DNA of 38,288 bases from contig CAJOGQ010000037.1 of the NCBI GenBank assembly GCA_905234125.1, positions 1-38,288 on the forward strand, written 5' to 3'. This document shows, in pieces, positions 1-38,288 of the stretch. Within the stretch, counting starts at the first letter, position 1; every line of letters begins with the position of its first letter. The notes beneath the pieces were generated by a model. The model had not been told where the DNA came from. It saw only the letters and a list, made by a program, of their open reading frames with translations, and did not search any database. The DNA is from an uncultured Bacteroidaceae bacterium. Its GTDB lineage: Bacteria > Bacteroidota > Bacteroidia > Bacteroidales > Bacteroidaceae. A program made the translations under genes and the position numbers.

Positions 1-221
1 GTGGCAAGGAGAAACAGAATGCCGGCGGCTCCGCTGATGATGCCGATAACAAATGTCGCTACCATCGCTATCTTGTAACGGCGAATCGTAGCCTCCTGGT
101 ACTGCTTGAGGTACTCGACGGCGTCGAGACGCTTGTTGAGCGAGGCCATGAAGTCGTCACGGTCGTCGAATTGGGGTTTTTGAGCGAGGAAAAGATCCTC
201 AAGTGCTTTATCTTTGGTCAT
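1..221 (-). CDS. Membrane protein downstream of ECF sigma factor (3' end outside window)
   Basis: Only the first 73 codons are inside the window. The protein starts with a charged, soluble region of about 48 residues (MTKDKALEDLFLAQ onwards, with the segment FMASLNKRLDAVEYL) and then enters a hydrophobic stretch (IAMVATFVIGIISGAAGILF) that reads as one membrane helix. Its ATG overlaps the stop of the sigma factor gene (ATGA, 218-221), so the two are probably translationally coupled. A small membrane protein coupled to an ECF sigma gene is often the anti-sigma factor or a regulatory partner. That role is inferred from position; I see no zinc-binding anti-sigma motif in the visible part. Confidence 0.75.
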   Translation of the reverse strand, partial: MTKDKALEDLFLAQKPQFDDRDDFMASLNKRLDAVEYLKQYQEATIRRYKIAMVATFVIGIISGAAGILFLLA

Positions 222-694
222 AGTTTCAGTCTTTCTTTTAGTTTGTCACGTCCACGAGAGAGCTGCTTCTTCACCGCGTCTTCCGATGTGTCGATGATGG
301 AGGCTATCTCCTTGATACTGTATCCGCTGAGATAGAACAGCGTGATGGCAGAGCGTTCCTTGGGCGGCAGGGTGCGCAGGGCGAGATAGAGGTCTTGGTG
401 GGCGAAGCTGACATCGGCAGGCGTGCCGCCAATGAGTGTCCGTGCCTCGTCGATGCTGTTCATCGTCCGACAACTCGCCTTGTGGTTGAGGAAGGTGTTG
501 TGGGCAATCTTGAAGAGCCACGACCGGAACTTCCCCTTGTCGTGATACCCCACCGACGCAAGATAAGCCTTCACCAACGCATCCTGTGCCAGGTCATCAG
601 CATCGTCCCTCTTGCCACAGCAGAGGGCGAGCAGAAAACTTCTCAGTGCCTCCTGCTCGCGCTCCACGTGGGTGATGAATGCTTCGCGAGTCAC
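218..694 (-). CDS. ECF-type RNA polymerase sigma factor
   Basis: A 158-residue sigma-70 family protein of the extracytoplasmic function class. Region 2 is visible at about residues 12-75 (DDLAQDALVKAYL, then FRSWLFKIAHNTFLNH), and region 4 with its helix-turn-helix at about 105-155 (LPPKERSAITLFYLSGYS, then DAVKKQLSRGRDKLKE). Length and the lack of regions 1 and 3 fit the class. The start is GTG, 4 bases after the stop of the upstream DUF6249 gene. The stop overlaps the start of a membrane protein gene, so the three form an operon. The regulon and the signal cannot be read from the sequence. Confidence 0.93.
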   Translation of the reverse strand: MTREAFITHVEREQEALRSFLLALCCGKRDDADDLAQDALVKAYLASVGYHDKGKFRSWLFKIAHNTFLNHKASCRTMNSIDEARTLIGGTPADVSFAHQDLYLALRTLPPKERSAITLFYLSGYSIKEIASIIDTSEDAVKKQLSRGRDKLKERLKL

Positions 695-698
695 GGTC

Positions 699-1160
699 TT
701 ACGCCTGTTTGGTCAGTTCCTGTTCCTCAGCCTCCATCTCCTTGGCAAGCATCTTCTTGCCCACAAAATAAGTGACGATAAAGGAAATGGAAACCGCTAA
801 GAGAATACAGCCCATGAATGCGCTGAACGTGATGTCATCGGGATCCGAACCGCCCACATATCCCATCCACGCTCCCATGCCGAGAAAGATGAGGCCGAGC
901 AACGCGGTCAGAATGCCCCAGGTGAGTTTCCTCAATTGCTTTTCTTTCAGCAGTTTTGGCTTAGGGGAAGTCTTGCTGAGCAGTTCCTCAAGGTTAGCGT
1001 TGGGGTTCTTCTCGATGTATGACATGATAATCTGCGTGCGCTGTTTCGTCTCGTTCATGTTCTTGCGGATGATGAACCAAACAATCATGATGGGGATGAT
1101 GCATCCCAAGGCGACAGGGATGAACCCTAAAAGCATGGAGAATTCCAATAATTCTTTCAT
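699..1160 (-). CDS. DUF6249-type membrane protein
   Basis: A 153-residue protein with an N-terminal membrane helix (FSMLLGFIPVALGCIIPIMI), a charged region with NPNANLEELLSK, and two further hydrophobic segments (about residues 82-104 and 113-133). The pattern fits the small Bacteroidetes family DUF6249, which often sits beside ECF sigma factors. The start at 1160 is preferred over an upstream one because the protein then begins directly before the first helix. First gene of the sigma operon, with a -7 box (TACCTTTG) about 125 bases upstream. Its job is unknown; a membrane sensor or anti-sigma partner is possible by context only. Confidence 0.8.
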   Translation of the reverse strand: MKELLEFSMLLGFIPVALGCIIPIMIVWFIIRKNMNETKQRTQIIMSYIEKNPNANLEELLSKTSPKPKLLKEKQLRKLTWGILTALLGLIFLGMGAWMGYVGGSDPDDITFSAFMGCILLAVSISFIVTYFVGKKMLAKEMEAEEQELTKQA

Positions 1161-1283
1161 TTTTCTTTTTGATTTAGATGTTAAACTTTTGTTATTTGAA
1201 CCGGTTTGCATATATAACAAGTCAAAACACGAAAAGGTGACGTCGTCAGCAAAAAAAATGGAGTTTTTTTATTTATGCCCTTG

Positions 1284-1291
1284 CAAAGGTA
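1284..1291 (-). promoter_or_regulatory. -7 box of the ECF sigma operon
   Basis: TACCTTTG on the minus strand matches the Bacteroidetes -7 consensus TAnnTTTG. It lies back to back with the hflX -7 box, so the two promoters share a short divergent region. Confidence 0.6.
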
Positions 1292-1314
1292 GTGCTTTTT
1301 TATGGAAAAAACCT

Positions 1315-1322
1315 TATCTTTG
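1315..1322 (+). promoter_or_regulatory. -7 box of hflX
   Basis: TATCTTTG matches TAnnTTTG and ends 17 bases before the hflX ATG at 1340, giving a very short leader. No convincing -33 TTTG was found. Confidence 0.6.
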
Positions 1323-1339
1323 CACAAAATATTATCAGA

Positions 1340-2596
1340 ATGAAAGATTTCATCAAGGAGGCGAAGGTGGAGACGGCGGTTATCGTGGGTCTTATCACCC
1401 CTCAGCAGAATGAGAAGAAGACGGAAGAATATCTGAACGAACTGGAATTCTTGGCGGACACGGCTGGAGCCAAAGTCATCAAGCGTTTTACGCAGAAGGT
1501 GAATGGCCCGAGCAGCGTGACGTATCTGGGCAGCGGTAAGCTGGAGGAGATTGCGCAGTTCATCAAGGATCGTGAAGAGGCCAAGGAGCAGGAGGCTGGG
1601 AGCAAGGAGCAAGAGGGTGAGGAGACGGTGGGCATGGTCATCTTTGACGATGAACTGTCGGCAAAGCAAATCCGCAACATCGAGCAGGCGTTACAGGTGA
1701 AGATATTGGACAGGACGAGCCTGATTCTTGACATCTTCGCCATGAGAGCCCAGACGGCGGCGGCGAAGACGCAGGTGGAACTGGCTCAATATAGATATAT
1801 GTTGCCACGACTGACGAGGCTGTGGACGCACTTGGAACGTCAGCGAGGCGGTAGTGTGGGACTGAGAGGCCCTGGTGAAACACAGTTGGAGATGGACCAG
1901 CGCATCATCCGTCACCGCATCTCACTCCTGAAGCAGAGGCTCGTGGAGATTGAGCAGCAGAAGACGACGCAGAGGAAGAACCGTGGGCGACTGATCCGCG
2001 TGTCGTTAGTGGGCTACACGAATGTGGGCAAATCGACGCTGATGAACCTGCTGTCGAAGAGCGACATCTTTGCGGAGAACAAACTCTTTGCCACGTTGGA
2101 CACGACGGTCAGGAAGGTCATCATCGAGAACTTGCCGTTCCTCCTTTCGGACACGGTGGGATTCATCCGCAAGTTGCCGACTGACCTGGTGGAGTCATTC
2201 AAGAGTACGCTCGACGAGGTGAGGGAGGCCGACCTGCTGCTGCATGTGGTGGATATCAGCCACCCGGACTTCGAGGAGCAGATTCAGGTGGTGGAGAAGA
2301 CGTTGGGCGATTTGGGTTGTGCCGACAAGCCGATGATGATCATCTTCAACAAAATCGATGCCTACACTTGGGTGGAGAAGGAGGAGGATGACCTGACACC
2401 CCGTACGAAGGAGAACATCCCGCTGGACGAATTGATGCGCACATGGATGGCGAAGCTGAACGACAACTGCATCTTCATCTCAGCGGTGAAGAAGGAGAAC
2501 ATCGACACGCTGAGGGAGACGCTCTACAAGAAGGTGAGGGAGCTGCACGTGCAGAAGTATCCGTACAATGACTTCCTCTATCCAATAGAAAACTAA
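1340..2596 (+). CDS. hflX: GTPase HflX (ribosome splitting/rescue)
   Basis: A 418-residue translational GTPase of the Obg-HflX group. HflX family proteins bind the 50S subunit and can split stalled or heat-damaged ribosomes. Visible: the N-terminal HflX domain (YLGSGKLEE, VIFDDELS), the glycine-rich segment GGSVGLRGPGETQLE, the P-loop GYTNVGKST (residues 225-233), DTVGFIRKLP as the G3 region, and NKID as G4. The ATG at 1340 is preferred over an in-frame ATG at 1292 because that one lies upstream of the -7 box. Between about residues 80 and 97 the N domain carries a Glu/Lys/Gln-rich insertion made by a 7-base periodic array; most HflX proteins go straight from the helix to the FDDEL strand here. 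Confidence 0.96.
   Translation: MKDFIKEAKVETAVIVGLITPQQNEKKTEEYLNELEFLADTAGAKVIKRFTQKVNGPSSVTYLGSGKLEEIAQFIKDREEAKEQEAGSKEQEGEETVGMVIFDDELSAKQIRNIEQALQVKILDRTSLILDIFAMRAQTAAAKTQVELAQYRYMLPRLTRLWTHLERQRGGSVGLRGPGETQLEMDQRIIRHRISLLKQRLVEIEQQKTTQRKNRGRLIRVSLVGYTNVGKSTLMNLLSKSDIFAENKLFATLDTTVRKVIIENLPFLLSDTVGFIRKLPTDLVESFKSTLDEVREADLLLHVVDISHPDFEEQIQVVEKTLGDLGCADKPMMIIFNKIDAYTWVEKEEDDLTPRTKENIPLDELMRTWMAKLNDNCIFISAVKKENIDTLRETLYKKVRELHVQKYPYNDFLYPIEN
1584..1618 (+). repeat. Heptad array inside hflX (GCAAGGA type)
   Basis: Imperfect 7-base repeats such as GCAGGAG and GCAAGGA, about five units, in frame with hflX. They encode the acidic/polar insertion around residues 82-95. Same class as the arrays in sufB, sufD and sufS. 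Confidence 0.7.
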
Positions 2597-2659
2597 GGAA
2601 TCGCCGGGAAGGGGCAAAGAAACAAGGAATGAAGAAATTGAACCCAAAACAATGATAAT

Positions 2660-4438
2660 ATGAGAGAACTGACAGTAAACGAAATCGCTCAGTTGGAAGA
2701 GCGTGGATGTTGGGCTGAAGATTGGTCGGACATCATGGTGGATGAGGCTTTTGTGCCCACCCAAATGGAACAAGTGATGCTCTACGGGCATGTGGAAATC
2801 GGTAGTCTCAGCGGTTCTGTCGAGCTGGAAGAGGGCTTCCGTCGCCGTTGCTGTGTGCGGAACGCCGTGTTGCGCAACGTGACGATTGGTGATGATTGCT
2901 TGGTGGAGAACGTGCGTGGCTACATCTCCAACACGCAGATAGGCGACCGCTGCTACGTGGCCAATATCGGCGTCATCACCAATCAGGAGGGGTGCACGTT
3001 CGGATGCGGCACGGAGATTTCGGTGCTGAACGAGGGTGGCGATGGCAACATCGTCATCTTCGAGGGTCTGACCGCTCAACTGGCTTGGCTGATGGTGAAC
3101 TTCCCGAAAGTGAAGACACTGGTGGCCGAGCAGTCAACTCTCAACTCTCAACTCTCAACTCCCCACATCGGCTCCGGTTCCCGCATCATCGACGTGAAGG
3201 AGATGAACAATGTCCGCATTGGTGAGGGATGCGAAGTGCAGGGAAGTTGCAAGTTGACCAACTGCACGCTGCTGAGCACCGACGACGCCGGCACGCTCAT
3301 CGGGTCGGATGTCATCATCGAGGACAGCGTCGTCGCACCCGGCGCCAGCGTCATCGACGGGGCGAAAGTTTACTCGTGCTTCGTCGGCGAGTCCGTCCAC
3401 ATAGGCAAGGGCTTCTCTGCCGAGGCGAGCGTCTTCTTCGCCAACAGCTACATGGACAACGGCGAGTCGTGCGCGGCCTTCTGCGGACCCTTTGCCACGA
3501 GCCACCACAAGAGCACTCTGCTCATCGGCGGAGCGTTCTCATTCTACAACGCCGGTTCGGGAACCAATCAGAGCAACCACGCCTACAAGATGGGGCCGAT
3601 ACACTGGGGCACCCTCGATCGAGGCAGCAAGACGGCCTCCGGAAGCCACATTCTCTGGCCTGCCCATGTAGGCTCGTTCTCCATGGTGATGGGCAAGGTG
3701 CAGAATCATCCGCAGGTGCAGAAACTTCCGTTCAGCTACGTGATAGCCGAAGGCCGTGAGACCTGGATCATCCCGGGCATCAACATCCGCACCGTCGGCA
3801 CATGGCGTGACATCAACAAATGGCCGAAGCGCGACAAGCGTCCACTCAGCGCCCGCACCGACCTCATCAACTTCGCATTCCCCAACCCCTACATCATCCA
3901 GTCCGTGCTGGACGGAAAGCAACTCCTCGAAACCCTTCAGCAGGAGCATCCCAACGACACGGAGATTTTCACTTACCACGGATGCAAGATCAAACGCAGT
4001 GCGCTCTTGAAGGGCATCCAGTACTACGACCTCACCCTCAAGCTATTCCTCCACCGTTGCTTCACGTCGGGCGCCGTCGAGACCGAGGAGGCCAACGGAG
4101 GCCGATGGGTGGACATGATGGGTATGCTACTGCCGAAGAGCGAGCTGGAGAGCGTGGTGCGCGACATCAACAACAACACCATCGCCACTTTCGACGACCT
4201 GAAGGACATCCTCCAGCAGCTGCACCAGCACTACTCGCAGTACGAGCAGGCCTACGCCCAGCACCTCATGCAGATCTGTGGCGACACCCTCTTCGTCAAC
4301 CGCGACAACTGGCAGCAAGAGCTCGACGAAGCCTACGCCCTCTGGCTCAAGATGGTGAAAGACGACGCCGAGAAGGAGTACCAGATGGGCGATGTAGAGC
4401 CCGACCAGCTTCGCGACTTCTTGGAAACAATCAAATAG
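2660..4438 (+). CDS. DUF4954 family protein, left-handed beta-helix
   Basis: A 592-residue protein of the Bacteroidetes DUF4954 family. The N-terminus (LTVNEIAQLEERGCWAEDW) is typical. From about residue 40 to 250 it shows hexapeptide-like turns (VTIGDDCLVENV, TQIGDRCYVANI, GSDVIIEDSVVAPGASVIDG), as in left-handed beta-helix acyl- and sugar-transferases. The C-terminal third is mostly helical. No catalytic activity has been assigned to the family as far as I know; a nucleotidyl- or acyltransferase-like fold is inferred. A stretch STLNSQLST at about residues 159-167 comes from a 7-base array and looks like an insertion between helix coils. The gene follows hflX by 63 bases and ends at a clear terminator. 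Confidence 0.85.
   Translation: MRELTVNEIAQLEERGCWAEDWSDIMVDEAFVPTQMEQVMLYGHVEIGSLSGSVELEEGFRRRCCVRNAVLRNVTIGDDCLVENVRGYISNTQIGDRCYVANIGVITNQEGCTFGCGTEISVLNEGGDGNIVIFEGLTAQLAWLMVNFPKVKTLVAEQSTLNSQLSTPHIGSGSRIIDVKEMNNVRIGEGCEVQGSCKLTNCTLLSTDDAGTLIGSDVIIEDSVVAPGASVIDGAKVYSCFVGESVHIGKGFSAEASVFFANSYMDNGESCAAFCGPFATSHHKSTLLIGGAFSFYNAGSGTNQSNHAYKMGPIHWGTLDRGSKTASGSHILWPAHVGSFSMVMGKVQNHPQVQKLPFSYVIAEGRETWIIPGINIRTVGTWRDINKWPKRDKRPLSARTDLINFAFPNPYIIQSVLDGKQLLETLQQEHPNDTEIFTYHGCKIKRSALLKGIQYYDLTLKLFLHRCFTSGAVETEEANGGRWVDMMGMLLPKSELESVVRDINNNTIATFDDLKDILQQLHQHYSQYEQAYAQHLMQICGDTLFVNRDNWQQELDEAYALWLKMVKDDAEKEYQMGDVEPDQLRDFLETIK
3131..3164 (+). repeat. Heptad array inside the DUF4954 gene (CTCTCAA type)
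   Basis: CAGTCAA followed by three exact CTCTCAA units and a partial one. It is in frame and encodes QSTLNSQLSTP. This is one of the most regular arrays in the window. Confidence 0.9.
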
Positions 4439-4445
4439 TACTTGC

Positions 4446-4468
4446 GCGTGACGGTTTTCCCGTCACGC
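4446..4468 (+). terminator. Intrinsic terminator after the DUF4954 gene
   Basis: A perfect 9-base stem GCGTGACGG / CCGTCACGC with a 5-base loop, followed by CTTCTTTTTT. It lies between the convergent DUF4954 and DUF3108 genes. Confidence 0.85.
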
Positions 4469-4483
4469 CTTCTTTTTTAAGGA

Positions 4484-5263
4484 TTAGTTGCTCTTCGCCA
4501 AGTAGGCCTTGGCCGTGCCGAAACGTAGGTAGAAATCGATGCGGACGGGCATGTGGCGAGCATCGTCGGTGACGTAAAAACGGAGCAGCTCCTCATCATG
4601 ATTCTTCTCCTCATAGTCGAGCAGGGAGAAGACCAAGCAGTGATACTTCTTTCCGTCATTGGCTTTCCAGTCCTTTTTGCCTCGATAGACGAGCGTCTGC
4701 TCCTCCACTTTCTTTCCCGTGGCCATGGGAAAATGGATGCGCTGCCCCACCTTATAGTTGGCGGGATCGAACGACCGTGCCAGCGAGAGAATGGAGAGCA
4801 TGTCGTAGTTGCAGTCCTGGCTCTCATGGTGATGCTCGGACCACTCTCCGTGGCGATTCAGGAAATGTTGTTTCACATGGCTCTTGCCGTTGGGGTAGGT
4901 GTACCAAACTTCATCGACCGTGTAGTGCTTGCCCTCGAGCGAGCCCTTGCGGAAGTAGAGCGGCACAAGGTCGGGAGTGATGTAAGAGATCAGCGTGTCG
5001 CGCATCGTGAAGATGGCGTCGCATCGTTTGTTGCTTGTGAAGAGGAGGTCGTTGCGCAGGGCCGGCTGGTTCTTATAGTTGGCCGACTTCATCGTGTAGA
5101 AGGCCGAACCGCACTTCACCCATATAAACTTCCAGTTGAAGTAGAGGTCATACGTGAGCCGTTCCCCTGCCTTGAAGGCCGTGTTCTGGGTCGGGCACTG
5201 AGCCGAGAGCGTGAGAAACGGAAAGGCAAAAAGTGAAAAGAGAATGATGGCCTTCTGTTTCAT
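4484..5263 (-). CDS. DUF3108 domain exported protein
   Basis: A 259-residue protein with a signal peptide (KAIILFSLFAFPFLTLSAQ) and then a DUF3108-like domain: AFKAGERLTYDLYFNWKFIW near the mature N-terminus and alternating strands such as HFPMATGKKVEEQTLVY. DUF3108 proteins are periplasmic or outer-membrane associated in Bacteroidetes, with no firm biochemical role. The ATG overlaps the stop of the upstream 66-residue membrane protein (ATGA, 5260-5263). The gene is third in an operon after the S41 protease, which suggests an envelope role. Confidence 0.85.
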   Translation of the reverse strand: MKQKAIILFSLFAFPFLTLSAQCPTQNTAFKAGERLTYDLYFNWKFIWVKCGSAFYTMKSANYKNQPALRNDLLFTSNKRCDAIFTMRDTLISYITPDLVPLYFRKGSLEGKHYTVDEVWYTYPNGKSHVKQHFLNRHGEWSEHHHESQDCNYDMLSILSLARSFDPANYKVGQRIHFPMATGKKVEEQTLVYRGKKDWKANDGKKYHCLVFSLLDYEEKNHDEELLRFYVTDDARHMPVRIDFYLRFGTAKAYLAKSN

Positions 5264-5460
5264 TCCACCAGTGTAGAGTCGTTGACGATGAGCAGGATGC
5301 TATCTGCCGCGCCCTCTTGTTGTTCAAAGGGAGTGCCCGTCTTGCTGTAGGCCATGTAGAGGAAAGCGAAGACGCAGGCAAAGACAATGATGCCGAGAAA
5401 GAACATGCCGAACATCATGTAGCGGTTCAGCCGGGTTGCTTTATTATTGCGTACACTCAT
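5260..5460 (-). CDS. Small single-pass membrane protein
   Basis: A 66-residue protein with a basic N-terminus (MSVRNNKATRLNRY), one membrane helix (MFGMFFLGIIVFACVFAFLY) and a short acidic tail, as expected for N-in topology. The ATG at 5460 is preferred over upstream in-frame codons because those lie close to the stop of the S41 gene. It sits 34 bases after the protease gene and overlaps the DUF3108 gene by ATGA. No family recognised; its place suggests a helper in the same envelope process. Confidence 0.8.
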   Translation of the reverse strand: MSVRNNKATRLNRYMMFGMFFLGIIVFACVFAFLYMAYSKTGTPFEQQEGAADSILLIVNDSTLVE

Positions 5461-5494
5461 ATTTATATATATAGAAGGATTTTCCCCTTCCCTG

Positions 5495-7222
5495 CTATTC
5501 TTTTCCGAGTATTTTTTTATATTCGCTTTGGTCGTGGAGCACACCGATGGCGGCCTTGATGTCCTCGTCGCCCTGTATGGACTCCTCCACCTTTCCGGCC
5601 ATGTAGTAGTAGCGCTTGATGACCTCCTGCGCCATCAACCGGCGTATGTCGCTCTGGTAGTGCTCCATCTCGCGGTCGAGATTGTGGGCGAGCTTCTTCT
5701 CCAGCGCCTCGAACTCAGGTTTGGCGTCCTCGTAGTAGCCCTCGAACTGTGCCGTCTTCTTCAGTTCCTCCAGACGCTTCTCGCTCACACGGTCATACTT
5801 GAAGTCACTCTCTTTCAGCATCTTCTTGAAGTCGTCAAAGTCCTGATCGGTGATGACCAAGTCCTTGGCCGACGGAATCGTGGCATGCTTCTGGAAATAC
5901 TGCGTTCCCCAGTCGATGAGCGCGTCGTCGTCGAAAAGATAGTACAGAAGCGTGGAATGGGAGGCGAGCACCCGTCTCGACTCGACGCTCCCTATCGCGG
6001 CGAGAGAATAGAAAACGATGGGCGAAATGCTGTCGTGCTTCACCGCCACATCGGGCTTAATGCCGCTTCCCTCTGTCACTTCACGTCCGCCAGCCGTGTG
6101 GAAGACCGTCTTCACGTTGTCCGCCTTCTCCGGACGCTTGCCCGTCTTGCGATAAATCTCAGCGTCATCACGCATCTTCTTGTAATCAATCTTCTGGATG
6201 CAACGTCCCGAGGGAATGTAATACTTAGCCGTCGTCATCTTCAAACTCCCGTTGTAGGGCAACTCGCGCGAACTCTGCACCAGTCCCTTGCCGAACGTGC
6301 CAGTACCCACCACGATGGCGCGGTCAAGGTCTTGCAGGGCTCCCGATACTATTTCGGAAGCGCTGGCCGTAGTCGCATCCACCAGGATGGCAAGAGGAAT
6401 CTCCAGATCGAGGGGCTCGTTGTTGGTCGTGTAAGTATACTTCGCCGCAATGTGCTTGCCCTTCGTCTCCACAATCGTCTGACCCTTCGGCACAAACAAG
6501 TTAACGATATCGACAGCCTCGTTCAGCAGACCGCCACCATTGCCGCGCAAGTCGAGGATGATGCTCTTCGCACCCTTCTCCTTCAGACTGATGACCGCCT
6601 TCCTGATCTCTTTGGAACATCCCTCCGTGAACTCCGTGAGACTGATGTAGCCGGCATCCTCAATCAGTCCCACGTAAGGCACAGCCGACTTCTTGATGCT
6701 ACGGCGAGTGATCTTGAAGTCACGTGGATTCTTCTCGCCAGGACGTTGCACCTTCAGCACAAACGTCGTGCCGGGCTCACCGCGCAATAGCTCACTCACC
6801 TCCGATGTGGTCTTGCCCTTCAAGTCCTTGTCGTCAATCTTCAGCAAGACATCACCCACTTGCAAACCCACCTCAGCGGCTGGCATGTCGGGATAGGGCT
6901 CATGGATGATGACCGTCGAGTCCTTCCGCATACGGATGATAGAACCGATGCCACCATACTTGCCCGTCGTCATCATCTTCAACTCGCCCATATCCTCTTC
7001 TGGATAATATACCGTGTAGGGGTCAAGCTCCTCCAACATGGCCTCAATGCCAGCACCAATCACCTTGTCTGCCTGTAGCGTATCTACATAGAAGAGGTCC
7101 AACTGGCGATAGAGGGCATTGAAAATATCCAGCGTCTTGGCCATCGTGAAGTTATGCTCCGTCTGTGCCGAGGAAACTAAAAACGTAAAACTAAAAACGA
7201 AAAGTGATACTATCTTTCTCAT
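5495..7222 (-). CDS. S41 family C-terminal processing peptidase with PDZ domain
   Basis: A 575-residue exported serine protease of the CtpA/Prc family, which trims or degrades periplasmic proteins from their C-termini. There is a signal peptide (IVSLFVFSFTFLVSSAQ), a PDZ domain at about residues 85-170 (GGIGSIIR, GLQVGDVLLKIDDKDLKGK) and the peptidase domain at about 190-360. The Ser-Lys dyad is visible as Ser287 in TASASE and Lys312 in GTFGKG, 25 residues apart as in known members. A helical C-terminal region of about 200 residues follows. The start at 7222 puts the signal peptide at the N-terminus. First gene of an operon with two envelope proteins. Confidence 0.95.
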   Translation of the reverse strand: MRKIVSLFVFSFTFLVSSAQTEHNFTMAKTLDIFNALYRQLDLFYVDTLQADKVIGAGIEAMLEELDPYTVYYPEEDMGELKMMTTGKYGGIGSIIRMRKDSTVIIHEPYPDMPAAEVGLQVGDVLLKIDDKDLKGKTTSEVSELLRGEPGTTFVLKVQRPGEKNPRDFKITRRSIKKSAVPYVGLIEDAGYISLTEFTEGCSKEIRKAVISLKEKGAKSIILDLRGNGGGLLNEAVDIVNLFVPKGQTIVETKGKHIAAKYTYTTNNEPLDLEIPLAILVDATTASASEIVSGALQDLDRAIVVGTGTFGKGLVQSSRELPYNGSLKMTTAKYYIPSGRCIQKIDYKKMRDDAEIYRKTGKRPEKADNVKTVFHTAGGREVTEGSGIKPDVAVKHDSISPIVFYSLAAIGSVESRRVLASHSTLLYYLFDDDALIDWGTQYFQKHATIPSAKDLVITDQDFDDFKKMLKESDFKYDRVSEKRLEELKKTAQFEGYYEDAKPEFEALEKKLAHNLDREMEHYQSDIRRLMAQEVIKRYYYMAGKVEESIQGDEDIKAAIGVLHDQSEYKKILGKE

Positions 7223-7243
7223 GTCGAAATGTAAATTTGCGTG

Positions 7244-7251
7244 CAAAGGTA
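7244..7251 (-). promoter_or_regulatory. -7 box of the S41 protease operon
   Basis: TACCTTTG on the minus strand, about 22 bases before the ATG at 7222. The upstream -33 area lies inside a heptad array. Confidence 0.65.
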
Positions 7252-7255
7252 CGAA

Positions 7256-7290
7256 AACTCTCAACTAAAAACTATAAACTAAAAGTTAAA
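7256..7290 (+). repeat. Heptad array, left arm (AACTAAA type)
   Basis: Five successive heptads beginning AACTCTC and AACTAAA, with strict 7-base period. Together with 7321-7355 it forms an imperfect inverted repeat between two divergent promoters. Confidence 0.85.
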
Positions 7291-7320
7291 GTATGTTTTG
7301 AGCGACAAAAAAGAAAGGGA

Positions 7321-7355
7321 AACTTCAACTTTTAGTTTTTAGTTTTTAGTTTTTC
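7321..7355 (+). repeat. Heptad array, right arm (GTTTTTA type)
   Basis: Five heptads, including two exact GTTTTTA units. The sequence is largely complementary to the array at 7256-7290, with 30 bases between them. Confidence 0.85.
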
Positions 7356-7367
7356 ACTTAAAATCCT

Positions 7368-7375
7368 TACCTTTG
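7368..7375 (+). promoter_or_regulatory. -7 box of xerD
   Basis: TACCTTTG ends only 5 bases before the xerD ATG at 7381. If used, the transcript would be nearly leaderless. Confidence 0.6.
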
Positions 7376-7380
7376 CCCCC

Positions 7381-8325
7381 ATGGAAACAAAACCTGTCAA
7401 CAGTCAACAGTCAACTCTCAGCTCCAAAGACTCCCAGCGTATTGTGCGCCGATACTACCAGTACTTGAAATTGGAAAAGGGATTCTCGCCCAACACGGTG
7501 GAGGCTTACATGCGTGACCTCGACAAGTTCCTCATCTTCATCAAAGACGAGGGAAAAGACTTCCTCCATGTCCAACTCGACGACCTCCACACCTTCTCAG
7601 CCCTGATGAACGACATCGGCATCCAGCCCACATCCTTGTCGCGCATCCTATCTGGCGTGCGCAGTTTCTACCACTTCTTAGTGCTCAGCGACGTGCTCGA
7701 AATCAATCCCACCGAACTGCTCGAATTTCCCAAGAAGCCCAAGCATCTGCCCGATGTGCTGACCGTCGAGGAAGTGGATGCCATCGAGTCCGTCATCGAC
7801 CTTAGCCTGCCCGAAGGACAGCGCAACAAGGCCATCATCGAGACACTATTCTCCTGCGGACTCCGTGTCAGCGAACTCGTTACCCTCAAACTCAGCAACC
7901 TCTTTCTCGACGACGGCTTCATCAAGGTCGAAGGAAAAGGGTCTAAGCAACGCCTCGTGCCCATCTCCCAACAGGCCATTCACGAACTCCAGCTCTATTT
8001 CCTTGACCGTAATCTCCTTCCCATCCCAGCAGAGTATCAGGACTTCGTCTTTGTCAGCCATAGACGTAAGAAGCCCCTCACCCGTGTTATGGTCTTCCTC
8101 ATGATCAAAGACCTCGTCGATAGAGCCGGCATCCACAAGACCGTCTCTCCCCACACTTTCAGACACTCCTTTGCCACCTCTCTCCTCGAAGGCGGAGCCA
8201 ACCTTCGGGCTATCCAAGCTATGCTTGGCCACGAATCCATCGCTACCACCCAAATCTACACCCACATCGACACCACCCACCTCCGTGAGGAGATTCTTTT
8301 GCACCATCCCCGCAACATGAAGTAG
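7381..8325 (+). CDS. xerD: Tyrosine recombinase XerD-like
   Basis: A 314-residue site-specific recombinase. It has an N-terminal SAM-like DNA-binding domain (about 20-105, YLKLEKGFSPNTVEAYMRDL) and a C-terminal catalytic domain (about 125-305). All catalytic residues are present: Arg162 in GLRVSEL, Lys186 in GKGSKQR, His258 and Arg261 in HTFRH, His284 in GHE and Tyr293 in IYTH. XerC and XerD resolve chromosome dimers at dif, and an XerC-like partner lies at 35549-36442. The first 20 or so residues are unusual and partly encoded by a 7-base array (NSQQSTLSS). No other in-frame ATG lies before the conserved region, so this start is likely although the -7 box is very close. Confidence 0.93.
   Translation: METKPVNSQQSTLSSKDSQRIVRRYYQYLKLEKGFSPNTVEAYMRDLDKFLIFIKDEGKDFLHVQLDDLHTFSALMNDIGIQPTSLSRILSGVRSFYHFLVLSDVLEINPTELLEFPKKPKHLPDVLTVEEVDAIESVIDLSLPEGQRNKAIIETLFSCGLRVSELVTLKLSNLFLDDGFIKVEGKGSKQRLVPISQQAIHELQLYFLDRNLLPIPAEYQDFVFVSHRRKKPLTRVMVFLMIKDLVDRAGIHKTVSPHTFRHSFATSLLEGGANLRAIQAMLGHESIATTQIYTHIDTTHLREEILLHHPRNMK
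7394..7428 (+). repeat. Heptad array at the 5' end of xerD (CAGTCAA type)
   Basis: CTGTCAA, two CAGTCAA units, then CTCTCAG and CTCCAAA, in frame. It encodes the Ser/Gln-rich N-terminal residues of XerD. Confidence 0.85.
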
Positions 8326-8432
8326 CTCCCGCTTTTCGTGTATTTGGAGTGTTTTTTCATGCTTCTGAGGGAATTTTGGGTGAAGAATGGATTTTTTCTT
8401 GTGAGAATAGTCGCTTTTTGGGAAAAAACTTG

Positions 8433-8440
8433 TATCTTTG
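8433..8440 (+). promoter_or_regulatory. -7 box of the propeller sensor gene
   Basis: TATCTTTG, about 65 bases before the ATG at 8506. No clear -33 TTTG at the usual spacing. Confidence 0.55.
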
Positions 8441-8505
8441 CACTTTCAGGACAAACCTGCATGTATTTTTTGAATTTAATGATACTTCATAAAACTGATA
8501 AAATC

Positions 8506-10212
8506 ATGAAAAAGAGAACGATGTGGATTGTGGCATCGCTGATGGTCGTTTTTACTCTGCTCCCCAGCATTGCGAGGGGTCAGGAGAGTGTGGCACCCCA
8601 TGTGGTTCCGATGCCTAACCATAATCAATTGCTTTCAGCGCATGTGCGCGTGCTTTTCCAGGACAAGGAAGGATATATGTGGTATGGCATGAAGAACGAC
8701 GGTCTTTATCGCGACGATGGCTACCAGCTTGTGTCATTCCGGTCTGATTTCCTCCATCCTGACATTCAGATGAACAACAACATCATGTGTCTGTGTGAGG
8801 ATAGCATCAACCGCCTGTGGGTGGGTACAAAGCGTGGTCTGTACATATTGGACAAGAAAGATTATACCATTCATCCAACGGGTGACGCAACCCTTCAGAT
8901 TTGGACGATGGATGCGGTGAAGGCGACCACAGACTCCATCTTCGCTTACGCCAACAAGCATCTGTTGGTCTATGACCTTAACGGAAACTGTGTCCGTCAG
9001 GAGGAGGTGGAGAAGAACCCGCTGGTGACACAAAGCCGATATAAGATTACCGATTATCGTGGCAACACGTGGAGCATCGATGATGACGGTATTGTGTCGG
9101 TGGAGAAATACGATGCCATCAAGCTCAAAGAAGTGGATCTGACCACGTTGCCGTTGTATTGCATGTTGCCGGTGAGCCGTTCAGGACTCTCATCTGAGCA
9201 TAAGGTTCACGCGGTGTGGGGAAGCAAAGATGGAACCAAGTGGATCGGCACCAGTCAGGGTGTCTTCAAAACTGATCCCGACAATCCGAATGCGGAACCT
9301 GAGCAAGTGGGACCGAATTTCGGCGTGGTGAACACGCTCACTCCCGCTGCTGACGGAAGTATCTACATTGATACGGAGTGGCAAGGTCTGATAGGATATA
9401 ATAATGAGACGATTGCCATGCATGATACGACTCTCCACAATGCTATTGACTTGTTCTTGGATGGAGACAATCTTTGGGTGACTACCGCCGACGGAAAACT
9501 GCTTCTCTATGATGTCGAACACTGGACAAACATGGATAAATCGCAAGAATGTCTACTCTTTGGCGATGTTGCTCAGGGTGTGATGGTGGTTGACAAGAAG
9601 GTATGGGTGCTCTTCAACCGACGCATCATGACTTATTTGCCCCAACAGCACATTGTCCGCAATATCTTCCCCGGTGACATGAATCCTGAGCCCAAGTTCT
9701 TCCGCAGACTCTATACCGATGGTGATAAAAAGGTGTATGTGGAGTGTGAAAAGAATACATACGAGATAACCCTGCACCTCGACTCACTGAGAAAGTCGAC
9801 TAAGATTGTCTTCTCGGGCTATGAGACGAATCTTGGTAAGCAATGTGTGGGCTATGACACTCACGAAATCGAACTTCGCAAGGAAGAACGGAATGTGCAC
9901 CTCTTCTTCACTACGCTCGACCACATGAACACAGAGCATGTGCGTTTTGCTTATCAGATGGAGGGCGATTCTGTTTGGACTTACCTCCCGTTCGGAAAGA
10001 ATGAGGTGTTCCTTTCTGGACTCACGAATGGCGAACACGTTCTGCAGGTGATGACCACCAATGCAAAGGGGCAGTGGAACCAGAATATCTACACACTGAC
10101 CCTCGATTGCGCTCCTTATTGGTGGGAATCCATCTGGTTCTATATAGGTGCAATCCTCCTCGCTATCTTCCTCATCTATTTCACCTTCTGGTTGGGTAGA
10201 AAGACAGCTTAA
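8506..10212 (+). CDS. Orphan two-component-type propeller sensor lacking kinase domain
   Basis: A 568-residue exported protein that resembles the periplasmic half of a hybrid two-component system sensor. It has a signal peptide (WIVASLMVVFTLLPSIARGQ), regulator-propeller repeats over about residues 35-440 (LFQDKEGYMWYGMKNDGLY, INRLWVGTKRGLYILD, DGTKWIGTSQGVFKTD), a Y_Y_Y-like domain at about 460-540 (VRFAYQMEGDSVWTYLP, GLTNGEHVLQVMTTNAKGQW) and one C-terminal membrane helix (FYIGAILLAIFLIYFTFWLG). It stops 4 residues after the helix, where HTCS proteins continue into a histidine kinase, receiver and AraC domain. None of these follows in any frame before rimP. It may signal through a separate partner or be a decayed HTCS. 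The start at 8506 places the signal peptide correctly and is downstream of the -7 box. Confidence 0.88.
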   Translation: MKKRTMWIVASLMVVFTLLPSIARGQESVAPHVVPMPNHNQLLSAHVRVLFQDKEGYMWYGMKNDGLYRDDGYQLVSFRSDFLHPDIQMNNNIMCLCEDSINRLWVGTKRGLYILDKKDYTIHPTGDATLQIWTMDAVKATTDSIFAYANKHLLVYDLNGNCVRQEEVEKNPLVTQSRYKITDYRGNTWSIDDDGIVSVEKYDAIKLKEVDLTTLPLYCMLPVSRSGLSSEHKVHAVWGSKDGTKWIGTSQGVFKTDPDNPNAEPEQVGPNFGVVNTLTPAADGSIYIDTEWQGLIGYNNETIAMHDTTLHNAIDLFLDGDNLWVTTADGKLLLYDVEHWTNMDKSQECLLFGDVAQGVMVVDKKVWVLFNRRIMTYLPQQHIVRNIFPGDMNPEPKFFRRLYTDGDKKVYVECEKNTYEITLHLDSLRKSTKIVFSGYETNLGKQCVGYDTHEIELRKEERNVHLFFTTLDHMNTEHVRFAYQMEGDSVWTYLPFGKNEVFLSGLTNGEHVLQVMTTNAKGQWNQNIYTLTLDCAPYWWESIWFYIGAILLAIFLIYFTFWLGRKTA

Positions 10213-10351
10213 TAATACACTACTTGAGACTCTTCAAGTGCTACCAAGGTGAAAAAGTTCGATTTTATGTCAATTTGACCACAAAATGGGACACAAATAA
10301 GAGGAAATGTGTGTAAAAATGAGCATATTATATAAAATATGTGTTGAGAAA

Positions 10352-10383
10352 TTTGGTGGTGTGGCGAAAAGGCCGTACCTTTG
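10352..10383 (+). promoter_or_regulatory. Promoter of the rimP-nusA-infB-cvpA-sufBCD operon
   Basis: -33 TTTG at 10352-10355 and -7 TACCTTTG at 10376-10383, with 20 bases between. This is a full match to the Bacteroidetes promoter layout. Confidence 0.8.
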
Positions 10384-10397
10384 CACTCGAAAAGAAT

Positions 10398-10424
10398 GAG
10401 GGGACTGAAAAGTTCCCTCTTTTT
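10398..10424 (+). promoter_or_regulatory. Terminator-like hairpin in the rimP leader
   Basis: Stem GAGGGGACT / AGTTCCCTC (9 pairs, one G-U) with loop GAAA, directly followed by five T. It lies about 10 bases after the expected transcription start and 44 bases before the rimP ATG. It could be an attenuator or a 5'-end stabiliser. Confidence 0.65.
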
Positions 10425-10467
10425 AATGCCCGATGACACGTGGCAAATTTGTTTATTAAAAAATTTT

Positions 10468-10935
10468 ATGATTGACAAAGCAAAAGTGAAGGAACTGGCT
10501 CTTGAATGGCTGGAAGGTAAGGAGTATTTTCTGGTGGACGCAACGGTGGACGAACAGAACAAAATCACAGTGGAGATTGACCACAAAGATGGTGTCTGGA
10601 TTGAGGACTGCTGTGAACTGAGCCGATTCATCGAGGAGCATTTCGACCGAGATGTGGAAGACTTCGAACTGGAGGTTGGTTCTGCAGGTATTGGACAGCC
10701 TTTCAAGGTGCTTCAGCAATACATCAATTCCATCGGTTATGATGTGGAGTTGCTGACTGCTGATGGCAAGAAGATGGAGGGTTGTATGAAGTCAGCTGAT
10801 GAGCAAGGCTTTGTGGTGACGGTGATGGAAAAGCAACATATCGAGGGCAAGAAGCGTCCGCAAATGGTGGAGGTAGATAAGACCTTCGGTTATGAGGATG
10901 TGAAGTGGGTAAAGAGTATCATTGATTTTAAATAA
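10468..10935 (+). CDS. rimP: Ribosome maturation factor RimP
   Basis: A 155-residue cytoplasmic protein needed for late assembly of the 30S subunit. The N-terminal domain (about 1-78) contains VEIDHKDGVWIEDCCELSRF and ELEVGSAGIGQPF, and the smaller C-terminal SH3-like domain runs from about 80 to the end. The ATG at 10468 matches the usual start; an in-frame ATG at 10381 overlaps the -7 box and is rejected. It sits 11 bases before nusA, the order found in most bacteria, and is the first gene of a seven-gene run. Confidence 0.95.
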   Translation: MIDKAKVKELALEWLEGKEYFLVDATVDEQNKITVEIDHKDGVWIEDCCELSRFIEEHFDRDVEDFELEVGSAGIGQPFKVLQQYINSIGYDVELLTADGKKMEGCMKSADEQGFVVTVMEKQHIEGKKRPQMVEVDKTFGYEDVKWVKSIIDFK

Positions 10936-10946
10936 AAAAATATAAT

Positions 10947-12209
10947 ATGGCAAAGAAAATGACAGATCGTGTCAACTTGATAGATACCTTTAAGGACTTC
11001 AAGGAGACAAAAAACATTGACAGGACAACGCTGGTCAGTGTGATTGAAGACAGCTTCCGCAGTGTGTTGCAGAAGACGTATGGTTCGGACGAGAATTTTG
11101 ACGTGATTGTGAATCCCGACAAGGGTGACTTCGAGATCTACCGCAACCGTGTGGTGGTGGAAGATGGAATGGTGAAGAACCCTAATGCGGAAATTGAACT
11201 GTCGGAGGCTCAGAAGATTGACGAGGACTTCGAAGTAGGTGAAGAAGTGAGTGAAAAGGTGGAGTTTGCAAAGTTTGGCCGTCGTGCCATCCTCAACCTG
11301 CGTCAGACAATGGCCAGTAAGATTCTGGATTTGGAGCACGACAACCTCTATAATAAATATGTGGATAAGGTGGGACAGATTGTGAGTGGCGAAGTGTACC
11401 AGATTTGGAAGCGCGAGATGTTGCTCCTGGACGATGAGGGCAATGAACTGATGTTGCCGAAGAGTGAGCAGATTCCGGGTGATTTCTTCCGCAAAGGAGA
11501 AAGTGCACGCGCTGTGGTACTGAGGGTGGACAACCTGAACAACAATCCCAAGATTATCCTTTCTCGCACTTCACCAGAGTTCCTGCGTCGTTTGTTGGAA
11601 CAAGAGGTTCCTGAAATTAACGACGGACTCATCACCGTGCAGAGAATTGCCCGTCTTCCAGGAGAGCGAGCCAAGATTGCTGTGGAAAGCTATAACGAGC
11701 GCATCGACCCTGTGGGTGCCTGCGTAGGTGTGAAGGGTAGTCGTATTCATGGCATCGTGCGCGAGTTGCACAACGAGAACATCGACGTAATTCCTTATAC
11801 CAGTAACATCAAGTTGTTCATCCAGCGTGCGCTGAATCCTGCAATAGTGTCGTCCATTACGCTCGATGAGGAAAAGAAGAAAGCAGAAGTTTATCTGCAA
11901 CCCGATCAGGTGAGTCTCGCTATCGGTAAGAATGGTGACAACATCAAGTTGGCCTCAATGCTGACGGGCTACACCATCGACGTGTTCCGTGAACTGAATG
12001 GCGAAGAGCCGGATGAGGAGGATATTTATCTGGATGAGTTCTCAGATGAAATTGATCCTTGGATCATCGAATCCATCAAGAAAATCGGACTTGACACAGC
12101 CAAGAGCGTGTTGGGTGCTCCACGCGCCATGCTGGTGGAGAAGGCCGACCTCGAGGAGGATACGGTGGACGAGGTGCTCCGTATCTTGAAAGCAGAATTT
12201 GAAGACTAA
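10947..12209 (+). CDS. nusA: Transcription elongation/termination factor NusA
   Basis: A 420-residue RNA polymerase-binding protein that controls pausing, termination and antitermination. It has the NusA N-terminal domain (about 1-125), an S1 domain (about 130-200, [19 protein letters not shown]) and two KH domains (about 230-350, [19 protein letters not shown] and [16 protein letters not shown]). The tail after residue 350 is acidic and short. It lacks the long acidic repeats of enterobacterial NusA. It lies 11 bases after rimP and 8 before infB. Confidence 0.97.
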
Positions 12210-12217
12210 AAAGAAAT

Positions 12218-15184
12218 ATGGCAGTAAGACTCAATAAAGCATTAAAAGAACTGAATGTGGGAATTAACACGGTGGCTGAATTCCTGCAGAAGAAGGGTAT
12301 GGCATTGCAAGATGCCACACCCAATGCCAAAATTACGGAAGAGCAGTATGCGCTGCTTCAGAAGGAATTTGGCGAAGACATGAAAAAGAATGTCGCCACC
12401 AAACAACAGATCCAAAGCCAGAAGGAAAAGGAGATTCAGGAGAAAAAGGAACGCCAGGAGAAGGAGAAGGCTGCACGCGAGAAGGAACGTCTCGAAAAAG
12501 AACGTCTTGAAAAGGAAAAGGCGGCCAAGAAACCTCAGTTGAAGATAGTTGGCAACATCAACGACTTGAAGAAGGATGCTCCAAAGCCTGAGAAGAAGGA
12601 AGAGACACCAAAGCCGGCGAAGGAAGAAGCTCCTGAATCACAGATTGTTGCATCTGCTGAAACCAAGGAAGATGTAGCAAAGAAGGTGGGGAAGGCTGAG
12701 ACAGTGGAGACACCAACGCCACAGGAGAACCAAGAGAGAGAATTTGAGGTTCCCACTCAGACGGAAAAATCGCCTGAGACTTCTGACGCTGTAACTGAAG
12801 ATGTCGCAGAGAAGCCTCAATCCTCGGAGAAGAAAAAGAAGCTCTCACCGGCTGACCGTCTGGAACAGGACGAGAATGGCGTGTATCACCTTGCTGCCCC
12901 TGCTGAGGCAGGTGTGCAGTTTAAGCAGGTGGGTTTCATCGACCTCTCCACGCTGAACAGCAAGACGCGTCCTGACCGCAAGAGCAAGGCCGAACGTCGC
13001 AAGGAGCGCATGGCCGCTCAGGGTGCGCAAGGTGCTCAGGATGGACAAGGTGGAGATGCTCAGACTGGACAGAAGAAACAGCGTAATCGGATCAAGTCCA
13101 ACAAGGTCGATATTGATGCAGCAGCCAAGCAGGCTGGTGGTCAGCAGGGTCAGGGCAAGAAGCAGGGCAACAAACAGAATCAGCAGAACGCCCAGCAGAA
13201 GAACCAACAGCAAAACCAGAACCAGCAAGGTCAGGGCAAGAAAAAGAACAAGAAGAAGCTTCCTCCAAAGCCACAGGAACTGACTGACGAGGAGGTTGCA
13301 AAGCAGGTGAAGGAGACGCTTGCACGTCTCACCGCCAAACAGGAAAAGAAGGGCGTGAAGTACCGTAAGGACAAGCGTCAGGCTATCCACGAACGTATGG
13401 CCGAAGAGGAAATGGCCGAAAATGCCGAGAGCAAGGTGCTAAAACTCACGGAGTTCGTAACTGCCAACGAACTTGCTACGATGATGGATGTGCCTGTGAC
13501 AAAGGTAATCGGTACCTGTATGTCCATCGGCATGATGGTGAGCATCAACCAGCGTCTCGACGCTGAGACCATCAATATCGTGGCTGAAGAATTTGGCTTC
13601 ACTACCAGCTATGTGTCAGAAGAAGTGTCGAACGCCATCGAAGAAGCGGAGGATCAGGAGGAAGACCTCGAGCGTCGCGCACCTATCATCACTGTGATGG
13701 GTCACGTTGACCACGGTAAGACATCGCTCCTCGACTATATCCGTAATACCAATGTGATTGCCGGTGAGGCTGGTGGCATCACCCAGCACATCGGTGCCTA
13801 CAAGGTGAAACTGAAGGATGGTCGTAAGATCACCTTCCTCGACACCCCTGGTCACGAGGCCTTCACCGCCATGCGTGCCCGTGGTGCGAAAGTGACGGAT
13901 ATCGCCATTATCATTGTGGCTGCCGATGACGACGTGATGCCCCAGACGAAAGAGGCCATTGCTCACGCTCAGGCTGCCGGTGTGCCAATGGTGTTCGCCA
14001 TCAACAAGATAGATAAGCCAGGGGCAAACCCTGACAAGATAAAGGAACAACTTTCTGCCATGAACCTCCTTGTGGAGGAATGGGGTGGTAAGTACCAGAG
14101 TCAGGACATCAGTGCCAAGAAGGGTATCGGTGTGGAAGACCTGATGGAGAAGGTTCTGTTGGAGGCTGAAATGCTCGACCTCAAAGCTAACCCCAACCGC
14201 AAGGCGACAGGTTCCATCATCGAATCCTCCCTCGACAAGGGACGTGGTTATGTGGCTACTGTGTTGGTGCAGAATGGTACGCTTCATCAGGGTGACATCG
14301 TGCTGGCTGGTACTCATTACGGTCGTATCAAGGCGATGTTCAACGAGCGTGGTCAGCGCATCGAGAAGGCTCTTCCTGCCGAACCAGCCGTGATTCTTGG
14401 CTTGAACGGCGCACCTACTGCCGGCGATACTTTCCATGTGATGGAGACAGAACAGGAGGCTCGTGAAATTTGCAACAAGCGTGAACAGTTGAAGCGTGAA
14501 CAGGGACTGCGCACTCAGACCCGTCTGACGCTCGACGAGTTGGGACGACGCATCGCTTTGGGCGACTTCCAAGAGCTCAACCTCATCGTGAAGGGCGACG
14601 TGGATGGTTCTATCGAGGCATTGTCCGACTCGCTCATCAAGCTCTCGACAGAGAAGATTCAGGTGAACGTCATCCACAAGGCTGTGGGTCAGATCAGCGA
14701 GAACGATGTTGAACTGGCACATGCTTCGGAGAACGTCATCATCATCGGTTTCCAAGTGCGTCCATCCGCTGCTGCACGCCGTTTGGCAGAGCAGTATGGT
14801 GTGGACATCCGTCTATACTCCATCATCTACGACGCCATCGAGGAGGTCAAGGATGCCATGGAGGGCATGTTGGCTCCGACGCTCAAGGAGGAAGTCACGG
14901 CTCAGGTGGATGTGCGTCAGGTTTACCACATCACGAAGGTCGGCACTGTGGCTGGTTGCTGGGTGACGGAAGGCAAGGTACATCGTTCGGACAAAGTTCG
15001 TGTGGTGCGCGATGGTATTGTTGTGCATACCGGTGACATTTTGGCACTGAAGCGCTTCAAGGATGATGTGAAGGAAGTTGGACGTGACTTCGAGTGTGGT
15101 ATCTCCATCGTCAATTTCAACGACATCCGCGAGGGTGACGTGTTGGAGACCTACACGGAAGTGGAAGTGAAAGCAAAGTTGTAA
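12218..15184 (+). CDS. infB: Translation initiation factor IF-2
   Basis: A 988-residue GTPase that brings fMet-tRNA to the 30S subunit. Visible parts: an IF2_N-type start ([20 protein letters not shown]), a long charged linker with Lys/Glu repeats (about 60-220) and a Gln/Asn/Lys-rich stretch (about 275-350), a second N domain at about 405-455, then the G domain with GHVDHGKTS at about 495-503, DTPGHEAF and NKID, followed by the beta-barrel and C-terminal domains. The long low-complexity linker is common in Bacteroidetes IF-2. The stop is directly followed by the cvpA ATG. Confidence 0.98.
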
Positions 15185-15772
15185 ATGGAAATACTGATTT
15201 ATATCGTACTCCTCGTGGGTGCCATCATTGGCTTCAAGCAGGGAGCCTTCAAGCAGATAGCGAACTTTGTGGGTGTGGTGGCAGGTCTGATCCTCGCCGC
15301 CATGCTCTATCATCAGTTTGGTGACTACTTGGCAGACAAAACCGGAGCCAGCGTCGGTTTCGGACGTCTGATTGCCTTCGTGCTCATCGTCATCGTAGTG
15401 CCTATCCTGTTGGGATGGATTGCCTCCCTCCTCACGGCCATCTTCAAGAAGCTGAAAATTAATTGCCTCAACCGTCTCGTAGGTGCTGTGATTGGCGTGG
15501 TTTGCTATGCCATGATTCTCAGCGTGGCTTTCAATCTCTATGATTTCTTGGTCAGCAATGCAGGCTTCAAACCTGACAAGTTGGGTGAACGTGCTCCCAT
15601 CTACTATCAGTTGAAGCATGGCACGCAATTGGTGATTCCTGATGTGCTGTTGGTGACTGACGCCACAGAGGAGGCCAATGGTTGCGAGCCCAAGCACGGA
15701 TTGAAGCCCGTGGTGGACAATGCGGTGGAAAAGGCTAAGGAGAAAATCTTACCCTCCAGTTTGTCAGAATGA
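15185..15772 (+). CDS. CvpA family membrane protein
   Basis: A 195-residue integral membrane protein with about four helices in the first 120 residues ([73 protein letters not shown]) and a soluble tail. This matches CvpA/colicin V production proteins, whose exact role is unclear; they affect envelope integrity and biofilm traits in several bacteria. The start directly abuts the infB stop, and its last four bases overlap sufB (ATGA), so it is co-translated with both neighbours. Confidence 0.9.
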
Positions 15773-17217
15773 GCGAGTCTAATTCATTTGTGCGTAGCCT
15801 TACTGAGAAGAAATATGAGTTTGGCTTCACCACTGACGTACATACGGAAATCATCGATAAAGGTCTCAACGAAGATGTGATTCGTCTCATCTCCGAGAAG
15901 AAGAGAGAGCCCGATTGGCTTTTGCAGTTCCGTTTGGAGTCTTACCGCTATTGGCTCACGCAGACGCAACCCGCTTGGGGACATGTGCATTTGCCTGAGA
16001 TTGATTACCAAGCCATCTCTTACTATGCTGATCCGACCGTGAAGAAGGGGCAGGGGAGTAAGGGGCAAGAGATTGACCCCGAACTGATGAAGACCTTCGA
16101 CAAGTTGGGCATTCCGCTTGAGGAGCGGCTGGCCTTGTCGGGCACAGCGGTCGATGCTGTGATGGATTCCGTGTCGGTCAAGACCACCTTCAAGGAGAAG
16201 CTCTCGGAGAAGGGCATCATCTTCTGCTCCATCAGCGAGGCCGTGAAGAATCATCCTGACTTGGTGAAGCAATATCTCGGCAGTGTGGTACCTCCCAAGG
16301 ACAACTACTTTGCTGCGCTCAACAGCGCTGTCTTCTCCGACGGCTCGTTCGTCTATATCCCCAAGAACACCCGCTGTCCGATGGAGCTTTCCACCTATTT
16401 CCGCATCAATGCGAGGAACACGGGTCAGTTTGAGCGCACGCTGATTGTGTGCGACGAAGGCTCTTACGTTTCTTATCTCGAAGGTTGTACGGCTCCGATG
16501 CGTGATGAGAATCAATTGCATGCGGCGATTGTGGAGATTGTAGTGATGGACAATGCTGAGGTGAAGTACTCGACGGTGCAGAACTGGTACCCAGGCGATG
16601 CCGAAGGACGTGGCGGTGTGCTCAATCTTGTGACCAAACGTGGTGACCTCCGTGGCGTGAACAGCAAACTCTCGTGGACACAAGTGGAGACAGGGTCGGC
16701 CATCACGTGGAAGTACCCATCGTGTGTCCTTCGTGGAGACAACAGCCAGGCCGAGTTCTACAGCGTGGCCGTGACTAACAATCATCAGGAGGCCGACACG
16801 GGCACGAAGATGATTCACTTGGGCAAAAACACTCGTTCGACCATCATCTCCAAGGGCATTTCGGCAGGTCATTCGCAGAATTCCTATCGAGGTTTGGTGC
16901 GAGTGGGCAAGCATGCCGATGGCGCCCGAAACTACTCATCCTGCGACTCACTTCTGTTGGGAAGTCAATGCGGAGCCCATACCTTCCCCTATATGGACAT
17001 CCACAACAACACTGCCACCGTGGAGCACGAAGCCACCACATCCAAGATTAACGAGGAGCAGCTTTTCTACTGCAACCAGCGTGGCATCTCCACCGAAGAG
17101 GCTGTGGGACTCATCGTCAACGGCTATGCCAAGGACGTCATCAACAAGCTTCCGATGGAGTTCGCCGTCGAGGCTCAGAAGCTCCTCAGCGTCTCGCTCG
17201 AAGGGACGGTCGGGTAG
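15769..17217 (+). CDS. sufB: Fe-S cluster assembly scaffold protein SufB
   Basis: A 482-residue component of the SufBCD complex, which builds Fe-S clusters in the cytoplasm. Family features: the N-terminal helical part ([20 protein letters not shown]), the central beta-helix with [20 protein letters not shown] and YLEGCTAPM, and the conserved C-terminal part ([17 protein letters not shown], then [20 protein letters not shown]). Around residues 92-102 it has a Lys/Gly/Gln-rich stretch ([12 protein letters not shown]) encoded by 7-base repeats, within a region that is variable in the family. The start overlaps the cvpA stop. Confidence 0.97.
16041..16072 (+). repeat. Heptad array inside sufB (GGGGCAA type)
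   Basis: Four imperfect heptads ending GGAGTAA and GGGGCAA, in frame with sufB. Same type as the arrays in hflX, sufD and sufS. Confidence 0.65.
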
Positions 17218-17227
17218 GGGTTAAAAA

Positions 17228-17287
17228 CGATACCTCATATCGATTACCACATCGTACCTCGTATCGATTACCATATCGTACCTCGTA
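17228..17287 (+). repeat. 12-base tandem repeat between sufB and sufC
   Basis: Five 12-base units alternate between TCGTACCTCGTA-like and TCGATTACCATA-like forms, so the higher-order period is 24. It fills most of the 82-base gap and ends 12 bases before the sufC ATG. This is the only intergenic gap inside the suf genes. Confidence 0.9.
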
Positions 17288-17299
17288 TAAGTTTTTAAT

Positions 17300-18037
17300 A
17301 TGTTAGAAATAAAAAATCTTCACGCCAAGGTAGGCGACAAAGAAATACTCAAGGGCATCAATCTGACCATCCGCGACGGTGAGATTCATGCGCTGATGGG
17401 CACTAATGGAGCGGGCAAATCCACGCTCTCCAACGTCATTGTGGGCAATCCTGCCTACGAGGTGACGGAAGGGTCGATTGTATTCAACGGACAAGACCTC
17501 CTCGCCATGAATACGGAAGAGCGGGCCCATGCCGGCATCTTCATGTCGTTCCAGGCTCCCATCGAGATTCCAGGGGTGTCGATGACCAACTTCATGCGCT
17601 CGGCAGTAAATGCTCGTCGTGAGGCATTGGGCAAGGAACCTCTCAAATCGACCGACTTCCTCAAGGTGATGCGTGAGAAGCGCAAGCTGGTCGAGATTGA
17701 CCCCAAGCTCATGAACCGCTCCGTCAACGAGGGCTTTTCAGGAGGCGAACGTAAGCGCAACGAGATTTTTCAGATGGCGATGCTCGAACCCACGTTCTGC
17801 ATCCTCGACGAGACCGATTCGGGCCTCGATGTCGATGCCCTCCGCATTGTAGCAGAGGGCTTCAACAAGCTCCGCACCCCTGAGACTTCTGCCATCGTCA
17901 TCACCCACTACCAGCGTCTGCTCGACTACATCCGTCCCGATTTCGTCCATGTGCTCATCGACGGACAGATTGTCAAGACCGGCACCGCCGAACTTGCCCA
18001 GCAGATTGAGGAACAAGGATTTGAAGCATATCTATGA
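17300..18037 (+). CDS. sufC: Fe-S cluster assembly ATPase SufC
   Basis: A 245-residue ABC-type ATPase that drives the SufBCD complex. It has Walker A GTNGAGKST (residues 34-42), the signature FSGGERKR (146-153), Walker B ILDETDSGLD (around 168-177, catalytic Glu171) and the switch His in VITHYQRLL. Its stop overlaps the sufD start (ATGA, 18034-18037). The gap to sufB holds a tandem repeat that must lie in the ribosome-binding region or just upstream of it. Confidence 0.97.
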   Translation: MLEIKNLHAKVGDKEILKGINLTIRDGEIHALMGTNGAGKSTLSNVIVGNPAYEVTEGSIVFNGQDLLAMNTEERAHAGIFMSFQAPIEIPGVSMTNFMRSAVNARREALGKEPLKSTDFLKVMREKRKLVEIDPKLMNRSVNEGFSGGERKRNEIFQMAMLEPTFCILDETDSGLDVDALRIVAEGFNKLRTPETSAIVITHYQRLLDYIRPDFVHVLIDGQIVKTGTAELAQQIEEQGFEAYL

Positions 18038-19269
18038 AGAGTGAACAGCAATACATAGAACTCTATCAGGAAGCCTCCGACCTCATCAAGCGCAAGAGTT
18101 GTGAGGTGATGAATGCCGTGCGCGACGAAGCCTTTCAGCAGTTCATGTCGATTGGTTTCCCCACTCGAAAGGCCGAGCGCTACCGCTACACCGACGTCGC
18201 CACCGCCTTTGCCCCCAACTACGGTATTTCCCTCGCGCCCCTCGATGTCAAGCCCTCCTTATACATATATACTATAAAGGATGCGCCCATCGATGTGGCT
18301 CCCTACTACCACAAGATAGCCGATGCCCACGATCCCATCACGGCTCTTAACGCCGCTCTGGTACACGATGCTCTCCTCATCCATGTGCCTAAGAACACAT
18401 TGGTGGAAGATCCCATCGTGGTCGATAACTGGCTTCGTGGCACCTCGCCGACCATGATGAACCGACGCATCCTCATCATCATGGAATCCGGGGCAGAGGC
18501 AACCATCATCATCAATGATAGAGAGGGGCAAGGAGCAAGGGGCGAGGAGCAGGCAAGGCTTCTGACCACCCAGGTCATTGAGGTCTATTGCCACGACAAT
18601 GCCCGTCTCGACCTCTATGAGATAGAGGACACGACGCCACTCTGTTCACGCTTCAGCAATGTTTATATCCATGAGGGACGCGACTGCTCCGTCAAGCACA
18701 ACAGCATCACCCTCTTCAATGGTCAGACTCGCAACCTCTGCGATGTCTATCTGCGTGGTGAGAACTCCGAAGTGACCCTCAACGGCTGTGCCATTGGCAG
18801 TGGGTCTCAGCATATCGACAACAACACGTTCATTCGTCACGAAGTGCCCCATTGTACCTCGAACGAACTCTACAAATATGTTGTGGATGGTCAGTCGGTC
18901 GGCGCTTTTGCTGGCAAGATCTTGGTGGAGAAAGACGCTCAGAAGACCACCTCGCAGGAGACCAACGCCAACCTTTGTGCCTCGTCCGATGCCCGCATGT
19001 ACACCCAGCCGATGCTCGAAATCTATGCTGACGACGTAAAGTGCGCCCATGGTTCCACCGTGGGAGTGATGGACGAGACCGCCCTCTTCTACATGCGTCA
19101 GCGAGGCATCCCTGAAGCCGAAGCCCGTTCCTTGCTCAAGAACGCCTTCATGGGGCAGGTCATCGACCAAATCAAGTACGAGCCTCTCCGTCAGAAACTC
19201 TATGTGAAAGTGGAGAAGCGCTTCCGAGGCGAATTGGAGAAGTGCGATGACTGCAGACTCTGCAAGTAA
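18034..19269 (+). CDS. sufD: Fe-S cluster assembly protein SufD
   Basis: A 411-residue paralogue of SufB and third member of the SufBCD complex. Seen: the N-terminal helical region (FPTRKAERYRYTDVATAF), the beta-helix (GENSEVTLNGCAIGSGSQHI) and the C-terminal signature (GSTVGVMDETALFYMRQRG, then EAEARSLLKNAF). Around residues 163-172 the segment DREGQGARGEEQ is encoded by a 7-base array and interrupts the strand pattern. The gene ends only 4 bases from the convergent sufS stop, leaving no room for a separate terminator. Confidence 0.96.
   Translation: MKSEQQYIELYQEASDLIKRKSCEVMNAVRDEAFQQFMSIGFPTRKAERYRYTDVATAFAPNYGISLAPLDVKPSLYIYTIKDAPIDVAPYYHKIADAHDPITALNAALVHDALLIHVPKNTLVEDPIVVDNWLRGTSPTMMNRRILIIMESGAEATIIINDREGQGARGEEQARLLTTQVIEVYCHDNARLDLYEIEDTTPLCSRFSNVYIHEGRDCSVKHNSITLFNGQTRNLCDVYLRGENSEVTLNGCAIGSGSQHIDNNTFIRHEVPHCTSNELYKYVVDGQSVGAFAGKILVEKDAQKTTSQETNANLCASSDARMYTQPMLEIYADDVKCAHGSTVGVMDETALFYMRQRGIPEAEARSLLKNAFMGQVIDQIKYEPLRQKLYVKVEKRFRGELEKCDDCRLCK
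18525..18552 (+). repeat. Heptad array inside sufD (GGAGCAA type)
   Basis: GGGGCAA, GGAGCAA, GGGGCGA and GGAGCAG in strict 7-base register, in frame with sufD. Confidence 0.85.
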
Positions 19270-19273
19270 AATA

Positions 19274-20515
19274 TCAGAACATTCTCCTCACTCTTTCGAT
19301 GCCTTCCACCAGCACATCGACTTCCTCCTTCGTATTATAGAGAGCGAAGGATGCCCTCACCGTTCCCTCAATGCCAAGCCTCCTCATCAGGGGTTCGGCA
19401 CAATGATGTCCTGTGCGCACAGCAATGCCCAAGCGGTCGAGCAACGTGCCCATGTCTAAATGGTGGATATTGCCCACCAAGAAACTGATGACCGCGCCTC
19501 GATTTGGGGCAAGAGGCGAGGAGCACGAGGTGAGAGGCAAGCCGAATATCCGCATGCCTTCGATTCCCTCCAGACGCTCCAACGCATAGCGCATCAGTTC
19601 CTGCTCATGCGCCTCAATCTGCTCCATGCCCAAACCACGCACATAGTCCAGAGCCTTGGCCAGCCCATGCGTCGCCACATAGTCGGGCGTGCCAGCCTCA
19701 AACTTATAGGGGAGTCCATTGTAGGTCGTCTTTTCGAACGACACCGTCTGAATCATCTCGCCTCCACCCTGATACGGAGGCAGTCTGTCCAGCCATTCCT
19801 CCTTCCCATACAGTACACCTACCCCCGTGGGACCATACACCTTATGTCCTGAGAAAGCAAAGAAATCGCAATCCAAATCCTGTACATCCACCCGCATGTG
19901 AGGCACCGACTGCGCACCATCCACCAGCACTGGAATCTCTCTCTCGTGCGCCATCCTGATGATGTCCTTCACTGGATTCACCGTACCCAGCACATTGCTC
20001 ATCTGTGTCACACATACGATGCGCGTCCGTTCCGTCAGCAGTTCCTCCAAGGCATCCATTCTCAGCACCCCCTCGTCCGTCATCGGAATCACACGCAGGT
20101 GTGCCCCCTTCCTCTCACACATCATCTGCCAAGGCACAAGGTTCGAGTGGTGCTCCATCGTGCTCACCACCACCTCGTCACCCTCCTTCACCATCGCCTC
20201 GCCAAACGAGAACGCCAGCAGGTTGATGCTCTCCGTCGTTCCCCTCGTGAACAGGATTTCGCTGGTGCTTTGGGCGTTCAGGAACCCCCTCACCGTTTCA
20301 CGGCTCGCCTCATGCAAGTCCGTCGCCTGTTGCGAGAGGAAATGCACCCCGCGGTGCACGTTCGCATTCACGTTGTAATACTCGTCCACCATCGCCTCCA
20401 CCACCTGCCGGGGCTTCTGCGTCGTCGCCCCATTGTCTAAATAGACCAGAGGCCTGCCATATACCTCGCGCGTCAGAATCGGGAAATCCTCGCGCACTTT
20501 CTTCACGTCGTACAT
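19274..20515 (-). CDS. sufS: Cysteine desulfurase SufS
   Basis: A 413-residue PLP enzyme that takes sulfur from cysteine and feeds the SufBCD complex. The PLP lysine is Lys225 in SGHKVYGPTG and the catalytic Cys372 lies in RTGHHCAEP, as in group II desulfurases. The ATG at 20515 gives the normal N-terminus (VREDFPILTREVYGRPLVYL); an earlier in-frame ATG lies in a heptad array. It is convergent to sufBCD, whereas in many relatives sufS follows sufD on the same strand. Residues about 326-338 (PLTSCSSPLAPNR) form an insertion encoded by a 7-base array. Confidence 0.96.
   Translation of the reverse strand: MYDVKKVREDFPILTREVYGRPLVYLDNGATTQKPRQVVEAMVDEYYNVNANVHRGVHFLSQQATDLHEASRETVRGFLNAQSTSEILFTRGTTESINLLAFSFGEAMVKEGDEVVVSTMEHHSNLVPWQMMCERKGAHLRVIPMTDEGVLRMDALEELLTERTRIVCVTQMSNVLGTVNPVKDIIRMAHEREIPVLVDGAQSVPHMRVDVQDLDCDFFAFSGHKVYGPTGVGVLYGKEEWLDRLPPYQGGGEMIQTVSFEKTTYNGLPYKFEAGTPDYVATHGLAKALDYVRGLGMEQIEAHEQELMRYALERLEGIEGMRIFGLPLTSCSSPLAPNRGAVISFLVGNIHHLDMGTLLDRLGIAVRTGHHCAEPLMRRLGIEGTVRASFALYNTKEEVDVLVEGIERVRRMF
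19506..19540 (+). repeat. Heptad array inside sufS (GGGGCAA type)
   Basis: Five heptads, from GGGGCAA and GAGGCGA onward, in strict register. The gene reads the complementary pyrimidine-rich strand, which is also free of stops. Confidence 0.85.
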
Positions 20516-20551
20516 ACCGTTTCGTTCTTTTTCGAGTGCGAAGTTACGAAA

Positions 20552-20579
20552 AAGTTTAGAGTTGACCATTTAGAGTTAA
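20552..20579 (+). repeat. Heptad array upstream of sufS (GAGTTGA type)
   Basis: AAGTTTA, GAGTTGA, CCATTTA and GAGTTAA in register, 37 bases upstream of the sufS ATG and in its promoter area. Confidence 0.75.
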
Positions 20580-20698
20580 GCGTTTTCTTTTCCGAATGCA
20601 AGAATTTCGATAGACAATATTCATTTTAACTTTCTCCCAATGCAATAATCGACGGAGGAGTTCGTTATGAAAGACAAAGAACCGATTGTCATCAGTAT

Positions 20699-22180
20699 AT
20701 GGAAATGATGAAAATACTCATAACAATCATAGCAACAATCATGATGATGAATTCTTGCAATGGACAAACAAAAGATGCGGTGGTGAGACCAGCGACTCAA
20801 GCAAACCGCTTCTATACAGGCAACCCCAAGGAACTCCGTCAAGAAGTGGACGGCTACTTGGCTCGCCACAAAAAGAGCACCACATATAATGATGTGGCGG
20901 CGCTCATTGTGCCTCACGCAGGCTATTATTTCTCTGGCAATGTAGCTGCGTCAGCTTACATGACACTCGACCCCAAGCGAACGTACAAGCGAATTTTCCT
21001 GCTCGGTCCCAGTCACCACGTATGGCTCAATGGAGCATCCGTCAATACGGAGGCAGACTATTACGCAACGCCATTGGGCAACGTGAAAGTGGATCGTGAG
21101 ACAGCCTTAGCACTGACCAAGGCAGACAAAGTGTTCACCTACAAAGCATCAGCCCACAGCCAAGAGCATTGCTTAGAGGTGCAACTGCCATTCTTGCAGT
21201 GCAGATTCGAAAAGGTGCCTCCCATCGTTCCTGTCATCATTTCCACTAACGACTTCGAGAAACTGAAGCGGATGGCAGAGGTGCTGAAGCCTTATTTCAA
21301 TGACGAGAATCTCTTCATTATCAGTAGCGACTTCTCCCACTATCCGAAGTATGAGGATGCCTATGAAGTAGATGCTCGGACGGGCAAAGCCATTGAGACT
21401 GGAGATGTGGAGCAGTTCATCGCCACCATCGAAGCCAATGCCCACAGTGGAAAGGAAAATCTGGACACGAGTGCTTGTGGTGAGTTTCCCATCATCACGT
21501 TGATGCTGATGCTCGATGGACACTATGACGTCAAACACCTGATGTATCAGAATTCTGGCGACATCGACGACTATGACCATAGCCGTGTGGTGGGTTACCA
21601 TTCCTTTGCGTTCCTCCGCAAACAACAGTCCGACAAAGGCTTTACTCTTTCCGAACAAGACAAACAACAATTGAAAGAAATCGCCCTACAAAGCATCAAG
21701 GATGCACTGGACGGTAAGGATAGTAGAAACTCTCAACCCCATCCTCTCAACTCTAAACTAAACAGCAAATGTGGTGCTTTTGTTTCCCTTCACAAACACG
21801 GACGTCTTCGTGGCTGCATTGGACACTTCGGAGAGGACTATCCCCTGCATGAGATTGTGGCGGAAATGGCTCGTGCTGCCGCTTTCGAAGACCCACGTTT
21901 TTCGCCCGTCAAACGTGAAGAGTTAGCAGACATCGACCTCGAGATTTCCGTGCTTACACCCATGCGTCGCATCAAGAGTTTGGACGAATTTGAGTTGCAC
22001 CGTCACGGCATCTATATCCGAAAGGGTTACCGCAGTGGCACATTCCTCCCACAAGTGGCTGACGAAGTGGACTGGACAAAAGAAGAATTTGTGGGTCACT
22101 GCTCACAGGACAAGGCAGGACTCGGATGGAACGGCTGGAAGGATGCGGAACTCTATGTGTACGAAGCAATTGTGTTTTAG
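20699..22180 (+). CDS. Memo-AMMECR1 fusion protein, likely lipoprotein (AmmeMemoRadiSam A and B)
   Basis: A 493-residue fusion of two conserved families of uncertain function. The Memo-like domain (about 28-308) keeps the metal-site residues of human MEMO1: His73 in VPHAGYYFSG, His106 in GPSHH, His214 in SSDFSHY and Cys260 in DTSACGEFPI. The AMMECR1 domain (about 356-493) has the signature LRGCIG at 370-375. The N-terminus (MKILITIIATIMMMNSC) looks like a short signal peptide with a lipobox-like Cys20, so export is possible; this is unusual for a supposed cytoplasmic system. The linker at about 342-355 is encoded by a 7-base array. A partner radical SAM gene follows by 30 bases. Three ATG codons (20699, 20705, 20708) are possible starts. 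Confidence 0.92.
   Translation: MEMMKILITIIATIMMMNSCNGQTKDAVVRPATQANRFYTGNPKELRQEVDGYLARHKKSTTYNDVAALIVPHAGYYFSGNVAASAYMTLDPKRTYKRIFLLGPSHHVWLNGASVNTEADYYATPLGNVKVDRETALALTKADKVFTYKASAHSQEHCLEVQLPFLQCRFEKVPPIVPVIISTNDFEKLKRMAEVLKPYFNDENLFIISSDFSHYPKYEDAYEVDARTGKAIETGDVEQFIATIEANAHSGKENLDTSACGEFPIITLMLMLDGHYDVKHLMYQNSGDIDDYDHSRVVGYHSFAFLRKQQSDKGFTLSEQDKQQLKEIALQSIKDALDGKDSRNSQPHPLNSKLNSKCGAFVSLHKHGRLRGCIGHFGEDYPLHEIVAEMARAAAFEDPRFSPVKREELADIDLEISVLTPMRRIKSLDEFELHRHGIYIRKGYRSGTFLPQVADEVDWTKEEFVGHCSQDKAGLGWNGWKDAELYVYEAIVF
21728..21762 (+). repeat. Heptad array in the Memo-AMMECR1 linker (AACTCTC type)
   Basis: AACTCTC, AACCCCA, TCCTCTC, AACTCTA and AACTAAA in strict register and in frame. It encodes the linker between the two domains. 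Confidence 0.85.
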
Positions 22181-22184
22181 TATA

Positions 22185-22212
22185 GGGGTTAGAGTATAGA
22201 GTTGAAAGTTAT
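22185..22212 (+). repeat. Heptad array over the radical SAM gene start (GAGTTGA type)
   Basis: GGGGTTA, GAGTATA, GAGTTGA and AAGTTAT in register. The last heptad includes the first bases of the likely ATG at 22211. Confidence 0.75.
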
Positions 22213-23083
22213 GATCGCGCATGAGTGTAGATATTATCAGAAACTGGACAATGGTGACGTTGAATGTCAACTATGTCCCCATCATTGTCACATTACTGAC
22301 GGCAAGACAGGCATTTGCCACAGCCGTCGCAACAACGGAGGCATGCTTGTCAGCGAAGTCTATGCCAAACCTTGTGCGTTGGCCATTGACCCTGTAGAGA
22401 AGAAGCCGCTTTACCACTTTCACCCCGGCACTCAGTGCCTCTCTATTGCCTGTGCGGGTTGCAACTTTCGTTGTCTGAACTGCCAGAACCACGACATTTC
22501 TCAAGTCGCACCCTCAGCCGTTGACCATTATGAGCTCTCGCCAGAAGCCGTCGTTGCTCTTTGCCGAAAGCACAAGTGTCCAGGCATTGCCTACACCTAT
22601 ACAGAGCCACTCACCTACATCGAATACATCACTGACACAGCCAAGTTGGCGCACGAAGCAGGTCTTTGGAACATCCTCGTCACAGCGGGCTATATTTGCT
22701 GCAAACCTTTGGCCGACCTCATCCCCTACCTCGATGCAGCCAACATCGACTTGAAATCATTCAGCGACGCCATCTACCAGCGCATTAGTGGCGGTCATCT
22801 CCAACCTGTCCTCGACACCATCCTCGCTATGCATGATGCCGGGGTATGGATCGAAATCACCAACCTCATCATCCCCAGCATCAATGACGACATGGACATG
22901 ATTCGTCAGATGTGTCATTGGCTCGTTGACCATCATCTCGCCGAAGCGCCCCTCCATTTCAGCCGTTTCTTCCCCCGTTATAAAATGCAAGACATCCCCC
23001 CAACACCTCTTTCAACACTCCAAGCCGCCAAACATGTCGCGGAGGAAGAAGGTTTCAAATATGTGTACTTGGGAAATGTGTGA
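22211..23083 (+). CDS. amrS: AmmeMemoRadiSam system radical SAM enzyme
   Basis: A 290-residue radical SAM protein. The cluster-binding cysteines are Cys84, Cys88 and Cys91 in CNFRCLNC, within the typical TQCLSIACAGCNFRCLNCQN-type region. An N-terminal Cys/His region (VECQLCPHHCHI, GKTGICHSR) is also typical of the AmrS family, which is related to pyruvate formate-lyase activating enzymes. It follows the Memo-AMMECR1 gene, so all three parts of the system are together. The substrate is unknown. The ATG at 22211 is preferred over a TTG at 22202. The upstream 30-base gap is a heptad array. Confidence 0.93.
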   Translation: MIAHECRYYQKLDNGDVECQLCPHHCHITDGKTGICHSRRNNGGMLVSEVYAKPCALAIDPVEKKPLYHFHPGTQCLSIACAGCNFRCLNCQNHDISQVAPSAVDHYELSPEAVVALCRKHKCPGIAYTYTEPLTYIEYITDTAKLAHEAGLWNILVTAGYICCKPLADLIPYLDAANIDLKSFSDAIYQRISGGHLQPVLDTILAMHDAGVWIEITNLIIPSINDDMDMIRQMCHWLVDHHLAEAPLHFSRFFPRYKMQDIPPTPLSTLQAAKHVAEEEGFKYVYLGNV

Positions 23084-23151
23084 GAATTTGTCCTCAATCT
23101 TTTATTCCCGAAGATATAAGAAAGTAAGTTTCCAACGAGCAATATATGTGG

Positions 23152-23188
23152 TTTTACCATGTAATAACTATGGTTTTATTTGGTAAAA
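23152..23188. repeat. Short inverted repeat in the gap before the HU-like gene
   Basis: TTTTACCA (23152-23159) and TGGTAAAA (23181-23188) are exact inverted copies 21 bases apart. They sit in a 202-base AT-rich gap that has no other clear feature; an operator is possible. Confidence 0.35.
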
Positions 23189-23285
23189 TAATATGTATTA
23201 CTATAATTGAAATGAATAAAACACAATAATCGATTGCCTTGTTCGTTGTTATGAATAAGGTTTAACTATAAAAAGGAAAACGAAT

Positions 23286-23674
23286 ATGGCATTGCAAGTA
23301 AGAGTGCAGAAACTCAAAAGAAAGGGACAACCCGACAAATGGTACGGGAAAACTGTCAAACGGCAAGACGTAACATTGCTAAGATGATTAGCGAAAGTAA
23401 CTCTGTCACGGAAAGTGATGTGTATGGGGTGTTAGTAGCACTGATTCATGAAATGAAATTTTTCTTACAGATGGGGCACACCATCAAATTGGATGGATTC
23501 GGCAATTTCCATCTGACGATAGAAAGCGAAACCGTGGATGAAAAGAGCGACTACAGATTAAAGGAGCATGTGAAACGAGTGAAATGCAAATTCACCCCCG
23601 CCTCCCACCGCGTCACTGGTCGCAAATTGAGTTATTATTTTTGTGAGGGTGTGGAATTGGAACTGAAGCCTTAA
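23286..23674 (+). pseudogene. HU-family (HU-HIG type) DNA-binding protein with a frameshift
   Basis: Two reading frames together make one HU-HIG-like protein of about 129 residues. The first frame starts at 23286 (MALQVRVQKLKRKGQPDKWY) and ends at a TGA about 33 codons later. The second supplies the rest: IAKMISESNSVTESDVYGVL, then LDGFGNFHLTI and a C-terminal part. The match of the family pattern moves from one frame to the other near 23367-23375 (GTAACATT); one missing A would restore it. No upstream ATG exists for the second frame alone, except an internal one at 23339 that would lose the N-terminal strands. It may be a true pseudogene, a sequencing error or, less likely, recoding. Confidence 0.75.
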
Positions 23675-23803
23675 GTATGTGAATGGTCGTTTTATCAACT
23701 TGAATATTTCAAAATCTGAGCATATGGGGGGTGAAAATCTGTCAAAAAGCGTGGAAAAGTGAAAAAAGTGGGGATGGATGATGTGTGATTGCAAACTTTT
23801 CAC

Positions 23804-23811
23804 TACCTTTG
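23804..23811 (+). promoter_or_regulatory. -7 box of rpsO
   Basis: TACCTTTG, 86 bases before the rpsO ATG, leaving a leader of about 80 bases. Confidence 0.65.
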
Positions 23812-23826
23812 CAGTCGTTTTTGACG

Positions 23827-23855
23827 AGCCAGTGATTCGGCTGAAAGGATTCTGG
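23827..23855 (+). promoter_or_regulatory. Possible structured leader of rpsO
   Basis: AGCC (23827) can pair with GGCT (23839) and the overlapping CCAG (23829) with CTGG (23852), so two exclusive short stems are possible. S15 represses its own mRNA through leader structures in several bacteria. The stems here are short, so this is tentative. Confidence 0.3.
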
Positions 23856-23897
23856 TGCGTTAAACAACACATTATTAATAATTATATACAATAAATT

Positions 23898-24167
23898 ATG
23901 TACTTAGATTCAGCAAAGAAGGCAGAGATTTTCGCCGAGTATGGCGCATCTGCCACTGACACCGGTTCTTGCGAGAGCCAGATTGCACTTCTCACTTATC
24001 GTATCCAGCACCTCACGGAGCATGTGAAGGCTAATCACAAGGATTTTGTGACGAACCGTTCACTGGTGAAGCTCGTGGGTCAGCGTCGTCGTTTCCTCTC
24101 TTACCTCAAGAAGAAGGACATCAACCGCTACCGTGCAATCATCAAGAAACTTGGCTTGCGTAAGTAA
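23898..24167 (+). CDS. rpsO: Small ribosomal subunit protein S15
   Basis: An 89-residue protein of the 30S platform that binds 16S rRNA. It shows the S15 pattern: FAEYGASATDTGSCESQIAL, the HLTEHVKANHKD segment, and the C-terminal LVGQRRRFLSYLKKKD followed by RYRAIIKKLGLRK. Full length. Its last 26 bases overlap the 3' end of the acyltransferase gene on the other strand, and there is no terminator between them. Confidence 0.98.
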   Translation: MYLDSAKKAEIFAEYGASATDTGSCESQIALLTYRIQHLTEHVKANHKDFVTNRSLVKLVGQRRRFLSYLKKKDINRYRAIIKKLGLRK

Positions 24168-25053
24168 CGGCCTGCCGTTTCAACCATTCCTCTTTGGTTC
24201 GGCTCCACCGTTTGTGTGTCCAAAGCCACATTTCGGGATGTTCCTGAATGTCGGCTTCGAGCATTTTGAAGTATCGTCCGGTCACCGTGTTTTCAGGCAC
24301 GTTGGCCGGATGGTCTTCTAATGGGATAACTTCGAGGTGGTAGTAGCCTCGTCTGGGTCGGCTCATGCGTCCGTAGCAAAGGAAGGCATCAACTTTGCGG
24401 GCAATGTGCTCAGTTCCGATGAAGACGGCTGTGTCGTGATTGAGGAATGGCACGAAGTGGTGGATGCTGCTCCATTTGGGTTGTTGGTCGCTGATGAATC
24501 CGATGGTGTAGTTGCCACCTTGCTTGCGGAATTGGAGGATGCGCCGGAAAGTCTCTTTCATTTCGATGTTTTCGCCACCATACTGACCGCGTATTTCGAG
24601 GAAGAAGCGGTTCATCACCTTGTCGTAGATGTGGTGGTAGATTTGTGCTGTCGTGCTCCAGGGAAGCAGATGGTAGCTGATGGAGGAAATCCATTCCCAG
24701 TTGCCGAAGTGGCTGAGGTAGAGGAAATGGAAAGGGCGGCCAGCGTCATGGCGTTTCCTGATTTCGTCGAGTCCTCCAAAGGTCATGCGTCGCATCATCT
24801 CCTCTTTCGACATGGAGAGCATCTTGATGACCTCCACGAAATTGTCGCAGAACTGGTGGTAAAATTTGCGTTCTATTTCTTTCAGTTCCTTTTCCGATTT
24901 GTTTGGGAAAGCCGTGCGCAGATTCTCCCTGACCACCTTGGTGCGATAGAATCGCCTTGCGAACAGGCTACAGAAATCGGAAAAGGCGTAAAGCACGGGA
25001 AACGGCAACAGACTGACGAGCCACAGGAGTCCCTTCACAAATCGGTATTTCAT
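24142..25053 (-). CDS. Lipid A biosynthesis-type acyltransferase (LpxL/HtrB family)
   Basis: A 303-residue membrane-bound acyltransferase. It has an N-terminal hydrophobic anchor (FVKGLLWLVSLLPFPVLYAF) and the catalytic HX4E motif at His115-Glu120 (SHFGNWEW). GFISDQQPK and the C-terminal HPEMWLWTHKRW are typical of late lipid A acyltransferases, which add a secondary acyl chain at the inner membrane. The ATG at 25053 gives the standard N-terminus; upstream in-frame sequence is a heptad array. It is the last gene of a five-gene operon and follows a glycosyltransferase 9 gene by 11 bases. Its 3' end overlaps rpsO in antisense. Confidence 0.92.
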   Translation of the reverse strand: MKYRFVKGLLWLVSLLPFPVLYAFSDFCSLFARRFYRTKVVRENLRTAFPNKSEKELKEIERKFYHQFCDNFVEVIKMLSMSKEEMMRRMTFGGLDEIRKRHDAGRPFHFLYLSHFGNWEWISSISYHLLPWSTTAQIYHHIYDKVMNRFFLEIRGQYGGENIEMKETFRRILQFRKQGGNYTIGFISDQQPKWSSIHHFVPFLNHDTAVFIGTEHIARKVDAFLCYGRMSRPRRGYYHLEVIPLEDHPANVPENTVTGRYFKMLEADIQEHPEMWLWTHKRWSRTKEEWLKRQAVTYASQVS

Positions 25054-25055
25054 TT

Positions 25056-25097
25056 GGTTTAAGGTTAAGGGTTTAGAGTTAAGGGTTGAGGGTTCAG
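25056..25097 (+). repeat. Heptad array at the GT9/acyltransferase junction (GGTTTAG type)
   Basis: Six heptads in perfect 7-base register, such as GGTTTAA and GGTTAAG. It encodes the last residues (LNPQPLTLNP) and the stop of the GT9 protein and covers the gap to the next gene. The longest regular array in the window. Confidence 0.92.
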
Positions 25098-26135
25098 CGT
25101 GGCGAGCGCTTTCTTCACAATGACGTCGGGTGAGATGTTCATGCAGCGCATGTCGCCAAACTGACAAGGTTTCTTGCCATAGATGGAGCATGGACGGCAG
25201 GGAAGGTCGAGTTGGATCTCGCGGTCGGGTGTCTGCCCATAGCCCGTGAATCCAGCTTTTGGATGAGTGGCTCCCCAGATGGAGAGTACTGGTATGCCGA
25301 AGATGGAGGCGATGTGCATGTTGGCTGAATCCATCGAAATCATCAGGTCAAGTTGCGACATCAGCAACATCTCATTCTTCAAGCCTCCTAACTTAGTTGA
25401 CAGTTGACAGTTGGCAGTAGGCGGCTGTGTCCATTCGGAGAGGATGTCGGCCTCCTTCTTGCCAGCTCCGAAAAGGAACACCTTGCATCCATGCTCAGTC
25501 AACTGCTGAACCACCTGACGCATCCGGTCGAGGGGATAGATCTTCTGTACATGAGCAGCAAAGGGAGCTACACCCACCCATTTCTCGTCAGGTTGCTTAT
25601 GGCCAGCCACCTGTCTCACAGTAGCAAAGGACTCTTGCCGGAGGTTGATGGGGGTGGGTTTGGAGAGGTCGATGGGTAGGCCTAAGGCCATGAACACATC
25701 GACGTGTCGTTGGGTCATGAGGGGGAGGGCAGTGCGCTCTTGTGCATGCCCAATCAGTGCCTTTTTCGCTTTTCGTCCCTTGTCGATGACGGCAACTTTC
25801 GTGCCACTCATGGCAAAGCAGGTGCGCAGATATTTGGAACGCAACACATCGTGCAGGTCAGCTACAGCATCGTAATGTCCTGTCTTCAGTTGGTTGTAGA
25901 GTTTGGTGAGGCCAATGATGCCGTCGTAATCGGCAAAGTCGATGCCTCTGACCTGCACGTTGGCAGGCAACCACTCGAACATGGGCACAAAGCGGGTGCG
26001 TGTCAGCATGGTGATGCGCAGGTCAGGATGTTGGGTGGCCAATGCCTGAAGCACAGGCACGGTCATAGCCACATCGCCCATCGCGCTGAAACGCATGACG
26101 AGCAACCGCTTGATGGATTTGTGGGAGCCGAACAC
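25065..26135 (-). CDS. Glycosyltransferase family 9 (heptosyltransferase-like)
   Basis: A 356-residue protein of the heptosyltransferase family, which adds sugars to the lipopolysaccharide core on the inner face of the membrane. Seen: the N-terminal LLVMRFSAMGDVAMTVPVL, and the C-terminal nucleotide-sugar domain with VGVAPFAAHVQKIYPLDRM, VFLFGAGKKEAD and SMDSANMHIASIFGIPVLSI. The start is GTG at 26135. Two parts come from 7-base arrays: an internal TANCQLSTKL stretch at about 240-250 and the C-terminal tail ATLNPQPLTLNP. The paired acyltransferase gene supports a role in lipid A-core synthesis. Confidence 0.93.
   Translation of the reverse strand: MFGSHKSIKRLLVMRFSAMGDVAMTVPVLQALATQHPDLRITMLTRTRFVPMFEWLPANVQVRGIDFADYDGIIGLTKLYNQLKTGHYDAVADLHDVLRSKYLRTCFAMSGTKVAVIDKGRKAKKALIGHAQERTALPLMTQRHVDVFMALGLPIDLSKPTPINLRQESFATVRQVAGHKQPDEKWVGVAPFAAHVQKIYPLDRMRQVVQQLTEHGCKVFLFGAGKKEADILSEWTQPPTANCQLSTKLGGLKNEMLLMSQLDLMISMDSANMHIASIFGIPVLSIWGATHPKAGFTGYGQTPDREIQLDLPCRPCSIYGKKPCQFGDMRCMNISPDVIVKKALATLNPQPLTLNP
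25391..25418 (+). repeat. Heptad array inside the GT9 gene (TGACAGT type)
   Basis: ACTTAGT, two exact TGACAGT units and TGGCAGT, in register and in frame. The gene reads the complementary strand. Confidence 0.85.
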
Positions 26136-26138
26136 TTT

Positions 26139-26173
26139 TTAGTTGACAGTTGAGAGTGGGCAATTGACAGTTA
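26139..26173 (+). repeat. Heptad array at the 104-residue/GT9 junction (ACAGTTG type)
   Basis: Five heptads (TTAGTTG, ACAGTTG and so on) in register. The last bases form the stop codon of the 104-residue gene and the array fills the gap to the GT9 start. Confidence 0.85.
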
Positions 26174-26485
26174 GGCATAGAGCCTATGGGCGTTCTGACG
26201 GCGATAAGTCCACGCGAAGTAAAGGCACAGGCCGATGGCCACAGCCGTGAAGAAGATTCCCCACATGGCGGTGTTAGAACCTCCATCAGTGCCTGTGAGG
26301 AAGTTCAGGTGAGAACGAAGGGTGTCAATCACTGTGCTGTCCACACCTAATGTGTCAAGAATCTGTTCTGGCACACTCAGCGAATCAACCGATTTCGAAG
26401 GAATGGAATCGGGGGGGAGAATAGGCTTGTCGATAACTGGATGATGGATGCGTCCAGGATAAGCGATGTCTAATAATTGCATCAT
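26171..26485 (-). CDS. Small single-pass membrane protein, unknown
   Basis: A 104-residue protein without a recognised family. It has a Pro/Ser/Asp-rich first half (IDKPILPPDSIPSK, SVDSLSVPEQILDTLGVDST) and one membrane helix near the C-terminus (TAMWGIFFTAVAIGLCLYFA), followed by a basic tail (WTYRRQNAHRLYA), so the long N-terminal part probably faces outward. Either ATG of the MM pair may be the start. It sits between a 110-residue membrane protein and the GT9 gene in a same-strand run. Its stop codon lies within a heptad array. Confidence 0.7.
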   Translation of the reverse strand: MMQLLDIAYPGRIHHPVIDKPILPPDSIPSKSVDSLSVPEQILDTLGVDSTVIDTLRSHLNFLTGTDGGSNTAMWGIFFTAVAIGLCLYFAWTYRRQNAHRLYA

Positions 26486-26493
26486 AGTTCTTG

Positions 26494-26549
26494 AAATGTT
26501 AAATGTAAAATATTAAATGTAAAATGTAATAAGATGTCAAATGTTTAAC
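26494..26549 (+). repeat. Heptad array between the 110- and 104-residue genes (AAATGTA type)
   Basis: AAATGTT, three AAATGTA units and AAATATT, then three looser heptads (GTCAAAT, GTTTAAC). It fills the gap and touches the stop of the 110-residue gene. Confidence 0.88.
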
Positions 26550-26877
26550 TTAGGTAGATGACCTGACTGACGAGCAGTCCGATGAGGAAACTGGTTGCAT
26601 TGCACAAGGTGCTGTAAATGAGCGCCTGCTTCAACTGCTTCACGAAAATGAGATACCACAAGGTCTCGACCACCACCACAATCAACTCTCCCGCCAAGAT
26701 GCTCCCCATGCCACCATCCACATGAATCAGATAGAGGTTCAACGGCACGTTCGTCAGCACATTCACCACCACCGATGCACCCAGCACTTTCTTTCTCCGC
26801 TCTCCCATCAACCACAGCACCCCACCTTCAATCAGAATGGTTGGCACCAACGCCATCAGCAATATCTCTACCATCAT
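26545..26877 (-). CDS. Small multi-pass membrane protein, unknown
   Basis: A 110-residue hydrophobic protein with about three to four membrane segments (VEILLMALVPTILIEGGVLW, VLGASVVVNVLTNVPLNLYL, AGELIVVVVETLWYLIF, CNATSFLIGLLVSQVIYL) and a short basic loop GERRKKV. No family recognised. It starts 14 bases after the MFS gene stop, so it may act with that transporter. The stop lies at the edge of a heptad array. Confidence 0.75.
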   Translation of the reverse strand: MMVEILLMALVPTILIEGGVLWLMGERRKKVLGASVVVNVLTNVPLNLYLIHVDGGMGSILAGELIVVVVETLWYLIFVKQLKQALIYSTLCNATSFLIGLLVSQVIYLS

Positions 26878-26883
26878 AGATGT

Positions 26884-26911
26884 GTCAAATGTCAGATATC
26901 AAATGTCATCC
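26884..26911 (+). repeat. Heptad array at the end of the MFS gene (GTCAAAT type)
   Basis: GTCAAAT, GTCAGAT, ATCAAAT and GTCATCC in register. Read on the minus strand it gives the last residues and the TGA stop of the MFS gene. Confidence 0.85.
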
Positions 26912-27938
26912 CATCCACAAAGGCTAACAGATAGCCTGGTATCAACGCTCCTGCCAACAAACCGAAGGCCAATCCTTCCCTTCCTTTCAGCACCACATTG
27001 GCTAAATAGAGTGTTGCGGGCATCGTGCAGTTGACAGCGAATATTCCAGCCATCACAATGGCCAGTCCGCCGCTTCGCCCAAACAAGCACACCAACACAA
27101 CCAACAGCACCGTCACCATCGCCCTCAACATGCCCATCGCCTTCACCAACCAACCTCCTGCCATCTTGCCCAACATCGCCGATCCGCCTATCAGCAGGAT
27201 CATCAAATCATTTTTCTCCAAATCGCCAGAGAAACTCTCACCTATGTAAGAACGCAACATCACCAGAACCATCAGCACCCCGATGGCGACTCCTCCCAAT
27301 CCCCAAAGGGAAAAGGCTGACGTAACATTGGTCACTTGCCCATTGTTGGTGTTCTGTTCAAGCACATCGTGTAAACTCTCCACCTTTTGGAGTTGGGGCG
27401 CTCTCACAGCCAACATGCAGAGAATCAACAAAAACGCATAGAGCAGTCCCCACGAACAAAACAAGCCTCCCAGGGTCAATCCCATCACGCCCGTCGAAAC
27501 GAACACGCCCAAAGCACGGATGTCATTGCCTGTCTCCATGGCCGTTTGTTTGCCTCCCCACACATGGAAGAGCGAATTGCCGAGTCCCAAGAGCGTTGCG
27601 ACAGCCATTCTCGCCACTTTGTCCCCCAAGGATGAGTGGGGAGAGCAGAAGGCGGCCTCTGAGAGGGATGCGCACATGACAGCCATTGTCAGCAAAACGA
27701 CTGCCCCTAACAGCATCCAATGCTTCTGTTTCATGCGGTCAGCCCATGCACCTGTGAGGGGTTGCGTAAGGAAAGCCAACACGTTGTAATTCACAAACAT
27801 GCCCATGCTCTCTGCGCCTAACAGGTTCTGACGATTAGCCATCAGCCACAGGCAACACAAACACAGCCCATCTACCAGAAAGTGCATCAGGGCACCCATC
27901 AGCGTCATGCGCCATCCGTATGAAATCCGTTCAGACAT
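26892..27938 (-). CDS. MFS-type transporter
   Basis: A 348-residue integral membrane protein with about ten to eleven helices. The N-terminal half has the MFS loop (LTQPLTGAWADRMKQKHW, between helices 2 and 3) and the middle holds a charged loop (about 180-205). At 348 residues it is shorter than typical MFS proteins (about 400), and the C-terminus ends at MTFDI inside a heptad array, so the last helix may be shortened. The substrate cannot be told. It is the first gene of a five-gene operon with two small membrane proteins and two lipid A/LPS-type enzymes, so transport linked to the envelope is possible. Confidence 0.82.
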   Translation of the reverse strand: MSERISYGWRMTLMGALMHFLVDGLCLCCLWLMANRQNLLGAESMGMFVNYNVLAFLTQPLTGAWADRMKQKHWMLLGAVVLLTMAVMCASLSEAAFCSPHSSLGDKVARMAVATLLGLGNSLFHVWGGKQTAMETGNDIRALGVFVSTGVMGLTLGGLFCSWGLLYAFLLILCMLAVRAPQLQKVESLHDVLEQNTNNGQVTNVTSAFSLWGLGGVAIGVLMVLVMLRSYIGESFSGDLEKNDLMILLIGGSAMLGKMAGGWLVKAMGMLRAMVTVLLVVLVCLFGRSGGLAIVMAGIFAVNCTMPATLYLANVVLKGREGLAFGLLAGALIPGYLLAFVDGMTFDI

Positions 27939-27964
27939 TTCTTTCTTTGTCCTGTTTAGATGGG

Positions 27965-27972
27965 CAAAGGTA
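27965..27972 (-). promoter_or_regulatory. -7 box of the MFS-to-acyltransferase operon
   Basis: TACCTTTG on the minus strand, 27 bases before the MFS ATG. Confidence 0.65.
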
Positions 27973-28119
27973 CGGATTTTAATTGAAAATAGGCACCCTT
28001 TCGTTCTGTGAACTCGATGAATGACGGATATTTAGGTCATTTTAACATCAAAATGGCACATTCGACCCCCAAAATGCAAGTTTTTGACCCGAAAAGTTGA
28101 GAGACCGACAAATTTGCCT

Positions 28120-28127
28120 TAACTTTG
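28120..28127 (+). promoter_or_regulatory. -7 box of the exported-protein cluster
   Basis: TAACTTTG matches TAnnTTTG and lies 44 bases before the ATG at 28171. No firm -33 box. Confidence 0.6.
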
Positions 28128-28170
28128 TGGCGAAAACAGTCAGATGGCAAATATCAAATACTACTTATAC

Positions 28171-28731
28171 ATGATGAAAAAGATTCAACTTTTACTATTA
28201 TGCCTGTTGGCGGCCATTGCTGTTCAGGCACAAACCTCTGCCAAAGCGAAAGCGCGTGTGGCAGAAGTGAGAAAACTCTATGCTGAGGCTAAAGAGCGCA
28301 TGGCATACAACGATCAGGACGAGTATCCGGCCAAGAGCAACATGGAGACCACCTATTATTATATGGCTCCTGGCGCTGGCCCCATCAAGCACTATGTCAA
28401 ATATTACCTTAGTACGAAAGAGACCGACGAAGGCGAAATTTTGTCATACACGACCTACTTCGTCAGTGACTCTTACAACTCAGGAGCACGCAAGATTTAT
28501 GAGGAGTATCTCTTTGACGAGGAGACGGACAAACTGGTCTTCGCATACGGCTACGAAGAGAACGGCAATGGCTCCAAGAACGAGGCTCGCTTCTATTTCT
28601 ACAAGGATGGCACGCTGGCACACAAGGATGTGAAGGTCGATTCAGAATGGGGCACCTTCTTGGATGAGGACTACATCACCCGTACGGCTGCGAATCTGAA
28701 GAAGGCTCAAGATCTGATGATTAACAATTAA
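28171..28731 (+). CDS. Exported protein, unknown
   Basis: A 186-residue protein with a signal peptide (KKIQLLLLCLLAAIAVQAQ). The mature part starts with a basic helical segment (SAKAKARVAEVRKLYAEAKE) and then alternates Tyr-rich strands (METTYYYMAPGAGPIKHYVK, ARKIYEEYLFDEETDKLVFA). No family recognised. The upstream in-frame ATG at 28144 is less likely because the signal peptide would be buried. It is the first of four exported-protein genes on the plus strand, 13 bases before the next. Confidence 0.75.
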   Translation: MMKKIQLLLLCLLAAIAVQAQTSAKAKARVAEVRKLYAEAKERMAYNDQDEYPAKSNMETTYYYMAPGAGPIKHYVKYYLSTKETDEGEILSYTTYFVSDSYNSGARKIYEEYLFDEETDKLVFAYGYEENGNGSKNEARFYFYKDGTLAHKDVKVDSEWGTFLDEDYITRTAANLKKAQDLMINN

Positions 28732-28744
28732 AAAAACGGACAAT

Positions 28745-29368
28745 ATGAGAAAGATCATTTTGATGATTGTATGTGCTTTCTCCCTTTGGGGATTGGAAGC
28801 ATGCAAACAGGGGGGTAATGTCCCTGCTGAGGTGGAAACTGATTCTGTCAATGTGGAGGCCACCGATATACAGGAAAAGGATGTTAAGGTGGAGACTGAA
28901 TCTATTGATGTGAAGAAGTATTGGGAACGCTTCCAAGAGATGTATGAAGAGGAAGACTTGGACGATATACATTATCCATTGACCAAGTATGCCTTCATCG
29001 ACATTGATGAGGATGGCGTCAATGAGGTTTGGGTACGTACCGAGAATGATGAAGATGGTGCCATCTTTGGTTTCGACGAGGAAGGTGAACCTCAGCTGAT
29101 TATCACTGAGAGCGAAGGCAAGCGCCCGTCCATCGGTAAAGGTTGGGTAGGCATTGGCTATCCTGCTGGTGGCCCTTCCTACTTCCATCATTATGCCATT
29201 GTGACGAACAGCACGATAGAGATCGAGTTTACGGACTTCCAAGTGGAGGATAACCACGAATACTACCAAGGTGAAACGGAGATTACTGAAACAGAGGCTA
29301 AGGAAATCGAGAAACGCATTCAGGGAGAAGGCAAGGCGCTGAATCCTGAGTGGATAACATTGAAATGA
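28745..29368 (+). CDS. Putative lipoprotein with acidic DxDEDG motif
   Basis: A 207-residue protein with a signal peptide and lipobox-like Cys20 (CAFSLWGLEACKQGG). After an acidic linker it has a helix (KKYWERFQEMYEEEDLDD) and the motif IDIDEDGVNEVWVRTENDED (about 85-104), resembling a calcium-binding EF-hand or FG-GAP-like loop. The next gene has a related motif (FDEDGNPELWLSTENDE), so the two share a domain. No family recognised. The motif is often seen in proteins that report a numeric or state value in Bacteroidetes, but the role is unknown. Confidence 0.75.
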   Translation: MRKIILMIVCAFSLWGLEACKQGGNVPAEVETDSVNVEATDIQEKDVKVETESIDVKKYWERFQEMYEEEDLDDIHYPLTKYAFIDIDEDGVNEVWVRTENDEDGAIFGFDEEGEPQLIITESEGKRPSIGKGWVGIGYPAGGPSYFHHYAIVTNSTIEIEFTDFQVEDNHEYYQGETEITETEAKEIEKRIQGEGKALNPEWITLK

Positions 29369-29387
29369 TTAAACAATAGAAGATAAT

Positions 29388-30488
29388 ATGAGAAAGTTAC
29401 TGACATTATTTATTTTTAGTTGTGTATGTTTGGTTTCCTTTGCACAGGAACAAAATCCACTGAAAGAACTTGAAACCCTGCGTTATGGATGGGCAAAGAA
29501 GACCATCACGGGTGTGAAGAGTGGCAATATCCTCCCGCTGCTCACAGCCTTCAACAAGGTGTGGCCAACTGACCCGGGCAAAGCCATCTTGACTGATGGC
29601 TCGAAGCCTGAGGCACAAGACAATGAGTATCATTTTGTGGTTGATACCCCCAATGGTTATGTGAGTGCCAACGAATTGGGAGACTACGGTCAAGACCTTT
29701 CGGCTTGTGTGTGGAAACGTTCCAACGGCCACAGACTTTTTGCTGTCAGATTCACCCAGTCTGTGGGTGTCTTTCCGCATTCCATTGTCCTCTTCTACGA
29801 TTTCGATGCTGCCAAGGGGACGCTTACTCCTGTAGATCATGCCTTGTCGCAGTTCATGCCAGCCTTCAATGAATCCTCTGTTGATGCTGTCAGCATCGAA
29901 CTCCCTCAGATAGGCAAGGACGTGCAAGTGCAGGAGTACATCATGGGTTGGTACTTCTCCATCAAGCACACTTACAAGTGGAATGGCATGGAACCTGAGT
30001 GGTCTGCCACCACCATCGAGAACCTCGACAAGATGGAGAAGATGTACAATGACCTCTATCAGATGGAGCAGAAAATCAGGTTCGAGAAGTTTGCCCTCTT
30101 TGATTTCGATGAGGATGGCAATCCTGAACTGTGGCTCTCCACGGAGAACGACGAATATCAGGCCATCTTTGCCATTCGTGCCAACGAAATTGAAATGGTG
30201 GCCTCTACCTACTACAAGACCCATCTCATTTTCCACGAGAACAACGTGATTGGTTCAGCAGGTGGTTGTGGTACAGGATGCTTCAATGCTGACTACATCA
30301 AACTCGGTGATAGCAAACCCGTCTATCGCTTCTCCGACTATCAGGAGTACGACTATCAGAAAGACGAGATGGTCAGCACTTACTCCAAAGATGGTAAGGA
30401 ACTTTCCAAGGCCGAAGGCGAACGCATCATGAAGACCTTTGGCGATGTGCATGACATCACTCCACTCTTCCAAAGACTGAAAAAGTAA
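29388..30488 (+). CDS. Exported protein sharing the acidic motif of the previous gene
   Basis: A 366-residue protein with a signal peptide (KLLTLFIFSCVCLVSFAQ). The first 200 residues have no recognised family. At about 235-260 it carries FALFDFDEDGNPELWLSTEN, similar to the motif in the preceding lipoprotein, followed by a Gly/Cys segment (GSAGGCGTGC) and a Tyr-rich region. It lies 19 bases after its neighbour and 26 before the WG-repeat gene. Two genes sharing one domain next to each other suggests duplication within the cluster. Confidence 0.75.
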   Translation: MRKLLTLFIFSCVCLVSFAQEQNPLKELETLRYGWAKKTITGVKSGNILPLLTAFNKVWPTDPGKAILTDGSKPEAQDNEYHFVVDTPNGYVSANELGDYGQDLSACVWKRSNGHRLFAVRFTQSVGVFPHSIVLFYDFDAAKGTLTPVDHALSQFMPAFNESSVDAVSIELPQIGKDVQVQEYIMGWYFSIKHTYKWNGMEPEWSATTIENLDKMEKMYNDLYQMEQKIRFEKFALFDFDEDGNPELWLSTENDEYQAIFAIRANEIEMVASTYYKTHLIFHENNVIGSAGGCGTGCFNADYIKLGDSKPVYRFSDYQEYDYQKDEMVSTYSKDGKELSKAEGERIMKTFGDVHDITPLFQRLKK

Positions 30489-30514
30489 GAAATCCTTAAA
30501 AAACTATTAAAATC

Positions 30515-31798
30515 ATGAACAGAAAGAGCAACAATAAGTGGGCAATGCTGTTGGCAATGCTGACTATCGTGACAGGCTTTGCCTGCACCAATCAGAAAAA
30601 GAGTGACGAACAGATAGCAGAACAGGCGGTTGAAGAAATCGAGGTGTCGCAGGACGAACTGGAGGCACTGGCCTTGGCACTACCTAAGTATAATCAAGTG
30701 GAGAACTTTCACGAAGGACTGGCTGCTGTCTGCGACAAGGAAACGACTCTTTGGGGCTTCATCGACAAGACCGGCAAGGAGGTTATCCCTTGTCTGTATC
30801 AGTATATTCCCGTAGAATTTAACGAAGGTGTCGCTATCGTCTGCACGACTGATGAGCGTATGCAAATTATCGACCACGAAGGCAAGGTCATTGCTCCGTT
30901 CGATTATGTATATAAAGGGGATGGATTCCACGACGGACTGATAGCTTTTGTCGAGGTCAACGATATTGGTGAAGACGGTGAGATCGATTGGCAACACTGG
31001 GGCAAAGCCGGATTTATCGACACGAAGGGCAAGGTGGTCATTCCAGCCGACACTTACGATGTTATGATGGGCGAAGGTCCCCTCATCAGCAACTTTAGCG
31101 ATGGACTCTGTCGTCAGAACTTAGATGGAAAATGCGTCTATATCGACACAAAGGGCAAGGTGGTCATCGAATGCAATAGCAGTTTTGGTGACGATTTCAG
31201 TGAAGGTCTTGTCGCCGTTTGGAAGTTCAACGAGAGTAAAGATGAGTACTTTTACGGTTTCATCGATAAGACTGGTAAAGAGGTTATTCCCCATCAGTTC
31301 ACTACCGTCGGAAGTTTCAGCGAAGGTCTCTGCTTTGTATCTGGTAAGGGAAAGTCTGGCTTCATCGACAAGAATGGCAAGTGGGTCATCGAGGGCGACT
31401 ATCAGGTGCTTCGACTTTATGAGGACACGGAAGGTGAGGAAGATCTCTGCCCCAACTTCAGCGAAGGATTGGCTTGGGTTTGCAACAGCGAGGGTAAGTT
31501 CGGCTACATCGACAAAACAGGTAAGACCGCTGTTCCCTTCCGCTACGAGCCTGGCTACAGCGAAGAGAGCGAATGGTTCGAGGAGCAGCCCTGCTACGAT
31601 TTCAAGGGAGGTATCGCCCGTGTCTGGGACAAAGCCACAAAGATGTATGGTTTCATCGATCGCGAAGGCAAGGAGATCTTCCCCTGCCAGTTTGACGGGG
31701 CGGAAGACATGAGCGAAGGTCTCGCCCTCATCAACCGTGGTGGACAGTATGGTTTCATCGATGCCAAGGGTAATTGTACGCTTGACCTTAAGAAATGA
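30515..31798 (+). CDS. WG-repeat lipoprotein
   Basis: A 427-residue protein with a signal peptide and a lipobox-like Cys (LTIVTGFACTNQKK). The rest is about eight to nine WG-type repeats, each near 35-45 residues, with the core GFIDKTGKEVIP or close variants (WGFIDKTGKEVIPCLYQY, YGFIDKTGKEVIPHQF, YGFIDREGKEIFPCQF). WG repeats are thought to form a beta-structured surface scaffold; the function of most members is unknown. It closes the four-gene exported cluster, and a strong terminator follows. Confidence 0.92.
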   Translation: MNRKSNNKWAMLLAMLTIVTGFACTNQKKSDEQIAEQAVEEIEVSQDELEALALALPKYNQVENFHEGLAAVCDKETTLWGFIDKTGKEVIPCLYQYIPVEFNEGVAIVCTTDERMQIIDHEGKVIAPFDYVYKGDGFHDGLIAFVEVNDIGEDGEIDWQHWGKAGFIDTKGKVVIPADTYDVMMGEGPLISNFSDGLCRQNLDGKCVYIDTKGKVVIECNSSFGDDFSEGLVAVWKFNESKDEYFYGFIDKTGKEVIPHQFTTVGSFSEGLCFVSGKGKSGFIDKNGKWVIEGDYQVLRLYEDTEGEEDLCPNFSEGLAWVCNSEGKFGYIDKTGKTAVPFRYEPGYSEESEWFEEQPCYDFKGGIARVWDKATKMYGFIDREGKEIFPCQFDGAEDMSEGLALINRGGQYGFIDAKGNCTLDLKK

Positions 31799-31826
31799 GA
31801 TTTGAATTAATTCGAGGATTCAAAAC

Positions 31827-31860
31827 AGCGAGGTTGTACCGTGGTGAGTACAACCTCGCT
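31827..31860 (+). terminator. Intrinsic terminator between WG-repeat gene and acyl-CoA ligase gene
   Basis: A perfect 13-base stem (AGCGAGGTTGTAC and its complement) with an 8-base loop, followed by TTGTCTT. It lies between convergent genes and may act on both strands. Confidence 0.9.
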
Positions 31861-31895
31861 TTGTCTTGGATGTGACGTTTATTCCTCTTCTCTAC

Positions 31896-33521
31896 TCATT
31901 TGTACAGGTATCTCCTGATGCTTCGTTTGGGGGTCTTCTCGAACTCCTGTTCCTGCACCTCAATGGCCGAGATGTTGGCGAAGGCTGGCAGGTAGGAGTT
32001 GATTTGCCGTTTGTAAGTGTCGAGGTTCTGGAGGAGGGTTTCGTGGGTAAGACCATGCCGTTCGAGGGCGGGTTCGCTCACATAGACGAGGGCCACGAGT
32101 TTTTCGCCTCGCTGTACCACCAGACTTTCCTCGAAGAGCGTGTGGGTCATGATGGCATCCTCAATCTCTTCAGGATAAACGTTTTGGCCATTGGCACCGA
32201 GGAGCATTGTCTTCTTGCGCCCTCGGATGTATATGTTTCCGTTCTTGTCGATGGTACCAAGGTCACCCGTGTGAATCCATCCTTCATCGTCAATGGCCTC
32301 GAGGGTTTCCTGTTCGTTCTTATAGTAGCCGAGCATGACGTTCATTCCCTTAGCCAGAATCTCACCTGGAGTGTGCTGTGGGTCGGGGGAGTCGATGCGA
32401 ATCTGCATGCGGGGAACAATCTTTCCGCAGGAACCTTTGGCAAAAAGCTTCCAATCCTCGTAACCGATGATGGGGCCACATTCGGTCATGCCATAGCCGA
32501 CAGTGTAGGGGAAATGTATTTGATGGAGGAAATCTTCCACTTCCTTGTTGAAGGCCGCTCCACCAATGATGCACTCATAGAAATGTCCTCCTAAGGCCGA
32601 ATAGAGTTTGTTGCGGATTTGGCGATAGACCACGTCACGCAGGATAGGAATGGCGGTGAGGGCACGAATGTGGCGTGTTCGAAGGATGGGGAATATCTGC
32701 TTCTGCACGATTTTCTCCAGAATGAGGGGCACAACGATGATGACGATAGGTTTGATATCGTTGAATGCCTTGATGACGATGTGTGGAGAGGGTGTCTTGG
32801 TGAGGAAATGCACGTGGCAACCGATGAGGAACTCGAAGAGGAAGTCGAAGGAAAATCCGTACATGTGTGCCATCGGCAGAATGGCGAGAGTGCGGTCGCC
32901 TGGACCAAAGTCGAGCACCTCGTCAGCGAACTGCATGTTCGACCAGATGGAGCGATAAGGGAGCATGACTCCTTTACTGCGTCCGGTAGAACCGCTGGTA
33001 TAACTGAGCAGGGCAAGGTCATCTGGATGCTCGCGGAAGTAGTGAACATCGGCAGGCTGGAGGTCTGTGAATGTCTCCATGTCGATGGACAGCGCTTCGT
33101 CTCGCATAGTGAAGTCTGCGATGTTAAGGATGCGTGCCTGCAACTTGTCCGCATATTTCTCTCCACAAATGATAAGTTTAGAGTCGGAATGCTCGTAGAT
33201 ATTCTGAATTTGCTCAATATTGAACTCAGAAAGGATGGGCACCACAACAGCCCCATAACTGAAAGCTGCATGGAAGGCGATGGCCCAATGAGCGTGATTC
33301 TTGTCGCACAGGGCAATTTTCTGTCCAGGCTCGATGCCCAGTTTGTTGAATAGCTGATGGAGGCGCGCGATCATCTTGGCCACGTCGCCATAGGTGAAGT
33401 TCTCGCCAGTGCCGTAGTTGGTGTAGGCGGGAAGACTCCAATTCTTGCACATGGTGGTTTCCATCAGACTTATGACTGAGGAGTCACTGGGATTTAATAT
33501 TCTTGTTTTTGCTTTAGCCAA
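31896..33521 (-). CDS. AMP-dependent acyl-CoA synthetase/ligase
   Basis: A 541-residue member of the ANL (AMP-binding) family, close to long-chain fatty acid-CoA ligases. The ATP-binding motif YTSGSTGRSKG (about residue 175), the YGMTE motif with its nearby GGAAFN, and GWIHTGDLGTIDKNGNIYIRG are all visible. The C-terminal catalytic lysine region is in EFEKTPKRSIRRYLY. These enzymes activate a fatty acid with ATP and load it on CoA. There is no membrane segment. It follows rhaM by 51 bases and may share its transcript. Confidence 0.93.
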   Translation of the reverse strand: MAKAKTRILNPSDSSVISLMETTMCKNWSLPAYTNYGTGENFTYGDVAKMIARLHQLFNKLGIEPGQKIALCDKNHAHWAIAFHAAFSYGAVVVPILSEFNIEQIQNIYEHSDSKLIICGEKYADKLQARILNIADFTMRDEALSIDMETFTDLQPADVHYFREHPDDLALLSYTSGSTGRSKGVMLPYRSIWSNMQFADEVLDFGPGDRTLAILPMAHMYGFSFDFLFEFLIGCHVHFLTKTPSPHIVIKAFNDIKPIVIIVVPLILEKIVQKQIFPILRTRHIRALTAIPILRDVVYRQIRNKLYSALGGHFYECIIGGAAFNKEVEDFLHQIHFPYTVGYGMTECGPIIGYEDWKLFAKGSCGKIVPRMQIRIDSPDPQHTPGEILAKGMNVMLGYYKNEQETLEAIDDEGWIHTGDLGTIDKNGNIYIRGRKKTMLLGANGQNVYPEEIEDAIMTHTLFEESLVVQRGEKLVALVYVSEPALERHGLTHETLLQNLDTYKRQINSYLPAFANISAIEVQEQEFEKTPKRSIRRYLYK

Positions 33522-33572
33522 AACGTTGCTTTGTTTTTTAGATGATACTTCTTTTTAACCTATCCTTGGTGC

Positions 33573-33887
33573 TCAGTCCATGTGGAACATCTCTGGCAAA
33601 GGTATGGATACGGGGCTGTTGTCCGGATTGGTCTCCATAATGTCGGCCATGTATGCCCACCATTTCTGGCAGATCTCTGTGCCACCAAGGTCTTGACTAC
33701 CTCCCTCTCCCTCCAGCTCTTGGTAGGCAAAAAGGATGTTGGTGTCTTCGTCGAGATAAATGCTATAGTTGCGCACACCGCTTTCTGTGAGCAATGCTTT
33801 GAGCTCAGGGAACAGGTTGGCGTGGCGACGCTTATATTCTTCCTTGCATCCTGGTTTCAGGAACATCTTGAATGCTTCTCTTTTCAT
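33573..33887 (-). CDS. rhaM: L-rhamnose mutarotase
   Basis: A 104-residue enzyme that converts the alpha and beta forms of L-rhamnose. The family pattern is clear: KMFLKPGCKEEYKRRHANLF with the catalytic His, NYSIYLDEDTNILFAYQE and the C-terminal WWAYMADIM with DNSPVSIPLPEMFHMD. Full length. No other rhamnose gene is in the window, so it is a stand-alone copy between a DUF2027 gene and an acyl-CoA ligase gene. Confidence 0.95.
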   Translation of the reverse strand: MKREAFKMFLKPGCKEEYKRRHANLFPELKALLTESGVRNYSIYLDEDTNILFAYQELEGEGGSQDLGGTEICQKWWAYMADIMETNPDNSPVSIPLPEMFHMD

Positions 33888-33917
33888 TTGATTTGTTAGA
33901 TTTATGGAGTGATTGGG

Positions 33918-34415
33918 TTAGAGTATTTGTAGTCCATCAATATTGGTGGGGGACTCGGGCTTCTTGCGTGGTTTGGCAGAACGAACCAGCGATTTCTCGT
34001 TCTTGCGCAGGTTGTTTTCTGCTTCGAGCAGGGCTACGCGTGTTTCCAATTTCTGGATAGAGAGGATTTGCTGCTGGATCATCTGTTCCTGTTGTTGAGA
34101 TGTGAGGATCTGCTTTTGGAGAGCCTGTTCGAGGCGAACGATGCGTGCTTCCATGTTCTCATCCATCTCTTCAACAGGCTCGGCGGGAGCCACCGTCTTG
34201 GACTTGAGGTATTCCTTTCCGTTAAGAGAAAGAACCTCTTTTTCCTTACGGACATCTCCACCTTTCTTTTCGTCGAGGACCACTACTTCGTTCTGAGGGA
34301 TGGGTACTTCGAATCCATCCGCATCTTCCACCAGAACAATGCCACCAGAACGGAATGCGGTGATTTTGCCTCCTCCCACATCGTTCAAAAATCTTACTTT
34401 ATCGCCTATTTTCAT
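33918..34415 (-). CDS. DUF2027 N-terminal domain protein with coiled coil
   Basis: A 165-residue protein. The N-terminal 50 residues (MKIGDKVRFLNDVGGGKITA, then VLVEDADGFEVPIPQNEVVV) match the DUF2027 SH3-like domain, which in Bacteroidetes is usually fused to a C-terminal Smr (MutS2-type) nuclease domain. Here the rest is a Gln/Glu-rich coiled coil (about 85-140, LEQALQKQILTSQQQEQMIQ) and a basic tail, with no Smr domain. It is thus a short form. A -7 box lies 24 bases upstream. The role is unknown; nucleic-acid binding is possible from the family. Confidence 0.8.
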   Translation of the reverse strand: MKIGDKVRFLNDVGGGKITAFRSGGIVLVEDADGFEVPIPQNEVVVLDEKKGGDVRKEKEVLSLNGKEYLKSKTVAPAEPVEEMDENMEARIVRLEQALQKQILTSQQQEQMIQQQILSIQKLETRVALLEAENNLRKNEKSLVRSAKPRKKPESPTNIDGLQIL

Positions 34416-34438
34416 CGTTAATTGAATTTTTGGGTATG

Positions 34439-34446
34439 CAAAAGTA
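34439..34446 (-). promoter_or_regulatory. -7 box of the DUF2027-rhaM-ligase operon
   Basis: TACTTTTG on the minus strand matches TAnnTTTG and lies 24 bases before the ATG at 34415. Confidence 0.55.
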
Positions 34447-34478
34447 ATGAAAATGTGGCAAGAATGAAAAAAAATAGA

Positions 34479-34486
34479 TAACTTTG
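34479..34486 (+). promoter_or_regulatory. -7 box of the 180-residue membrane protein gene
   Basis: TAACTTTG, about 75 bases before the ATG at 34561, divergent from the DUF2027 promoter. Confidence 0.55.
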
Positions 34487-34560
34487 CATCGTTTTTTGTG
34501 CGCAAGATGAGTTTTGAGGGTGGATTTTGATTTTTTGCGCATATAATATAATAATGTGTA

Positions 34561-35103
34561 ATGAAAAAGAACTACTATATCATAGCCATCCAACGCTATT
34601 TCTGCACACCGGTTCCTTATTTTCTGATAGGGACTGTTCCCTTGATGCTTTATGGCTATTATGAGAGCGATGTGTGGTTCTGGGTGGGAATGGTGCTGAC
34701 GATGGCCGTTTTGGCCGTGAATCACTTCTTGATGCATTCGCTTATCTGCGCGTTTGGTCACTATGCCACGATGCGTCAAGTGGATTATGTGACGCATTTT
34801 TGTATAGGCAAGGAAGATGTGTTTTCCAAGCAGGAATGCCATGCCTTGATGGAGATGATTGCGGGTCAGGCTGGCAATGCAAGAATTTGTATTGAAGACT
34901 ACATCAATTATATCAACCGTCGGTTGGAGGAAAAATCGGAAAAAGGAAATGCAGAAGCTACTTATTGGCTTGCCATGTATCACCGTTTGTTGGGTGAGGA
35001 AGAGAACCATAATGTGGTGGCACGCGAACTCATCGAAAAATCAGCCAATATGGGTTCTGAACGTGCCAAAAAGTTACAGAAGAGGGCACAAAAGTGGGTT
35101 TAA
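34561..35103 (+). CDS. Membrane protein with Sel1-like repeat tail
   Basis: A 180-residue protein with two N-terminal membrane helices (PYFLIGTVPLMLYGYY and VWFWVGMVLTMAVLAVNHFL) and a soluble helical C-terminus. The segment RRLEEKSEKGNAEATYWLAM with ELIEKSANMGSERAKKLQ resembles two Sel1-like (TPR-type) repeats, which serve in protein contacts. No named family recognised. It stands alone between the divergent DUF2027 promoter and the rpsU promoter. Confidence 0.72.
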   Translation: MKKNYYIIAIQRYFCTPVPYFLIGTVPLMLYGYYESDVWFWVGMVLTMAVLAVNHFLMHSLICAFGHYATMRQVDYVTHFCIGKEDVFSKQECHALMEMIAGQAGNARICIEDYINYINRRLEEKSEKGNAEATYWLAMYHRLLGEEENHNVVARELIEKSANMGSERAKKLQKRAQKWV

Positions 35104-35136
35104 ATGCCTGTTTTAGTGAAAAAAGTGCCGTAAAGT

Positions 35137-35167
35137 TTTGCTGTTACAGTTTTTTGCCGTAATTTTG
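35137..35167 (+). promoter_or_regulatory. Promoter of rpsU
   Basis: -33 TTTG at 35137-35140 and -7 TAATTTTG at 35160-35167, with 19 bases between. A full match to the Bacteroidetes layout. Confidence 0.75.
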
Positions 35168-35170
35168 CCG

Positions 35171-35196
35171 ACCGTTGGGAAAATCCCAGCGGTTTT
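35171..35196 (+). promoter_or_regulatory. Hairpin at the 5' end of the rpsU leader
   Basis: Stem ACCGTTGGGA / TCCCAGCGGT (10 pairs, one G-T) with loop AAA, followed by TTT. It begins near the expected transcription start. Like the rimP leader hairpin, it could be an attenuator or a stabiliser of the mRNA end. Confidence 0.6.
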
Positions 35197-35234
35197 AACT
35201 TATAAATTATAAACATTTTCTAAAAAGAATTGTA

Positions 35235-35426
35235 ATGATTATCGTACCTGTAAAAGACGGTGAGAACATTGAGAGAGCTCTCAAGAAGTTCAAGAGAAAA
35301 GCCGAGAAGACTGGCATTATTAAAGAAGTTCGTACACGTAAGCAGTATGACAAACCTTCTGTTTTGAAGCGCGTCAAGATGCAGCACGCTGTGTATGTGA
35401 ACCAGCTCCGTAGAGAGGAAGAATAA
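35235..35426 (+). CDS. rpsU: Small ribosomal subunit protein S21
   Basis: A 63-residue basic protein of the 30S subunit. The full S21 pattern is present: IIVPVKDGENIERALKKFKR, KTGIIKEVRTRKQYDKPS and the C-terminal RVKMQHAVYVNQLRREEE. In many Bacteroidetes S21 sits near the anti-Shine-Dalgarno end of 16S rRNA and helps explain their low use of Shine-Dalgarno sites. It has its own strong promoter and a leader hairpin. Confidence 0.97.
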   Translation: MIIVPVKDGENIERALKKFKRKAEKTGIIKEVRTRKQYDKPSVLKRVKMQHAVYVNQLRREEE

Positions 35427-35548
35427 GCCCTTTTGACGGCAGAATGACCCGAAAATGGGTAAAAAATGAAAGATTAACAAAGTTTTTTAGTCGAAAATTT
35501 TGTCGTTTTGCGAAAATGTCGTAAATTAGTCGCTGAAAACGATGAAAC

Positions 35549-36442
35549 ATGGAACTGTGGACTGATTCATTTCTGGAATATCTGAGGTCGGAAAGAAATT
35601 ATTCGCCGGCAACAGTGGAGTCTTATGCGAAGGACTTGTCAGCATTCCAGGAATTCCTTGAGGAACAAAATCCCGATATCTCATGGACGGCCGTGCAGGC
35701 TGACGACATGAGGGAATGGGTGATTTTCATGATGGACGAGCAAAAACTCTCCTCAGCCTCTGTCAACAGGAAGTTGAGCGCCATGCGCACCTTCTACAAA
35801 TACCTGCGCAGGGTAGGGCGAGTGAATGTTAATCCGATGGAAAAAGTAGTCGCTCCCAAAAAGAAACGTCCGTTACCTTACTATGTGAGAGAATCGGAAA
35901 TGGATCGACTGTTGGAACTGACCTCAGAGGACAGGAGCTTCAAAGGCATCAGGGATAGGCTTATCCTGATGATGTTCTATGAAACGGGAATCAGACGCGC
36001 AGAACTGTTGGGTATGACAGATGCAAGTGTGGATTTGTCGGCGCGACAGGTGAAAGTGACCGGAAAGCGTAACAAACAGCGCATCATTCCGTTTGGCGAA
36101 GAACTGGAACAAGAAATACGTGCCTATCAGACGGTTCGTGATGAAGCGTTCTGCGCACATGTATTTCCAACGTTGTTCGTGACGGAAAAAGGGATGGCGA
36201 TGAACGAGTCGCAAGTGGCGAAAGTAGTGAAAGACGGTCTTTCGATGGTCACCACCATCAAAAAGAAGAGCCCGCACGTACTGCGCCATTCGTTTGCCAC
36301 AGCGATGCTGAACAATCATGCGGACTTGACGTCCATTCAGAAGCTGTTAGGACACGAAAGTGTCGCGACCACCGAAATTTACACCCATGTTTCATTCGAA
36401 GAGCTGAAAAGTGAATACAAAAACGCGCATCCGCGCAAGTGA
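35549..36442 (+). CDS. xerC: Tyrosine recombinase XerC-like
   Basis: A 297-residue recombinase, partner type of the XerD-like protein at 7381. The N-terminal SAM-like domain (SERNYSPATVESYAKDLSAF) covers about 1-90 and the catalytic domain about 105-290. Catalytic residues: Arg149 in GIRRAEL, Lys173 in GKRNKQR, His243 and Arg246 in HVLRH, His269 in GHE and Tyr278 in IYTH. Length and motifs fit chromosome-dimer resolution rather than a mobile integrase; there are no flanking att-like repeats. It lies upstream of hpf by 36 bases. Confidence 0.92.
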   Translation: MELWTDSFLEYLRSERNYSPATVESYAKDLSAFQEFLEEQNPDISWTAVQADDMREWVIFMMDEQKLSSASVNRKLSAMRTFYKYLRRVGRVNVNPMEKVVAPKKKRPLPYYVRESEMDRLLELTSEDRSFKGIRDRLILMMFYETGIRRAELLGMTDASVDLSARQVKVTGKRNKQRIIPFGEELEQEIRAYQTVRDEAFCAHVFPTLFVTEKGMAMNESQVAKVVKDGLSMVTTIKKKSPHVLRHSFATAMLNNHADLTSIQKLLGHESVATTEIYTHVSFEELKSEYKNAHPRK

Positions 36443-36478
36443 GATATCATTTATTGTTCAACTTAAACATTCGTGACT

Positions 36479-36778
36479 ATGGACATTAACATTAAAACGA
36501 TCAAGTTCGACGCAACAGAAAAGTTGCAAGAGTTCATCCAAAAGAAAGTTGGTAAACTGGACAAGTATTGCAACGATATAAGAAAGGTCGAGGTGTCATT
36601 GAAAGTCGTAAAACCTGAAACGGCAATGAACAAGCAGGCAAGCATCACTGTGGGGCTGCCAAAGACGGAACTTTTTGCTGAGAAGATTTGCGACACATTT
36701 GAAGAAGCAATCATGGAATCGCTCGCTGCAATTGAAAAACAGCTGGGCAAATACAAAGAAAAACAGGCAAATATTTAA
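36479..36778 (+). CDS. hpf: Ribosome hibernation promoting factor (short HPF/RaiA type)
   Basis: A 99-residue protein of the HPF/YfiA family, which binds the decoding region of idle ribosomes. The fold pattern is visible: INIKTIKFDATEKLQEFIQK, KLDKYCNDIRKVEVSLKV and SITVGLPKTELFAEKICDTF. It lacks the C-terminal dimerisation domain, so it is the short form. The ATG at 36479 is preferred over a GTG at 36473. It lies before the tRNA-Thr/tuf cluster, an order seen in other Bacteroidales as I recall. Confidence 0.93.
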   Translation: MDINIKTIKFDATEKLQEFIQKKVGKLDKYCNDIRKVEVSLKVVKPETAMNKQASITVGLPKTELFAEKICDTFEEAIMESLAAIEKQLGKYKEKQANI

Positions 36779-36795
36779 AAAAGTCTGTAAAAATG

Positions 36796-36826
36796 TTTGG
36801 TGTTTGAAAAATAATGCCTAAATTTG
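36796..36826 (+). promoter_or_regulatory. Promoter of the tRNA-Thr/tuf operon
   Basis: -33 TTTG at 36796-36799 and -7 TAAATTTG at 36819-36826, with 19 bases between. It lies 41 bases before the first tRNA. Confidence 0.75.
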
Positions 36827-36867
36827 CAGCCGTTTCGCATGGATTCGTCTGTGCGAACGGTTCATAA

Positions 36868-36941
36868 GCCTCTTTAGCTCAGTTGGCCAGAGCACGTGAT
36901 TTGTAATCTCGGGGTCGTTGGTTCGAATCCGACAAGAGGCT
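36868..36941 (+). tRNA. tRNA-Thr (anticodon UGU)
   Basis: A 74-base cloverleaf: acceptor stem GCCTCTT/AAGAGGC with discriminator T, D arm GCTC/GAGC, anticodon loop TTTGTAA and T arm GTTGG/CCGAC with loop TTCGAAT. The anticodon TGT reads threonine ACA codons. The anticodon stem has a central T-T mismatch. CCA is not encoded. The 3' end is repeated downstream. Confidence 0.95.
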
Positions 36942-37050
36942 CAAAAAGAGAGGATTGTCGGTTCGGCGCAAGCCACTCCGACAAGAGGCTCAAAAAAGAG
37001 AAGATTGTCGGTTCGGCGCAAGCCACTCCGACAAGAGGCTCAAAAAGAGA
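36928..37050 (+). repeat. 49-50-base tandem repeat starting in the tRNA-Thr 3' end
   Basis: The 14 bases TCCGACAAGAGGCT from the end of the tRNA recur at 36977-36990 and 37027-37040. Each copy is followed by CAAAAA and GAGA. Between copies lies GTCGGTTCGGCGCAAGCC, whose bases pair as GTCGG/CCGAC and GGC/GCC around a GCAA tetraloop. About 2.5 units in all. Confidence 0.93.
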
Positions 37051-37086
37051 AATACACATTATATATAATATATAGGTGTAAAAAAG

Positions 37087-37158
<72 letters not shown>

Positions 37159-37221
37159 CTCCAAATGATATAAGAGATCAATAAAAACAAATTTAATAAC
37201 TCTAAAGAATATTTTTTAGCT

Positions 37222-38288
37222 ATGGCAAAAGAAACATTCGTTCGTACCAAACCACACGTTAACATCGGTACGATTGGTCACGTTGACCATGGTAAGACTA
37301 CTCTTACTGCTGCGATTTCTAAGGTTCTTCATGAGAAGGGCTTCGGTTCTGAGGAAGTTAAATCTTTCGACCAGATTGACAATGCTCCAGAAGAGAAGGA
37401 GCGTGGTATCACTATCAACACTGCTCACATCGAGTATGAGACAGCAAAGCGTCACTATGCTCATGTGGACTGCCCTGGACACGCCGACTATGTGAAGAAC
37501 ATGGTAACTGGTGCTGCTCAGATGGACGGTGCCATCATCGTGGTTGCTGCAACTGACGGTCCTATGCCTCAGACTCGTGAGCACATCTTGCTCGCTCGTC
37601 AGGTGAACGTGCCTCGTCTGGTTGTGTTCATGAACAAGTGCGACATGGTTGACGATGAGGAAATGCTCGAGCTCGTTGAAATGGACATGCAGGATCTGCT
37701 TGCTCAGTACGATTTCGAGGCAGAGACTCCTATCATCCGTGGTTCTGCTCTTGGTGCCTTGAACGGTGTGCCAGAGTGGGAAGATAAGGTGATGGAGTTG
37801 ATGGACGCTTGCGACAACTGGATTCAGGAGCCTGTTCGCGACATCGATAAGCCTTTCTTGATGCCTGTTGAGGACGTGTTCTCAATCACTGGTCGTGGTA
37901 CAGTGGCTACTGGCCGTATCGAGACTGGTGTTGTGAAGGTAGGTGACGAAGTTCAACTCCTCGGTCTTGGTGAAGATGCTAAGTCTGTCGTTACTGGTGT
38001 TGAGATGTTCCGTAAGATTCTTCCTGAAGGTATGGCTGGTGACAACGTAGGTCTTCTCCTCCGTGGAATCGACAAGAAGGATGTGAAGCGTGGTATGGTG
38101 ATAACTCACCCTGGAGTTATCACTCCTCACAAAGGTTTCAAGGCTTCTATCTACGTGCTGAAAAAGGAAGAAGGTGGTCGTCACACTCCATTCAAGAATC
38201 ACTATCGTCCACAGTTCTATCTCCGTACCATGGACTGTACAGGTGAGATTTCTCTCCCAGACGGAGTTGAAATGGTAATGCCTGGTGA
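37222..38288 (+). CDS. tuf: Elongation factor Tu (3' end outside window)
   Basis: The first 355 or so of about 395 residues. EF-Tu brings aminoacyl-tRNA to the ribosome. Seen: the G domain with [10 protein letters not shown] near residue 19, the switch region [27 protein letters not shown] and NKCD, then domain 2 ([18 protein letters not shown]) and the start of domain 3 ([16 protein letters not shown]). The ATG at 37222 is the standard start. It follows tRNA-Thr, as tufB follows thrT in E. coli. Its codon use favours a narrow set, as expected for a highly expressed gene. Confidence 0.98.

Follow-up and report, generated by a model that had tools for sequence, protein, structure and literature searches.

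The window, a 38,288-nt stretch of an uncultured Bacteroidaceae genome, carries short tandem arrays of 7-nt units, which across one rumen Bacteroidales genus lie in promoters, between genes and in frame within proteins. Arrays within genes of the window lie in those for HflX, DUF4954, SufD, the XerD N-terminus, glycosyltransferase 9 and the signal peptide of an S41 peptidase. On the + strand, GGAGCAA-type heptads (1582..1624) sit within hflX (ORF 1292-2596), where they fall in a loop rich in indels when congeners are compared, TCAACTC heptads (3134..3166) encode STLNSQL within the DUF4954 gene (2660-4438), and AGGGGCA/AGGAGCA heptads (18524..18551) lie within sufD (18034-19269). Heptads, perfect or decayed, recur in the DUF4954 loop of several congeners, and the sisters G017 and G025 differ there by exactly 21 nt. 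The glycosyltransferase 9 gene (25065-26135) has an AGTTGAC array (25395..25422, - strand) in a loop whose heptad sequence is 42 nt longer in G016 than in G025. Where two - strand genes meet, a GGTTTAG/GGTTAAG array (25056..25100) supplies the C-terminal codons of the same glycosyltransferase, and a TGTCAAA array (26883..26908) also marks a gene junction. Three further arrays are intergenic: a weak GTTAGAG/GTTGAAA array (22183..22210, score 9), an AGTTGAC-type array (26141..26172) and an AAATGTT/AAATGTA array filling a 59-bp gap (26494..26545). These junction and intergenic arrays are listed without strand.

A cluster of arrays lies in and between xerD and a divergent S41 peptidase gene. The Bacteroidetes -7 consensus is TAnnTTTG, and the S41 gene has its -7 box at 7244..7251 on the - strand (CAAAGGTA on +, TACCTTTG on -), with AAACTAA/AAACGAA heptads in its signal-peptide codons (7174..7203, - strand; ATG 7222). 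An inverted heptad pair without assigned strand follows, its left arm ACTAAAA-type (7254..7290) and its right arm TTTTAGT x3.6 (7330..7354), the latter lying 13 nt upstream of the -7 box of xerD, TACCTTTG (7368..7375, + strand), which itself ends 5 nt before the ATG at 7381. Beyond the start codon, GTCAACA heptads (7396..7424, + strand) encode an N-terminal extension of XerD not found in five aligned congener XerD rows.

The initial annotation had listed 16 arrays in the window, and 12 of these coordinates coincide with a lag-7 segment scoring at least 9 (match +1, mismatch -1), while those at 16041 (score 4), 19506 (4), 20552 (5) and 21728 (7) fall short; Tandem Repeats Finder reports 10 of the 12, missing 22185 and 26884. 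Under a laxer score (match +1, mismatch -1) the window holds 15 lag-7 segments, against a mean of 0.86 and a maximum of 3 in 100 order-2 Markov simulations, and under a stricter one (mismatch -2) it holds 7, where the simulations average 0.23 and never exceed 2. The laxer score also returns 7, 10, 12 and 11 segments at lags 6, 9, 12 and 15, multiples of three that coding sequence predicts, and none at lag 8. The anticipated excess of lag 7 over its neighbours, the same excess that characterizes heptanucleotide simple sequence repeats (STRR/LSSR), holds beyond the window: a sample of 420,089 bases from this genome, in which 20 stretches join the window to cover roughly one sixth of the 2.7 Mb, has 91 segments at lag 7 against 16 at lag 6 and 8 at lag 8; lags 9 and 12 have 30 apiece. 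Among segments scoring at least 16 in this sample, 35 are at lag 7, 2 at lag 9 and none at lags 6 and 8.

The lag-7 excess is largely restricted to this genus, being absent from its sister genera (3 lag-7 segments in 324 kb from four of them) and from other families when pooled. One genome of another family, G060, has 36 AGTTGAC matches, and the boundary at the genus is therefore not strict. Some AGTTGAC-poor congeners keep the period, with segments at lags 6, 7 and 8 numbering 1, 15 and 7 in G028, 1, 8 and 1 in G004, and 0, 6 and 0 in G029. The proposal that DNA is copied or extended in 7-base steps is therefore partly supported, since some congeners hold period 7 with other units and arrays change by whole heptads (see below). 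Other sampled congeners do not show the excess: G030 has 5, 6 and 5 segments at the three lags and G019 3, 1 and 0, and G010, G023 and G035 have none at lag 7.

Two features attributed to the arrays at the outset do not survive this wider view. They had been described as sharing a period without a sequence; yet MAYTNYY, a consensus derived post hoc, fits 42 of the 91 arrays of this genome, compared with 12.5 after letter permutation, and a loose consensus, likewise post hoc, is common to 116 of 218 arrays in five array-rich genomes. The common units differ from species to species. Inverted termini had been reported missing; instead, 20 of 39 neighbouring array pairs are inverted, against 3.6 in the null, and the ends of a dispersed palindromic element, which we call class-A and whose inverted ends and core are conserved, occur in 32 of the 37 members of the genus that were searched, with up to 98 end matches per genome and zero matches within the genus for a reversed-pattern control. 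Across 36 class-A copies the two arms match each other at 38 of 58 positions, against 52% when shuffled (fraction of shuffles as high, 0.0075). Hairpin folds reach z scores of -9.4, -10.0 and -4.8, the last formed by the two arms at the xerD locus (7254..7290 and 7330..7354), and -4.0 for a stretch that cuts the element short.

Where arrays lie in promoters, they occupy the -33 slot directly upstream of the -7 box. In 35 promoters with 17 unit classes the array ends 3-13 nt before that box, and TTTG at a gap of 17-22 is found in none of the 35, as opposed to 88 of 284 array-free promoters. Because the array covers that very stretch, the absence of TTTG shows replacement of the slot and not activity. 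The heptad register relative to the -7 box, assessed over 29 of the 35 promoters, is non-uniform (p 0.00045), a result that weakens to p 0.055 once each distinct unit is counted singly; related copies are moreover not independent. At the xerD promoter, with orientation corrected, a heptad array occupies the slot at 16 of 30 congener loci, with right-arm units, all upstream of TAnnTTTG, that include TTTTAGT (G000, G007), TTTTCAC (G002, G034), ATTCCTC (G003, G010), TCATTCC (G011), ATTCGTC (G013), CTAAACT (G014), TAACTCC (G068), AATTGTC (G020), ATTATCA (G036) and CCTAATT (G018). The other 14 loci lack a heptad array in the slot, and in five of them (G006, G012, G016, G026 and G066) words repeat there with another step. 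Array positions fixed across relatives, which the initial annotation had counted against its own reading, are thus found in part: the slot recurs and its sequence varies. Bacteroides invertible promoters carry the -7 box between inverted repeats; the -7 boxes of the xerD locus lie outside the arms, and we rejected that assignment.

With gene calls from a simple purpose-made caller, and hence roughly, 172 of 273 arrays are intergenic, 76 lie within genes and 25 at edges. Units with an open strand have 59 of 143 arrays in genes, compared with 4 of 61 for units with stops on both strands, so that arrays sit in genes mainly if the unit has a stop-free strand. As 7 and 3 have no common factor, such arrays yield peptide repeats in steps of seven residues, and the in-frame differences in conserved proteins measure exactly 21 or 42 nt. 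Whole-unit length variation among close relatives, a second trait of STRR/LSSR repeats, is likewise present: between sister species the length is divisible by 7 for 5 of 14 indels in arrays, compared with 5 of 136 elsewhere (Fisher p 0.0007). The expected change by whole heptads is uneven between pairs, accounting for four of seven array indels (7, 7, 21 and 70 nt) in G017/G025, which are 94% identical, and for just one of seven in G006/G026. At one promoter of the pair G017/G025 the unit itself differs, AATTCCT x5 in one sister standing opposite AAACTCT x5 in the other.

We give about even credence to the view that replication errors create and re-create the heptanucleotide arrays, which selection then sifts. 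Slipped-strand copying would supply the 7-nt step, fold-back template switching between palindrome arms could copy a unit across to the opposite arm, and dispersal of the palindromic element may seed new sites. Slippage does not account for the repeated appearance of a few related units at sites that are themselves unrelated. Some arrays arising by slippage or palindrome copying would then be kept as promoter elements, in which the array would replace the -33 element and might offer a platform for RNA polymerase or for a regulator tolerating any MAYTNYY-like heptad. More tentatively, and with the balance of our judgement somewhat against it, the genus may possess a promoter type whose -33 element is replaced by a palindrome with arms of four to five tandem heptads, its period, symmetry and -7-box register kept, its sequence free within a loose consensus and swapped wholesale between species, the same process editing conserved proteins in 21-nt steps.

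Several other accounts compete with replication error followed by selection. Plain drift of simple sequence repeats, in which the polymerase slips by 7 nt everywhere, an idea reportedly put forward by Mrazek in 2007, would make the positional patterns a record of harmless sites. Whole-heptad indels and the stop-codon filter on array location agree with it, and excerpts of PMC4679880 and PMC4692102 rank heptads first among long repeat classes for most of the genomes surveyed; since it predicts neither inverted pairing, nor a distance of 3-13 nt from the -7 box, nor the recurrence of a few related units, we regard it as rather unlikely. Much the same doubt attaches to a regulator-first account, in which a protein binding tandem MAYTNYY drives the promoter arrays, possibly with phase variation by repeat number as in hmw1A/hmw2A of Haemophilus influenzae, and the others are by-products: stereotyped position and register speak for it, as does hmwA expression tuned by 7-bp promoter repeats (PMC2424069, in part), but interchangeable units speak against strict sequence recognition and many arrays lie in genes or between convergent genes.

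Transposition in trans, with arrays as the ends of small MITE- or REPIN-like palindromic elements and lone arrays as their remnants, has class-A in its favour. That element alone shows the MITE traits of terminal inverted repeats conserved across many dispersed copies (20 read in G014, beside the end matches and clean control given above) and of presence or absence at orthologous sites (one locus, occupied in 5 and empty in 7 of 12 congeners). Inverted pairs are nonetheless only part of the arrays, and the in-gene arrays examined have no core. Y1 transposase matches occur in 20 of 45 genus members and are missing from G000 and G014; none of 25 Y1 loci has class-A ends, though 9 have some lag-7 array. 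We accordingly rejected REPIN/RAYT membership and consider transposition distinctly unlikely. With MutS present in 81 of 81 genomes, the Y1 results leave no enzyme linked to the arrays. Loss of the hairpin nuclease SbcCD, letting palindromic repeats build up, is in our judgement improbable: SbcD passes the model threshold in 6 of 45 members of the genus versus 3 of 4 from sister genera, and in 0 of 21 genomes with at least 10 AGTTGAC matches (p 0.023), but array-rich genomes fall close together on the tree, with 2 changes across 30 genomes, amounting to about one or two independent events, class-A occurs in the SbcD-bearing G024 (34) and G034 (18) (p 0.24), and most genomes are incomplete. Recent horizontal transfer from Cyanobacteria or others we hold to be very improbable. 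AGTTGAC x4 is found mostly in Cyanobacteria among 80 loci listed, and MacGregor, in the excerpts available, proposed transfer for TAACTGA; however, some congeners without AGTTGAC have other heptads, and 114 loci with AGTTGAC x4, four named Bacteroidales loci left out, give 19 direct pairs against 5 inverted, with 46 of other kinds, unlike the genus.

Heptad repeats themselves are already known, and what looks new is the placement of arrays just upstream of the -7 box, the different units at orthologous slots and the in-frame entry. Why bacterial genomes favour heptads is an old question, and this genus can be compared both with sister genera poor in arrays and within pairs of close species. 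Because presence or absence, unit replacement and whole-heptad change are seen at the same sites, mutation and selection become separable. Were the arrays to stand in for the -33 element, the identity of that promoter part would lie in its period and symmetry more than in its sequence.

Comparison with described systems delimits this combination. The STRRs of Cyanobacteria are heptad repeats. Excerpts of PMC4692102 on heptanucleotide repeats (Calothrix, Nostoc, the GGGAATC of Xanthomonas) show the same period, several units per genome, a largely intergenic location and length variation between close relatives, and AGTTGAC itself is present in Cyanobacteria; the genus arrays differ in inverted pairing, location just 5' of the -7 box, orthologous slots with different units and in-frame entry into conserved genes. 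SARP-type heptameric direct-repeat operators are sequence-specific sites of a known regulator. Those of Streptomyces also lie upstream of a promoter box (PMC5930380, in excerpt), whereas the genus units are interchangeable. REP elements are short dispersed palindromes in many copies, with a RAYT transposase. The likeness to REP/REPIN sequences (PMC3733652, in part) ends at the tandem-heptad arms and at the Y1 search, which found no linked transposase. In Haemophilus influenzae, hmw1A and hmw2A have 7-bp tandem promoter repeats whose number generally correlates with transcript level, at two promoters of one species with 9-28 repeats, the available part of PMC2424069 mentioning no palindrome. 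BrickBuilt, a MITE of Porphyromonas gingivalis and so also from Bacteroidales, is according to excerpts of PMC4596501 an intergenic small inverted-repeat element with tandem repeats and bidirectional promoter activity in E. coli reporters; its 23-nt unit lies between leader and tail, whereas here the inverted arms are built of 7-nt units, which change from one species to the next. The initial annotation knew of no described equivalent in Bacteroidales, but TAACTGA heptads, direct repeats near gene starts in Beggiatoaceae, Cyanobacteria and five Bacteroidetes, are reported in two sets from the Bacteroidales species Paludibacter propionicigenes (MacGregor 2015, PMC4679880, in excerpt). That system has one fixed unit, mostly right before start codons, with related heptamers rarely repeated, in contrast to the many units and -33 slot of the genus arrays; membership in the TAACTGA family was rejected, the class of that unit, written AACTGAT, not being among the top units of the genus (the complete unit list covering G000 only).

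Heptad periodicity in the window exceeds what base composition gives and extends to its genome. Scoring each stretch that matches itself at a 7-nt shift (a lag-7 segment) at +1 per match and -1 (laxer) or -2 (stricter) per mismatch, we find segments of score at least 9 at 12 of the 16 sites that the initial annotation had read as arrays of 7-base period, with none at 16041, 19506, 20552 and 21728. Under the stricter score the window holds 7 segments, against a mean of 0.23 and a maximum of 2 in composition-matched simulated sequence. The annotation had held that a lack of excess at lag 7 over lags 6 and 8 would tell against it; in 420,089 bases of the source genome, about one-sixth of the whole, lags 7, 6 and 8 yield 91, 16 and 8 segments, and its first check thus came out in favour. 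At the codon multiples 9 and 12 the same count gives 30 segments each, and restricting it to high-score segments leaves 35, 0 and 0 at lags 7, 6 and 8.

Within our sample this property is largely confined to one genus, with exceptions. RUI029, a rumen MAG labelled Bacteroidaceae bacterium, belongs to this genus, as identical match coordinates and score in the congener G017 and in the genome of locus L060 indicate. Matches to the AGTTGAC pattern range from 0 to 460 per genome over 37 members; the reversed pattern is uninformative as a control, since reversal only rotates AGTTGAC. Several AGTTGAC-poor congeners carry other units, with lag 6, 7 and 8 counts of 1, 15 and 7 in G028 (AAGAATT), 1, 8 and 1 in G004 (AAATGGT) and 0, 6 and 0 in G029 (AAGAAGT, AATTATG); G015, also AGTTGAC-poor, gives 2, 6 and 0. 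Little excess is seen in stretches of G030 (5, 6, 5), G033 (3, 5, 1) and G019 (3, 1, 0), and sampled stretches of G010, G023, G035, G006, G011 and G013 show no lag-7 segment. The 40-kb stretches of G010 and G011 are array-free, yet their whole genomes hold 298 and 127 matches, respectively; clustered arrays can therefore escape small samples. Four sister genera of the same family have 3 lag-7 against 12 lag-6 segments in 324 kb, and 18 families elsewhere in the order give 4 against 10 in 249 kb (stretches of 0.4 to 20 kb, with G051 and G055 read as N). Much of the DNA analysed was drawn from genomes picked as array-rich. Lag-7 segments are thus few outside the genus, yet G060, of another family, has 36 AGTTGAC matches and, in a 40-kb stretch, 2 lag-7 segments, so the restriction is large, not absolute.

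The units themselves are diverse. In 1.44 Mb of sequence drawn from 20 members of the genus we count 273 arrays, of which AGTTGAC and its variants account for 85, TTTTCAC for 45, CCTAATT for 44, AGTTTTT for 17 and AGGAGCA for 13, with 69 assigned to none of these. Many common units fit MAYTNYY on the strand reading into promoters, a post hoc consensus noticed in these data ahead of its test: 42 of 91 arrays in the source genome fit, against 12.5 (maximum 21) with letters permuted, as do 116/218 over five rich genomes (G000, the source, with G025, G017, G016 and G003) and 13/15 in G028, against 3.9 (maximum 8). The signal weakens when each distinct unit is counted once, at 8/35 in the source genome against 4.1 permuted (maximum 10), 11/30 in G025 against 4.0 (maximum 10) and 7/9 in G028 against 2.0 (maximum 7), and it is absent or inside the permuted range in G004, G015, G026, G029, G030 and G033. 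Composite arrays also occur, AATTAGG heptads adjoining TGTCAAC or AGTTTAG heptads at three non-orthologous loci (L271, L269, L270).

Some arrays lie at promoters. Taking as promoter-like any intergenic TAnnTTTG (the -7 box) no more than 120 nt from a gene start, we find 35 such sites in 1.44 Mb of the genus, from 11 genomes and with 17 unit classes, in which a lag-7 array ends 3-13 nt upstream of the box, in the slot where other promoters carry the -33 element TTTG. TTTG lies 17-22 nt upstream in 88 of 284 array-free sites (21 at the control gap of 27-32 nt) and in 0 of the 35 array promoters (p 9e-6); since the array itself covers the slot, the absence amounts to replacement, not function. 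The register of the heptads relative to the box is non-uniform over 29 scorable arrays (p 0.00045; p 0.055 with each distinct unit counted once), and the distance from box to ATG shows no sharp peak. In array-rich genomes 15 of 48 divergent -7 box pairs enclose an array, against 2/44 in four pooled motif controls; the remaining genus members give 5/44 against 1/43.

The xerD promoter, which lies in the window, could be compared across 30 orientation-corrected loci of the genus. The -7 box is present in 29, a divergent box lies within 190 nt in 26, and a lag-7 array occupies the slot in 16 (G000, G002, G003, G007, G009, G010, G011, G013, G014, G018, G020, G034, G035, G036, G064 and G068) and is absent from it in 14. 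The words adjoining the box are TTTTAGT, TTTTCAC, ATTCCTC or TCATTCC, ATTCGTC, CTAAACT, TAACTCC, AATTGTC, ATTATCA and CCTAATT. G009, G018 and G035 have a single arm and G034 two different units, while in G064 the half-to-half match, judged by eye, extends through the -7 boxes. At the non-heptad loci of G006, G012, G016, G026 and G066, words such as TTCAATTC repeat at another step. Upstream of xerD in G006, G026 and G016 (L381, L382, L383) an 8-nt step (TTCAATTC/GAATTGAA) lies between the -7 boxes; the period is therefore not always 7.

Arrays that lie close together are often inverted partners. Inverted orientation accounts for 20 of the 39 neighbouring pairs separated by 20-130 nt and direct orientation for 5, while 14 show neither relation; shuffled partners give 3.6, 3.7 and 31.7. 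One dispersed palindromic element with heptad arms, which we call class A, reads (AGTGAAA)n, a core ATCTAAGTTAC...GTAACTTAGAT, then (TTTTCAC)n. Matches to its ends are present in 32 of the 37 genus members, most often in G014 (98 matches), and in 1 of 24 other-family genomes; the reversed pattern has no match in the genus. We read 20 copies in G014, and in the 19 that could be parsed the inner repeats are spaced 29-43 nt apart. One locus holds the element in G025, G017, G003, G002 and G068 and lacks it in G006, G005, G026, G066, G016, G012 and G009; as some negative loci hold other sequence, not every one is a clean empty site. The two arms of class A carry the same variable heptad base at 38 of 58 positions, where shuffling gives 52%. 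Heptad-armed DNA folds as long hairpins with z of -9.4 and -10.0, the window's pair with -4.8, and L390, whose supplied stretch ends short of the full element, with -4.0. CCGAATGG, considered as a core motif, has only a weak tie to arrays (9/64 near).

Comparison of sister species shows how arrays change. G017 and G025, 94% identical over 34 kb, differ by seven array indels of 1, 3, 7, 7, 21, 33 and 70 nt, and when four sister pairs are pooled with one more locus, multiples of 7 make up 5/14 indels in arrays against 5/136 elsewhere, with just 1/7 in the G006/G026 pair. At one promoter the unit is swapped at the same position, AATTCCT x5 in one sister against AAACTCT x5 in the other. Genes are also affected: arrays in the window fall within HflX, DUF4954, SufD, the XerD N-terminus, glycosyltransferase 9 and the signal peptide of an S41 peptidase, several of them in loops variable among orthologues. 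Between G017 and G025 the DUF4954 loop changes in length by exactly 21 nt, and the glycosyltransferase 9 gene of G016 is longer than that of G025 by exactly 42 nt, in heptads. The HflX N-terminal loop (L176-L204) has a few residues in some congeners and as many as about 60-70 in others, with or without heptads. Since 7 and 3 are coprime, a unit with a stop codon in it closes every one of the three frames; 59 of 143 arrays whose units have a stop-free strand (a group that includes closed AGTTTAG variants) lie in genes against 4 of 61 closed on both strands, the 69 unassigned arrays being left out. This pattern fits wide writing of arrays followed by removal where genes break.

The arrays of the initial annotation thus stand as an observation, and the 7-base-step process that it proposed is supported in part. 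We propose that slipped-strand copying gives the heptad step, that paired change comes from one arm being copied onto the other by fold-back, and that dispersal of palindromic elements may found new array sites; what the data show is the outcomes, not the enzymes. Loss of mismatch repair as the cause is ruled out by MutS_V in 81/81 genomes, and a link to Y1 transposases is rejected for the 25 loci seen, none of which has class-A ends. A role for SbcCD loss is suggestive: SbcD exceeds the model cut-off in 6 of 45 genus members against 3 of 4 sister-genus genomes, and is below it or unseen in the other 39. This link is confounded with phylogeny, since the array-rich genomes fall into what is nearly a single cluster when 30 genomes are placed on a glycosyltransferase tree, and it therefore represents one or two events; G024 and G034 have SbcD and a class-A element together.

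Heptanucleotide repeats are an already recognised kind, and what is new here is the arrangement. MacGregor 2015 (PMC4679880) describes Beggiatoaceae, Cyanobacteria and five Bacteroidetes as carriers of TAACTGA repeats, and attributes to Mrazek 2007 both the finding that heptads outnumber every other class in most genomes and a 7-nt polymerase contact. Other papers describe GGGAATC heptads (Rehm 2015, PMC4692102), tuning of hmwA promoters by 7-bp repeats (PMC2424069) and BrickBuilt, a MITE of Bacteroidales that contains tandem repeats and has promoter activity (PMC4596501). Exact AGTTGAC x4 is mostly cyanobacterial among the matches listed (80 of at least 118 loci, chosen for carrying it). We found no report in the open-licence literature of heptads in the present genus or of heptad-armed promoters.

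Rfam at gathering thresholds returned four tRNAs and nothing else from the five sources searched. Two longer tandem repeats also lie in the window, one of 50 nt (36928-37051, 2.5 copies) between or across two tRNA genes (36868-36941 and 37087-37158) and one of 24 nt (17231-17288, 2.4 copies) between flanking ORFs that end at 17217 and start at 17300.
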